Positions 1-64,000 of a stretch of 64,000 bases of DNA are shown here, piece after piece (position 1 is the stretch's first letter; each line of letters begins with the position of its first letter). The notes beneath the pieces were generated by a model, which saw only the letters and a list, made by a program, of their open reading frames with translations, did no database searches and was not told the origin of the DNA. The DNA lies in assembly GCA_963281255.1 (NCBI GenBank), contig OY725492.1, positions 5,149,571-5,213,570 of the forward strand, read 5' to 3'. A program made the position numbers and the translations under genes. The DNA comes from Aphrocallistes beatrix (Eukaryota > Porifera > Hexactinellida > Sceptrulophora > Aphrocallistidae).

Positions 1-39
1 CCGCGCCCCCCCCAAAGCACCACTGCACATACTGTAAAG

Positions 40-300
40 GATCTGATTGGAAATTGGAAAAGATGACTGAGATAGTTTATTTCTTAAAAACACCCTTCAA
101 TTTCAGGAATTAACTCTCCTAACATATAATGATACAAAATACTAACACATTACTGTTTCTAGCAAGATAATCTGTGAATATTCCATTAAATGTGCATCAA
201 AAGGATACGATGCAATTATTGGTGGTTGTTTGCGGTCGTCACTACAATTTTTGTTGCAGGCTAGAATTCCTTGGATTTCCTTGGAAGAGATGAAGCTTGT
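40..300. repeat. Mosaic of duplicated intergenic sequence
   Basis: Bases about 40-180 recur at 3665-3810 and bases about 180-300 recur at 8178-8290, both with small differences. No coding signal is seen in the first 575 bases. The patchwork shows that the left edge of the array is built from pieces also found between genes further in. Confidence 0.7.
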
Positions 301-575
301 TAATTCCGTTTATCCAAAAGTGACAGTTACCAGCATTGATCCATAATACGAAATCTCAGTCTTTCAAGCTTAATTCAGGTTAAAATGCTAAACGATATAT
401 CTCACATGTGATGAAAACCAATAGTGATGCGTCATTGTTAATCATAGATCATCATTACGTATCAGAGATAAAAGTACGATGCTGATCGACAGACCAAAAG
501 TGCAGCTCTATTAAGTGACTAGAAGGATGCGAAATGTTATTGTGATTTTGATAAAATATTCATGAATCCTCTGTT

Positions 576-2212
576 CAGGGTATTATACAGCCCTCCAGAG
601 ATCATACGCCTAAAGGAGCCTCTCGCGCTCCTAGATAGTCCCTTGTATCTATTTCTGTGTCTTGTTGATCCTTTCTTCTATGCTTTCTTTCTCTTTTAGT
701 GAAATAATATTTATTCGGCTTTCGTTCACAGTACCGTGTGTTTTTTTCTTATTTTTACCCATTATTGGATTTTTTGATTAGTTTATTGTAACATTCAAAA
801 GTCTGAATCTATATATGCACTCCAGGTTCTACTGTGATCATGTAAATATTCTGTAATTTTTGGCCACTATTGTGCAATAATATAATAAAATACTGAAATT
901 ATCAGTCACTCTTATGAAGTATTATTTAACAGAAATTTATGAATTCAGCAAACTTAATAAAAGAGAATGTCCCCAATTGTGTACTCAACTACGAATTAGT
1001 TAGGTGTTTTTTCCTTCAGGGTTTTTGGTCGCATAAGCTATGAGATCAATTGGGCAAGCAAAAGACTTTGACTGTAAAAGTACAACATCCGTTCTCGAAC
1101 TCAACAATCAAAATCCGTTGGAGATGCGCATCTCCAAATAATAAATGACTGCAGTAATGCTGTCGTCTGGAAGCGATGTAGCTACAGAGAATCGGAACGA
1201 AATCCAAACAGCACATGTTAGTTACAGAACAATCCTTCTGCCTTTGTTTCCTCAGAAATAAGTTTCGAATTAAAAGAGTTGCAACGTTACTTTTCAGGAA
1301 TGTCAGAAAAGCATTGGGGATAACAGTGCCGGCGCCACTGACTAGAAGGATGCGAAATGTTGATTTTGATAAAATATTCATGAATGCTCTGTTCAGGGTA
1401 TTATACAGCCCTCCAGAGATCGTGCGTGCCTAAAGGAGCCTCTCGCGCTCCTAGAGAATCCCTTGTATCTGTTTCTGTGTCTTGTTTCTCCTTTCTTCTA
1501 TTCTTTCTTTCTCTTTTAGTGAAATCATATTTATTCTGCTTTCGTTCATAATAACGTATGTTCTTTTGGTTTGGTGATGTTTTGGAATTTTTATCCATTA
1601 TTGGATTGTTTGATTGGTTTATTGTAACATTGGTCGGAATATATATATGCACTCCAGATTCTACTGTGATCATGTAAATATTCTGTAATTTTTGATCACT
1701 ACTGTGCAATAATATTAGTAATCAAATTATTTCACGAATTTCACAATTGTGTACACCAAATTGTAAGTAATATTCTCTTAATTCATAATCTCCAACATCT
1801 GCAAGGCTAGAAATAAGATACTCAAATACTACAGTAGATTGTAGTATATATATAGTGGTATTGTAGTATTGCCCCCTCCAGAGATCATACGCCTAAAGGA
1901 GCCTCTCTCGCTCCTAGAGAATCCCTTGTATCTGTTTCTGTGTCTTGTTGATCCTTTCTTCTATGTTTTATTTCTCTTTGAGTGAAATCATATTTATTAG
2001 ACTTTCGTTCACAATACCGTGTGTTATTTTGCCTTCTTCTAGTTTCTTTTTGGATTGATGATGTCCTGGAATTATTTGTACCCATTATTGGATTGTTTGA
2101 TTAGTTTATTGTAACATTGAGGAGTATGAATCTATATATACACTCCAGGTTCTACTGTAATCATGTAAATATTCTGTAATTTCACTATTGTGCAATAATA
2201 ACTATTGTGCAA
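576..2212. repeat. Triplicated ~310-bp repeat (576-883, 1385-1710, 1872-2212)
   Basis: Three direct copies begin with a short GC-rich part (GGAGCCTCTCGCGCTCC-like) and end near a run around TGTGCAATAATA. On the minus strand all three keep an open frame ending TRD.LGAREAPLG; the two longer versions cover 1401-1709 and 1885-2085. The amino-acid differences between copies look unconstrained, so I treat this as a repeat that happens to stay open rather than as genes. Between copies, about 885-1190 recurs at 3380-3670. Confidence 0.6.
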
Positions 2213-2370
2213 TAATATTAGTAATCAAATTATTGAACTCAAGTAATCTTTTTACTCAAGAGAATTTCACAATTGTGTACACCAAATTGTAAGTAATATT
2301 CTCTTAATTCATAATCTCCAACATCTGCAACACTAGAAATAAGATACTCAAACACTACAGTAGATTGTAG

Positions 2371-2380
2371 TATATATATA
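2371..2380 (+). promoter_or_regulatory. TATA box of family X gene 1
   Basis: TATATATATA ends 40 bases before the ATG at 2421. The same spacing recurs in the FNKR genes. The segment around it is duplicated at about 1836-1857, where no gene follows. Confidence 0.5.
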
Positions 2381-2420
2381 GTGGTATTGTAGTACATTGT
2401 AACATATACTTATTTCAAAA

Positions 2421-2735
2421 ATGGATTTTCATAAAAGTACGAATGCCATGCAAATAAGTACAATTCTCAACAAGAATGAAGCTTTTTCAAGGCTCAAACC
2501 CAAGAAATTTAAAACAATAACCATAAAGAAAATCAAAAGATTAAGAAAAGACAAAAAGACGAAATATTGTGGGTTAATATTCGACCATCTGAGCAATAAT
2601 GAAATCCATAGCATATCTACAGACGAGAGAAACCATTGTTCCAACCCACAAGAATGGGGAATTAGGTTGAATACATCCCTAAACCTAGCGACTCAACTTT
2701 CCATGACTGTCCCATCGACAAAATTAGAAATATAA
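2421..2735 (+). CDS. Family X small basic protein 1
   Basis: Single-exon frame of 104 residues with no recognised domain. It is clearly related to the minus-strand gene at 52731-52988: both carry KFKTIT(I/L)KK in a lysine-rich front part, then a HxC(S)NP..WG motif, a serine/asparagine-containing stretch and the identical last four residues KLEI before the stop. Conservation at two sites 50 kb apart, with many differences in between, supports a real coding gene. The lysine-rich part (residues about 29-48) suggests nuclear or nucleic-acid contact, which is inference. A TATA box lies 40-50 bases upstream. No intron is seen. Function unknown. Confidence 0.6.
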   Translation: MDFHKSTNAMQISTILNKNEAFSRLKPKKFKTITIKKIKRLRKDKKTKYCGLIFDHLSNNEIHSISTDERNHCSNPQEWGIRLNTSLNLATQLSMTVPSTKLEI

Positions 2736-2933
2736 GAAATATATTTTCAAATCAGCAGAACTATACCAATACCATTCTTATAGACTCAGTCTATTTATAG
2801 AACATCTTCAGAATGGATAATATCCCTCCACTGACCTAATATTTCTATATTTGAACTCTAGTTATTAATTAGTGTGTTTATCTGTTCATTTAACATCAAA
2901 TCATTTACTCTTGCAGTATATTGCATCTAAATA

Positions 2934-3121
2934 CAGTAGAACTCGGTTAGTACGTACCCCTCCGGGAAGAGGAAAAAAGTACGTACTATCCTGAAGTACG
3001 TACTAACCGAGTTGATATTACATAGGAATCTATATAATAAATTAATTCTGGGAAATATAAATGAGTACGTACTAAGCCGAAGTACGTCTTATCCAGAGTA
3101 CGTACTAACCGAGTTCTACTG
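2934..3121. mobile_element. Pogo/Tigger-like MITE, 188 bp
   Basis: Terminal inverted repeats start CAGTAGAACTCGGTTAGTAC and end with the reverse complement, ...CGAGTTCTACTG. The element is flanked by TA on both sides (2932-2933 and 3122-3123), the target duplication of the Tc1/mariner/pogo group. GTACGTACT blocks recur inside. There is no coding capacity. A related, more decayed copy lies at about 57761-57918. Confidence 0.85.
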
Positions 3122-3399
3122 TATATGCCATTATATTAGCATCTATCATTATTAGATGATACTATATATAGTACAGAGCTGGAGTAATATTTCTAATATA
3201 GTACAATATGGCGTAACTTGATTGGTGTAATTTATCAAGGTTTATTTGTGTTTAAATTGATGTTTCGACTTTCAGGAAATGGCATGTAGTATTTTGTACA
3301 CACATTAAATTGTCGCAACTTCCCTTCAGGTTTATTTACGGTTGAAAGTTTTCAGACAGATACTGAATCTATAAAATACTGGAATTATCAGTCACTCTT

Positions 3400-3990
3400 A
3401 TGAAGTATTATTTAGCTAAATTAATTATTTAAGCAAACTTAATTAAAGAGAATGTCCACCATTGTGTAACTCAACTACGAATTAGTTAGGTGTTTTTCTT
3501 TCAGGGTTTTTTGGTCGCATAAGCTATGAGATCAATTGGGCAAGCAAAAGACTTTGACTGTAAAAGTACAACATCCGTTCTCGAACTCAACAATCAAAAT
3601 CCGTTCGAGATGCGCATCTCCAAATAATAAATGAGTGCAGGAATGCTGTCGTCTGGAAGCAATGTAGGATCTGATTGGAAATTGGAAAAGATCGGACTGA
3701 GAAGGTTTATTTCTTAAAAACACCTTTCAATTTCGGGAATAAACTCTCCTAACATATAATGATACATAATACTAACATCACTGTTTCTAGCAAGATAATC
3801 TGTGAATATCCCATTGAGCTTAACAACATAATATTCCATATATTTGATCGGAATTTATCCAAGATTATTAAGAATTATTTTTCACATCCTTTGGAATTGT
3901 AGTTTCCAAATAAAACCTCGAAATTTTATATAAAAACTATTGAAGCTATTGAAGCTATCAAATATTCAAATAATTATATCAAACACTACA
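3400..3990. repeat. Duplicated intergenic sequence before FNKR copy 1
   Basis: 3400-3665 matches about 940-1190, and 3665-3810 matches about 40-180. Bases 3811-3990 are unique AT-rich sequence that holds a TATATAAAA box at 3927-3935 for the next gene. Confidence 0.6.
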
Positions 3991-4000
3991 AGATTTACTG

Positions 4001-4330
4001 ATGAATACCTCGCAGGGACAGAACAGGCATAAATATATTGGAATATTTAATGTCCGTTATGAAGACAATGCGTGTACTTCTAAATTTCTGAATACATACA
4101 AGTCATTTGTAAATTTAAATAAAAATAGATTACCTTTGCTGAGTATAGATTTCCTGGTCTATGACAGATTAATTCCAGGAGAGCGAAGACATTTCAACAA
4201 TTTAAGGAAGCAATTATTTACAAGTACTCCAAGAAAAGCATTTCAAGTTGAAATTAATCGCTTCAATAAACGGAAATGGAAGAGGAAACACGATTTAAAG
4301 AGAAAACAAAGTAGCTCAAACAATCACTAA
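4001..4330 (+). CDS. FNKR-family protein, copy 1 (short, no tail)
   Basis: 109 residues, single exon. The start MNTSQ matches the usual family start. The core is recognisable: LLSIDFLVYDRL (about 46-57), FNNLRKQLF (about 65-73), TPRKAF, then NRFNKRKWKRKHD (about 86-98). It ends almost immediately after the basic stretch, so it is a tail-less version. TATATAAAA stands about 66-74 bases upstream of the ATG. It is one of only two members on the plus strand and lies at the left edge of the array, where members are most diverged. Nuclear location is inferred from the basic stretch; the biochemical role is unknown. Confidence 0.75.
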   Translation: MNTSQGQNRHKYIGIFNVRYEDNACTSKFLNTYKSFVNLNKNRLPLLSIDFLVYDRLIPGERRHFNNLRKQLFTSTPRKAFQVEINRFNKRKWKRKHDLKRKQSSSNNH

Positions 4331-4609
4331 AACTCATTCAAGATTAATGAGCCAAGATATCACTTACACTAATGTATTACAGTTACTCGGGATATGATGC
4401 TGGAGGTACTATACGGTTCCCATAAATATCCACTGTCCTTATGTGATGCAGTTTTTTAATGTACCACAAAACTTTGGATAAAGTATTTGTTTTGAGACAT
4501 TTCTAATTTATGTTAATTCTAGTTGAATACATATTGTAATCATTTCCTCCATTACAACATTCAATTACTTGTAATATAAAAATTGTTACTTATATCCAAA
4601 ATGTAAATA

Positions 4610-4797
4610 CAGTCGATTCCGCTTAATAGGGTCACATCGGTCAGAGGACATTTTGCCCCGATTAAGCGAAGAACCTTATTAACCGAAAATATTCTGTATT
4701 AGCATCTATGTGTGAGAGTTATTCCGGTCCTGCCAAAAGTGGCCCGTTTAAGCGGTTGACCCGATTGAACAGTGAACCTATTAAGCGGACTCTACTG
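4610..4797. mobile_element. Pogo-like MITE, 188 bp (second type)
   Basis: Ends are CAGTCGATTCCGCTTAATAG and ...CTATTAAGCGGACTCTACTG, flanked by TA at 4608-4609 and 4798-4799. Internal words such as CCGATTAAGCG repeat in both directions. No coding capacity. A diverged copy is at about 53235-53395. Confidence 0.85.
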
Positions 4798-5445
4798 TAA
4801 TTACATTTACCAAAACTGACTACTAATTCAGTAATAGATTTAATAAATCCCATAATAAATCTAACAATATGGATTTTATTAAACTCGTCTCATTAAATTC
4901 AAAAACTTCGGTGGGAGAACTTGTTAAACTTTGTTAATATCAAACCACTTATAGTTATTATCAAATCAAAACCCCAAGGGGGTTTTAGTGGATAACATGG
5001 TTAAACAAGTTCTTAGTCAAAAACACCTTTTGAAATTTTTAAATTCTGCCCATTTTACGGAAATTTACCTATTTTTTTTAAAGCACACTTTAAATCTTAT
5101 AAATTATCTGAATCCCCATTCAGTACTCAGTAGAAATGCAACTAAATTACACACAATCTCATCATAGATGATGACGCCATTCCAACTTTTAATATTAAAC
5201 ATCAGCAGCAAGCAATGAAATACAATTTAAATAAATACAAGTACATTATGCAGAGTTGGTTTGAAGGGTATGGTGGAAATAGTACAAAAACCGGAAATAG
5301 TTCGACTTTCCAAAAAAGGAAATAGTTCACATGAAAACAACTATTAATCTTAATGATAAAAAGTCGAACTATTTCCTAAATCTGCAATTCGAACCATTTC
5401 CTTTTTCGGAAATTCGAACCATTTCCGCATTACCGTTTGAAGCTG
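4798..5445. other. Non-coding interval with an inverted repeat at ~5283-5430
   Basis: No gene is seen. At about 5283-5430 the word GGAAATAGTTCGAC and its reverse complement GTCGAACTATTTCC occur several times as close inverted and direct copies, which could fold or mark an old small element. The rest is AT-rich without structure I can name. Confidence 0.4.
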
Positions 5446-5757
5446 TTAGTGTATGGTACGTTTCAGATCTCGATTCCTCTTCCAAGCCCGCTTATTGAAG
5501 AGATTAGTCTGTTTTCTCAAAGCATCTGCTGGGATAAACTGGAATGATTTATAACCGAGATAAGTGAATCCTATTTTCTTTCTAGATGTTAGTTTCCCAT
5601 AGCCTCCAAAATCAATACGAAGTCTCCCAGCAACTAATGCCACAAAGGAATTGAATTTGCTGAGAAACTCATCAGTGCAACTTGATCTAATCCTTTTCAC
5701 TCTGAAATGTTTAACATCAGAAAATTTCTGTTTTCTAACTTTAGGTAGTGAAGGCAT
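5446..5757 (-). CDS. FNKR-family protein, copy 2 (diverged, tail-less)
   Basis: The frame stays open upstream to 5790, but the first in-frame ATG on the minus strand is at 5757, giving about 103 residues starting MPSLPKVRKQ. The core is diverged but present: LRIDFGGYGKL, then IPADAL, then NLFNKRAWKRNRDLK. TATAAATA at about 5802-5810 lies some 45-50 bases upstream, which fits this start. Like copy 1 it ends just after the basic stretch. It belongs to the old, diverged left flank of the array. Confidence 0.65.
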   Translation of the reverse strand: MPSLPKVRKQKFSDVKHFRVKRIRSSCTDEFLSKFNSFVALVAGRLRIDFGGYGKLTSRKKIGFTYLGYKSFQFIPADALRKQTNLFNKRAWKRNRDLKRTIH

Positions 5758-5810
5758 TTGGAGGATATGAATTGCACTGTTGACTTCCAAGCATAAACAG
5801 AATATTTATA

Positions 5811-6930
5811 CCAAAATAGCTGGTATAATTTGACACCAAATATCTAATAGTTAAAATTAGGCCCAAAATGTTTTCTTTGGAAAATCTAGACAAATAGTTG
5901 CTGTCTTATTCAACAGTTTAGAGATTTTTGGAAATTACGGACTGACTGGAATTAAATGTACATTTCGAGACTGATTAAGCACGAACAAGTTTTGAGAAAG
6001 TACAGGCCCCAAGTCGTTTTTTGGTCCAATTATTTTTAAAGCCTAGGCGACAACAAAGACCAATTGGTATTTGAATAGAGGTTTAATTTTGAGGTTATGT
6101 CATTTTTAAATGATTCATAATATACTTTAATATACTGGAAATTTGGTAATCCAAATGTTAGTGATTGTGATAAACTGAATTAATGATCCAATATCATAGT
6201 ATTATGTAGTATACAGCTTTAATGAATATTGCATTAATGCATTAATTAAGTGTGCCATTACTATTCATAAAACAATGCTACAAAAAGAACCTTCACTATG
6301 TGCTATGAGTAGAGAATTTCCAGGCGATGTTGCAATCCAATGCATGTATCCTATTTCTAAATGCTATTAACGTATTATACTATATATGGATATATTTAGA
6401 ACAAATAGGATATTACCAACCAACTTAGTAGAAGTAAAATGTTTAAAATAAAAATTACAGTCAATTTTCTGGCTCAAAATCATGTCAGCACTAAATAGAA
6501 TAACGACACGGATCTGATTGGAAGTTTAGTGATAATGAATATTCATTTGACGCAATTATACTTACTTTCCTGATGATTGGACATATCACAACTTTTCCAT
6601 TTTGAACGACTCATACAGATGCAACACATTGGGAATAGGCGAATGTAACGGATATCAGAAATTGTTGCATTTCGAGGATTTCTTTATATCCATACTAAAA
6701 TATTTAAATCTTTGTATTTATACGTAATTTATAAAAACTCTGATATACTCGAATGAATTCAGAAATTGTCAACTCTACGCACTCATCAATTGCAACCTCT
6801 TGTGAATGACCTCAGTTTTCAAGTAACGATAGAGCATTTTCTATAGCTTTTATTTCCTTGTAACATTGCAGTTTAGTTACTTAAGAATTAGAGGCACAAT
6901 ACATGTATGCTATATTCAATATAAAATTAC
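5811..6930. other. AT-rich interval without recognisable gene
   Basis: No FNKR remnant, element end or RNA gene is recognised here. A plus-strand frame at 6940-7185 runs into the 3' end of copy 3 on the other strand and shows no family resemblance, so I do not count it. Confidence 0.5.
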
Positions 6931-7140
6931 TTGAATTGATTGAATATTGTATTGATATATACATATGAATATAAAGTTTATGTTCGCAAGAAGTGTCAAC
7001 TGGTTGATGTTCCTCTCTTTGCCGACCAGATTACCATAAATTTTACTCGCTTGCAGATTCCTTTTTTAATAGATATTATTGAAAAATATTATACAAAATT
7101 CCACAAAATATCAGTACCAGAAATAGCTTTATTACATTGT

Positions 7141-7833
7141 CTAAATTTCAAGGAGTCTACTTATTTCCCGACCAGACTGCCGTGAAAGTGTTGAATTTGC
7201 ATCAAAGGAAAGAAATGTTGAATTATCAGCAATTTGATTAGAATGGCTGTCACTACTGTTGATAGTCCAGGAGCCGTGAGTAGATTCTCTGAGTATAGAC
7301 ATATCTGATTGACTTTTTTCTATTATTGGGCTGTACTGATCGAAATTAGGTGCTGCGGTCTGCTTTAGAAGGAGATTTGGTATAGTCTGAAGTCCACTAT
7401 TCGTTTGCACTTCTGGTTCGTCATATCCCATGGTAACATCTGTAAGTAGTTGTATGTTATCAAAGCTGTAAAGCGATTGGTGATCTGCATTGCTTGGTTT
7501 AAGTGAAGAGTGTTGTAGTTTCTTAGATTTCGGTTTTGAATCGTATTTTCTTTTCCATTTCCTTTTATTGAATCGATTAGTTTCAACTTTAAATGCATTT
7601 TCTGGAATGGATACGAATGATTTCTTCCTTAAATTCTCAAATTCTTTTTGTTGGATCCTATCTAGTGTGCCATACACAGAGAAATCGATAGATAATTGTA
7701 ATAAATCCGCTGTATTTAACCTGACACAGGATCTGTATTGGTACAGAAACTTAGTGGCATGAGTATGATCTAGAATATGAACACTAAATGTTCCAATATC
7801 AATTCTTTTGCAATTTCTCTCTGAGGTATTCAT
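7141..7833 (-). CDS. FNKR-family protein, copy 3 (long unique tail)
   Basis: 230 residues, single exon, start MNTSE. The core covers LQLSIDFSVYGTL (about 45-57), EFENLRKKSF (about 64-73), SIPENAF (about 75-81) and NRFNKRKWKRKYDSK (about 86-100). The remaining 130 residues are polar (Ser, Asn, Gln, Asp) and resemble no other tail in the window, although the first part after the core (SKKLQHSSLKP) still matches the usual linker. The TATA sequence GTATATATAG at about 7880-7889 is some 50 bases upstream. Likely intact. The tail looks disordered, as in many transcription or chromatin co-factors; that is inference. Confidence 0.75.
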   Translation of the reverse strand: MNTSERNCKRIDIGTFSVHILDHTHATKFLYQYRSCVRLNTADLLQLSIDFSVYGTLDRIQQKEFENLRKKSFVSIPENAFKVETNRFNKRKWKRKYDSKPKSKKLQHSSLKPSNADHQSLYSFDNIQLLTDVTMGYDEPEVQTNSGLQTIPNLLLKQTAAPNFDQYSPIIEKSQSDMSILRESTHGSWTINSSDSHSNQIADNSTFLSFDANSTLSRQSGREISRLLEI

Positions 7834-8177
7834 ATCCGAAATTTGTGATATTTAGTTATTCTAGTAACATAAAATTGGCTATATATACTCCCCATTCACT
7901 GAACTTTGGAAATAAAGGTAGTTTCCAATTCTGGTCATAAGATTTAGTATATTTCTTGCTTCCCTTTCTACTACATCAATGTACCTGTAGTAGTATCAAT
8001 GCATTAATTATGATACAGTCACACGGTAATACTATAGCTATTCGTAATTCTTGCATTGAGCATATAGTATATTGACTGAATACTATTAGCTATACTGAAA
8101 CTAATACATAGTATTGGTTATTTACAGTAAAGTTATTTATAATCAATAAGTTTTTAGAATTGTTTAATAATACTCTA

Positions 8178-8447
8178 CAGATTTGTATGTGCTCCAGAAG
8201 GATACGATGCATAATATTGGTGGTTGTTTGTGGTCATAGCGGCAAATTTTTGTTGCAGGCTAGAATTCCTTGGATTTCCTTGGAAGAGATGACGCTTGTA
8301 AAGTTTTCCAAAAAATGACAGACAGATGTATTTAGAGATATTATCTACCTTATAATTAATCAATGTGAGCCTAGGCGTTTGAAGGACGCCTTTAGCGGAC
8401 ACAAAGTGTCCGCCAGCCGCGCAGCGCAAGCAAGCGAAGCGCGCTTG
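8178..8447 (+). mobile_element. Repeat plus 3' end of a Helitron-like element (fragment A)
   Basis: 8178-8290 is a second copy of sequence at 180-300. From about 8312 it turns into the 3' end of the ~530-bp Helitron-like family: a GGCGGACAC / GTGTCCGCC hairpin (with C-to-A style decay in the left arm), then GCGCAGCGCAAGC...GCGCGCTTG at 8447. The 5' two-thirds are missing. Confidence 0.65.
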
Positions 8448-8691
8448 TTAAATATATTTAATAAAACATAGAGAAAGCAAGAATTATGACAATAAATAGA
8501 GCAAAACGATGAATTGTTCTAAAATAATTATTCTATTCAACAGTAGTGCTGCTATTTCAGAATCTTTATCATCTATTATCCCTAATTTTCAAGTATCTAA
8601 GCTGAGAGATGATCGAAGAGATTTGTATGGATTTCACTAATAAGATTTGTCTGACTCAGTACTTAATTCTGTCATCATACTCGAATCGTAG
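8448..8691. other. 3' flank of FNKR copy 4
   Basis: This flank recurs downstream of copies 8, 10, 14 and 16. It continues the A-type tail reading in another frame (SSMMTEL.TES) past the B-type stop. Confidence 0.5.
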
Positions 8692-9156
8692 TTACTCTCT
8701 TCTTGTTCCACCAAAAGGTCTTGATAATTGTGTGTATTGTTTTTGTTCTTCGTAACGAAATGTTGCATTGAATGCCTGATCCATCATACTCCATTGTAGC
8801 TCAGTGTATGTAACTTGTTGATAATGAATGATTGGTTTTAGTGGAGATTGTTTTGGTTTCTTTGATTTCGATTTTGAGTCGTGTTTCCTATTGATTTTCA
8901 GTTTTTTGTTGCGTTTACTTTTTGTTGAAAATGCATACTCTGGGATGGTAAGGAATGCCTGTTTCCCTAACTCGTTGAATTCTCTTCGTTGCTTCACATT
9001 TAATTTCCCGTACATAGAGTAATTTATATACAGCAATAGTATTCCCATTCTGTTCAACCATACAAATGTTTGGTGTTTTTTCAGAAATGTATCTGCATTT
9101 GTATCGTCTTTAATATGGACATGAAATTTTAGGTGCTGTCTCTGTGAATTATTCAT
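8692..9156 (-). CDS. FNKR-family protein, copy 4 (B-type tail)
   Basis: 154 residues, start MNNSQRQHLKF. The core is the B variant: LLLYINYSMYGKL (about 40-52), EFNELGKQAF (about 59-68), IPEYAF (about 71-76) and KRNKKLKINRKHDSK instead of NRFNKRKWKRK. The tail TYTELQW...SRPFGGTRRE is shared with copies 8 and 14. In the DNA, the last part of this tail is homologous to the A-type tail but is read in another frame. The promoter has TATATATATA about 35-45 bases before the ATG, but a TA-flanked MITE (9201-9679) has landed exactly at its upstream edge. Confidence 0.75.
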   Translation of the reverse strand: MNNSQRQHLKFHVHIKDDTNADTFLKKHQTFVWLNRMGILLLYINYSMYGKLNVKQRREFNELGKQAFLTIPEYAFSTKSKRNKKLKINRKHDSKSKSKKPKQSPLKPIIHYQQVTYTELQWSMMDQAFNATFRYEEQKQYTQLSRPFGGTRRE

Positions 9157-9200
9157 GTCAGAAGATTGTAAATTCCCGTCAGATTTTGTTTATATATATA

Positions 9201-9679
9201 CTCTAATCGGACATAAGTATTTGAAATCCTTACTATCTTCCATCATAATTAGTGATAAAGTGGGTCTATTCATGAGTGAAATGTAATCAAACTGTTATAG
9301 ATATTATAATTTCGATTTAAAATTCATATTCTACACATTCGAATTACTCAGGTTAGATGCCTTCTATTGATTAATTCACTTCCAAGGTTAAGATTCATCA
9401 AACTATGCCATTTGTGCCACTACTCGTCATCATGTCTAATGGTAATGAGAATGAAAAGTGGCACAAAGTTACATAGATTGATAATAATTCAACTTATGAA
9501 TGAATATAACAATAGAAGGCTTCAAACCTGAGTAATTCCTATATGTAGAATATGAATTTGAAATCGAAATTACAGTATCTGTTACAGTTTGGTTACATTT
9601 CTCTCCACGAATAGATCCACTTTATAACTAGTTATGATGGAAAATAGTAAGAATTTCAAATACTTTTGTCCGGTTAGAG
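9201..9679. mobile_element. TA-flanked foldback MITE, 479 bp, inserted at the copy 4 promoter
   Basis: Long inverted arms begin CTCTAATCGGACATAAGTAT and end with the near reverse complement ...CCGGTTAGAG, with TA on both sides. The paralogous promoters of copies 10 and 16 lack it, so the empty site is visible (TATATATA then TGTGTGTTAACC). At copy 8 only 33 bases of it remain (17133-17165). A weaker relative may lie at about 20870-21110. Confidence 0.8.
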
Positions 9680-9835
9680 TATGTGTCAACCAATTGTTCT
9701 ACTCTTCTTCTAAGCATAGCATCCTATAGGTCAGGTAGAATCTCTTTATAATCCTTGTAAACCACTCTTATATTTTACATACAGTATTCCTACGCATTAT
9801 TTTTCATCAAGCCTATACTTGAAATAAGATAGCTA

Positions 9836-10054
9836 GTTAGTTATAATCTTCTTGTTGCAAAAGTTGTTGATGTTTTGGTCTAACGGGATGTTGCATATCA
9901 GTGAAAGATAATCAGTACTTGTTTGTTCGTTGATATCTGATCCATCACATTCCATTGTAGCTGTATGTAGGTAAGGAGAGCTATTACGTTCTTGTTGATA
10001 ATGAAGAATTGAATTTTGTGTGTTTTGGTTTCTTTGGTTTCGGTTTTGAGTCGT
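9836..10054 (-). pseudogene. FNKR tail fragment (like copies 9 and 15)
   Basis: This minus-strand stretch reads the tail pieces LHYQQER..SPYLHTATMECDGSDINEQT and LLQQEDYN, almost as in the broken copies at 17.3 and 31.1 kb, but has no core or start. At 10054 it joins directly to the 3' flank seen after copies 5 and 6, so it is a recombination remnant. Confidence 0.65.
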
Positions 10055-10352
10055 TTTAAAAACTAAACTACCCCATAAACGGAGGAGGAACTGTCAAATA
10101 GAACTTCACTCGTTTACTTGAATTACTCTCAAATACTATGGTTTGCATACCTTCACGATACAAAACGTTAGATCACTCTCAAAACGGCTTCATTGATGAC
10201 TCCATTATACAACCAAAAAGTATGAACATTAAAATGTTAAGAATAACGAATTGTTCACAAATCTACATAGATGCTCATACAGTAATATTCATGTAATATA
10301 CAGTTCCCTCATATTTAATTGTTATCCTAGTGGTTGAAGGATGGCTCTGTGC

Positions 10353-11079
10353 TTACACATCAAACAATTCGAATTCAGGAGGTTCTTTGCGGTAATAATT
10401 TCTATCGAACTCAAATGGAAATGGATGAAGAAGGTTGGACTGTTGTGTGAGTTCATAAGGCATTGGAGATGTGTTAGTTTTCGGATTTTCTTTCTGTTTT
10501 GAACCGTATTGAAAAATACTTCTGCCTGACTCAGTAGTTTGTTATGTCATCATACTCGTATCGTTGTTATAATCTTCTTGTTTCCAAAGGTCTTGATAAT
10601 TGTCTGCACTGTTTTGCTCTAACGAGAAGTTGCATATAAGTGAAAGATAATCAGTATTTGTTTGTTCGTTGATATCTGATCCGTCAAATTCAATTGTAGC
10701 TGAATGTAGGTAAGGAGAGCTATCACGTTCTTGTTGAAAATGAAGAATTGGTTTTTGTGAAGAATGTTTGGGTTTCAGTTTTGAGTCGTGTTTCCTCTTC
10801 CACTTACGTTTATTGAAACGATTAATCTCGACTTGAAATGCATTCTCTGGGATGGAAGTGAATGATTGCTTCCTTAAATTGTTGAATTCTCTTTGCTGTT
10901 TCACATCTAGTGTCTCATACGAAGAAAAATCTAGATACAACAATAGTATTTCCATTCCCTTTACCCATACAAAATGATTGGTATTCCTTCAGAAATCTAT
11001 CAGCATATGCTTTGTCTCGAGAATGGACATTAAATTTCCCAATGTCATTATTTCGGTGCTGCATCTGTGAGATGTTCAT
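10353..11079 (-). pseudogene. FNKR-family copy 5, A-type, broken by one indel and one stop
   Basis: The expected ATG is at 11079 (MNISQMQHR...). One extra T in a TTTT run at about 10968-10971 shifts the frame after KEYQSF; the shifted-back frame then runs from 10955 through an intact core (LLLYLDFSSYETL, EFNNLRKQSF, SIPENAF, NRFNKRKWKRKHDSK). A GAA-to-TAA change ends it at 10542, although homology to the A tail (QYGSKQKENPKTNT, EPPEFELFDV) continues to 10353. Two independent lesions favour a true pseudogene, but the homopolymer indel could be an assembly error. Confidence 0.7.
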
Positions 11080-11217
11080 TCAGAAATTGTGTACTTGTTA
11101 TTATTATGAAATTATTTGTTATTCAAATATTTGGAATGTTTTATAGTATCTTTAGATTTGTGCTGGAAACTACGATCATAATCAAAGTGCATAAAAAGTC
11201 CTAATAATATTAAATAA

Positions 11218-11252
11218 TCCTTACTATTAAAACTCGATTAATGTGTATGCGT

Positions 11253-11294
<42 letters not shown>

Positions 11295-11762
11295 GTAACG
11301 AATTGATTGAAGAAACTGCCAGGCGCAGAAAGCTGATTTTTGGCATGCGGGAGTCCTTTGGCTATGGCTCCACTAAGTTCTGAACTCAGAGCAAAATGTC
11401 TACTCATCATGGAATTCTGACGTCATTGTCACATTTTAAAAGTTAAGCAATATAGTTATTCGAGCATAACTCAGCCATTATAGGAGATAGATGGCTGAAA
11501 TTTTAATAGAATCTGTATACTAATATACCTCACATATGATGCAACTATCATCAAAAAATGATGACTCATCACTTTGTTATGACGTCATCATTACGCATCA
11601 AAATTTTAAAAATTGACAAATTTGGTGTTTTTTCGAGTGATATCGATTTTAAATCTAAGATGGACATATTTAGAGATGATATCTCCCTTATAATTAACCG
11701 ATGTCACCTCCAGGCGACCGAAGGGAGCCTCCGGCGGACACAAAGTGTCCGCTAGCCGCGCA
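11218..11762 (+). mobile_element. Helitron-like element B, 3'-truncated
   Basis: It starts TCCTTACTATTAAAACTCG after an A, carries a (TA)n run at about 11257-11291, the conserved AACGAATTGATTGAAGAAAC and TGACGTCAT blocks, and the terminal hairpin, but stops at CCGCGCA, before the final GCAAGC...CTTG. It lies about 140 bases upstream of copy 5, beyond that copy's TATA box (about 11139-11149). Confidence 0.75.
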
Positions 11763-12434
11763 TTTTTATTAATTCGTTAAGAATTTTAGTTTTTCCAAAT
11801 TTCACGAGTAATATTGTCTCAGAATTTATAACTGTTTATTCCAACCTGATTGGCTAGAAATTGTTTTGCAACATAGAAGACATCACATGCAAATTATATG
11901 TATGAAAATTTCCAGAGTCTAATTGGTTGACAAAGGTCAGTCATCGCTTCTTCATATTCTAAGATTCCCTACAAGTAATGACTAGAAATAACCTTTCACT
12001 TTGATAAGTCCAGATAACTATCCACTATGTTGCAATACAATTGCTTATGTCCACTTTCTAAATGCCAGTAGAATATAAGCCTAATTAGTATGTGAATGTA
12101 TTCAGATCCGAGAAGGTTAAGCACCGTAATTTACAATTAATTTCCTCACTAAATTCACATTAATCATCAGCACCAGAGAAGATAGGGACATACTCTACCC
12201 TCAAGGTTTAAAAACTAAACTAACCTTTAAACGAAGGAGGAACTGTCAAATAGAACTTCACCCGTTTACTTGAATTACTCTCAAAACAGCTTCATCGATT
12301 GCCATACAACAAAAATCTATGAACATTTAATGTTGTTTACAAATCTACATAGAAACTCTACAGTTAATTTCATGTAACACACAGTTCCCTCATATCTCAT
12401 TGTTATCCTAGTGGTTGATAGGATGGCTCTGTGC
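11763..12434. other. Intergenic sequence and conserved 3' flank of copy 6
   Basis: No gene is seen. From about 12200 the sequence matches the 3' flank of copy 5 (10060-10352) and, from about 21130, that of copy 11. The rest is unique AT-rich sequence. Confidence 0.5.
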
Positions 12435-13151
12435 TTACACATCAAACAATTCGAATTCAGGAGGTTCTTTGCAGTAATAATATCTATCGAACTCAAATAG
12501 AAATGGGTGAAGAGAGTTGGACTGTTGTGTGAGTTCATTAGGCATTGGAAATGTGTTAGTTTTCGGATTTTCTTTCTGTTTTGAACCGTATTGAAAATGA
12601 CGTAGTCCTGACTCAGTAGTTTGTTCTGTCATCATACTCGTATCGTTGTTATAATTTTCTTGTTTCAAAATGTCTTGATAATTGTCTGCACTGTTTTGGT
12701 CTAACGAGAGGTTGAATATAACTGAAAGATGTTCAGTATTTGTTTGTTCGTTGATTCCATCGCATTTTATTGTAGCTGTATGTAGGTAAGGAGAGCTATC
12801 ACGTTCTTTTTGGTAATGAAGGATTACTTTTTGCGGAGAATGTTTTAGTTTCTTTGGTTTCGGTTTTGAGTCGTGTTTCCTCTTCCACTTACGTTTATTG
12901 AAACGATTAATCTCATCTTGAAATGCATTCTCTGGGATGGAGATGAATGATTGCTTCCTTAAATTGTTGAATTCTTTTTGCTGTATCCTATCTAGTCTTC
13001 CATACACAGAGAAATCTATTTTTAGCTCTGACAGACTGGTGTACTTTACAAATGATTGGTATTTTTCCAGAAATTTGGCAGCATATGCATTATCTAGAAT
13101 ATCAACTCCAATTTTTTTCTCATCGTTATTTTGGTACTTTAAAGTATTCAT
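12435..13151 (-). CDS. FNKR-family protein, copy 6 (A-type tail)
   Basis: 238 residues, start MNTLKYQNND. Core: LKIDFSVYGRL (about 43-53), EFNNLRKQSF (about 60-69), SIPENAF (71-77), NRFNKRKWKRKHDSK (82-96). The A-type tail follows: PKPKKLKHSPQK, SPYLHTATIKCDG, NSADNYQD, DTSMMTEQTTESG, QYGSKQKENPKTNT and the end EPPEFELFDV. CTATAAAAC lies some 60-70 bases upstream. The front half and upstream sequence are nearly identical to those of copy 12, whose tail is different, so a duplication breakpoint lies inside this reading frame. Confidence 0.8.
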   Translation of the reverse strand: MNTLKYQNNDEKKIGVDILDNAYAAKFLEKYQSFVKYTSLSELKIDFSVYGRLDRIQQKEFNNLRKQSFISIPENAFQDEINRFNKRKWKRKHDSKPKPKKLKHSPQKVILHYQKERDSSPYLHTATIKCDGINEQTNTEHLSVIFNLSLDQNSADNYQDILKQENYNNDTSMMTEQTTESGLRHFQYGSKQKENPKTNTFPMPNELTQQSNSLHPFLFEFDRYYYCKEPPEFELFDV

Positions 13152-13507
13152 TCAGTTTTGTGTACTTTATTATTGGGAAATTGTTTGTTATGTTCAAAGG
13201 TTTGATTGTTTTATAGTATCTTTAGATTTGTGCTGGAAATTACGAATATTTTTGGAAACTAAGTTTTAATAATTTTAAATAATTCTTATACCCACAAAAA
13301 ATTATACTTTCCTAATTTTGAAGCAAAGTGACAACTAAATATTAAATCAGTAATATTGCCATAGCATTTATGAACGGTTAATTCCAACCTAATTACATCT
13401 CTACAATACTGAAATATTTGCATTAATGATCGTATCTAAGAAGCCTGACACAGCCAATGGAAGGTGGTTTTTTATGTATGCAGCCATCCTTGTGAAAGTT
13501 AGAAAGA

Positions 13508-13560
13508 GAGAACAACGAAGAAGTTGAGATATGGAGTATACCAACTTCTTCGTTGTTCTC
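13508..13560. repeat. Perfect 19-bp hairpin (copy 1 of 4)
   Basis: GAGAACAACGAAGAAGTTG is followed after 15 bases by its exact reverse complement. The same hairpin is at 18166-18218, 27824-27876 and 31914-31966. Truncated versions holding only the left arm occur at about 15500 and 29310. It may be the tip of a small inverted-repeat element or an RNA hairpin; nothing in the sequence decides. Confidence 0.7.
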
Positions 13561-13969
13561 CAAATGTTCTCACGTGACACATCCACACCTCTTCTAACTT
13601 GAATTGGCTCTTTAAGGTTCGCAATGGTATCCTCGGTTGGTTTCCCAATTCAATGTCTGTGAAATACGATCACTCTCAGATAATTTCATTGGTCTCCCAG
13701 CCCCTTCTTCTGGTCCGACTTTTCACCATGTTGAAGCATGGTACGCACATTATGAACTAATTTCAAAGAGAAGAAGTATCCGCTAATCGTGAAGAATTAG
13801 TAAACATATTTGACTGTATTTGGTGATTAAACATACAACACAACAAATAATACAAACTACATTTCAAACATAAAACATTTAAATCAGTGTTGTTGTTGTT
13901 GTTGTTGTTGTTGTTGCTTTTAAATGTTGCATGGATCTGGCATATCTGGAAATACATTCCATGGATCCT

Positions 13970-14593
13970 CTAGAATCTCATCATACTTGGAGTACCTCCT
14001 GAGCTGAAGCTAGCGTCAATCGAATCAGCTGTTTTCAGGAAGAATATTAATCTCAGCACATTCACTGAAGTTGAATGTGCAAACACCTCCTCTTCAGGAT
14101 TTGGGTGTACAAACGCCTCTTGGTTGTACAGATTCCTTGGTTGTGCTAATGCCTCTTGCTTGTACAGATAACTTGGTTGTGTAAACAACTCTTCAGGATT
14201 TGATTGTAATGTACTCTCTGATGCTTCAACTCTTGTTTCAGTTTGACGCATATTAACCAAGGTTCGACTTTGCTTTTGAGTTTTGATGTTTGATGCACTC
14301 TTGTCTTGTCTCGGAAGTTTCTTTGTTTTACGTTTTGAGTCGTGTTTCCTCTTCCACTTACGTTTATTGAAACGATTTGTCTCGACTTGAAATGCATTCT
14401 CTGGGATTGAGATGAATGATTGCTTCCTTAAATTGTTGAATTCTTTTTGCTGTATCCTATCTAGTCTTCCATACACAGAGAAATCTATTTTTAGCTCTGA
14501 TAGACCGGTGTACTTTACAAATGATTGGTATTTTTTCAGAAATTTGGCAGCATATGCATTGTCTACTTTACTTTGGTGCTTTGAAGTATTCAT
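13970..14593 (-). CDS. FNKR-family protein, copy 7 (C-type tail)
   Basis: 207 residues, start MNTSKHQSK with a short front part. Core: LKIDFSVYGRL, EFNNLRKQSF, SIPENAF, NRFNKRKWKRKHDSK. The C-type tail is KLPRQDKSASNIKTQ, TLVNMRQTETRVEAS, then two to three copies of a 12-residue unit (LYNQEA.A.PR) that is expanded in copy 17. The end is shifted: after SMMRF the DNA still holds, in another frame, the NVFPDM ending seen in copy 19. A Helitron-like element (14614-15143) sits 20 bases upstream of the ATG and pushes the TATA box (TTTTATAG at about 15183-15190, plus-strand reading) about 590 bases away. Confidence 0.65.
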   Translation of the reverse strand: MNTSKHQSKVDNAYAAKFLKKYQSFVKYTGLSELKIDFSVYGRLDRIQQKEFNNLRKQSFISIPENAFQVETNRFNKRKWKRKHDSKRKTKKLPRQDKSASNIKTQKQSRTLVNMRQTETRVEASESTLQSNPEELFTQPSYLYKQEALAQPRNLYNQEAFVHPNPEEEVFAHSTSVNVLRLIFFLKTADSIDASFSSGGTPSMMRF

Positions 14594-14613
14594 TCAGTAA
14601 TTGTGTACTTTTA

Positions 14614-15143
14614 TCCTTACTATTAAAACTCGATGATTGTATATATATATATGTAACGAATTGATTGAAGAAACTGCCGGGCGCAGAAGGCTGATTTTTT
14701 GCATGTGGGAGTCTTTTGGCTATGGCTCCAGTAAGTTCTGAGTTCAGAGCAAAATGTCGACTCATCATGGAATTATGACGTCATTGTCACATTTTTAAAA
14801 GTTAAGCAACACAGTTATTCGGGCATAACTCAGCCATTATTGGAGATAGAAGGCTGAAATTTTAATAGAATCTGTATACTAACATACCTCACATATGATG
14901 CGACTTTCATCAAAAAATGATGACTCATCACTTTGTTATGACGTCATCATTACGCATCAAAATTTTAAAATTGACAAATTTGGTGATTTTTTGAGTGATT
15001 TCGATTTTAAAACTAAGATGGACATATTTAGAGATGATATCTCCCTTATAATTAACAATGTCACCTCCAGGCGACCGAAGGGAGCCTCCGGCGGACACAA
15101 AGTGTCCGCCAGCCGCGCAGCGCAAGCAAGCGAAGCGCGCTTG
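14614..15143 (+). mobile_element. Helitron-like element C, complete, with empty site
   Basis: 530 bp from TCCTTACTATTAAAACTCG to GAAGCGCGCTTG. The paralogous site upstream of copy 13 (about 28945) lacks it: joining the flanks GTACTTTTA and TTATTATGAAATTG reproduces that site with one substitution. So the element went in between A and T with no target duplication. The last ~80 bases hold a 9-bp GGCGGACAC hairpin and an imperfect GCGC...GCGC palindrome. It has no coding capacity. Confidence 0.85.
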
Positions 15144-15868
15144 TTATTATGAAATTGTTTGTTATGTTCAAAGGTTTGATTGTTTTATAGTATCTTTAGA
15201 TTTGTACTGGAAATTACGATTATTTTTGGAAACTAAGTTTTAATATTTTTGAATAATTGTTATTAACCCATTAAATTATGCTCTCCTAATTTTGAAACAA
15301 AATAACAACTAAATATTAAATCAATAATATTGCCATAGCATTTATGAACGGTGATTTCCAACCTAATTTGCTATGAACATCTCTACAATACTGAAATATT
15401 TGCATTAATTATCGTATCTAAGAAGCATGACACAGCCAATGGAAGGTGGTTAACAGTGTCTCTATGTATGCAGCAATCCTCGTGAAAGTTAGAAAGAGAG
15501 AACAACGAAGAAGTTGAGTTTTCCAAGAGAGAGCAGACGGATGGGCGTAGGTACGTACGTACTTATCGACGGACGTTGTACGCCGATCATGACATAAGAC
15601 ATCTTCTATACTCGGAGCTGTACTAAAATAATAGACTTGGACAATGGATCTGAACTAGAATAGATTGAATGGATCTGATCTTGCTTAGAACTCCGATGCG
15701 TATATGCATGAATGGTAATCAATACTAAATTATAGTTAATTGCTGGTATACCAATCTTTAGTTGAGCTTTGCATTTAACCAATTTTCCAATACTATTTAC
15801 GTATTCCTAATAGTATGTTTCTGCATACAAATGATATGATGTCATATGTGATATATCACCATTGGATA
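15144..15868. repeat. Duplicated upstream region of copy 7
   Basis: It matches 28945-29673. It includes the copy 7 TATA region, the half-hairpin at about 15500 and a truncated piece (about 15530-15640) of the dispersed repeat ending CGATCATGACATAAGACATC. No gene is seen. Confidence 0.7.
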
Positions 15869-16386
15869 TCCTTACTATTAAAACTCGATTAATGTGTATA
15901 TATGTGTGTAACGAATTGATTGAAGAAACTGCCAGTCATATAAAGCTAATTTTTGGCATGTGGGAGTCTTTTGGCTATGGCTCCAGTAAGTTCTGAGCTC
16001 AGACGAAAATGTCGACTCATCATGGAATTATGACGTCATTGTCACATTTTTAAAAGTTAAGCAACACAGTTATTCGGGCATAGCTCAGCCATTATAGGAG
16101 ATAGAAAGCTGGAATTTTCTGTATACTAACATAGTTCACATATGGTGTAACTATCATCAAAAAATGATGACTCATCACTTTGTTATGACATTACTCATCA
16201 AAAATTTTAAAAATTGATAAATTTGGTGATTTTTCGTGCGATATAGATTATAACAGTAGGACAGACGTATTTAGAGATGTTATCTCCCTTATATTTAACC
16301 AATGTGACCCCAGGCAACCGAAGGGAATCTCCGGCGGACACAAAGTGTCCGCCAACCGCGCAGCGCAAGCAAGACAAGCGCGCTTG
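15869..16386 (+). mobile_element. Helitron-like element D
   Basis: Complete ends (A|TCCTTACTATT...GCGCGCTTG|TAATT). It shares its insertion site and flanks with element E (29674-30193), so it was carried along by the 7-kb duplication. Confidence 0.8.
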
Positions 16387-16624
16387 TAATTAATAAAAAA
16401 ACATAGAGAAAGCAAGAATTATAGCAATTAATACAGCAAAACGATGAATTGTTCTAAATTAATTATTCTATTCACAGTAGTGCTGCTATTTCAGAATCTT
16501 TATCATCTATTATCCCTAATTTTCAAGCATCTGAAGTCGAGGGATGATCGGAGAGATTTGTATGAATTTCGACATTATGATTTCTGACTAAGTAGTTAAT
16601 TCTGTCATCATACTCGTATCGTAG

Positions 16625-17089
16625 CTACTCTCTTCTTGTTCCACCAAAAGGTCTCGATAATCTTATGTACTGTTTTGGTTCTTCGTAACGAAATGTTGCA
16701 TGGAATGTCTGATCCATCACATTCCATTGTAGCTCAGTGTATGTAACTTGTTGATAATGAAGGATTGGTTTTAGTGGAGAATGTTTTGGTTTCTTTGGAT
16801 TCGGTTTTGAGTCGTGTTTCCTCTTAATATTCAGTTTATAGAATCGTTTACCTTTCGTTGAAAATGCATACTCTGGGATGGTGAGGAATGCCTGTTTCCC
16901 TAACTCGTTGAATTCTCTTCGCTGCTTCACATTTAATTTCCCGTACATAGAGTAATTTATATACAGCAATAGTATTCCCATTCTGTTCAACCATACAAAT
17001 GTTTGGTGTTTTTTCAGAAATGTATCTGCATTTGTATCGTCTTTAATATGGACATGAAATTTTAGGTGCTGTCTCTGTGAATTATTCAT
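16625..17089 (-). CDS. FNKR-family protein, copy 8 (B-type tail)
   Basis: 154 residues, start MNNSQRQHLKF, almost identical to copies 4 and 14. It has the B-type core (INYSMYGKL, EFNELGKQAF, IPEYAF) with KRFYKLNIKRKHDSK in the basic position, then the TYTELQW tail ending FGGTRRE. The promoter has TATATATAT followed by the 33-base remnant of the MITE seen intact at copy 4. It is the paralog of copy 14 in the segmental duplication. Confidence 0.75.
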   Translation of the reverse strand: MNNSQRQHLKFHVHIKDDTNADTFLKKHQTFVWLNRMGILLLYINYSMYGKLNVKQRREFNELGKQAFLTIPEYAFSTKGKRFYKLNIKRKHDSKPNPKKPKHSPLKPILHYQQVTYTELQWNVMDQTFHATFRYEEPKQYIRLSRPFGGTRRE

Positions 17090-17132
17090 ATCAGAAGATT
17101 GTAAATTCCCGTCAGATTTTGTTTATATATAT

Positions 17133-17165
17133 ACTCTAATCGGACATAAGTATTTGAAATTAGAG
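17133..17165. mobile_element. Remnant of the 479-bp MITE
   Basis: CTCTAATCGGACATAAGTAT plus a few bases is joined directly to TTAGAG. This equals both ends of the 9201-9679 element with everything between deleted. Confidence 0.7.
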
Positions 17166-17323
17166 TATATGTCAACCAATTGTTCTACTCTTCTTCTAAG
17201 CATAGCATCCTATAGGTCAGATAGAATCTCTTTATAATCTTTGTAAACCACTCTTATATTTTACATACAGTATTTCTTATGCATTATTTTTCATCAAGCC
17301 TATACTTGAAATAAGATAGCTAG

Positions 17324-17790
17324 TTAGTTATAATCTTCTTGTTGCAAAAGTTGTTGATCATTGTCTGCACTGTTTTGGTCTAACGGGATGTTGCATATAA
17401 GTGAAAGGTAAACAGTACTTGTTTGTTCGTTGATATCTGATCCATCACATTCTATTGTAGCTGTATGTAGGTAAGGAGAGCTATTACGTTCTTGTTGATA
17501 ATGAAGAATTGAATTTTGTGTGTTTTGGTTTCTTTGGTTTCGGTTTTGAGTCTTGTTTCCTCTTCCAAATACGTTTATTGGAACGATTAATCTCATCTTC
17601 AAATGCATTCTCTGTGATTGAGATGAATGATCGCTTCCTTAAATTGTTGAATCATTTTTGCTGTATCATATTTTGTCTTCCATACACATTGATGATTGAT
17701 GTTTTTTTAGAAATTTATCAGCATATGCTTATCTAGAATATTGACTTCAATTTTTCTAACATCATTACGTTGGTACTTTGAAGTATTCAT
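17324..17790 (-). pseudogene. FNKR-family copy 9, broken
   Basis: ATG at 17790 (MNTSKYQRNDVRKIEV) is soon followed by a frameshift and deletion that remove most of the VYG part. Pieces of the core (LRK.SF, AFEDEINR, KRKQDSK) appear in other frames. From about residue SILHYQQER onward one frame recovers the A-like tail and stops after LLQQEDYN at 17324. The same lesions are present in copy 15, so the gene was dead before the duplication. Confidence 0.75.
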
Positions 17791-18165
17791 TCAGTAATTG
17801 TGTACTTTTATTACTATGAAACTGTTCGTTATGTTCAAAGGTTTGATTGTTTTATAGTATCTTTAGATTTGTGCTGTAAATTACGATTATTTTTGGAAAC
17901 TAAGTTTTAATGATATTAAATAATTCTTATCCACCCATTAAAAATGGGCTTTCCTAATTTTGAAACAAAGTGACAACTAAATATTAAATCAATAATATTG
18001 CCATAGCATTTATGAACGGTTAATTCCAACCTAATTTGCTATGAACATCTCTACAATACTGAAATATTTACATTAATTATCGTATCTAAGAAGCATGACA
18101 CAGCCAATGGAAGGTGGTTAACAGTGTCTCTATGTATGCAGCCATCCTTGTGAAAGTTAGAGAGA

Positions 18166-18218
18166 GAGAACAACGAAGAAGTTGAGACATGGAGTATCCC
18201 AACTTATTCGTTGTTCTC
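18166..18218. repeat. 19-bp hairpin (copy 2 of 4, one mismatch)
   Basis: Same stem as at 13508-13560, with one base changed in the right arm (CAACTTATTCG). Confidence 0.65.
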
Positions 18219-18729
18219 CAAATGTTCTCACGTGACACACCCACACATCCACACATCTTCTAACTTGAATTGGCTCTTTCAGGTTCGCAATGATATCCTC
18301 GGTTGGTTTCCCAATTTAATCTCTGTGAAATACGATCACTCTCTGATAATCTCATCGGTCTCTCAGCCCCTTCTTCTGGTCCAACTTTTCACCATGTTGA
18401 AGCATGGTATGCACATAATGAACTGATTTCAAAGAGACATCGTACAAATATCTGTTTAAATGAATGTTCATTGCTATAAGATGTTTAGAGACCTTCTCTC
18501 TTGATTCGTTGCAGTTTTAAGTACTATCCCTCAAAATATGAAGAAATATCTAACCTCATGTAATTAATAGCTAGTAAATGATTAATTAAAAAATCACAGC
18601 CGACAAACTGATAGTGCAGCTCCATTAAGTAACTTGACTCGTAGGGTATTTGCATAGTATACATCTTTAATTGCGTTTTATAATTAAACAATTTACTCCA
18701 TGTCAACCAATCAAAATTTTAGAGAGTCA

Positions 18730-19090
18730 TTGTAATCTAGCTTAGAGAGTCATTATAATCTATTTATATACATTGAGTCAGGTATAATCCTTATTAGTCA
18801 ATAAAATGGAAGCCAACTGTAATGTTAAAACCCTGGATTCTGATTGACCATACATTTTGACACCACTGAAAATGTGTAAAATTTTCTAGAATTTGGACCC
18901 AGGTTCAAATCTCCACCATATAAGGAATATATGGTCCAAATTTGGTACAATTAGTCAAATAGGATTTCCAGGAACGAGCAGACGGAAGTACGTAGGTACG
19001 TACGTTCTTATGGACGGACGTCGCAAGCTGATCATGACATAAGACATCTCCTATGCTAGGAGCTGCACTAAAATAATAGACTTGGACAAT
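18730..19090. repeat. Dispersed repeat with GGACCCAGGTTCAAATCTCC core
   Basis: It recurs at about 32530-32850 and 35154-35526, in part at 15530-15640 and 29335-29450, and as a diverged cousin at 23195-23605, 39700-40100 and 44930-45330. The 35.2-35.5 kb copy ends, on the minus strand, with TCCTATATATTCAAACGC, close to the 5' end of the Helitron-like element L. This suggests a Helitron-like element, but no copy shows both ends. Confidence 0.55.
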
Positions 19091-19446
19091 GGATCTGATC
19101 AGAACTCCAATGCGTATATGCATGAATGGTGATCAATGCTAGAATATAGTTAATTGCTGGAATACCAATCTTTAATTGAGCTTTGCATTTAGCCAATTTC
19201 CCAATACTTTTTAAAACAACATAGCAAAAACAAGAATTATAGCAATTAATACAGCAAAACGATTAATTGTTCTAAACGAATTATTCTATTCACAGTAGTG
19301 TTACTATTTCAGAATCTTTATCATCTATTATCCCTAATTCTCAAGCATTTGAAGTTGAAGGATGATCGGAGAGATTTGTATATATTGCGCTAATAAGATT
19401 TCTGTCTGACTCAGTAGTTAATTCTGTCATCATCCTCGAATCGTAG

Positions 19447-19936
19447 TTAGTCTCTTCTTGTTGCGAAAGGTCTTGATAATTGTGTGTACTGTTTTTGTTC
19501 TACATAACGAGTGGTTGTATCGAAGATGTTCAGCATTATTTTGCTCGTTGATGTCTTATCCATCACACTCCATTGTAGCTCAGTGTATGTAATTTGTTGA
19601 TAATGAATTATTGGTTTTAGTGGAGAATGTTTTGGTTTCTTTGGTTTCGGTTTTGAGTCGTGTTTCCTCTTAATTTTCAGTTTATTGATGCGTTTACTTT
19701 TCGTTGAAAATGCATACTCTGGGATGGTGAGGAATGACTGTTTCCCTAACTCGTTGAATTCTCTTCGTTGCTTCACATTTAGTGTCCCATACACAGAGAA
19801 ATTTATATACAGCAAAGGTATTCCCATTCTATTCAACCATACAAATGTTTGGTGTTTTTTCATAAATGTGTCTGCCTCTATTTTGTCTTTAATAATGGAC
19901 ATTAAATATTCGGTGCTGTTCCTGTGAATTATTCAT
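19447..19936 (-). pseudogene. FNKR-family copy 10 (B-type), frameshift near the start
   Basis: The family ATG is at 19936 (MNNSQEQHRIFNVH), but one extra T in the word GTCCATTATT makes a stop right after. A downstream ATG at 19902 opens 151 residues with a complete B-type core (LLYINFSVYGTL, EFNELGKQSF, IPEYAF, KRINKLKIKRKHDSK) and the tail TYTELQW...SRPFATRRD. If translation can begin at the second ATG, only about 11 residues are lost and the protein may still work; otherwise it is a pseudogene. Its paralog, copy 16, lacks the extra base. Confidence 0.6.
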
Positions 19937-19999
19937 ATCTGAAGATTGTAAATTCCCGTCAGATTTTGTTTATATATATGTGTGTTAACCAATTGTTCT

Positions 20000-21170
20000 A
20001 CTCTTCTTCGAGCATAGCATCCTATAAGTCAGGTAGAATATCTTTATAATCCTTACAAACCATTCCTATATTTTACATACAGTATTCCTACGCATTATCT
20101 TTAATCAAGCCTACTTGAAATGAGATATCTTTGTACATTATCAGTGTAGTCTATGAAGTAGATTGCTTATATTACTGAAGTACAAACATAGGATGGCAAA
20201 CTCTTTGGTAGAAAAACACCAACATAATTGAAGCAAAGAATGCTATTCACTACACTCCAGTAGATAGTTAGTCATCTGCTGGTTTCTACTCTGTCAGACA
20301 TTCCTTATCTTCAGTAGATCCTTAATTAATCATAATTCTGTAATTCATTCGGATTATCTTGAATGATCTTCCACCCAATTAGTTTCTTCTTATTGGTATC
20401 ATGAGATGTTTGGATAATCGTGTCGATCATTTTGAACAACCTTAGCAATCACATTGTATTTAGATAGTACTGGGGGCAGAGAATTTTTAACCAAATTATT
20501 GCATACTACCAACATTTCGCTACTAATTTGATTGGCTAATAGCATTAATACAGCTATGTGCATAGTAGAAATATAATAATATTTTCCCCAATGATGAGAA
20601 TATGAAGTGCACCATTGCCATAATGGACCTGAACTAGAATGGTTTGGATGGCTCTGATCTTGTTCAGAACTCCAATGCAATATGCATGAATGGTGATCAA
20701 TACTAGAATATAGTTAATTGCTGGAATACCAATCTTTAGTTGAGCTTTGCATTTTTGTCAATTTTCCAATTCTATTAAGGTTTTGCTAAGAATGTATCAT
20801 ACACTGCCTAGACGAAAGTATCGTACACTCAAAATTTCCCGTACAAATAGTTATAATGACTTGTAGGAGATACGCTTAATATAGCCTTAAATTCGAATTC
20901 TCCACACTCGAATTACCACTTTACTAGTATAATCTTTCAACTCCATTACTTTCCCACAAGCTTGAACATTTTCAAACTGTGCCACCACCAATGCCGTCAT
21001 TTACAATGGTGATAACTCGTGGCATGTGGCATAGGGTAGCAAATGCTGAAATACTTAATCTTAAAGGAGAGTAATTAGGTTGAAGTCTTATAAAGTATTG
21101 TATAATGTTTGGACAAAAATTTATAAACATGAAAATGTTAAGAATAACGAAATTGTTTACAAATCTACAT
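20000..21170. other. Intergenic region between copies 10 and 11
   Basis: 20000-20390 is the B-type upstream region, shared with 33740-34170, with several TCTAC/GTAGA words. About 20870-21110 resembles one arm of the 479-bp MITE. No gene is seen. Confidence 0.45.
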
Positions 21171-21255
21171 AGAAACTCATACAGTTAATTTCATGTAACA
21201 CACAGTTTCCTCATATTTCATTGTTATCCTAGTGGTTGATAGGATGGCTCTGTGC

Positions 21256-21996
21256 TTACACATCAAACAATTCGAATTCAGGAGGTTCTTTACAGTAATA
21301 ATCTCTATCGAACTCAAATGGAACTGCATGAAGTGGGTTGGAATGTTGTGTGAGTTCATAAGGCATTGCAGATGTGTTAGTTTTCGGATTTTCTTTCTGT
21401 TTTGAACCGTATTGAAAAAGACTTCTCCCTGACTCAGTAGTTTGTTCTGTCATCTTACTCGTATCGTTGTTATAATCTTGTTGCAAACGGTCTTGATAAT
21501 TATGTGCACTGTTTTGGTCTAACAAGATGTTGCATATAAGTGAAAGATGGTCAGTATTTGTTTGTTCGTTGATATCTGATCCATCACATTCCATTGTAGC
21601 TGCTTGTAGGTAAGGAGAGCTATCACGTTCTTGTTGATGGTGAAGAATTGGGTTTTGTGGAGAATGTTTGAGTTTCTTTGTTTTAGGTTTTGAGTCGTTT
21701 TTCCTCTTCCACTTACGTTTATTGAAACGATTAATCTCATCTTGAAATGCATTCTCTGGGATGGAAGTGAATGATTGCTTCCTTAAATTGTTGAATTCTT
21801 TTTCTTGTCTCTTATCTAGTCTTCCATACACAGAGAAATCTATACTTAGCTCTACTAGACCGGTGTACGGATCGAATTTATACTTTACAAATGGCCAGTT
21901 GTCTATCACAAATTTAATAGTGTTTACAAGATCTAGAATATAGACATTAAATGATATGACGTCTTTATTTCGGTACTGTCTCTGTGAAGTGTTCAT
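21256..21996 (-). CDS. FNKR-family protein, copy 11 (A-type tail, longest A member)
   Basis: 246 residues, start MNTSQRQYRNKDV. Core: LSIDFSVYGRL (about 54-64), EFNNLRKQSF (about 71-80), SIPENAF, NRFNKRKWKRKNDSK (about 93-107). A few extra residues precede the core (KYKFDPYTG). The complete A-type tail follows: SPYLQAATMECDGSDINEQT, NSAHNYQD, TSKMTEQTTESG, QYGSKQKENPKTNT, EPPEFELFDV. No lesions are seen. A TATA box lies about 33-42 bases before the ATG, and a dense TCTAC/GTAGA cluster lies behind it. Confidence 0.8.
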   Translation of the reverse strand: MNTSQRQYRNKDVISFNVYILDLVNTIKFVIDNWPFVKYKFDPYTGLVELSIDFSVYGRLDKRQEKEFNNLRKQSFTSIPENAFQDEINRFNKRKWKRKNDSKPKTKKLKHSPQNPILHHQQERDSSPYLQAATMECDGSDINEQTNTDHLSLICNILLDQNSAHNYQDRLQQDYNNDTSKMTEQTTESGRSLFQYGSKQKENPKTNTSAMPYELTQHSNPLHAVPFEFDRDYYCKEPPEFELFDV

Positions 21997-22028
21997 ATCT
22001 GAAGATTGTAAATTCCCGTCAGATTTTG

Positions 22029-22038
22029 TTTATATATC
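22029..22038 (-). promoter_or_regulatory. TATA box of copy 11 with conserved downstream block
   Basis: The minus-strand order is GATATATAAAC, AAAATCTGACGGGAATTTAC, AATCTTCAGAT, ATG. The same order with nearly the same bases stands before copies 4, 8, 10, 14, 16 and 20, and in shorter form before 17 and 18. A TATA-to-ATG distance of about 40 bases leaves room for a leader of only about 10 bases if transcription starts at the usual distance from TATA. Confidence 0.6.
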
Positions 22039-22044
22039 ATGTGT

Positions 22045-22365
22045 TGACCAATTGTTTCTACCTCTATCCTCCAAATATAGCATCTATAGGTCAGGTAGAA
22101 TCTTTTCTCCTTACAAATCAAAATTTCTACTTGTATATTAACATACTGTATTTCTACTCTGGAATATTGTATCTAGCCAGCTTGAAATATAATTGGAACA
22201 TCATCAGTGCTGTCTAGGGAGTAGATTATTGTGTTACTGAGGTAGAGACTTACCATGGCATAGTAGAAACACCAACATAATTGAACCAAAGAATGCTATC
22301 CACTACACTCCAGTAGATACTAGTAGTTAGTCATCTGCTGGTTTCTACTCTGTCAGACATTCCTT
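22045..22365. promoter_or_regulatory. Cluster of TCTAC/GTAGA words upstream of copy 11
   Basis: About nine TCTAC or GTAGA words, mostly as TTCTAC(T/C) or GGTAGAA, in about 320 bases; by base composition under one would be expected. The same arrangement lies upstream of copies 17 (38505-38865), 18 (43145-43505) and 20 (51420-51735). Confidence 0.35.
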
Positions 22366-24800
22366 AACTTCACTAGATCCTTTATCATTATTCCGAATAA
22401 TTTCGGATTATCTTGAATGAACTTCCAACCAATAAATTTCTTCATATTGGTCTTATGGTTGGATAATCGAGTAAATGAAAATTTCCGATAACATGAATTG
22501 GTCGGTTATCTATCATTATATTAATTTTTTGAGCAACCTTAACAATTACATTATTTCTAATCGTTTCTGATGTCCCACGAGGATATATGAATGATCTGCT
22601 GTGTATTTGTACCACAGAGTTGACCATACTGCATATCATATTCCAGATAAATATCATTTTCAATATCACTAAACTTTCTTTAACTCTACAAGTATTTTAG
22701 CTATTTCTAGCAATTCAGCTTGTTGCGTTTCAAATCTTTAATTTATTTGGCTAAGTGTAATGTCAAAATTATTCAGCTCTATCAAATCTATCAATATAAA
22801 TACAAATATTCGATTATTTCAAGAAACAGTATTTCCATAGAATCATTTTGAATGTAATGCTTGTAATTGCCTAATCATTCACCCAATCTCTCTTTTCCAT
22901 TAGATAGCACATCCCATTAATATTCCAATTTATACATCTTCAGTGAACTGGATTGTTAGGTTATTTCCCACTCAACTATCAGTTAGTATTATATTACATT
23001 ACCCTTGAAACTTGAGTATAATGATAGTATGTCTTAATTAGTACAAAATTATAATGTATTTTGCTTAATACTGAATTTCTTAACTATTTTGTTTGTTACT
23101 AAATCTAAGTTTCCAAATTTGTAACTGATAAATCCTGAGATAGAAGCACGGAACTTTTTTTTACTAATCAGGGAGCTTTTTTGTATTTGTATTCTGGTGC
23201 AGTGCCTAGATACGAGAAGCCCTTATGGCATGTAGGGTCCGTCCGTCCTGCTCATTCCTGGAAATTATATTGGAACAAATTGCTTCAGATTTGGATCATG
23301 TAGTCTTAATAAAGAGCATATTTGAACTGACTGCAAGCATCGATACAAATTTCTAAAAACCATTTTCACCTTAATTCGGATTAAAAAGCTGCTCTTCATA
23401 GATGATTTTATTGGTACCTTGTGATTATGTTGGATTTTTAAAATATCCAATTTTATCCGTGTCAACAAATCAGATTTCAAGTTTGGGGTTCAGTGTGATT
23501 AATTTAATGCATTGAGTTAGGTTTAATCCTTATTGGTCAATAATATCAAAGCAAACTACACGCCGATCATGACATACGGTATCTCTATTCTAGGAGCTGC
23601 ACTGAAGGAACAGATTAATGGTGAGCTGAATATAATATTCTAGAAATAGTGACTTTCTACCATTTTGCTTTCTATTTTTATTTCTATCATTTACCATGAT
23701 ATTTACCATCATTAGCTAGCAATAATTTACCATCATTAACAATCATTTACAATCATTTACCATCATTTACCATCATTTACCATCATTAATTATTCCAGGT
23801 ACTTTACACAATACACATTCATTTCAGTAGTAATTTTCTTTGTATATTATAAAATTATCAGTAGACAGACTAATGTTGCAGTTTCTAACGATAACTGTGA
23901 CTTGGTTATAAGTCACATGCGTTTAATGCATGCCCACTACCCAGGAATTGCTCAGTTTCCTAATCTTAAGCAAATAAAACGTAATAACATTCCAAAAATA
24001 ATACTATTTTAATTCATGTTGATATTTACATTGTATGGATCTGGAATTACAAGCATGGAAGATATGGATTTTCATCATACATTGGGGTGGTAGTCAGAGA
24101 AACCACTGTCTCAAAAAGAATATAATTTCCAGCAGAATCTAAATAATTATATTAGAGTAGAATGCATAATATATGTGCCATACGAAACGTCGCACGCAAC
24201 CAAACAATGGTAGAACATTGAATCACATTTCTACTCAGTTCATATGTTAATTAACTATACTTCTATATATCTGCTCAACCATTCTTCAGTAGATAATGAA
24301 AATGCAAGTAACACTTCCAGACTATCATATTCCTCTTGATTATCTAAACCCTCACATACCCTTCAGTGGTAATATTGTCGAGACGGGTCTAGCACGTTTG
24401 CGTACAATTTTATCATTCACAGTTAAATATGCTAATATAGGCCTATGACAAAATGATGCCACTAACTTTAAAATTCCTTTTTCATTATTGATAAACTTTT
24501 TTGTTTTCTTTGAATCTTCACCTTGTATGAACTTCATCTGTTTTAACTCAACGTTACCCTGTTTTGAGGCAATCTATGAATTTCCAGATTGTAGGGTGAT
24601 GGCATCCACATGTGCTTTGAAATCCCCGATGCCATGCTTCTACTAAATTGGTAGTTCTCGGCAATTATTGTGCAACAAGATGATAACTGTTCCAAAGGTT
24701 AATCGGGTAGAGTGGTGCATTCCTTTCCCCATTCAAATTTCGCAGTCCTATATAATTTTCCTCAAAGTATTGTATGCATATCCATCATGTGATAATTTGC

Positions 24801-25050
24801 AATAATTTGCCATCATTTACCATCATTTACCATCATTTACCATCATTTACCATCATTTACCATCATTTACCATCATTTACCATCATTTACCATCATTAGC
24901 AATCATTTACCATCATTTACCATCATTAACCATCATTTACCATCATTTACCATCATTTACCATCATTAACCATCATTAGCAATCATTTACCATCATTTAC
25001 CATCATTTACCATCATTAGCAATCATTTACCATCATTTACCATCATTAAT
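24801..25050. repeat. Tandem decamer array (CATCATTTAC)n, ~25 units
   Basis: About 25 units of 10 bp, with variants CATCATTAAC and AATCATTTAC. A shorter run is at about 23690-23790. Unit T2 has only a remnant at about 40180-40210, so the array expanded or shrank after the duplication. Confidence 0.9.
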
Positions 25051-25916
25051 TATTAACAAGTACTTTACACAATACACATTCATTTCAGTAGTAATATTCT
25101 TTATATATTAATAGATTATCAGTAGATAGACTGATGTTGCAGTTTCTAACGATAAATGTGACTTGGTTATAAGTCACAAGTGTTTAATGCATGCCCACTA
25201 CCCAGGAATTGCTCCGTTTCCTAATCTTAAGCAAATAAAACGTAATAACATTCCAAAAATAATACTATTTTAATTCATGTTGATATTTACATTGTATGGA
25301 TCTGGAATTACAAGCATGGAAGATATGGATTTTCATCATACATTGGGGTGGTAGTCAGAGAAACCACTGTCTCAAAAAGAATATAATTTCCAGCTGAATC
25401 TAAATAATTATATTAGAGTAGAATGCACAATATCTGTGCCTTACGAAAAGATGCAACCAACCAACCAACCAATGGTAGAACATATAACCTTAATCACATT
25501 TCTACTCAGTCCATATGTTAATTAACTATACTTGTATGTTTTATGTTCTACCACATATCTCAACCTGCTCAATCATTCTTCAGTAGATAATGAGCAACTT
25601 TGTGTGAAATAAAGTTGGAATGTGGCCACTCGTTCGGAAAGGTTGGAAACCCTGATCTAAAACTCGGATTTGAGCTAAAATATTAGGATCATTACCATCA
25701 AAGCAAACTAGGTAGAATCTACTTTTATCTCACATTTATCTCAGGTAGAAACTACATTTCTTAGAAAGTTTCTTTGTTCTCATTATCTATCTTTTTCTAC
25801 CCTTCATCTTTCTACTCATTTTTGTCACAAAGTAATTAAATATTGTGTAATGTCCATTATCATCAAATTACAGTCAATATTGGTATGTATTATCGTATAC
25901 TATGAGTTTAGGAATT

Positions 25917-26510
25917 TTAACTGTAGAAACCAACTGTTAAATACACCTTCCCTCGGATGGGTCTCTTCATCTTTCCAAACAGCCAATAGTCGCTGGGAGC
26001 TAGGTCTGGACTATACGGAGGATGAGAGGAGCATTCGAATCCTAGGTCCCCCGTTACAATACGGTCCAAAAAGTCTTCCTCTGCCTTGTATCTTGACAGT
26101 AATTCTCTAATAACTCTGACCCTTTCGCGTTTTTGTTCTTTTGTAAGTTTTGGGGCCCAACGAGCAGTTAACATCGACATTCCCAGATCCTCAGTGATAA
26201 TCGAATGTATTGTTGATTTTGATATACCTACCCTCTCTTCTGACTCTCACAAGATAATTCGTCTGTCCCCGTCCAAAATTGTCTGGACCCTCTCGATATT
26301 TCTGCTTGTTTTTGAGGGAGTCGGACGACCTGGACGAGTGTCATCATTGAGGTCTTCATCGCCATTATCAAAACGTTCGATCCATCTATATATGGTGGAT
26401 TTCGAAGGACATTCGTCACCGAAAAATATCCTGCATTTCACGAAGAATGTACGAGCCAGTCTTCCCTTTTTTCCACAGGTACTAAATTATTTGTCATTTT
26501 CCTTTGCTAG
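25917..26510 (-). pseudogene. Mariner transposase relic with internal deletion (in T1)
   Basis: The minus strand reads, in two frames, a mariner helix-turn-helix part (KSTIYRWIERFDNGDEDLNDD, then RPGRPTPSK at 26247-26441) and a second part (LTKEQKRERVRV, FLDRIVTGD, then SPDLAPSDYWLFGKMKRP at 25917-26180). The first catalytic Asp (VTGD) and the SPDLAPSDY Asp are visible, but the segment that should hold the middle HDNA-type Asp is missing, so the enzyme cannot be active. No clear terminal inverted repeats are seen. An almost identical copy lies at 41548-42141. Confidence 0.85.
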
Positions 26511-26779
26511 AATCCATGAATTGAAAAAGTAGCCTCTACAAATGAAACTGTATCCTGAAGAATACAGTTCCTAGGGTAAAGACAATATTAAATAGAAGTT
26601 AGCCAATCAAGTTAGGCTTGTAATCTGATATTAAGCTTAGAGCTGTAATGACTAGAATCTGAAATCGATAAATTATTATTATTATTTATTGTACAACCCT
26701 TGTAATATTGATCGATAATATTCTCAAGGAGTGATTAATTAAACAAATACATGCAATATCAACAAGAAAATGTACATTT

Positions 26780-27466
26780 TTATGAATAATTATGACTACT
26801 TATATAAGAAGGGTACAGATGATCTAAACTATATACTGTTCTATCTGTTTCTAGAACACCTTCAAACTCATTGTTTTGTACAGAGTAGGTTAGTTCTTCC
26901 TCTGTTAGCTGACTATTGTAGTCATTGGTATGATATGTCTGTCCTGATGATGAACTGGGAAGCATTTGGGGATACTCAGTCGATGCTAATATTACATTAG
27001 GTATTTGGTCTAAAGGGAAGTTGCATCTAACTGGAAAATATTCTGTATTTGTTTGTTTTTTGATATCTGATCCATCACATTCCATTGTAGCTGCTTGTAG
27101 GTAAGGAGAGCTATCACGTGCTTGTTGATGATGAAGAATTGGGTTTTGTGAAGATTGTTTTGGTTTCTTTGGTTTCGGTTTTGAGTCTTGTTTCCTCTTC
27201 CACTTACGTTTATTGAAACGATTAATCACAACTTTAAATGCATTCTCTGGGATGGAGATGAATGATTGCTTCCTTAAATTGTTGAATTCTCTTTGCTGTA
27301 TCATATCTAGTCTTCCATACACAGAGAAATCTATTTTTAGCTCTGACAGACCGGTGTACTTTACAAATGATTGGTATTTTTCCAGAAATTTGGCAGCATA
27401 TGCATTGTCTAGAATATCAACTCCAATTTTTTTCTCATCGTTATTTTGGTACTTTAAAGTATTCAT
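26780..27466 (-). CDS. FNKR-family protein, copy 12 (hybrid: front of copy 6, D-type tail)
   Basis: 228 residues, start MNTLKYQNNDEKK, front as in copy 6. Core: LKIDFSVYGRL, EFNNLRKQSF, SIPENAF, NRFNKRKWKRKQDSK. The D-type tail (PVRCNFPLDQIPNV, LASTEYPQML, NDYNSQLTEEEL, ending YISSHNYS) is shared only with copy 18. Upstream DNA equals that of copy 6 and downstream DNA equals that of copy 18, so the junction of two duplications lies within the core. The frame is intact. CTATAAAAC lies about 65 bases upstream. Confidence 0.8.
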   Translation of the reverse strand: MNTLKYQNNDEKKIGVDILDNAYAAKFLEKYQSFVKYTGLSELKIDFSVYGRLDMIQQREFNNLRKQSFISIPENAFKVVINRFNKRKWKRKQDSKPKPKKPKQSSQNPILHHQQARDSSPYLQAATMECDGSDIKKQTNTEYFPVRCNFPLDQIPNVILASTEYPQMLPSSSSGQTYHTNDYNSQLTEEELTYSVQNNEFEGVLETDRTVYSLDHLYPSYISSHNYS

Positions 27467-27823
27467 TCAGTTTTGTGTACTTTTATTATTGGGAAATTGT
27501 TTGTTATGTTCAAAGGTTTGATTGTTTTATAGTATCTTTAGATTTGTGCTGGAAATTACGAATATTTTTGGAAACTAAGTTTTAATAATTTTAAATAATT
27601 CTTATACCCACAAAAAATTATACTTTCCTAATTTTGAAGCAAAGTGACAACTAAATATTAAATCAGTAATATTGCCATAGCATTTATGAACGGTTAATTC
27701 CAATCTAATTACATCTCTACAATACTGAAATATTTACATTAATGATCGTATCTAAGAAGCCTGACACAGCCAATGGAAGGTGGTTTTTTATGTATGCAGC
27801 CATCCTTGTGAAAGTTAGAAAGA

Positions 27824-27876
27824 GAGAACAACGAAGAAGTTGAGATATGGAGTATACCAACTTCTTCGTTGTTCTC
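27824..27876. repeat. Perfect 19-bp hairpin (copy 3 of 4)
   Basis: Same stem and loop as at 13508-13560, within the S2 duplication. Confidence 0.65.
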
Positions 27877-28374
27877 CAAATGTTCTCACGTGACACATCC
27901 ACACATCTTCTAACTTGAATTGGCTCTTTAAGGTTCGCAATGGTATCCTCGGTTGGTTTCCCAATTCAATGTCTGTGAAATACGATCACTCTCAGATAAT
28001 TTCATTGGTCTCCCAGCCCCTTCTTCTGGTTCGACTTTTCACCATGTTGAAGCATGGTACGCACATTATGAACTAATTTCAAAGAGAAGAAGTATCCGCT
28101 AATCGTGAAGAATTAGTAAACATATTTGACTGTATTTGGTGATTAAACATACAACACAACAAATAATACAAACTACATTTCAAACATAGAACATTTAAAT
28201 CAGTGTTGTTGTTGTTGTTGTTGTTGTTGCTTTTAAATGTTGCATGGATCTGGCATATCTGGAAATACATTCCATGGATCCTCTAGAATCTCATCATACT
28301 TGGAGTACCTCCTGAGCTGAAGCTAGCGTCAATCGAATCAGCTGTTTTCAGGAAGAATATTAATCTCAGCACAT

Positions 28375-28929
28375 TCACTGAAGTTGAATGTGCAAACACC
28401 TCCTCTTCAGGATTTGGGTGTACAACGCCTCTTGGTTGTACAGATTCCTTGGTTGTGCTAATGCCTCTTGGTTGTACAGATACCTTGGTTGTGTAAACAA
28501 CTCTTCAGGATTTGATTGTAATGTACTCTCTGATGCTTCAACTCTTGTTTCAGTTTGACGCATATTAACCAAGGTTCGACTTTGCTTTTGAGTTTTGATG
28601 TTTGATGCACTCTTGTCTTGTCTCGGAAGTTTCTTTGTTTTACGTTTTGAGTCGTGTTTCCTCTTCCACTTACGTTTATTGAAACGATTTGTCTCGACTT
28701 GAAATGCATTCTCTGGGATGGAGATGAATGATTGCTTCCTTAAATTGTTGAATTCTTTTTGCTGTATCCTATCTAGTCTTCCATACACAGAGAAATCTAT
28801 TTTTAGCTCTGACAGACCGGTGTACTTTACAAATGATTGGTATTTTTCCAGAAATTTGGCAGCATATGCATTGTCTAGAATATCAACAATTTTTTTCTCA
28901 TCGTTATTTTGGTACTTTAAAGTATTCAT
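28375..28929 (-). CDS. FNKR-family protein, copy 13 (C-type tail, end frameshifted)
   Basis: 184 residues, start MNTLKYQNNDEKK. The core is intact (LKIDFSVYGRL, EFNNLRKQSF, SIPENAF, NRFNKRKWKRKHDSK) and the C-type tail has two to three LYNQEA units. One base missing compared with copy 7 (GTACAACGCC against GTACAAACGCC, near 28423) changes the last 18 residues to an unrelated end (ILKRRCLHIQLQ). It keeps its promoter next to the ATG, unlike copy 7. The core should still be made; the end may be non-functional. Confidence 0.65.
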   Translation of the reverse strand: MNTLKYQNNDEKKIVDILDNAYAAKFLEKYQSFVKYTGLSELKIDFSVYGRLDRIQQKEFNNLRKQSFISIPENAFQVETNRFNKRKWKRKHDSKRKTKKLPRQDKSASNIKTQKQSRTLVNMRQTETRVEASESTLQSNPEELFTQPRYLYNQEALAQPRNLYNQEALYTQILKRRCLHIQLQ

Positions 28930-29673
28930 TCAGTTTTGTGTACTTTTATTACTATGAAATTGTTTGTTATGTTCAAAGGTTTGATTGTTTTATAGTATCT
29001 TTAGATTTGTACTGGAAATTACGATTATTTTTGGAAACTAAGTTTTAATAATTTTGAATAATTATTATTAGCCCATTAAATTATGCTTTCCTAATTTTGA
29101 AACAAAGTGACAACTAAATATTTAATCAATAATATTGCCATAGCATTTATGAACGGTGATTTCCAACCTAATTTGCTATGAACATCTCTACAATACTGAA
29201 ATATTTACATTAATTATCGTATCTAAGAAGGCTGACACAGCCAATGGAAGGTGGTTAACAGTGTCTCTATGTATGCAGCAATCCTCGTGAAAGTTAGAAA
29301 GAGAGAACAACGAAGAAGTTGAGTTTTCCAAGAGAGAGCAGACGGATGGGCGTAGGTACGTACGTACTTATCGACGGACGTTGTACGCCGATCATGACAT
29401 AAGACATCTCCTATACTCGGAGCTGTACTAAAATAATAGACTTGGACAATGGATCTGAACTAGAATAGATTGAATGGATCTGATCTTGCTTAGAACTCCG
29501 ATGCGTATATGCATGAATGGTAATCAATACTAAAATATAGTTAATTGCTGGTATACCAATCTTTAGTTGAGCTTTGCATTTAACCAATTTTCCAATACTA
29601 TTTAGGTATTCCTAATAGTATGTTTCTGCATACAAATGATATGATGTAATATGTGATATATCACCATTGGATA

Positions 29674-30193
29674 TCCTTACTATTAAAACTCGATTAATGT
29701 GTATATATGTGTGTAACGAATTGATTGAAGAAACTGCCAGTCATATAAAGCTAATTTTTGGCATGTGGGAGTCTTTTGGCTATGGCTCCAGTAAGTTCTG
29801 AGCTCAGACGAAAATGTCGACTCATCATGGAATTATGACGTCATTGTCACATTTTTAAAGTTAAGCACAGTTATTCGGGCATAGCTCAGCCATTATAGGA
29901 GATAGAAAGCTGGAATTTTCTGTATACTAACATAGTTCACATATGGTGTAACTATCATCAAAAAATGATGACTCATCACTTTGTTATGACGTCATCATTA
30001 CTCATCAAAAATTTTAAAAATTGATAAATTTGGTGATTTTTCGTGCGATATAGATTATAACAGTAGGACAGACGTATTTAGAGATGTTATCTCCCTTATA
30101 TTTAACCAATGTGACCCCAGGCAACCGAAGGGAATCTTCGGCGGACACAAAGTGTCCGCCAGCCGCGCAGCGCAAGCAAGACAAGCGCGCTTG
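29674..30193 (+). mobile_element. Helitron-like element E
   Basis: Complete; ends and A|T flanks as in element D, with which it shares its site by duplication. It keeps the TGACGTCATCATTACTCATC block that is shortened in D. Confidence 0.8.
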
Positions 30194-30432
30194 TAATTAA
30201 TAAAACAACATAGAGAAAGCAAGAATTATAGCAATTAATAGAACAAAACGATTAATTATTCTAAATTAATTATTCTATTCAACAGTAGTGCTGCTATTTC
30301 AGAATCTTTATCATCTATTATCCCTAATTTTCAAGCATCTGAAGTCGAGGGATGATCGGAGAGATTTGTATGAATTTCGACATTATGATTTCTGACTAAG
30401 TAGTTAATTCTGTCATCATACTCGTATCGTAG

Positions 30433-30897
30433 CTACTCTCTTCTTGTTCCACCAAAAGGTCTCGATAATCTTATGTACTGTTTTGGTTCTTCGTAACGAA
30501 ATGTTGCATGGAATGTCTGATCCATCACATTCCATTGTAGCTCAGTGTATGTAACTTGTTGATAATGAAGGATTGGTTTTAGTGGAGAATGTTTTGGTTT
30601 CTTTGGATTCGGTTTTGAGTCGTGTTTCCTATTAATTTTCAGTTTATTGATGCGTTTACCTTTCGTTGAAAATGCATACTCTGGGATGGTGAGGAATGAC
30701 TGTTTCCCTAACTCGTTGAATTCTCTTCGCTGCTTCACATTTAATTTCCCGTACATAGAGACATTTATATACAGCAATAGTATTCCCATTCTATTCAACC
30801 GTACAAATGTTTGGTGTTTTTTCAGAAATGTATCTGCATTTGTCTCGTCTTTAATATGGACATGAAATTTTAGGTGCTGTCTCTGTGAATTATTCAT
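30433..30897 (-). CDS. FNKR-family protein, copy 14 (B-type tail)
   Basis: 154 residues, start MNNSQRQHLKF. Core: LLLYINVSMYGKL, EFNELGKQSF, IPEYAF, KRINKLKINRKHDSK. Tail TYTELQW...FGGTRRE as in copies 4 and 8. The frame is intact. TATATATAT lies about 35-45 bases upstream, and the MITE seen at copies 4 and 8 is absent here together with some flanking bases (the sequence jumps to GCATAGCATCC). Confidence 0.75.
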   Translation of the reverse strand: MNNSQRQHLKFHVHIKDETNADTFLKKHQTFVRLNRMGILLLYINVSMYGKLNVKQRREFNELGKQSFLTIPEYAFSTKGKRINKLKINRKHDSKPNPKKPKHSPLKPILHYQQVTYTELQWNVMDQTFHATFRYEEPKQYIRLSRPFGGTRRE

Positions 30898-31073
30898 ATC
30901 TGAAGTTTGTAAATTCCCATCAGATTTTGTTTATATATATGTATGTCAACGCATAGCATCCTATAGGTCAAGTAGAATCTCTTTATAATCTTTGTAAACC
31001 ACTCTTATATTTTACATACAGTATTTCTATGCATTATTTTTCATCAAGCCTATACTTGAAATAAGATAGCTAG

Positions 31074-31540
31074 TTAGTTATAATCTTCTTGTTGCAAAAG
31101 TTGTTGATCATTGTCTGCACTGTTTTGGTCTAACGGGATGTTGCATATAAGTGAAAGGTAAACAGTACTTGTTTGTTCGTTGATATCTGATCCATCACAT
31201 TCTATTGTAGCTGTATGTAGGTAAGGAGAGCTATCACGTTCTTGTTGATAATGAAGAATTGAATTTTGTGTGCTTTGGTTTCTTTGGTTTCGGTTTTGAG
31301 TCTTGTTTCCTCTTCCAAATACGTTTATTGGAACGATTAATCTCATCTTCAAATGCATTCTCTGTGATTGAGATGAATGATCGCTTCCTTAAATTGTTGA
31401 ATCATTTTTGCTGTATCATATTTTGTCTTCCATACACATTGATGATTGATGTTTTTTTAGAAATTTATCAGCATATGCTTATCTAGAATATTGACTTCAA
31501 TTTTTCTAACATCATTACGTTGGTACTTTGAAGTATTCAT
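31074..31540 (-). pseudogene. FNKR-family copy 15, broken (duplicate of copy 9)
   Basis: It carries the same early frameshift, the same loss of the VYG region and the same stop after LLQQEDYN as copy 9, with a handful of substitutions. The expected ATG is at 31540. Confidence 0.75.
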
Positions 31541-31913
31541 TCAGTAATTGTGTACTTTTATTACTATGAAACTGTTCGTTATGTTCAAAGGTTTGATTGT
31601 TTTATAGTATCTTTAGATTTGTGCTGTAAATTACGATTATTTTTGGAAACTAAGTTTTAATGATATTAAATAATTCTTATCCACCCATTAAAAATGGGCT
31701 TTCCTAATTTTGAAACAAAGTGACAACTAAATATTAAATCAGTAATATTGCCATAGCATTTATGAACGGTTAATTCCAACCTAATTTGCTATGAACATCT
31801 CTACAATAGTGAAATATTTACATTAATTATCGTATCTAAGAAGCCTGACACAGCCAATGGAAGGTGGTTAACAGTGTCTCTATATGCAGCTATCCTTGTG
31901 AAATTTAGAAAGG

Positions 31914-31966
31914 GAGAACAACGAAGAAGTTGAGACATGGAGTATCCCAACTTATTCGTTGTTCTC
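31914..31966. repeat. 19-bp hairpin (copy 4 of 4, one mismatch)
   Basis: Same as the copy at 18166-18218, within S2. Confidence 0.65.
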
Positions 31967-32529
31967 CAAATGTTCTCACGTGACACATCCACACATCCAC
32001 ACATCTTCTAACTTGAATTGGCTCTTTCAGGTTCGCAATTATATCCTCGGTTGGTTTCCTAATTTAATGTCTGTGAAATACGATCACTCTCAGATAATTT
32101 CATCGGTCTCTCAGCCCCTTCTTCTGGTCCAACTTTTCACCATGTTGAAGCATGGTATGCACATAATGAACTGATTTCAAAGAGACATCGTACAAATATC
32201 TGTTTAAATGAATGTTCATTGCTATAAGATGTTTAGAGACCTTCTCTCTTGATTCGTTGCAGTTTTAAGTACTATCCCTCAAAATATGAAGAAAAATCTA
32301 ACCTAATGTAATTAATAGCTAGTAAATGATTAATTTTAAAATGTCAGCCGACGAACTGATAGTGCAGCTCCATTAACGTAACTTGACTCGTAGGGTATTT
32401 GCATAGTATACATCTTTAATTGCGTTTTATAATTAAACAATTTTCTCCATGTCGACCAATCAAAATTTTAGAGAGTCATCATAATCTAGCTTAGAGAGTC
32501 ATTATAATCTAGCTTAGAGAGTCATTTTA

Positions 32530-32850
32530 ATCTATTTATGTACATTGAGTCAGGTATAATCCTTATTAGTCAATAAAATGGAAGCCAACCGTAATGTTAA
32601 AACCCTGGATTCTGATTGGCCATACATTTTGACACCTGTGAAAATGATTTTGGACCCAGGTTCAAATCTCCAACATATAAGGAATATATGGTCCAAATTT
32701 GGTCCAATTAGTCTAATAGGATTTCCAGGAACGAGCAGACGGAAGTACGTAGGTACGTACGTTCTTATGGACGGACGTCGCAAGCTGTTCATGACATAAG
32801 ACATCTCCTATACTTTGCTAGGAGCTGCACTAAAATAATAGACTTGGACA
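32530..32850. repeat. Dispersed repeat with GGACCCAGGTTCAAATCTCC core
   Basis: S2 partner of 18730-19090. The apparent open frames on both strands here are not kept in the partner and are not genes. Confidence 0.55.
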
Positions 32851-33197
32851 ATGGATCTGATCTTGTTTAGAACTCCAATGCGTATATGCATGAATGGTGA
32901 TCAATGCTAGAATATAGTTAATTGGTGGAATACCAATCTTTAATTGAGCTTTGCATTTAGCCAATTTCCCAATACTATTTAAAACAACATAGAGAAAGCA
33001 AGAATTATAGCAATTAATACAGCAAAACGATGAATTATTCAAAACGAATTATTCTATTCACAGTAGTGCTGCAATTTCAGAATCTTTATCATCTATTATC
33101 CCTAATTCTCAAGCATCTGAAGTTGAGGGATGATCAGAGAGATTTGTATATATTTCGCTCATAAGATTTCTGTCTGACTCAGTAGTTAATTCTGTCA

Positions 33198-33701
33198 TCA
33201 TACTCGAATCGTAGTTACTCTCTTCTTACCAAAAGATCTTGGTGATTGTGTGTACTGTTTTTGTTCTACATAATGAGTGGTTGTATCGAAGATGTTCAGC
33301 ATTATTTGCTCGTTGATGTCTTTTTCCATTCCATTCCATTGTAGCTCAGTGTATGTAACTTGTTGATAATGAATTATTGGTTTTCGTGGAGAATGTTTTG
33401 GTTTCTTTGGTTTCGGTTTTGAGTCGTGTTTCCTATTAATTTTCAGTTTATTGATGCGTTTACTTTTCGTTGAAAATGCATACTCTGGGATGGTGAGGAA
33501 TGACTGTTTCCCTAACTCGTTGAATTCTCTTCGCTGCTTCACATTTAATTTCCCGTACATAGAGTAATTTATATACAGCAATAGTATTCCCATTCTATTC
33601 AACCATACAAATTGTTGATATTTTTTCATAAATGTATCTGCCTCTGTCTCGTCTTTAATATGGACATTAAATATTAGGTGCTCTCTCTGTGAATTATTCA
33701 T
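33198..33701 (-). CDS. FNKR-family protein, copy 16 (B-type tail, altered end)
   Basis: 167 residues, start MNNSQREHLIFNVHIKDET. Core: LLLYINYSMYGKL, EFNELGKQSF, IPEYAF, KRINKLKINRKHDSK. The tail continues TYTELQWNGM, then DINEQIMLNIFDTTTHYVEQ as in copy 10, and ends SPRSFGKKRVTTIRV because of small indels. It is the intact partner of frameshifted copy 10. TATATATATG lies about 35-45 bases before the ATG. Confidence 0.75.
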   Translation of the reverse strand: MNNSQREHLIFNVHIKDETEADTFMKKYQQFVWLNRMGILLLYINYSMYGKLNVKQRREFNELGKQSFLTIPEYAFSTKSKRINKLKINRKHDSKPKPKKPKHSPRKPIIHYQQVTYTELQWNGMEKDINEQIMLNIFDTTTHYVEQKQYTQSPRSFGKKRVTTIRV

Positions 33702-34427
33702 ATCTGAAGATTGTAAATTCCCGTCAGATTTTGTTTATATATATGTGTGTTAACCAATTGTTCTACTCTTCTTCTAAGCATAGCATCCTATAGGTCAGGT
33801 AGAATATCTTTATAATCCTTACAAACCATTCTTATATTTTGCATTCAGTATTCCTACGCATTATCTTTCATCAAGCCTACTTGACATAAGATAGCTTTGT
33901 ACATCATCAGTGTAGTCTAAGGGATAGATTGCTTGTATTACTGAAGTACAAACATATTATGGCAAACTCCTTGGTAGAAACACCATACATAATTGAAGCA
34001 AAGAATGCTATTCACTACACTCCAGTAGATAGTTAGTCATCTGCTGGTTTCTACTCTGTCAGACATTCCTTATCTTCAGTAGATCCTTAATCATAATTCT
34101 GTAATTCATTCGGATTATCTTGAATGATCTTCCAACCAATAAATTTCTTCCTATTCGATCATGTGATGTTTGAATAATCGAGTTAATCTTTTGGACAACC
34201 CTAACAATTGCATTATGTTAAGACATTGTTACAGATGTCCATTAAGGAATTTGAATGATCTGCTGTATACAAAGTTTGACAAATATCAACATCGGTCAAA
34301 GTCTCCGATATCGATACGATATATCGGGAAAATGGTCGATATCAATATTTATCGCAATATTTTAGAAAATATCTAAAATATAAAATATCGATATTTCTGT
34401 TTTTCCGAAGGATCAGTATTAAACAGT

Positions 34428-34780
34428 ATCAGTATTCTACCTCTATCTTCCAAATATAGCATCACAGATCTCAGGTATAATCTTTTTCTCCTTTCAAATC
34501 ATTATTCCTATATTTTACATCCAGTATTTCTACTCATGAATATTGTATCTGGTCAGCTTGAAATATAATTGAAACATCAGTCCTGCCTATGAAGTAGATT
34601 ATTGTGTTACTGAGGTAGAGGCTTAGCATGGCATAGTAGTAGAAACACCAACATAATTGAACCAAAGAATGCTATTCACTACTCTCCAGTAGATAGTTAG
34701 TCATCTGCTGGTTTCTACTCTGTCCAGACATTCCTTAACAGTATATTCTTAATCATAATTCTGTATCTAGCATATTTTTC
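34428..34780. promoter_or_regulatory. Orphan upstream region without its gene
   Basis: It matches the regions upstream of copies 11 and 20 (ATTCTACCTCTATCTTCC, AATATAGCATC, TTTCTACTCTGTC), including the TCTAC/GTAGA words. The TATA box and coding part that should follow toward 34.2 kb are replaced by unrelated sequence rich in ATCGATA words (34290-34400). Confidence 0.5.
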
Positions 34781-34916
34781 AAAATTTGTCAAATGGTGTG
34801 AAAATATGTACTAGATATGTACATGTACAAATATACAGATTATATTTTTATTGCAATACGACGTACACCATAATAAAATTGAGAAATCTATATAAGTTAT
34901 TGCATCGCAGGAATAA

Positions 34917-35130
34917 TGCTGCGCAAGTAGGCGAAGCGCACTTGTATATATATATATATCCTTACTATTAAAACTCGATTAATGTCTATATATGTCTATA
35001 TATATATAACGAATTGATTGAAGAAACTGACAGGCACAGAAAGCTGATTTTTGTCGTGCGGGAGTCTTTTGGCTATGGCTCCACTTAGTTGTGAGTTCAG
35101 AGTAAAATGTCGACTCATCATGGAATTATG
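34917..35130 (+). mobile_element. Helitron-like fragments (3' tip, then 5' part F)
   Basis: 34917-34943 is a lone 3' tip (GCGCAAGTAGGCGAAGCGCA, CTTG). After a short TA run a new 5' end, TCCTTACTATTAAAACTCG, starts at 34959 and breaks off at about 35130. Confidence 0.65.
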
Positions 35131-35153
35131 GTATATTAAATTATGCTGGTAAA

Positions 35154-35526
35154 TTAAAACAATTTTATTGGTTGGTCACTACATTGAAAATATAAACATA
35201 GAGAGTATTCTAACTTGTATATGTTCATTGAGTTAGATAAATCCCTATTAATCAATAAAATCAATGCCAAATGTAATGTAAAATCCCAGGATTCTGATTG
35301 GCTAATACATTTAACACTTTTTGTTGGAAAAGTATGAGAATATTTCAGAATTTGCACCCAGGTTCAAATATCCACCATAGAAGGAATATATGTTCCAAAT
35401 TTGGTGCAATTTAGCCTAATCGAATTTCCAGGAGCGAGCAGACAGACGGACACGTTGATCATGACATAAGGCATCTCTTATACTAGGAGCTACACTAAAC
35501 AATCCTAGCGTTTGAATATATAGGAT
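35154..35526 (-). repeat. Dispersed repeat joined to Helitron-like element G
   Basis: Copy of the GGACCCAGG-core repeat. Its minus-strand 5' end reads TCCTATATATTCAAACGC, TAGGATT and lies 2 bases from the 3' end of element G, a head-to-tail junction. Confidence 0.55.
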
Positions 35527-35527
35527 G

Positions 35528-36049
35528 CAAGCGCGCTTCGCTTGCTTGCGCTGCGCGGCTGGCGGACACTTGGTGTCCGCCGGAGGTTTCCTTCGGTCGC
35601 CTGGGATCACATTGGGTAATTATAACGGGGATAGTATCTCTAAATTTGTCTGTCCTACTGTGATAATCGAAATCACTCGAAAAATCACCAAATTTGTAAA
35701 TTTTATAATTTTTGATACGTAATGATGACGTCATAACAAAGTGATGAGTCATCATTTTTTGATGAGAGTTGCATCATATGTGAAACATGTTAGTATACAG
35801 ATTGTATTAAAATTTCAGCCTTCTATCTACCATAATGGCTGAGTTATGCTCGAATAACTCTGTTGCTTAACTTTTAAAAATGTGACAATGACGTCATAAT
35901 TCCATGATGAGTCGACATTTTGCTCTGAGCTCAGAACTTACTGGAGCCATAGCCAAAAGACTCCCGCATGCCAAAAATTAGCTTTCTATGACCGGCAGTT
36001 TCTTCAATCAATTCGTTACAGAGATATATAGATATAGATATACTATATA
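35528..36049 (-). mobile_element. Helitron-like element G
   Basis: Minus orientation, 3' hairpin end at 35528. The 5' end stops in the TA run, where element H begins, so G is 5'-truncated or was entered by H. Confidence 0.75.
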
Positions 36050-37155
36050 CAAGCGCGCTTCGCTTGCTTGCGCTGCGCGGCTGGCGGACACTTTGTGTCC
36101 GCCGGAGGCTCCCTTCGGTCGCCTGGAGGTCACAATGGTTAATTATAAGGGAGATAACATCTCTAATTACGTCTGTCCTACTGTGATAACCGACATCGCA
36201 CGAAAAATGACCAAACTTGTCAATTTGTAAAATTTTGATGAGTAATGATGACGTCATAGCAAAGTGATGAGTCATCATTTTTTGATGATAGTTGCATCAT
36301 ATGTGAGGTATGTTAGTATACATATTCTATTAAAATTTCAGCCTTCTATCTCCTATAATGGCTGAGTTATGCCCGAATAACTGTGTTGCTTAACTTTTAA
36401 AAAGGTGACAATGACGTCATAATTCCATGATGAGTCGACATTTTGCTCTGAGCTCAGTACTTACTGGAGCCATAGCCAAAAGACTCCCACATGCCAAAAA
36501 TCAGCTTTCTGCACCCGGCAGTTTCTTCAATCAATTCGTTACAGATATATATATATACATATATATATCCTTACTATTAAAACTCGATGATTGTATATAT
36601 ATATATATATATATATCTGTAACGAATTGATTGAAGAAACTGCCGGGCGCAGAAGGCTGATTTTTGGCATGTGGGAGTCTTTTGGCTATGGCTCCAGTAA
36701 GTTCTGAGTTCAGAGCAAAATGTCGACTCATCATGGAATTATGACGTCATTGTCACATTTTTAAAAGTTAAGCAACACAGTTATTCGGGCATAACTCAGC
36801 CATTATAGGAGATAGAAGGCTGAAATTTTAATAGAATCTGTATACTAACATACCTCACATATGATGCGACTTTCATCAAAAAATGATGACTCATCACTTT
36901 GTTATGACGTCATCATTACTCATCTAAATTTTAAAAATTGATAAATTTAGTGCTTTTTCGTGCAATATAGATTATAACAGTTGGACAGACGTATTTAGAG
37001 ATGTTATCTCCCTTATATTTAACCAATGTGACCCCAGGCGACCGAAGGGAGCCTCCGGCGGACACAAAGTGTCCGCCAGCCGCGCAGCGCAAGCAAGCGA
37101 AGCGCGCTTGTAAATAAATAAATATACATTAATCGAGTTTTAATAGTACTAAGGA
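36050..37155 (-). mobile_element. Helitron-like element H, split by element I
   Basis: The 3' end is at 36050 and the body runs to 36567. After inserted element I, the 5' end continues at 37111-37155 and ends, read on the minus strand, A|TCCTTAGTACTATTAAAAC. Confidence 0.75.
36568..37110 (+). mobile_element. Helitron-like element I, complete, nested in H
   Basis: 543 bp, from A|TCCTTACTATTAAAACTCG to GCGCGCTTG|T, inserted in the TA-rich part of H in opposite orientation. Confidence 0.8.
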
Positions 37156-37565
37156 TGCTATGTTCTAATTAATACGAGTATATTGATATTCTAATTGGAA
37201 ACTGTGATATTATTCGAGTTTTAATTGGAAACAAGCTTATTACTTAGTAAAACCATCCTAACACTGAGAAATTGTCGTGTGTTTATAACAGCTTTAAATT
37301 GCTCTCAAACAAATTTAAAGCTCTCATTAGCATGCCAATTTTTGGATTCTTGCAAGAATGAGAGCATTTTTATCGTACTGAAAATTAGAAAGAAAATACG
37401 CAATTAAATAGACAATAACAAATGATGATGTCAAAATCTATCTGACAGAAGAAGCGCCCGCCAATTGTAAAGAATTATTAAACAGTGTTGACTGTATTTG
37501 GTAATTAAACATACAACACAACGAATAATACAAACTACATTTCAAACATAAAACATTTAAATCAG

Positions 37566-37566
<1 letters not shown>

Positions 37567-37626
<60 letters not shown>

Positions 37627-37639
37627 ATTGTTGTTGTTG
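37567..37639. repeat. (GTT)n microsatellite
   Basis: About 24 triplets with one GTT-to-ATT change. Shorter homologs stand at the same place after copies 7 (13888-13917) and 13 (28204-28229). On the minus strand it reads as poly-Asn, but it lies after the family stop codons. Confidence 0.9.
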
Positions 37640-37692
37640 CTTTTAAATGTTACATAGATCTGGCATATCTGGAAATACATTCCATGGATCTT

Positions 37693-38457
37693 TTAGAATC
37701 TCATCGAATCAGCTGTTTCAGAAAGAATATTGTTCTCAACACATTCACTGAAAGTTGGTTGTGCAAACGCCTCTTGGTTGTACAGATTCCTTGGATGTGC
37801 AAACGCCTCTTGGTTGTGCAGATACCTTGGATGTGCAAACGCCTCTTGGTTGTACATATTCCTTGGATGTGCAAACGCCTCTTGGTTGTACAGATACCTT
37901 GGATGTGCAAACGCCTCTTGGTTGTACATATTCCTTGGATGTGCAAACGCCTCTTGGTTGTGCAGATACCTTGGATGTGCAAACGCCTCTTGGTTGTACA
38001 GATTCCTTGGTTGTGTAAACAACTCTCCAGGATTGGGCTGTAATGTACTCTCTGATGCTTCAACACTTGTTTCAGTTTGACGCATATTAACCAAGGTTCG
38101 ACTTTGCTTTTGAGTTTTGATGTTTGATGCACTCTTGTCTTGTCTCGGAAGTTTCTTTGTTTTACGTTTTGAGTCGTGTTTCCTCTTCCACTTACGTTTA
38201 TTGAAACGATTAATCTCATCTTGAAATGCATTCTCTGGGATGGAGATGAATGATTGCTTCCTTAAATTGTTGAATTCTCTTTGCTGTATCCTAGTATCTA
38301 GTCTTCCATACACAGAGAAATCTATATTTAGCTCTGACAGACCGGAGTACCTTACAAATGAATGGTATTTTTCCAGAAATTTATCAGCATATGCATTATC
38401 TAGAATATTACCTCTAATTTTTCTAACATCGCTATTTTTGTATTGTGAAGTCTTCAT
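37693..38457 (-). CDS. FNKR-family protein, copy 17 (C-type, 12-residue repeats expanded)
   Basis: 254 residues, start MKTSQYKNSDVRKI. Core: LNIDFSVYGRL, EFNNLRKQSF, SIPENAF, NRFNKRKWKRKHDSK. Then the C-type linker (LPRQDKSASNIKTQ, VNMRQTET) and seven copies of a 12-residue unit, NQEAFAHPR(Y/N)(L/M)(Y/H), at about residues 148-231, with units alternating RYL and RN(L/M). Copies 7 and 13 have two to three units. The 36-bp DNA unit keeps several frames open on both strands. The end SMRF comes from a frame change; the ancestral ending NVFPDM lies just behind in another frame. A short TATA-like sequence is about 40 bases upstream and a TCTAC cluster lies beyond. Confidence 0.75.
   Translation of the reverse strand: MKTSQYKNSDVRKIRGNILDNAYADKFLEKYHSFVRYSGLSELNIDFSVYGRLDTRIQQREFNNLRKQSFISIPENAFQDEINRFNKRKWKRKHDSKRKTKKLPRQDKSASNIKTQKQSRTLVNMRQTETSVEASESTLQPNPGELFTQPRNLYNQEAFAHPRYLHNQEAFAHPRNMYNQEAFAHPRYLYNQEAFAHPRNMYNQEAFAHPRYLHNQEAFAHPRNLYNQEAFAQPTFSECVENNILSETADSMRF
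37763..38014. repeat. 36-bp coding tandem repeat, 7 units
   Basis: The unit begins GCAAACGCCTCTTGGTTGTA on the plus strand. Two sub-versions alternate, so the last expansion probably copied 72-bp blocks. Confidence 0.9.
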
Positions 38458-38504
38458 GCTGATTGTAAATTCCCTTTAGTATTTGCTTTATTTATAGTAA
38501 TACG

Positions 38505-38865
38505 TGTTGTTCTACTCATATCTCTAAAAATAGCATCTAAATTGTTCTACTCCTAATTTTTCTACCCCTATCTTCTAAATATAGCATCTATAGATCTGGT
38601 AGAATCTCTTTCTCCTTACAAATTACTCTTATATTTTACTACTTTCTACTGTAGGAATATCGTATCTAGCAAACCTAATATCTTTGAAATAGTGTGGAGT
38701 AGATTGCTTGTATTACTGAAGTACAAACATATTATAGCGAACTCTTTGGTAGAAACACCAACATAATTGAACCAAAGAATGCTATTCACTACACTCCAGT
38801 AGATAGTTAGTCATCTGCTGGTTTCTACTCTGTCAGACATTCCTTAACTTTAGTAGATCCTTAAT
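38505..38865. promoter_or_regulatory. Cluster of TCTAC/GTAGA words upstream of copy 17
   Basis: About ten TCTAC or GTAGA words in 360 bases, paralogous to the cluster before copy 11 but with words at some new places. Confidence 0.35.
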
Positions 38866-41800
38866 CATTATTCTAAGCACATAATTCATTCGTATTATCT
38901 TATCCAACAAATTTCTTCATATTGGTGTTATGAGAGGTTTGGATAATCGAGTATGTAATTTCCAATAACATTCATTGGTCATCTATCATTGTATTTATTT
39001 TTTGAACAACCTTAACAATTGCATTATTTCTAATCATTGTTTCTGGTGTCCTACGAGGATAACTTGAATGATCTGCTGTGTATTTGTACCACAGTTAACC
39101 ATACTGCATATATCATATTCAAGATAAATATCATTTTCAATGTAACTAAGCTTTCTTTAGCTACAAGTATTTTAGCTATTTCTAGCAATTCAGCTTGCAG
39201 AATTTCAAATCTTTAATTTATTTGGCTAAGTGTAATGTCAAAATTATTTAGCTCTATCAAATCTATCAATATAAAGACAAATATTCGATTTATTTCGAGA
39301 AACAGTATTTCCATGGAATGATTTTGAATGTAATGCTTGTAATTGCCTAATCATGCACCCAATCTCTCTTTTCCATTAGATAGCACATCCCATTAATATT
39401 CCAATTTATACATCTTCAGTGAACTGGATTGTTAGGTTATTTCCCTTACTAAAGCCACTCAACTACCAGTTAGTATTATATTATACCCTTGAAACTTGAG
39501 TATAATAATAGTATGTCTTAATGAGTACAAAATTATAATGTATTTTTGCTTGATACTGAATTTCTTAACTATTTTGTTTGTTGCTAAATCTAAGTTTCCA
39601 AATTTGTAACTGATAAATCCGGAGATAGAAGCACGGAACTTTTTTTACTAGTCAGGGAGCTTTTCTGTATTTTCATTCTAGTGCAGTGTCTAGATACGAG
39701 AAACCCTTATGGCATGTAGGGTCCGTCCGTCCTGCTCATTCCTGGAAATTCTATTGAAACAAATTGCTTCAGATTTGGATCATATATTATCAATAAAGAG
39801 GATATTTGAACTAACTGCAAGCATCGATACAAATTTCTAAAAACCATTTTCTCCTTAATTCGGATTAAAAAGCTGCTCTTCATAGATGATTTTATTGGTA
39901 CCTTGTGATTATGTTGGATTTTTAAAATATCAAATTTTCTCCATGTCAACAAATCAGATTTCAAGTTTGGGGGTCAGTGTGATTAATTTAATGCATAGAG
40001 TTAGGTTTAATCCTTATTGGTCAATAATATCAAAGCAAACTACACGCCGATCATTACATACGGTATCTCCTATTCTAGGAGCTGCACTAAAGAAACATAT
40101 TAATGGTGAGCTGAATATAATATTCTAGAAATAGTGACTTTCTACCATTTTGCTTTCTATTTTTATTTCTATAATTTACCATGATATTTACCATCATTAG
40201 CTAGCAATATTAATAGATTATCAGTAGACAGACTGATGTTGCAGTTTCTAACGATAACTGTGACTTGGTTATAAGTCACATGCGTTTAATGCATGCCCAC
40301 TACCCAGGAATTGCTCCGTTTCCTAATCTTAAGCAAATAAAACGTAATAACATTCCAAAAATAATACTATTTTAATTCATGTTGATATTTACATTGTATG
40401 GATCTGGAATTACAAGCATGGAAGATATGGATTTTCATCATACATTGGAGTGGTAGTCAGAGAAACCACTGTCTCAAAAAGGATAAAATTTCCAGCAGAA
40501 TCTAAATAATTATATTAGAGTAGAATGCATAATATATGTGCCATACGAAACGACGCACGCAACCAAACATTGGTAGAACATTGAATCACATTTCTACTCA
40601 GTTCATATGTTAATTAACTATACTTCTATATATCTGCTCAACCATTCCTCAGTAGATAATGAAAATGCTAGTATCACTTCCAGACTATCATATTCCTCTT
40701 GATTATCTAAACCCTCACATACCCTTCAGTGGTAATATTGTCGAGACGGGTCTAGCACGTTTGCGTACAATTTTATCATTCACAGTTAAATATGCTAATA
40801 TAGGCCTATGAAAAAATGATGCCACTAACTTTAAAATTCCTTTTTCATTATTGATAAACTTTTTTGTTTTCTTTGAATCTTCACCTTGTATGAACTTCAT
40901 CTGTTTTAACTCAACGTTACCCTGTTTTGAGGCAATCTATGAATTTCCAGATTGTAGGGTGATGGCATCCACATGTGCTTTGAAATCCCCGATGCCATGC
41001 TTCTACTAAATTGGTAGTTCTCGGCAATTATTGTGCAACAAGATGATAACTGTTCCAAAGGTTAATCGGGTAGAGTGGTGCATTCCTTTCCCCATTCAAA
41101 TTTCGCAATCCTATATAATTTTCCTCAAAGTATATGCAAAGATTGTATGCATATCCATCATGTGATAATTTGTCAGTACACTTCTCAGATTTGGTAAATC
41201 TGACTGATGAATAAATATCGGTAGCAACTTTATGTGAAATAAAGTAGGAATGTGGCGCCTTGTTCGGAAAGGTTGGAAACCCTGATCTAAAACTCGGATT
41301 TGAGCTAAAATATTAGGATCATTACCATCAAAGCAAACTAGGTAGAATCTACCTTTTATCTCACATTTATCTCAGGTAGAAACTACATTTCTTAGAAAGT
41401 TTCTTTGTTCTCATTATCTATCTTTTTCTACCCTTCATCTTTCTACTCATTTTTGTCACAAAGTAATTAAATATTGTGTAATGTCCATTATCATCAAATT
41501 ACAGTCAATATTGGTATGTATTATCGTATACTATGAGTTTAGGAATTTTAACTGTAGAAACCAACTGTTAAATACACCTTCCCTCGGATGGGTCTCTTCA
41601 TCTTTCCAAACAGCCAATAGTCGCTGGGAGCTAGGTCTGGACTATACGGAGGATGAGAGGAGCATTCGAATCCTAGGTCCCCCGTTACAATACGGTCCAA
41701 AAAGTCTTCCTCTGCCTTGTATCTTGACAGTAATTCTCTAATAACTCTGACCCTTTCGCGTTTTTGTTCTTTTGTAAGTTTTGGGGCCCAACGAGCAGTT

Positions 41801-42410
41801 AACATCGACATTCCCAGATCCTCAGTGATAATCGAATGTATTGTTGATTTTGATACACCTACCCTCTCTTCTGACTCTCACAAGATAATTCGTCTGTCCC
41901 CGTCCAAAATTGTCTGGACCCTCTCGATATTTCTGCTTGTTTTTGAGGGAGTCGGACGACCTGGACGAGTGTCATCATTGAGGTCTTCATCGCCATTATC
42001 AAAACGTTCGATCCATCTATATATGGTGGATTTCGAAGGACATTCGTCACCGAAAAATATCCTGCATTTCACGAAGAATGTACGAGCCAGTCTTCCCTTT
42101 TTTCCACAGGTACTAAATTATTTGTCATTTTCCTTTGCTAGAATCCATGAGTTGAAAAGGTACCCTCTACAAAAATGAAACTGTATCCTGAAGAATACAG
42201 TTCCTAGGGTAAAGACAATATTAAATAGAAGAGTTAGCCAATCAAGTTAGGCTTGTAATCTGATATTAAGCTTAGAGCTGTAATGACTAGAATCTGAAAT
42301 CGATAAATTATTATTATTATTTATTGTACAACCCTTGTAATATTGATCGATAATATTCTCAAGGAGTGATTAATTAAACAAATACATGCAATATCAACAA
42401 GAAAATGTAC
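38860..42410. repeat. Intergenic duplication unit T2
   Basis: Partner of T1 (22400-26770). It lacks the decamer array and the internal 450-bp duplication and includes the second mariner relic. No independent gene is seen. Confidence 0.75.
41548..42141 (-). pseudogene. Mariner transposase relic with internal deletion (in T2)
   Basis: Nearly identical to 25917-26510, with the same deletion of the part holding the middle catalytic Asp and the same frame breaks. It was therefore dead before the T1/T2 duplication. Confidence 0.85.
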
Positions 42411-42414
42411 ATTT

Positions 42415-43101
42415 TTATGAATAATTATGACTACTTATATAAGAAGGGTACAGATGATCTAAACTATATACTGTTCTATCTGTTTCTAGAACACCTTCAA
42501 ACTCATTGTTTTGTACAGAGTAGGTTAGTTCTTCCTCTGTTAGCTGACTATTGTAGTCATTGGTATGATATGTCTGTCCTGATGATGAACTGGGAAGCAT
42601 TTGGGGATACTCAGTCGATGCTAATATTACATTAGGTATTTGGTCTAAAGGGAAGTTGCATCTAACTGGAAAATATTCTGTATTTGTTTGTTTTTTGATA
42701 TCTGATCCATCACATTCCATTGTAGCTGCTTGTAGGTAAGGAGAGCTATCACGTGCTTGTTGATAATGAAGAATTGGTTTTAGTGAAGAATGTTTTGGTT
42801 TCTTTGGTTTCGGTTTTGAGTCGTGTTTCCTCTTCCACTTACGTTTATTGAAACGATTAATCACAAGTTGAAATGCATTCTCTGGGATGGAGATGAATGA
42901 TTGCTTCCTTAAATTGTTGAATTCTCTTTGCTGTATCATATCTAGTCTTCCATACACAGAGAAATCTATTTTTAGCTCTGACAGACCGGTGTACTTTACA
43001 AATGATTGGTATTTTTCCAGAAATTTGGCAGCATATGTATTGTCTAGAATTTCAACTTCAAATTTTCTAACATCGTTACGTTGGTACTGTGAAGTGGTCA
43101 T
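42415..43101 (-). CDS. FNKR-family protein, copy 18 (D-type tail)
   Basis: 228 residues, start MTTSQYQRNDVRKFEVEI. Core: LKIDFSVYGRL, EFNNLRKQSF, SIPENAF, NRFNKRKWKRKHDSK. Tail as in copy 12 from SPYLQAATMECDG onward (QIPNVILASTEYPQML, LTEEELTYSVQNNEF, YISSHNYS). The front 30 residues differ from those of copy 12 and match the copy 9/17 style. TTTTATAT-type TATA is about 35 bases upstream, with eleven TCTAC/GTAGA words in the next 360 bases. Confidence 0.8.
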   Translation of the reverse strand: MTTSQYQRNDVRKFEVEILDNTYAAKFLEKYQSFVKYTGLSELKIDFSVYGRLDMIQQREFNNLRKQSFISIPENAFQLVINRFNKRKWKRKHDSKPKPKKPKHSSLKPILHYQQARDSSPYLQAATMECDGSDIKKQTNTEYFPVRCNFPLDQIPNVILASTEYPQMLPSSSSGQTYHTNDYNSQLTEEELTYSVQNNEFEGVLETDRTVYSLDHLYPSYISSHNYS

Positions 43102-43144
43102 TTCTGATTGTAAATTCCCGCCAGTTTTTTTCTTTTTATATCGT

Positions 43145-46000
43145 ATGTGTCGTTCTACTCCTATAGCATCTAAATTGTTCTACTCCTATAGCATCTAAAT
43201 TGTTCTACTCCTAATTTTTCTACCCCTATCTTCTAAATATTGCAATCTGGTAGAATCTCTTTCTCCTTACAAATCATTCTTATTTTTACTGCTTTCTACT
43301 GTAGGAATATCGTATATAGCAAACCTGAAAAAGTAGTGTGGAGTAGATTGCTTGTATTACTGAAGTAAGAACACAGCTTGGCATACCCATTGGTAGAAAC
43401 CTCAGGCAGAATTTGAACCAAAGAATGCTATTCACTACACTCAGTAGATAGTTAGTCATCTGCTGGTTTCTACTCTGTCCACCATCCCTTTACTTCAGTA
43501 GATCCTTAATCAGATTCTAAGCACAAAATTCATTCGGATTATCTTGATCAATCTTCCAACCAATAAATTTCTTGATATTGGTGTTATGAGAGGTTTGGAT
43601 AATCGAGTATGTAATTTCCAATAACATTCATTGGCCATCTATCATTGTATTATTTTTTGAACAACCTTAACAATTGCATTATTTCTAATCGTTGTTTCTG
43701 GTGTCCTACGAGGATAACTTGAATGATCTGTTGCGTATTTGTACCACAGTAAACCATACTGCATATCATATTCCAAGATAAATATCATTTTCAATATCAC
43801 TAAGCTTTCTTTAACTCTACAAGTATTTTAGTTATTTCTAGCAATTCAGCTTGTTGCGTTTCAAATCTTTAATTTATTTGACTAAGTGCAATGTCAAAAT
43901 TATTCAGCTCTATCAAGTCTATCAATATAAATACAAATATTCGATTATTTCAAGAAACAGTATTTCCATAGAATCATTTTGAATGTAATGCTTGTAATTG
44001 CCTAATCATTCACCTGATCTCTCTTTTCGATTGGATAGCATATCCCATTAATATTCCAATTTATACAGTTTTTTTAATGAACTGGACTGTAAGGTTGTTT
44101 CCCTTACTATCCTTGCAAATCACTATCAGTTAGTATTATATTACATTACCCTTGAAACTTGAGTATAATGATGGTATGTCTTAATTACTTAGGGCGGTCA
44201 GAAAGTTCTAATCAGTGCTATCATATACTCTTATTGTACCTTATTGGATCGATATTGAAGCTTGAATTTACTTCTTAACACATTCACAAGTGATACCAAT
44301 TTACAGAATCAAAATCTAGAGAAAACTCTTTGTATACCACGTCCTATATATTGTGTCGCTTGAGCCACCGTGTAAAATTATGGCCACAAATCACCCGTTC
44401 ACCACTCGTCCTTCCCTAAAAAGTAGGCTCCATTATCAGATATTTGAATCTGAGAGAGTATCATTCCCATAAACTTCCTAAGATTGATTTGTATTTGAGC
44501 ATTCGTATCGCTTAGTAATGCCCTTGTAATGTCGTTACTCTTGAGGGAAGGTCGGGTGGTTTGTGGCCATAATTTTACACGGTGGCTCAAGCGACACAAT
44601 ATATAGGAAGTGGTATACAAAGAGTTTTCTCTAGATTTTGATTTTGTAAATTGGTATCACTTGTGAATGTGTTAAGAAGTAAATTCAAGCTTCAATATCA
44701 ATCTAATAAGGTACAATAAGAGTGTATGATAACACTGATTAGAACTTTCTGACCGCCCTAAGTAGTACAAAATTATAATGTATTTTTGCTTGATACTGAA
44801 TTTCTTAACTATTTTGTTTGTTGCCACTGCTAAATCTAAGTTTCCAAATTTGTAACTGATAAATCCTGAGATAGAAGCACGGAACTTTTTTTACTAATTT
44901 TCTGTATTTGTATTTTAGTGCAGTGCCTAGATACGAGAAGCCCTTATGGCATGTATGGTCCGTCCGTCCTGCTCATTCCTGGAAATTCTATTGGAACAAA
45001 TTGCTTCAGATTTGGATCATATATTATGAATATAGAGCATATTTGAACTGACTGCAAGCATCGATACAAATTTCTAAAAACCATTTTCTCCTTAATTCGG
45101 ATTAAAAAGCTGCTCTTCATAGATGATTTTATTGGTACCTTGTAATTATGTTGGATTTTTAAAATATCCAATTTTCTCCATGTCAACAAATCAGATTTCA
45201 AGTTTGGGGGTCAGTGTGATTAATTTAATGCATTGAGTTAGGTTTAATCCTTATTGGTCAATAATATCAAAGCAAACTACTCGCCGATCATGACATACGA
45301 TATCTCTATTCTAGGAACTGCACTGAAGGAACAGATTAATGGTGAGCTGAATAAGAATATTCTAAAAATAGTTGCTTTCTACCATTTTGCTTTCTATTTT
45401 TATTTCTACCAATTATCATCATTTCACTACTTTACACAATACACAGCCATTTCAGTGGTCATTTTCTCCAAATATAAATTTCTCATGAACCTCAGTAGAC
45501 AGACTGATGTTGCAGTTTATACAGGAAATGTGACTTGGTTATAAGTCACAGCATTCCTCTCTTTAATGCCGCCCACTACCCATGAACTTCAGTTTCCTAA
45601 TCTTAAACAAATATAACGTAATAGCATTGCATGGATCTGCAAATACATGCATGGATGATATGGATTTCACATAGCACACATGTAATCAGAGAAACCATTG
45701 TCTCAAAAAGGATATCATTTCCACAGAATTTAAATAATTATATTAGAGTAGAAGCATAATATCTGTGCCTTACGAAACGACGCAACCAACCAACCAACCA
45801 ATGTTAGAACATATAACCTTAATCACATTTCTACTCAGTGTTAATTAACTATACTTGTAAGTTTGATGTTCTACCATACGTATATCTGCTCAACCATTCT
45901 TCAGTAGATAATTAAAAATGCAAGTAACACTTTCAGACTATCATATTCCACAGACATTCTTGATTATCTAAACCCTCACATAACCTCCAGTGGTAACATA
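43145..46000. repeat. Intergenic duplication unit T3 (diverged)
   Basis: 43145-43505 is the TCTAC-rich upstream region of copy 18. 43500-44187 and 44763-46000 match T1/T2 with more differences and lack the decamer array and the mariner relic. A MITE (44188-44762) interrupts it. Confidence 0.65.
44188..44762. mobile_element. Long-TIR MITE, 575 bp, TA target site, empty site known
   Basis: Inverted arms of more than 200 bp begin CTTAGGGCGGTCAGAAAGTT. TA flanks both ends (44186-44187, 44763-44764). The paralogous sites at about 23031 and 39510 read without it (TCTTAATTAGTAC in T1), proving a clean insertion of the mariner/Tc1 type. The right half also shows an open frame, explained by the inverted repeat. 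Confidence 0.9.
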
Positions 46001-46330
46001 ATATGGTCGAGACATCTATGCCAGACATTTCATTAAACTTAGGTTCACTTCTATCTCATCTCATTTTTGAAAATCGAAGTGCAAATTAACATATAATGTC
46101 TCATCATTACAAAATATTTAAGTAAATATATTTAAACTTTTGCCAAGGGAGACATTACAGACAAGCGTTTTTAGAAATGTCCACTTATTCTATTGGATAG
46201 GGTCATATATCCTGTGTGATAGGAAGCACACTCAAAATAAACATTTTTGATATTTTGATAATTAACCTTACAACACAACACATAAATACACTTCATTTCA
46301 AGCATAAAACTATTCAATCAGTTTTGTTGT

Positions 46331-47014
46331 TTACACATAGTATGGATCTAACATATCTGGAAATACATTGCATGGATGTTCTTCTAGAATTTCATCATAC
46401 CTACTGTAGCTTACGTCAGTAGAACCATCTGTCTCAGAAATAATATTGTTCTCAACAAATTCACTACAAGTTGGTTCTGTATTACACTTGTAGCTCTGGT
46501 GATTCGTTGTGTTACCATGCTCTGTCTCTCTTAATAGATGAGATGTTACGAATATCTCTTCAGGATTTGGTTGCAATGTACTCTCTGATACTTCAACTCT
46601 TGTTTCAGTTTGACGCATATTAACCAAGGTTCGACTTAGCTTTTGAGTTTTGATGTTTGGTGCATTCTTGTCTTGTCTCGTAAATTTCTTTGTTTTAGGT
46701 TTTGAGTCGTATTTCCTCTTCCATTTACGTTTATTGAATCGATTTGTCTCGACTTGAATGGCATTTTCTGGACTAGACACGAAAGATCTTCTCCTTAATT
46801 TAGTGAATTCTATTTTCTCTTTTTCATTCAGTGTCCCATACCCAGCGAAGTTTATTTTTAGTATACATTGACAACCTTGCTCCCACTCAGTAAACAATTT
46901 ATATCTTTTAATGAAAATAAATGCGTTTGTTTTGTTTGTAATTCTGATACTAAATCTTCTAATATCTGATTTGTCCTGTTCCTGTAGAGGAGTCATACAT
47001 GGAGTCTGTATCAT
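46331..47014 (-). CDS. FNKR-family protein, copy 19 (C-type, diverged)
   Basis: The first in-frame ATG is at 47014 (MIQTPCMTPLQEQDKSD), giving 227 residues; a second ATG at 46996 fits the family start better. Core diverged: LKINFAGYGTL, EFTKLRRRSF, SSPENAI, NRFNKRKWKRKYDSK. The tail has the C-type linker (RQDKNAPNIKTQ, VNMRQTETRVEVS) and the ancestral ending DEILEEHPCNVFPDML that is frameshifted away in copies 7, 13 and 17; it has no 12-residue repeats. TATATATA repeats begin about 15-30 bases upstream of the first ATG, which also favours the second ATG. Confidence 0.75.
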   Translation of the reverse strand: MIQTPCMTPLQEQDKSDIRRFSIRITNKTNAFIFIKRYKLFTEWEQGCQCILKINFAGYGTLNEKEKIEFTKLRRRSFVSSPENAIQVETNRFNKRKWKRKYDSKPKTKKFTRQDKNAPNIKTQKLSRTLVNMRQTETRVEVSESTLQPNPEEIFVTSHLLRETEHGNTTNHQSYKCNTEPTCSEFVENNIISETDGSTDVSYSRYDEILEEHPCNVFPDMLDPYYV

Positions 47015-47039
47015 CTTCAACGAAGCTGCACGTATATAT

Positions 47040-47520
47040 ACATATATATGTGTGTATATATACGTATATATATGAAATGATTGATATCATTGGTTTGAGC
47101 CTTCCCTAAAGGAATAAGAATGTGCAATTATACACTTGTTCGGATTATGATTTTCCTGATACTACATATATACTACAATTCAATTACATCTATATCTAGT
47201 TGATTATAATGAATGGGAATATTGCATCGCTATCTACTTTATATAAGAGTCAGCAAAATACAGAACTTAGCACACTTTACAGAAATTTGTACTTTGAATT
47301 ATTAGTAGTAATAGACTTTCTATGATTATTCCAACTAATTTGAATGCTGGTACAGTGTGGCTATTTCGGGCGCCCTTTGTTCCTAAACCAATGAATAGTT
47401 TCTTACCTAACTACAAGCGCGCTTCGCTTGCTTGTGTAGTGGAGCCATAGCCAAAAATCAGTTTTCTGTGCCTGGTATATATATATATATATATATTTCC
47501 TTACTATTAAAACTCGATTA

Positions 47521-47556
<36 letters not shown>

Positions 47557-47861
47557 ATTATGCAAGGTGACCAGGGTTAGTAATGCTAGCTGTATCGTGT
47601 AGTAATGTATACCCATGTTACGTAGCATTTTTGGAGTAGAAAGTCATAACTAATAATTGATTATGCACTGCAATTGCATTATGTCACATGATGTCCTACT
47701 TCTATCTTGACCTTTCAGTCCCATATTCTACTCATATCAATTGCACTAATGTCGTCAGTTGCTCTATCTACCAATACATATGAAGTATTGGTAGATTGAT
47801 CGACGCAATAGTTTGCCCCACTAAAAACTATAAGCTGCTACAAATACATATTTTTTTATCT
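47040..47861. repeat. Upstream block, duplicated at ~50100-50926
   Basis: The same order of sequence (GAAATGATTGAT, ACACTTGTTCGGATTATGAT, GTATTGGTAGAT, CGACGCAATAGTTTGCCC) stands before copy 20. Here it runs into the assembly gap at exactly the point where copy 20 begins in the other block. Confidence 0.7.
47416..47553. mobile_element. Helitron-like fragments K
   Basis: A minus-oriented 3' end (CAAGCGCGCTTCGCTTGCTT) with a large internal deletion, then TA runs and a plus-oriented 5' end (TTCCTTACTATTAAAACTCG) at about 47498. The paralogous block at about 50445 lacks them. Confidence 0.6.
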
Positions 47862-48061
47862 NNNNNNNNNNNNNNNNNNNNNNNNNNNNNNNNNNNNNNN
47901 NNNNNNNNNNNNNNNNNNNNNNNNNNNNNNNNNNNNNNNNNNNNNNNNNNNNNNNNNNNNNNNNNNNNNNNNNNNNNNNNNNNNNNNNNNNNNNNNNNNN
48001 NNNNNNNNNNNNNNNNNNNNNNNNNNNNNNNNNNNNNNNNNNNNNNNNNNNNNNNNNNNNN
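47862..48061. other. Assembly gap (200 N)
   Basis: Exactly 200 unknown bases, probably a placeholder of arbitrary length. Confidence 0.98.
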
Positions 48062-48409
48062 AATTGTCAAAAATTCCTTTGGAATCTTTTCTGTCCAAAC
48101 TTTTTGAACACTGAAATGAAAATACTGGAATTATTAGTCACTTTTAGCAGTATTATTACCTGAAATTAATGAATACAAGTATGCTCTGGTTATACTCACA
48201 TCAACTGCTTCCAAATAGTAATTAATACTGACTGCTGAATAATATTCTCTACATAACAGTGTTGTGAATTCAAGGTTTTAATCGTTGAGTTTCAGATTCT
48301 TTCGTTTATTCAAAGTGTCATCTTTTGTAAATATTTTACAATCACAAATAGTTCTTTTGATAGTATGCATAAGTCACTACCATTTTATTCCAATGTATTT
48401 GCATTATAA

Positions 48410-48617
48410 AATAATCGAATTTGATTGGTCAGCACATTTTGTCACCTATCTCGGCGAGGTGTGAACATTTCGCTTAGATCTTCGAACTTAATCCTAGATT
48501 CACCATTTGACACCTACATGCCAATTTTCGTATCTCTACGACTTGCCAATTCTTCAATCAATTCGGACAAACAAAAAAAATAAAAAATAAAAAATCCTAG
48601 CATTTTAATATATAAGA
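48410..48617 (-). mobile_element. Helitron-like element L', 5' part
   Basis: The minus-strand 5' end TCTTATATATTAAAATGC is at 48617; it then shares GTCCGAATTGATTGAAGAAT and GGTGTCAAATG with element L. It fades at about 48410. Confidence 0.55.
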
Positions 48618-49394
48618 CAAGCACGCTTCGCTTGCTTGCGCTGCGCAGCTTGCGGACACTACGTGTCCGCAGAGTCGCCCTGCGGGCGCCTGGAGTCACT
48701 CAATCTAACATATTTTGGAATTCTTTCCTTTATATAACTATTGTAAACAAAGGTCGACAAATAATTTCTCATATGGATCTGAAAATATGATATTCGAAAT
48801 CTACACCCCTGAAAACCCCATGTCAACCATTTGAAGCTAGTCTCTAGCCTATTTTGTAATTTGTTTACTTTATGTATCTATTGTAAACAAAAGTAAACAA
48901 ATAATTTATCATATAAATCTGAAAATATGATATTCGAAACCCACACCCCTGAAAACCCCATGTCAACCGTTGGAAGCTAGTCTCTAGCATTATTTTCAAA
49001 ATTCATCAAATGGTGCGAAAATATGTATATAAAGGTGTGAAAATATGCACATAATCTTTTTTATTGCCATACATTATAATACATTTAAGATATCAAACTT
49101 AAGTTGTGGCTTTGAAGTATTAATAACAATGACGATCTATTGTAGTGTCGTACGATGGTTTCTATTGTGATAGTGTAGTCATTTATTTTGTATAGAAAAG
49201 GTGCGAAAAATTGTTTTCCATTTTTTTTGCAGAGATGTGAAAATTTCGCTTAGATCTTAGAACTTAATCGTAGTCATATCATTTGACACCTATATGCCAA
49301 TTTTCACACCTCTATGACTTCCCAATTCTTCAATCAATTCGGACAAACACATAAAAACAAAAACAAAAACATCCTAGCATTTTAATATATAAGA
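48618..49394 (-). mobile_element. Helitron-like element L (second subfamily)
   Basis: Minus-strand 5' end TCTTATATATTAAAATGC at 49394 after an A; 3' end with a GCGGACAC/GTGTCCGC hairpin and GCGCAGCGCAAGCAAGCGAA...CTTG at 48618. It lies directly head-to-tail with L'. A ~140-bp block is tandemly repeated inside (about 48728-48850 and 48866-48990). No coding capacity. Confidence 0.65.
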
Positions 49395-49405
49395 TATATA
49401 TATTA

Positions 49406-50080
49406 GGGTGCTCCAAACAAGTCGAAAGTTTGAATCTTTAGATGTGCACTCTTGAAATAGTTGACCTTGATCACTAAGTATTCACCACAAAATTTTCATG
49501 CAATTTGGAGATGGTTTAGTGGTCGCGCAAAGTAGCCTCCCACTCGTGCTAATTTATAATGGGATATGTCAGGGTTGGGGCTAAAAGTTGTAAAAGGCAT
49601 ACTTCTGATATTTAAATAAACTAGTAACTTTATTTTTGTGATATTTGGGGGTGGTTTTATATAAGCTAATAATACATTTTGATAACCTAAAATCTGCCGG
49701 TTCCGAGATATTGGTGAAAACAGTTGGGGCTATTAATAATTTCAACTGTGAAGGTTGGTCCCAACTGTTTTCACCAATATCTCGGAACCGGCAGATTTTA
49801 GGTTATCAAAATGTATTGTTAGCTTATATAAAACCACCCCCAAATATCACAAAAATAAAGTTACTAGTTTATTTAAATATCAGAAGTATGCCTTTTACAA
49901 CTTTTAGCCCCAACCCGGACATATCCCATTATAAATTAGCACGAGTGGGAGGCTACTTTGCGGGACCTAAACCATCCCCAAATTGCATGAAAATTTTATG
50001 GTGAATACTTGGTGATCAAGGTAAACTATTTCACGAGTGTGCATCTAAAGATTCAAACTTTCGAATTTTTTGGAGCACCC
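49406..50080. mobile_element. Foldback element, 675 bp, TA target site
   Basis: Two arms of about 310 bp are near-perfect inverted copies around a short centre near 49735-49760. The ends are GGGTGCTCCAAA and TTTGGAGCACCC type with TA on each side. The open frame at 49645-50004 spans the palindrome and is not a gene. It landed in TA-rich sequence beside element L. Confidence 0.85.
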
Positions 50081-50926
50081 TAATATATATATATATATAT
50101 ATACGTACATGTATGTGTGTATATATACGTATATATATGAAATGATTGATGTCATCGGTTTAAGCCTCCATAATTGAATAAGAATTTGCAATTATACACT
50201 TGTTCGGATTATGATCTCCCTGATACATATACACAATTCAATTACATATACTATATCTAGTTGATTCTAATGAATGGGAATATTGCATCGCTATCTACTT
50301 TATATAAGAGTCAGCAAAATATTGTACTATGAATTATTAGTAGTAGTAGACTTTCTATGATGATTCCAAATTATTTGAATGCTGGTACAGTGGAAATTCT
50401 GGCGCCCTTTGTTCCTAAATCACTGAATAGTTTCCTTACCTAACTATTCCTATTCTGTGAAAGCTTTTTTTGTTCAATGAATCGGATTAGTTACAATCGA
50501 TTTGATATTTTTACTCTTAGTCATTTAAGAAAATATAAATATATTTTTTTAAATGCTAGCAATTTTCTTACAAAAATTAATTCATTTAATAAGTAGAATA
50601 CGTTCAGGATTAAGATCTAGTAATTATGCAAGGTGAGTAGAGTTAGTAATGCTTAGCTGTATCCTGCAGTAATACCCATGTAACGTGGCATGTTAGGAGT
50701 AGAAAGTCCTAACTAATAATTGATTATACACTGCAATTACACCTGTAACATGGTGTCCTACTTCTATCATGACCTTTCAGTCCCATATTCTACTCATATC
50801 AATTGCATTAATGTCGTCACTCCATATGAAGTATTGGTAGATAGATCGACGCAATAGTTTGCCCCCACTAAAAACCATAAGCTGCTACAAATATTTTTTT
50901 TTATCTGGTCATATATTTATATGGAA

Positions 50927-51358
50927 TTATCTAGGATAATTATAATACAGAAATTGACTATAATCAAGTTTAGGATCTAGAGCTAGGATTTGAGCGAGAA
51001 TATTAGGCTCGTCTAGCATAGATTCTTCGATATCTCCAACATGCATATTACTGTCAATGTAAACTGAATCATGTTCCCTCTTCCACTTGCGTTTATTGAA
51101 ACGATTAATCTCGACTTTAAATGCATTCTCTGGGATGGATTTGAATGATTGCTTCCTTAAATCGTTGAATTCTCTTTGTTCTATCCTATCTAGTCTTCCA
51201 TACACAGAGAAATATATATTTAGCTCTGACAGACCAGTGTCTAACTTTACAAATGATTTGTAGTCTATCTGAAATTTAGTAGCATGTTCAATATTTAGAA
51301 TATCAACATCAAATGTTCTAGCATCTTTATTTTGGTATTGTCTCTGTGAAGTGTTCAT
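50927..51358 (-). CDS. FNKR-family protein, copy 20 (short own tail)
   Basis: 143 residues, start MNTSQRQYQNKDARTFDVDI. Core: LNIYFSVYGRL, EFNDLRKQSF, SIPENAF, NRFNKRKWKREHDS. The tail is only about 40 residues (HVGDIEESMLDEP, ALDPKLDYSQF) and acidic rather than basic-polar. The promoter is the common one: TATATATATG about 35-45 bases upstream, GACGGGAATTTAC, then a TCTAC/GTAGA cluster at 51420-51735. Confidence 0.75.
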   Translation of the reverse strand: MNTSQRQYQNKDARTFDVDILNIEHATKFQIDYKSFVKLDTGLSELNIYFSVYGRLDRIEQREFNDLRKQSFKSIPENAFKVEINRFNKRKWKREHDSVYIDSNMHVGDIEESMLDEPNILAQILALDPKLDYSQFLYYNYPR

Positions 51359-51944
51359 ATCTGAAGATTGTAAATTCCCGTCAGATTTTGTTTATATATA
51401 TATGTGTTGACCAATTGTTTCTACCTCTATCTTCCAAATATAGCATCTATAGGTCAGGTAGAATATTTTTCTCCTTAAAAATCAGTATTCCTACTTGTAT
51501 ATTAACATACTGTATTTCTACTCTGGAATATTGTATCTAGCCAGCTTGAAATATAATTGGAACATCATCAGTGCTGCCTATGGAGTAGATTCTTGTGTTA
51601 CTGAGGTAGAGACTTAGCATGGCATAGTAGAAACACTAACATAATTGAACCAAAGAATGCTATTCACTACTCTCCAGTAGATAGTTAGTCATCTGCTGGT
51701 TTCTACTCTGTCAGACATTCCTTAACTTCACTAGATCCTAAATCATTATTCTGTACTTCATTCGGATTATCTTGAATGATCTCGTATTGGTGTTATGAGA
51801 TGTTTGAGTAACCTTAACAATTTCATTATTTCAAAGCATAGTTAGAAGTTTCCAAATTTATAACTGATAAATACAATTAGGTTGTATTAACTCACTACTA
51901 TTATGGCTATCGATGTACTCTGGAAATTTGAGTGGACTGATGAT

Positions 51945-52155
51945 AATGATTTCAACAGTATTAAAATACCGTACAATAATTTCAACAGTATTAAAATACC
52001 ATATAATAATTTCAACAGTATTAAAATACCATACAATAATTTCAACAGTATTAAAATACCATACAATAATTTCAACAGTATTAAAATACCATACAATAAT
52101 TTCAACAGTATTAAAATACCATACAATAATTTCAACAGTATTAAAATACCATATA
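51945..52155. repeat. 30-bp tandem repeat, 7 units
   Basis: Unit AATAATTTCAACAGTATTAA plus AATACCATAC, nearly perfect. Because 30 is a multiple of three and the unit lacks stops in several frames, long frames open on both strands (for example repeated NNFNSIKIPY). A coding role cannot be excluded from 51903, but a minisatellite is more likely. Confidence 0.9.
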
Positions 52156-52159
52156 TAAT

Positions 52160-52730
52160 TTAGAAATGTTATGAATTAATCAACTTAGTTTTTTATTATT
52201 TTTTCCTTTGACATTCACAATTTGGAACTTTTGACAATTATTTTTTACACAAGAACGGTCAACCTCTTTTAATGAGGAGATTATAACATAGCATTCAAGG
52301 TTAGCGTTATATTTATTACTTGTATACATGTAGGATTATGGTAATTTGCTGGGTAAGAAACGGTAAGAAAATCGAATTCAAAATTATGATCTTAGCATGT
52401 TAGGAGTATACTTGTAGAGACCGTACCGTTTGAGTAGAAATAGTCACCACTATATGCAAATACAAACCTTTCTTTTGTTCCCCTTATTCCGAGCCACAGT
52501 CATAAAGGATCTGTTAGGGCTTACCCATACAAATAGGAAATAAGTAACTAATTTGAAAATTAACAAATAATTATGATAATTTAATTTAAAATATTCAAAT
52601 TCAAAAATATCAATTAGTTGTTCTAAACAAGGTAGGATTATCCATTGTGAAGTTTTCCATTTACGATCGAGATAAACTAGTCTATATTAATTACATTGAT
52701 ATAGTCCTGCTGATTAGGAGAATATTGTCT
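52160..52730. other. AT-rich interval without recognisable gene
   Basis: No family remnant, element end or RNA gene is recognised. Confidence 0.5.
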
Positions 52731-52988
52731 TTATATCTCTAACTTCGACGAAACGTTCCTATCAGTCGGAAGTTGATTCATCACGTTTCGAGATGTGCCT
52801 CCCAACATAACGCCCCAATCCCATGGGTTACAACTATGAGTTGTCTTGTCGGTAACTGAGTCATGGGACTTTTTAGTGCACTTAGCGTCTAACCTTTGCT
52901 TTGAATTTTTCTGCTTTTTAATTGTCCATTTGCCCTTTTTTTTCTTTAGGGTTATTGTCTTGAATTTCTTGTCCTTTCGAGTTTTCAT
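52731..52988 (-). CDS. Family X small basic protein 2
   Basis: 85 residues, single exon, start MKTRKDKKFKTITLKKKK. Lysine-rich front, then THSCNPWDWGV, a SRN..NQLP segment and the ending SKLEI, all with counterparts in the gene at 2421-2735. TATAAATA (minus strand) lies at about 53045-53052, some 57-64 bases before the ATG. It lies just outside the minus-strand FNKR run, as gene 1 does on the other side. Function unknown; the basic composition suggests a nuclear or nucleic-acid-bound protein. Confidence 0.6.
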   Translation of the reverse strand: MKTRKDKKFKTITLKKKKGKWTIKKQKNSKQRLDAKCTKKSHDSVTDKTTHSCNPWDWGVMLGGTSRNVMNQLPTDRNVSSKLEI

Positions 52989-53234
52989 TGTTTGTATAGC
53001 AGTCTTATCTTTGTAAGATTCTATTTTGTTATGTGTGCTCCTCTATTTATATTTATCTATAGATATGTGATCACGGAGTTCATTCTACTACCCTATCTGT
53101 TCTCCAAGTTATTCAAATTAAACATTGACTTAATAAAACCATTTCTACCACTTTTCTATCTATTAATTCACTATCGTCTGTACGTGTTTACATTCCACTG
53201 ATATTTATGTTATATCTATTTATGTATTTACATA

Positions 53235-53395
53235 GTCACTCCGCTCACATCGGTCAAAGGACATTTTGGCCCGATTAAGCGGAGAACCCTATTAACCGAA
53301 AATATTTTGTATTAGCTTCTACGTATGTGTGAGAGCTATTCCGGTCCTGCCAAAAGTGGCCCGATTGAACAGTGACCCTATTAAGCGGAGTAGGT
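53235..53395. mobile_element. Decayed copy of the 4610-4797 MITE
   Basis: Shares CATCGGTCAAAGGACATTTT, CCGATTAAGCGGAGAA, TATTCCGGTCCTGCCAAAAG and CCTATTAAGCGGAGT with the element at 4610-4797. The ends are worn. Confidence 0.75.
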
Positions 53396-53413
53396 TGTAC
53401 ATACTATATTTAA

Positions 53414-55354
53414 GGATACCGCCCTCGAAAAATCTTACCTGGCGTAAAAAAAAACAGCAAAATGTTTTATTGCTAATTTCATTGTATTACTGATCGGTCT
53501 ACCATCTGATAGCACTATTTGGACGGCATTTTTTTATATTTTTTGCGAAATAACCCCCTAAAGTTTAGCGTTAATAAAAATTGAAAAATTATTAGAGGAT
53601 TTTAACTCATTTACCAATTAGTTTTTAACTTATTTGATATTTTTTTAATGATATGAACCTTAACATTGTATTAGCACCTTTGGAGATTATAAAACACTAA
53701 GATTTAAAAGAATGGGCAAATAAAATCCAAACAAAATAGCTCTATAAGGGAGTTCATTTATATAATCCTCGGGAAATCGCAAGTTTGATCTCAGATATTT
53801 TGCGATCACTGGGTCAGAAATAAAATTCTGATCGTTTCAAAAAAAAATTTGTTCGGATCCGACCATTTGTTCTTGAGATATCGCATATTATAGGTAAAGT
53901 TCGGCCATAATATCCCTCTAAGGTCCCGAAAGAGGCTGATGTTATATCTTAAAAACTATTGTAGATATATAATATATTATATCCTTAAATAAAAGGATAT
54001 ATGCGAAAATATATAGGTTCCTCGAACATTCCTTTGTCAAAAAATAAATAATTCTCGACTTATCATTGATTTAATTGTAATACAAATTCTATGGAGAACT
54101 TTGAATCTATTAGAAAATGGCGAATCTAATCATTAAATATGTGTCCAAATTTAGCTATTATGCTAAATAGTGAATACAATTGCCGTTAATAATATGTACA
54201 GAAAAATTGGAGAACTTTTGATAATTATTTTGAAAGTTCTGGCCTTGGACCTCGCAGATTCGGTCAAAAACCCCCATTTAGGGTCCAAAAAGAGATATCT
54301 CTCTATCTTTGTAAATACAAGTCCAAATTCTTAGTTCTCACTTCCTAATATACTTTTTACGAGTGTACATATATAATTCTTTGATAATAATTGCACTACA
54401 CCCTATGGAATGTTAAGTTTTAGATTTTTGTCATATGATGACGTAGCATTTTTCGAAAATCCTAACTTCGAAACTGAAAGTCGTAGACTTTCGCTCTAAC
54501 TTCCTAATATACTTTTTGGAAGCTTTTTATTCATTCTAAACTGATAGATTATACTTCGCAGTGCCAGGAATATGAAATATTATCTACAATTATCTCAAAA
54601 TATTCGGAGTTAAGGGCCTCAAGGAAATTTGTGGATTTTCAGGGTACTTTTGCTATTTTTGGTAAATATTTGGCTTTAATATACCTAAATCAGCAGTATG
54701 GATGCGAATAAATGTCTGTGGATGCTTATGTGCATTATTAATAACTCATTTTACATTCTTCTTGACACCTAAACTTAAAATCTCTATATCTCGGGACTAT
54801 AAAATTTCAAAATTGACCGTCTTTACAGAATTATTTCTCAAATTTGGTTTGAGATAGATGTTTGAAAATTTCAAGAGTTGTATCATATCATTAGGCGATG
54901 AACGTAGGACCACCATTTTTTGGATATATTCTAACTCTGTGATTTTATTCATGATTTCCCCAAAAAAACAGACATTTTTGGCCGTTTTTTGGCCCTTTTT
55001 TTTCGGACACCGATAAAATTTACAATATTTGTCATTTTAACTTTCTTCTGGTCCTATGAAGTTTCAAATATGGTAGACTATCTATGATTCGATTTTGGAA
55101 GCGTTTGATTCCTTGGTATGTCCTAAACAATTCATTGAGTGCCTAAATTTCTACCATTAAGATGTGCTAGCGGAAAATTAAAAAAACAGACTTTGAGACA
55201 CTGTATCTCAAAATCTAGAAATGAGAATTAAAAACGGTTTGGAGTGTGCCAGTATTTCTTGATGGAGATACCTCCCCACGCTTAACATCTCTTATAGCTC
55301 TACTTTCATCGTATGCTGTAATGCAAATCATATGTTTTTTCGAGGGCGGTATCC
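53414..55354. mobile_element. 1.94-kb non-autonomous DNA transposon with TTAA target site
   Basis: Ends GGATACCGCCCTCGAAAAA and TTTTTCGAGGGCGGTATCC are perfect inverted repeats, each flanked by TTAA (53410-53413 and 55355-55358), the target duplication typical of piggyBac. The inside is AT-rich, without any frame that resembles a transposase, so it would depend on an enzyme made elsewhere. The end sequence is not a canonical piggyBac CCC end, so the superfamily is only probable. Confidence 0.8.
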
Positions 55355-55506
55355 TTAATAATTATTTCAGATTTTATAGTCTAGAATACCTAGTCATAGC
55401 TGCACATGTACGAATGAATCCTTCATGTAGTCTGTACGGACATAGTATGAAAACATTCTAAAATGATTTAGTATGATATATCTACACCAGTGTTTCATTT
55501 GTAACC

Positions 55507-55573
55507 GATTCTGTTCGATTAATCATATTTTAAGAGGTGTATACTCTTAAAACACGATTAATCGAATAGAATC
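55507..55573. repeat. 30-bp inverted repeat hairpin
   Basis: GATTCTGTTCGATTAATCAT...AAGAG and its reverse complement match at 27 of 30 positions around a 7-base loop. It may be a tiny foldback element. No target duplication is recognised. Confidence 0.65.
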
Positions 55574-55579
55574 AGGGCG

Positions 55580-57089
55580 TAGGAAGGAGGGGAGGTTTGA
55601 CACTTTGCAATGGCGAAAACGCCACAGTCGGATCCACCTCTCTGCTGTTGGATAGATGCAACAGTTATATTAAGATTTCCAACTTCCCTATGGTACAATA
55701 ACGCTAGCTGAGTATCTAGCTTCTCTCTGTCGGCTCAGGCAATAGTGAATCGTAGTTATACTTGTCCGAAGCCATCGATGTAGAGCAAACTCAATGTGGA
55801 GTGAATCTGGATACTCTTTAGAGGAGCTTTAATAAATTGACATGTGTAGTGTTACATTTTTGTGAACTGTAAGGAGTGTAAATATTCCGAAAATAAAGCA
55901 GATCGACTAACCGATCTGATTTGAATAACCGTTAACCGAGATCGATGGCGGTTAGCTGAATCCAACCTTGACAGAAGTTAAGAATGTAGGAATTTTCCAT
56001 TGAAGATATTATCTGGAGTTGTTTTATTTACATATGGGTGATCATTTATTCCTTAAATTGGGACAAACGTGACTTTTGGTATGTGAAGTACTTACTTTTT
56101 ACGATTTATTGGTATAAATATCTAAATATATGAGCACTGGTTTATTTATACTCCATTCTAAACAAACTTACTCTTTTTCTTTCTCAATTACGAGTAACAC
56201 CTTAGGGCAAGAATCGAATTTCTATTAACAAGACCATTTCTTTTGGATTTTATTCAATATCTGAATGGACTGAAAAGTACTGGAATATAATGTACTTGTG
56301 TGTGTAGGTAATTTTGCATCTGATATCTGGGTAGAATTGAATCACTTCAATATGTTGTGTTGTTCTACTGTTATATGCGTGTGATCATTTTCCATTACTA
56401 TACGTAGGTATGTACAGACATGTATTTTCTACTTCCTAACTTATTATCATCTTAAGATGCTCAAGTATCAAAGAGAACTCACATCCTTTGTAGTTTCTAC
56501 TCGATGCGAGTAGTGTCTTGTATCAGTCCAACAATGGTCAGATATAATTAACCAAATAATAAGAAATGTAGATTAGATGATATATGTAGATTTATTAACA
56601 TGGTAGAAAGACGTGTGTAATTATTGAAGATGACACCGTTAGCTTGGTGACATAAATGTAATAGCCATTTATCATGTATCAAGTTTCTACTGAGATAGTT
56701 ATGTAATACTATCTCATCAGCAACTCTATATAATTTTAATTGAACTAATTAATATTAGAAACATGTATATAGTACTTTTCTCTTGCGTCTAGCCAGGAAA
56801 TTCGCTGCGTCCCACTTTTATTATGGCTCAAGTTGGCATGTATGAGACATGAGAATTCATCTATCCGGAGATGGACACAATCTTTTGTGGCATTCAAGTA
56901 CTTCCCACCACTTTGAAAGGATTTTTGGATTTCAAACATATTTGATTACAGTAGTGGTGTATTAATGTATATTAGTATTCTAAATTTAGTGCTTACATAG
57001 TCCAAAAGCTTCTTTGACTGGATTTACTCTATAATTCAATCAGTTAAATTTAAGTGTAGTATAATATTACTCATTTGGGATTATAATTC
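55580..57089. other. Non-coding interval with an orphan TCTAC/GTAGA cluster
   Basis: No gene is recognised. A 64-codon minus-strand frame at 56745-56939 has no resemblance to anything in the window. The TCTAC-rich part is listed separately. Confidence 0.4.
56325..56700. promoter_or_regulatory. Orphan TCTAC/GTAGA cluster
   Basis: Eight TCTAC or GTAGA words in about 375 bases (for example GGTAGAAT, GTTCTACTG, TTTCTACTC, TTTCTACTG). Unlike the clusters before array genes, this sequence is not a paralog of them, so the enrichment is independent. No gene starts within 2 kb on either side. Confidence 0.35.
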
Positions 57090-57188
57090 ATTTAGAACAG
57101 GGCCGGATTAATACCTTAGTAAGCCTGGGGTACTTTTTTCTTCAGCTATTTCAACACAAAATTTACCAAAAATGATGTTGAATGCTGG

Positions 57189-57386
57189 CTACAGTGTAAC
57201 TTTCCGGCTCTTTTTCTTCGCAAATTGAATGATCACGTCTCTAAAATCTATTGAGCGAAGCAACTCGCATTCAATGGATAGGAGCGACAGTGATGAAAGT
57301 TTCACCGTCGTAAAAATGGGATCGACATTGTTTTCTTCATTTTCATGATCAGGTAGATTAACATAATTTAACAATGAACTTTTCAA
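57189..57386 (-). pseudogene. hAT transposase C-terminal fragment
   Basis: 65 codons include LSLLSIECELLRSIDF and FAKKKSRKVTL, the closing part of hAT transposases of the zinc-finger MYM-like/TTF type (SIE.E..R..D...II..FA.KK.RK). The rest of the enzyme is absent. It lies inside the element defined by its ends and target duplication. Confidence 0.75.
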
Positions 57387-57760
57387 TTGTTTGAGGTTAT
57401 CTTCTCGCTTTTCTCTTTTCTTTCTCTTTTCAGCTGAAAAGAATTTTCAGATTCATTTTCCGCTTATACCCATCTGACATTTCGGACAAATCATTTAGTT
57501 TCCAAAAGAAGGAGAGACTTAATATATTACGTGTTTGTTGTTGTTTAACGTTTACACATTCATATAAATGCAATATGCTACAAATATATGGAATTGTTAC
57601 CCTGACCTTATTGTTATTGGTAACACCAATTTGTTTAATGTTTTACCGAAACATTTAGAATTTATAAGATATCGCTATTATGTCTGGTTATCCCGAGCAG
57701 TAAACCGTCAACATTATTTCATCTAAATTTCATTTTCCTTTTAGTTTGTTAATCCAGCTA

Positions 57761-57918
57761 GTAGAACTCGGGTTAAGACGTACACTCGGTTAATACGTAC
57801 TATTTCTTTCAAACCAAAAATTTAGTCTCCATTCATTTTATTCCAATTCTTATTCAGATAAGTAAGACGTACACAGGATAGTACATACGAATTTTTATGT
57901 CTTATCCGAGTTCCACTG
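57761..57918. mobile_element. Pogo-like MITE nested in the hAT relic
   Basis: GTAGAACTCGGGTTAAGACG at one end and TCCGAGTTCCACTG at the other, with TA flanks, related to 2934-3121. It is younger than the hAT insertion it sits in. Confidence 0.7.
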
Positions 57919-58398
57919 TATACTTGTATATTTTAGGCCCTAACCTTCGTAGGCCTGGGGCACAGTGTCTCTAGTGCCCTATGGATAATCCGGCCCTGAT
58001 TTAGAATCTAGATGGAAGCTTGAAAGCTAGCATATTTGCGTTGACAAATTCATTAAAATATGATGAATATTTATGAATTATTCAAAATCTCAAACATTAG
58101 TGCAGATTATTCCCAAAAGTGGTTAAAAGGTTGCTCATATTATATATCTCTAACATTACTCAGTCCCTAAGCGAAATATCAAATATTTTTTCATTATTTT
58201 AGTTTCAAATTTTGAGTAATTCATTGATAATTCATGGATTAGTCAGCTTAGATATTTGCATATACATATAAAATATTAAGTATATTGATAGGTGTTAGTA
58301 TCGCATCTTAATTTCAGATTAGAAATATCTTTTATAATGTAAGTCAGTGGTAGACCCCTTTTCACTCTGTAGAATCCAAATGTCAAATTCCTCAATCA

Positions 58399-58614
58399 CA
58401 TACATGCCAACCTGAGTCATGATAAAAGCGGGACGCAGCGTTGAATTTCGCGGGACATGGCGGGACGCAATAGAAAAGTATTATACATAGAGTAAAAAAA
58501 GCGGGACATAATGGGGAAATTTCATGTAAAAGCGGGACACTCGAGAAAATTAGGTCAAGAGAAGGGTGAAAAAAGCGGGACGTCCCGCCAAAAACGGGAC
58601 AGTTGGCAAGTATG
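58399..58614. mobile_element. MITE with CATAC(A/T)TGCCAAC ends, 216 bp
   Basis: Ends CATACATGCCAACCTG and CAGTTGGCAAGTATG, flanked by CAATCA on both sides (58393-58398, 58615-58620). The inside repeats GCGGGAC. A lone end of the same kind is at 61982-62018. The superfamily is unclear. Confidence 0.8.
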
Positions 58615-58620
58615 CAATCA

Positions 58621-59300
58621 CCCAACCCTCTTCATTAACCATAATATAACGTGTGGATACAATAAAATGGTTTGAGTTAGAGAATTACTGTGTAACTCAG
58701 AATGGAAAATTTTATGAAATATTACTCAGATGAAATTTGAACTAGATTAAGGTGATTTCCTAAAATTGTAAACATTGTGGTTGTACTTTCGTTCTCGAAT
58801 GTTTATTCTTTTTGAGTAAACAAACATACGTAGATTAAAATAATTATAGAATGCTGGAAATAGTAAATAAGATTTAAACAGAAATATTATCTAACTATTG
58901 AATCCTTATACGAAACTGAGGTAAGCCAGGTAAATACGTATTATATCATATTGAAACTAAATTTCAGTTCCGAAACTTTTATGGTAAAACCACATTGTAA
59001 TTAGTCATGTTGAGAATAGAAATAATAATTTATAATTGGCTAATATTTCATAATATACTTTGTATAACTGTATATACGTGACATTATTCTCAATAATGAT
59101 GATCAAATTTTGTGTCAAAAGCGCCTGAAATTTTTTAGCCCAAATTTTAAATCAGAAATAATTTACTTCTAGGGAATCGAAAATTGGGATATGTTCTTGG
59201 AAATTTCAGAAAGGAATTGTACCTAATTTTTTTAGAATTAAGTTTTTCATTCATATGCGATGTCGAATATATAATATTAGTAAGGAATTTTTAGTTCCAA
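58621..59300. other. AT-rich interval upstream of copy 21
   Basis: No gene, element end or repeat family is recognised here. Confidence 0.5.
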
Positions 59301-59356
59301 ATTTATATATATATATTGGACAACTCATACTTGTAAACAAATACAAACATTTTAAA

Positions 59357-59998
59357 ATGAGTGCACCAATCAAACAACATAACTCAGACACGAGAAACTT
59401 TACTGTTTCTATCCGCAACAAAGCATGTGCTACTAAATTGCTAAAAAAATACAAATTGTTTGTTAAGTTTAAAACTGAAGGAACTGGTGAATATAGATTA
59501 ACTATTGACTTCACTGGATATGGGAACCTCGACTCAAGAGAGAAAATAGAATTCAACAGTTTACGGAAACAGTCCATTGTCTCTACCCCGGAGAATTATA
59601 TCCAGGAAGAGACGAATCGATTCAATAAACGTAGGTGGAAGAGGAAATACGATTCTAGATTGAAATCTGAATCTAAGGAATCTAGAAAAGTGGAAAACAC
59701 AGATAGATTCCCCAATCCAACACAGGTTCATTGGAATAATCAAAATGTTGACGTTACAAGTGGATTTGTTGTTAACAACAAAGTTAACTCTGTGTACACT
59801 GAGTCTTACCTTCCTCATTCCTTCCCTCAATACCATTTTATCCCGCCCAGAGAAAGAGCTGTGGAGATGCCAGTGCTGCATGGAACTCAAGATTTATGTA
59901 TGTACAGATACTGCGGAGGATTTGCTGACCATAATCTGTTTGATTTGTTCCCCTCCGTTGGACCATATAACTCAAGGTGGTCCAACCTAATACAATAA
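59357..59998 (+). CDS. FNKR-family protein, copy 21 (right edge, diverged)
   Basis: An in-frame ATG exists at 59255, but a TATATATATATAT box at about 59304-59316 lies between it and the ATG at 59357, and the family start pattern fits the second (MSAPIKQHNSDTRNFTVSI). That gives 213 residues. Core: LTIDFTGYGNL, EFNSLRKQSI, STPENYI, NRFNKRRWKRKYDS. The tail (about 110 residues, with VHWNNQNVDVTSGF, FPQYHFIPPRER, FDLFPSVGPYNS) is unique and richer in aromatic residues than the others. No lesions are seen. It is on the plus strand, between the array and the NCAPG exons, and could lie inside an NCAPG intron. Confidence 0.8.
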   Translation: MSAPIKQHNSDTRNFTVSIRNKACATKLLKKYKLFVKFKTEGTGEYRLTIDFTGYGNLDSREKIEFNSLRKQSIVSTPENYIQEETNRFNKRRWKRKYDSRLKSESKESRKVENTDRFPNPTQVHWNNQNVDVTSGFVVNNKVNSVYTESYLPHSFPQYHFIPPRERAVEMPVLHGTQDLCMYRYCGGFADHNLFDLFPSVGPYNSRWSNLIQ

Positions 59999-60374
59999 GC
60001 CTATCATTTTAAGTTTTGTGATATGTTTTTCTATTATCCTATATTAATAACAAGTTTATTACTATTATATAACTTATTTATAACTTATTCATGCTTATAT
60101 ATATATATATATTTCACACTTTTGATTTTTTAAGAAGATAATCTATGTACAATCAGGATATTATACAGCTCACGGAGTTACGCTCCTAATCTCAATCCCG
60201 ATACTACTTCATATTAAGCGAACTTGATTCGATACAAATCCTATCTATAATGAAATTGGGACCAGGAGGTTAGTTCATAATAAACGACCCTGACTGTACT
60301 ATTATAATGATCGAAATTAATCAACAAACTGTAACTAAGTCTGCATTGAACAATATAATTAAAAGGAATCAATT

Positions 60375-60860
60375 TCTTCTACTTTTTTCTTCCAAGACCC
60401 CAATCTCTCTTGGACATGCACTTATGTGGTAGAAATCAGCCTGAGATAAGCTTACATGATTCTACTGGTGATAGTATTGACAATCTGTTCAGCAGACATC
60501 TACTCTGGGAGGTGTTAGCTAATCTGTGACCGCTGGTAGATACACATCTATTGCACGAATCGATTGGTCGAAATATTGAATAGCTTTATAATTGAGCTTG
60601 CACCATCTTCTACTGTGGTCTCTCCTTAACTATGACAAGAATGTGAACGCGTTCAATATATTGAACTGAGCGAAGAGACGAAAATGTTTGCTACATATAG
60701 TAGTGCTGACAATATGCAATACTCATATCTGTCTATGTAAAGTACTACTCTACTTTCGCTCCAGTATTATATACAAGCAGTGACCTTATCGATATTAACT
60801 ATTGCGGTACCACTAGAATATTGTGTTATATTTATTAATCTATTTTCTATAGTAGAGTGC
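60375..60860. promoter_or_regulatory. TCTAC/GTAGA cluster downstream of copy 21
   Basis: Eight words in about 480 bases (CTTCTACTT, GGTAGAAA, TTCTACTGG, ATCTACTCT, GGTAGATA, TTCTACTGT, CTCTACTTT, AGTAGAGT). The surrounding sequence is unlike the other clusters. Confidence 0.35.
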
Positions 60861-61339
60861 TATCCTCATGGAAATAGTTAAATTTTATCGCTCTCCTCCT
60901 GAATAAATGCTTAATAAGCTTGCTTGGGTCAAAGTGAAAGTATGAGGCATGATTAAAAAACTTGATTAGAGATTTATATTAAGACATGCTTAGGTATATT
61001 AAAAGTAATAATCACATGACGAATGAATACTTATACATGTAATAACTGCACTGCCCTAAATGTTTGGAACAAACCAACCTTTTAAACTGTAAATGTAGGT
61101 AAAGAACCCGGAAATCTGAATCTATTACGTGCTTAGCTGAATTATATTGGAATTTCCAGCCTTATTCTCTATAGCACTGATGTGCTAGTAATGTGATTGA
61201 ATTACTTATACTGTTCTGTGTATTTTGTAAGATTTGTAGTTTACTAAAAAAGTCACCACAGTTTATACTGAGTATTAAATGTGTTTAAGAGTGATTACTA
61301 ATATACACAGCACATTTGAAACTGTTATTTTTATAATTA

Positions 61340-61886
61340 CAAGCGCGCTTCGCGCTTGCTTGCGCTGCGCGGCTGGCGGACACTTTGTGTCCGCCGGAGG
61401 CTCCCTTCGGTCGCCTGGAGTCACATTGGTTAATTATAAGGGAGATAACATCTCTAAATATGTCTGTCCTACTGTGCTAATCGATATCACTCGAAAAATT
61501 ACCAAATTTGTGAATTTAAAAATTTTTGATGCGTAATGATGACGTCATAACAAAGTGATGAGTCATCATTTTTTGATGATAGTCGCATCATATGTGAGAC
61601 ATGTTAGTATACAGATTCTATTAAAATTTCAGCCTTCTATCTCCTATAATGGCTGAGTTATGCCCGAATAACTGTGTTGCTTAACTTTTAAAAATGTGAC
61701 AATGACGTCATAATTCCATGATGAGTCGACATTTTGCTCTGAGCTCAGAACTTACTGGAGCCATAGCCAAAATACTCCCACATGCCAAAAATTAGCTTTC
61801 TATGACCGGCAGTTTCTTCAATCAATTCGTTACAGATATATATATATATATACACATACACAATAATCGAGTTTTAATAGTAAGGA
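61340..61886 (-). mobile_element. Helitron-like element J, complete
   Basis: 547 bp, minus orientation, A|TCCTTACTATTAAAACTCG...GCGCTTG|T. It has the hairpin end at 61340 and lies upstream of the NCAPG exons, probably within an intron. Confidence 0.85.
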
Positions 61887-61981
61887 TATGCTTTAACTAG
61901 AAGAGATAATAACTCCTTCATATGAAGCTACATTACAGAGAAAATAGAAATATAATTTTAGAATATTTGATGTAATTAGCA

Positions 61982-62018
61982 ACTGTCCCGTCAAAAACGG
62001 GATAGTTGGAATGTATGT
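61982..62018. mobile_element. Solo end of the CATAC...CAAC MITE
   Basis: CAACTGTCCCGTC, AAAACGGGATAGTTGG and ATGTATG resemble the end of the 58399-58614 element. The other end is missing. Confidence 0.45.
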
Positions 62019-62112
62019 AATTGTTGTTTTTATGTTTATTTTGTATATTATATTTGACTGTGTACTAATAAACATAATATGTGTATGCATAACATCTCTA
62101 CTCTCTTTATAG

Positions 62113-62379
62113 ATCTCGCAACCTGATTCACACCTCCTATCCCTGGTGGACTACATTCTGATTCCAAATCTCCTGCAGCACGATTTCGCTCTGAGAGAGT
62201 TGGCACTGAGAGGTCTGGGGCTGGCTGCCATGACGTCACTTGAAATGGCACATAACGTCGTTCCGAGGTTTATAATGGTGGCCACAGAAGCGCTATTTTT
62301 AGACCACTTGACTGTGCAGATGGCTGCTTTGAGCACAATTCTGGATTTGTTCCTTCTTTACGGAGATGTGGTTTTGAAG
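62113..62379 (+). CDS. NCAPG: NCAPG (condensin subunit G) internal exon
   Basis: The exon follows a pyrimidine-rich acceptor (CTCTCTTTATAG) and ends AAG|GTGAGA. It is 267 bases, 89 codons, phase 0 at both ends. The product (SHLLSLVDYILIPNLLQ, LRELALRGLGLAAM, TVQMAALSTILDLFLLYG) has the HEAT-like helices and the LRGLGL pattern at the start of the conserved C-terminal domain (Cnd3) of the condensin I kleisin-binding HEAT subunit CAP-G. That protein helps compact mitotic chromosomes. The next exon is in phase. Earlier exons, expected for a protein of about 1000 residues, are not seen in the window. Confidence 0.85.
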
Positions 62380-62391
62380 GTGAGATGGCAG

Positions 62392-62546
62392 CAGAGGCGT
62401 AGCCAGCCCAATTTTTAGGGTGCGGCAATTCCATTCCGTTTTGCGAGAGGGTTGCGGCACCCAATACTAATTTGTGAAATTTTAGTGGGCACAGCCTTTG
62501 AGGTTGTGGCCTAGGCCCCATGTGCCGCACCCTGGCTACGCCTCTG
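62392..62546. mobile_element. hAT-type MITE in the NCAPG intron, 155 bp
   Basis: Ends CAGAGGCGTAGCCAG and CTGGCTACGCCTCTG are perfect inverted repeats, flanked by the identical octamer GATGGCAG (62384-62391 and 62547-62554). It starts only 12 bases after the splice donor. Confidence 0.95.
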
Positions 62547-62549
62547 GAT

Positions 62550-62606
62550 GGCAGTAATAGCAGTAATAGCGGTAATGGCAGTAATGGCAGTAATAGCAGT
62601 AATGGC
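62550..62606. repeat. Nonamer repeat (GCAGTAATR)n
   Basis: About six units of 9 bp directly after the MITE. The first unit begins within its target duplication. Confidence 0.8.
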
Positions 62607-62965
62607 ATGACACATTAACTTCCCTTCCAACCATCATAATACTAATCCAGATTTGTATAACTTGTAATGACATTAGTGATGTGTTGAGTTTGATCGAAAA
62701 CTTTGAGGAAGATTAACTACGACAAAGTGTTAGAATTTGAAATTGAGTTTTAAATATTGCATCCTGCCCAGTAGAATAGGTCAATGAGTTTACTGTGGTT
62801 ATAGAACTGACTTCAGTTTGCTGACATTAGTTCAAAATTTCATGTCTCTCCAATTCTTATTTTAAATCGAATGGAACTTTGAAATCGAATTGGACCCATC
62901 CATGGTTGATATTATATTTATGTTCATGCACTTTCAATGTTTATTAATTCAATATTATTCCACAG

Positions 62966-63970
62966 ATGATGTCAATCCTTGAAATGAGAAGTGAAAATGC
63001 AGACACTTCTCCCAACCAATCGAAAACTAGCATTGATCCAGGCACAGAAATAGAACCCAGTTTAAACAGAACAGTACAATTACCACAAGAAACCTCCGAG
63101 CCAGAGTTAGAGCCAGAGTTGGAGCCAGACATTGGTAGCATCAGACAACACATCTTCTCTCTTCTTCTGCGCGTCATCCAATCAGATTCTCCGGAGCTGC
63201 AGGAGAGAGCTCTGATAGGAGTTTGCAAGCTCTTCTTAGCCAATCGGATTCGATCTTGCAACTTGCTGGGTCAAGTGTTGATCCACTCATTCCATCCTGT
63301 CGCTAACTCCACCACTTCACTTACTGACGCCTTATTCGCGTTTTTTTACACCTTCACTTCGAGGTGTCAGGACAATTGTGTCCTCTTAGCAGATTCACTT
63401 ATTCCGATACTATGGACAATTTTTGAGGCGCCAAATGACACTTTTCTAAGTTTAGTCAGCTTGGATTCTGTTTGCGACAAAATTTCATTTTTTCTCTCGC
63501 AAAGGAATTCTCACAATCTACTGGTCGAACCACTTCTCAACATGTGTATCCAGAACCTAGACAACGACACAATGTGTCGAGTGGCAGTTAAATGTCTCAG
63601 CCAATTAGATTTGAGTTTTTTCCAGAATGAAATCCCAGTCATATCACACTGGGGACAGTTGGCGAATCAAATTGCAGGAAACGAACTAACACCTAAAAAT
63701 AGCAAATTTCTGGAGACATTCCAGAATAAAGTTAAAGTGGTCTATCCAGATTACGTCATTGTGCCATCTGTGGTGGCACAAACACCTCAAAATGTTGCTA
63801 AAAATACCAAGTCGACGACAAAAAAGGGCTACGGGCGATCTACCAAAGTGGATCGCACCATCAGGACACCAGGCCTCACGACACAATTAACACCTCGAGT
63901 GAAATCTGAGCGACAGAGAAAGGAAATAAATTACACAATCAACTTCAGTTCTAGTGATGAAGACAACTAG
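62966..63970 (+). CDS. NCAPG: NCAPG (condensin subunit G) last coding exon
   Basis: The acceptor TATTATTCCACAG precedes it; the exon starts in phase 0 and ends at TAG 63968-63970, giving 334 residues of this exon. It opens with an acidic, low-complexity insert (TSEPELEPELEPDIG), then HEAT-like helices (IRQHIFSLLLRVIQSDSPEL, LIGVCKLFLANRI, VLIHSFHPVANST, LTDALFAFFYTFTSRCQDN) as in the Cnd3 domain, and closes with a basic, disordered tail (TKKGYGRSTKVDRT) and an acidic end SSSDEDN. The ATG at its beginning is internal, not the gene start. Codon use is less AT-biased than in the FNKR genes, as expected for an old conserved gene. Confidence 0.88.
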   Translation: MMSILEMRSENADTSPNQSKTSIDPGTEIEPSLNRTVQLPQETSEPELEPELEPDIGSIRQHIFSLLLRVIQSDSPELQERALIGVCKLFLANRIRSCNLLGQVLIHSFHPVANSTTSLTDALFAFFYTFTSRCQDNCVLLADSLIPILWTIFEAPNDTFLSLVSLDSVCDKISFFLSQRNSHNLLVEPLLNMCIQNLDNDTMCRVAVKCLSQLDLSFFQNEIPVISHWGQLANQIAGNELTPKNSKFLETFQNKVKVVYPDYVIVPSVVAQTPQNVAKNTKSTTKKGYGRSTKVDRTIRTPGLTTQLTPRVKSERQRKEINYTINFSSSDEDN

Positions 63971-64000
63971 TTAGTGATCAAACTGCTAGAATGGAATGTT

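Follow-up and report, generated by a model that had tools for sequence, protein, structure and literature searches.

Tandem gene families confined to one lineage are common, and a beta-alpha-beta-beta-alpha-beta plan is that of the RRM and of the RRM proteins of the ORF1 type found in retroelements; some retroelement proteins likewise join a basic part to a ferredoxin-like body. The glass sponge Aphrocallistes vastus has 50 AIG1 genes in one tandem block, 38 of them single-exon, and the authors of that study link the proteins to pathogen recognition (PMC10282587). The Aphrocallistes beatrix locus described here resembles that cluster in being a large, mostly single-exon, lineage-expanded tandem block in a small animal genome, but Pfam returned no AIG1 row for the 29 cores or for eight full proteins. 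With the RRM and the ORF1-type RRM proteins, the conserved head of the family has the plan and a probable binding of nucleic acid in common; however, there was no RRM row in Pfam for the 29 cores examined, and the aromatic RNP1/RNP2 pattern is absent from strands 1 and 3 (FxVxI and LxIDF) when alignment A2 is compared by eye with those motifs. The predicted order of strands and helices is also like that of ferredoxin-like proteins in the PDB, among them ribosomal S6 permutants, LsrG/antibiotic-biosynthesis monooxygenases and ACT-type domains. Several weak Foldseek rows (E at least 0.45) connected the C8-type model with LAGLIDADG homing endonucleases (I-SmaMI, I-OnuI), although the 29 cores gave no LAGLIDADG row in Pfam.

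A tandem array of small intronless genes

The window, by which we mean the whole stretch of 64,000 nucleotides that was analysed, holds a small intronless gene family in tandem array, with head and tail encoded within a single open frame. A six-frame search with a profile of 29 cores gave 24 rows at i-E < 0.05, merging to 21 places, of which 18 are open copies and three are broken. As the profile was partly derived from window copies, their recovery is expected; chance resemblance is ruled out by the reversed window, where the same profile found 0 matches. The initial annotation had placed about 21 copies at 4001-59998, 17 of them open. The total and, for the window, the extent stand, but the open copies number 18 and the family continues beyond the window on the same contig and on others.

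The edge copies lie on the plus strand, opposite to the rest: at the left the open copy 4001-4330 (109 aa, nearly tailless, 124 bits against the core profile) and at the right the diverged open copy 59357-59998, with NLFDLFPS in its tail. Between them, on the minus strand, are a diverged, tailless open copy of 103 aa (5446-5757, 97 bits) and the longer open copies 7141-7833 (230 aa, a tail of its own), 12435-13151 (238 aa, FELFDV at the tail end), 13970-14593 (207 aa, N-terminus shortened, tail of the 28375/37693 type), 21256-21996 (246 aa, tail resembling that of 12435), 26780-27466 (228 aa), 28375-28929 (184 aa), 37693-38457 (254 aa, with a 36-bp tandem repeat of 7.4 units at 37755-38020 in the tail), 42415-43101 (228 aa, tail 99% that of 26780), the mosaic 46331-47014 (227 aa) and 50927-51358 (143 aa, a short tail of its own). 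A short class of open copies of about 150 aa, marked by motif loss in alignment A2, was recovered by the core profile on the same strand at 8692-9156 (KRNKKLK in place of FNKRKWK), 16625-17089 and 19447-19902 (N-terminus shortened), and recurs at 30433-30897 and 33198-33701. The broken copies, also on the minus strand, each consist of two pieces (10542-11079, 17505-17790 and 31255-31540).

Segmental duplication at 94-98% identity accounts for much of the likeness between inner copies. The block 15141-20464 has its partner at 28946-34223 (94.4%), and 30433, 31255-31540 and 33198 are segmental duplicates of 16625, 17505-17790 and 19447 respectively; an adjoining duplication pairs 12695-14627 with 27004-28959 (95.4%), and the block 25593-27467, which contains copy 26780, is repeated at 41223-43102 (98.2%). 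Open copies also persist in blocks 9-16% apart in DNA (8321-9227/16260-17160 and 16394-17321/32980-33896). A neighbouring gene that does not belong to the family, condensin subunit G-like and with a Cnd3 domain (Pfam), has exons at 62113-63970 on the plus strand. RNA genes were sought with Rfam, and no family reached its gathering threshold in the window.

Predicted fold, promoters and members elsewhere in the genome

The family had been called apparently undescribed and its core free of any recognisable domain, and for Pfam, the PDB and a set of 5.8 billion proteins this holds. Eight full proteins gave no Pfam row up to its curated cut-off. The 29 cores gave 17 families at E <= 1, none convincing; cut-offs, given for the first member, were reached by none of its rows, and the lowest E, 0.0033, belonged to COE1_DBD, a transcription-factor DNA-binding domain matched by 1 of 29 members. 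Since these weak families vary between members, COE1_DBD, ThaI, POPLD and RED_C were treated as chance. Sequence searches of the PDB gave no significant match (best E 2 with one protein, 0.63 with profile A2), and all 14 proteins returned from the 5.8 billion came from the same genome.

Structure prediction was among the checks that the initial annotation had proposed. Two AlphaFold models of different members have the same element order, a confidently predicted ferredoxin-like body followed by a basic C-terminal helix. In model m0437a9a6c240, made from the core of copy 7141, strands at 13-20, 37-40, 46-50 and 73-76 alternate with helices at 23-32 and 59-72 in the order beta-alpha-beta-beta-alpha-beta, followed by a helix at 80-98 (core pLDDT 88-97). 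The second model runs through a strand at 2-7, a helix at 10-23, strands at 24-28 and 33-38, a helix at 48-61, one bridge residue and a helix at 64-98 (pLDDT 90-94 over residues 1-80), its fourth strand being weak. The ferredoxin-like assignment concerns the predicted order of the elements. Fold searches of the PDB and of viral folds (best E 0.13 in the latter) gave nothing convincing among the best 50 rows of each list.

We counted 37 family loci in the 100.5-Mb genome, on contigs C1, C2, C6, C8, C13 and C18. On C6, outside the window, there are three more places (5146851, 5136240 and a remnant at 5141035-5141229 seen in the ORF list), and contigs other than C6 carry 13 additional loci. In alignment A2 of 29 cores, the diverged members on other contigs retain F-x-V-x-I ... 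L-x-I-D-F ... E-F-x-x-L ... E-x-x-R-F-N-K-R-K, and the basic stretch occurs in the alignable members; the core was rightly described as basic. One open frame contains the domain twice in succession, which makes the domain a module. Separately, on the mitochondrial contig C28 (L028), comparison with other COX1 proteins puts TGA at tryptophan places, AAA at one lysine place, and AGA at serine places at most sites judged conserved and at glycine places at two. Of possible sources a glass sponge suits this pattern best, a bilaterian being less likely; two papers describe a distinct mitochondrial code in glass sponges (PMC10695373, PMC11572364).

The TATA boxes reported earlier were also found here. 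TATAWA lies within 150 bp upstream of 22 of 23 starts (the 18 window copies with C1, C6:5146851, two on C8 and C13) against 25% of random 150-bp window stretches, the 22 cases not being independent, since many of the copies arose by recent duplication and several of the matches fall in TATATA runs. Among five further starts (C13 upstream ATG, C8d, C8e, C2a and C2b) it was present in two, C8e and C2b, with 80-84 bp only for the C2 genes.

The array could instead consist of relics, or a domesticated remnant, of a mobile element encoding, for example, an RRM-like ORF1-type protein, an origin that we consider unlikely. It would suit the ferredoxin-like body with its basic part, a layout shared by some retroelement proteins, as well as the spread over six contigs. 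A dispersed repeat of about 490 bp, found by BLASTN of 13 loci against the window, lies within the array, beside the C8 copies and upstream of the C1 copy, and a Tc1-like relic (HTH_Tnp_Tc3_2, E 0.0078, below cut-off) sits by copy 26780 at 25920-26246 on the minus strand. The similarity 270-510 bp upstream of the C1 start is this same repeat, present in several window places, and hence has little weight. However, neither the 29 cores nor the eight full proteins gave a Pfam row for a transposon family, a kind of match that the initial annotation had held to be incompatible with its own reading, and no element gene is joined to any copy in the window pieces scanned. Array copies were duplicated as large segments, and diverged copies retain both constraint and TATA boxes. 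On its 3' side, the C1 copy has some 0.5 kb in common with the array (L008:137-660 against 11764-12278, 79% identity), which argues against a mobile origin and specifically disfavours a retrogene origin of that copy.

Exchange of tails and selection on the core

Copy 46331 combines a diverged core with a tail stretch common to other copies: starting at the basic helix, some 60 codons (residues ~91-150) are 92-94% identical with 13970, 28375 and 37693, while its core has only 66-69% nucleotide identity with theirs. Conversely, 12435 and 28375 have cores 97% identical in nucleotides and unrelated tails. Judged from these comparisons, tails have been swapped between copies beside the basic helix, beyond mere divergence. 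The initial annotation had described a core that is kept while tails diverge; the core is indeed retained among diverged copies, but tails have evidently been exchanged as well.

Selection was assessed by dN/dS and pN/pS in 376 pairs, which are not independent, each sharing 60 or more core codons, with the broken copy 10542 among the sequences. As synonymous sites are near saturation in diverged pairs, proportions and Fisher tests were used. Median dN/dS was 0.53 over 229 pairs, 147 pairs with pS >= 0.7 being excluded. With core pS above 0.4, pN/pS was below 1 in all 277 of these non-independent pairs, and in a Fisher set of 17 hand-picked pairs (14 diverged, three young) the diverged ones gave 0.30-0.64 (p <= 0.0026). 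Purifying selection, as first proposed, thus describes the diverged cores, whose ratios are not near 1, but not the youngest pairs (core pS <= 0.1), where median pN/pS was 1.23 and 7 of 17 fell below 1; by this measure recent copies appear to be without clear constraint.

That youngest-pair median, in a fast-changing array with mosaics, is what one would expect if the genes were conflict or immune effectors, in which the heads bind a target and a pathogen, selfish element or mate-recognition partner is answered by swapped tails and by relaxed or diversifying change; the A. vastus AIG1 block cited above offers a parallel. Copies 26780 and 42415 seem at first to fit: their 17 codon differences are 17 nonsynonymous and 0 synonymous (chance 0.009 with 76% of changes taken as nonsynonymous), and sites differ more often within the gene (20/687) than in its flanks (9/1188). 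However, 13 of these 20 fall within the final 75 bp, next to the border of the homology block, and exchange of the N-terminus accounts for them; past residue 30 only 7 changed codons are left (chance 0.15), and no positive selection is claimed for this pair. No immune domain was found in Pfam for the 29 cores or the eight full proteins, and we think such effectors rather improbable.

Chromatin-packaging or sperm nuclear basic proteins, whose helix would coat DNA non-selectively with the tails as filler, seem a poor candidate: alignable members do share the basic stretch, tail dN/dS is about 1 in several pairs and some tails reach a net charge of +9, but other tails fall to -10, the charge of the final 30 residues runs from -7 to +4, and packaging would not require a confidently predicted globular body whose hydrophobic pattern is conserved. 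A mostly decaying array, with a few edge copies as genes and the inner ones as incipient recent pseudogenes, is equally hard to sustain, since against three broken copies, the lack of clear constraint in the youngest pairs and the motif loss of the short class stand 18 open copies of 21, including those in blocks 9-16% apart, and pN/pS below 1 in 77 of 82 pairs at pS 0.1-0.4.

A putative family of nucleic-acid-binding regulators

The explanation that we tentatively favour is a lineage-restricted family of nuclear, nucleic-acid-binding, transcription factor-like proteins, whose location, binding and regulatory role we infer. The conserved basic head is probably a DNA or RNA binder. It would comprise about 90 residues, a ferredoxin-like beta-alpha-beta-beta-alpha(-beta) body with a long, strongly basic last helix, NRFNKRKWKRKxD, that may bind nucleic acid, act as a nuclear localisation signal, or both. 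A predicted basic folded head with a low-complexity tail is a transcription factor-like architecture; in the 23 tails longer than 50 aa, Q, N, S, T, P and Y make up 41-53%. This Q/N/S/T/P/Y-rich tail would be the variable effector part, for example through LFD[VL] near some tail ends, a motif picked after inspection that 4 of 26 tails contain, where 0.042 would be expected (none in 2000 shuffles). Segmental duplication together with unequal exchange may have enlarged the array, and recombination within or next to the basic-helix DNA would pair one kind of head with different tails, continually giving new combinations, with the head maintained by purifying selection over longer times.

A further step, possible but doubtful at present, is that the ferredoxin-like body presenting a long basic helix is a new animal DNA-binding domain of one lineage, perhaps the glass sponges, which would then have a transcription-factor family of its own, diversified as recombination at the basic-helix DNA exchanges the effector tails. 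Few lineage-restricted tandem families combine a confidently predicted fold with diverged paralogues elsewhere in the genome and an exchange of tails that is plain to see. Were it a conflict family, the array would display how such genes renew themselves. If the head does bind DNA, the family would supply both a new DNA-binding domain of metazoans and a natural head-tail shuffling among regulators that can be read in a single array.

An array of single-exon genes and its relatives across the genome

The array of single-exon frames described in the initial annotation was recovered both by open-frame listing and by a scan with a profile of the core, the conserved part of about 90-100 residues that includes the basic helix. 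This profile (A2, from 29 aligned cores) gave 24 rows across the six frames of the window, merging to 21 places, 18 open and three broken copies, and it had no matches in the reversed window. Copies 4001 and 59357 (named, like the others, by window start) lie on the plus strand and the remaining 19 of 21 on the minus strand. The family is real, and the observation of it was right.

The window spans C6:5149571-5213570; the genome as a whole measures 100.5 Mb, divided among 28 contigs. Searches with family proteins, combined with the ORF list, place at least 37 loci in the genome, 21 of them in the window, and the search tool warns that its counts for large families are lower bounds. Further members found by genome search lie at C6:5146851, C6:5136240 (partial), C1:11819656, C8:4257907, C8:4260567, C13:3676783, C18:1049816 (broken frame), C2:837994 and C2:841498, with a group on C8 at 4403548, 4406466, 4418286-4418954, 4420423, 4436881-4437406 (two pieces) and 4442495; the ORF list of the left flank added a remnant at C6:5141035-5141229. 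The C8:4418 frame (L075:901-1590, minus strand) carries two domains in tandem and ends directly after the second domain's basic stretch. On C2 the two genes lie in open frames 301 and 254 residues long, and one of them has a tail rich in P, G, Q and Y.

No known domain had been recognised in the core, and database comparison bore this out: none of eight family proteins passed any Pfam cut-off, the lowest Pfam E-value among the 29 cores was 0.0033, in a single member, and the best PDB matches by sequence (E 2 and 0.63) were not significant. In a collection of 5.8 billion proteins, one profile search found 11 matches and a second found 8; together they comprise 14 different proteins, all of which map to the window or to this genome's own loci. 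The family is undescribed in the databases searched, and the comparisons suggest that it may be lineage-restricted.

Single-exon tandem expansions have been described in Aphrocallistes vastus, in which one scaffold holds three larger clusters; one is a 50-gene block with AIG1 domains, the only one of the three for which functional prediction was possible (PMC10282587). A text search of the Oopsacas minuta genome paper (PMC10280926) gave no mention of orphan, lineage-specific, taxonomically restricted, tandem, intronless or GC content. A glass sponge genome has been estimated at 141 Mb ('Ancient gene linkages support ctenophores...', PMC10232365). These publications bear on the window provided that it, too, comes from a glass sponge.

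Separate histories of heads and tails, and selection

Self-comparison of the window revealed segmental duplications of 15141-20464 with 28946-34223 (94.4%), 12695-14627 with 27004-28959 (95.4%) and 25593-27467 with 41223-43102 (98.2%). Heads and tails of the array copies have had separate histories, a feature new relative to the first reading. Over residues ~91-150, copy 46331 matches 13970, 28375 and 37693 at 92-94% identity (best local match), whereas in the core its identity to these three is no more than 66-69%, and further along the tail it diverges from them once more. Between 12435 and 28375 the cores are 97% identical, with no detectable tail similarity. The switch falls in or beside the basic helix, at residues ~83-94 in 46331 and ~98 in 12435/28375. 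Another tail group, unrelated to that of 28375, comprises 12435, 21256, 26780, 42415, 10542, the C1 copy and partly the short class (copies of ~150 residues), with stretches in common at 67-99%. The tail of 37693 (37755-38020, minus strand) contains a 36-bp tandem repeat encoding a 12-residue repeat, present as 2.6 units in 13970 and 2.1 in 28375.

Within the array, much of the contrast between kept core and diverging tails is explained by tail exchange, as in 46331 and 12435/28375; among the diverged loci the core is preserved without such recent exchange. Purifying selection on the core is seen for diverged pairs and not for the youngest. Among 376 pairs (Nei-Gojobori proportions), core pN/pS was below 1 in 277/277 with pS > 0.4 (medians 0.60 and 0.64), 62/64 at 0.2-0.4 (median 0.82), 15/18 at 0.1-0.2 (0.68) and 7 of 17 at pS up to 0.1 (median 1.23, range 0.24-5.71). 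In a selected set, 14 diverged pairs had values of 0.30-0.64 (Fisher p 2.7e-15 to 0.0026) and three young ones 0.89, 1.16 and 5.7 (p 0.68, 1 and 0.13). Some young pairs have low core dN/dS, e.g. 12435/28375 (0.23) and 19447/33198 (0.32). In alignable tails dN/dS was near 1 for 13970/28375 (1.03), 10542/C1 (1.00) and 8692/16625 (1.09), and lower for 12435/21256 (0.68) and 19447/33198 (0.67).

Flanking signals and surroundings

The genes had been called TATA-driven, and TATAWA indeed lies within 150 bp upstream of 22/23 starts, against 25% of random stretches. It is mostly 38-76 bp before the ATG, diverged copies included (C8a -38; C8b -45 and -43; 59357 from -47; 7141 from -52; 5446 -53), and was not found upstream of the C13 and C8d starts. 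AATAAA occurs within 250 bp past the stop in 4/23 (7141, 26780, 42415, C8a), no more commonly than in random stretches (23%), so polyadenylation signals lend no support. The tail motif LFD[VL], chosen post hoc, is present in four of 26 tails (12435, 21256, 59357, C6:5136240) against 0.042 expected, the tails of 12435 and 21256 being homologous. Left out of this set are three proteins, one of which was empty and two for which the script called no tail; broken copy 10542 is in it.

Directly right of the array lie condensin complex subunit G-like exons (62113-63970, plus strand; Cnd3 E 6.4e-11 and 4.9e-17), a usable synteny anchor. A dispersed repeat of ~490 bp recurs within and alongside the array, next to C8 copies and partly upstream of the C1 copy, at 36050-36533, 35528-36010, 36628-37110, 61340-61824, 14662-15143, 15917-16386, 11304-11762 and 29722-30193 (eight of 12 BLAST rows) and at L075:1-479, which is 76-79% identical to the window copies; at about 61340-61430 the repeat contains G+C-rich palindromic stretches. 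A weak Tc1/mariner-like relic lies downstream of 26780 (25920-26246, minus strand; HTH_Tnp_Tc3_2 E 0.0078, DDE_3 E 0.22, both under cut-off), and its open frame recurs downstream of 42415 (41551-41877, minus strand), the Pfam scores covering the 26780-side frame only. A 10-bp unit of ATTTACCATC type is arrayed 9.6 times at 23686-23787 and 24.3 times at 24805-25047, within a stretch where C outnumbers G. Left of the window, a hydrophobic 371-residue open frame (L076:2596-3711, minus strand) resembles a single-exon multi-pass membrane protein and has no Pfam row above cut-off. Mitochondrial COX1 (contig C28, L028:1465-3033, plus strand) has 523 codons, with TGA 14 times, AGA 16 times and neither TGG nor AGG; AGA stands mostly at what we take, by COX1 comparison, to be serine positions.

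A possible role

Alternative explanations are that the family descends from a mobile element, that it is a conflict or immune family, that it encodes packaging proteins, or that the array is decaying. The short class, in which FNKRKWKRK has been lost, argues that not all copies function alike. The reading we favour, tentatively, is that these may be nuclear nucleic-acid-binding proteins of transcription-factor-like build, in which the head would bind nucleic acid in the nucleus and the effector tails would be exchangeable between copies.
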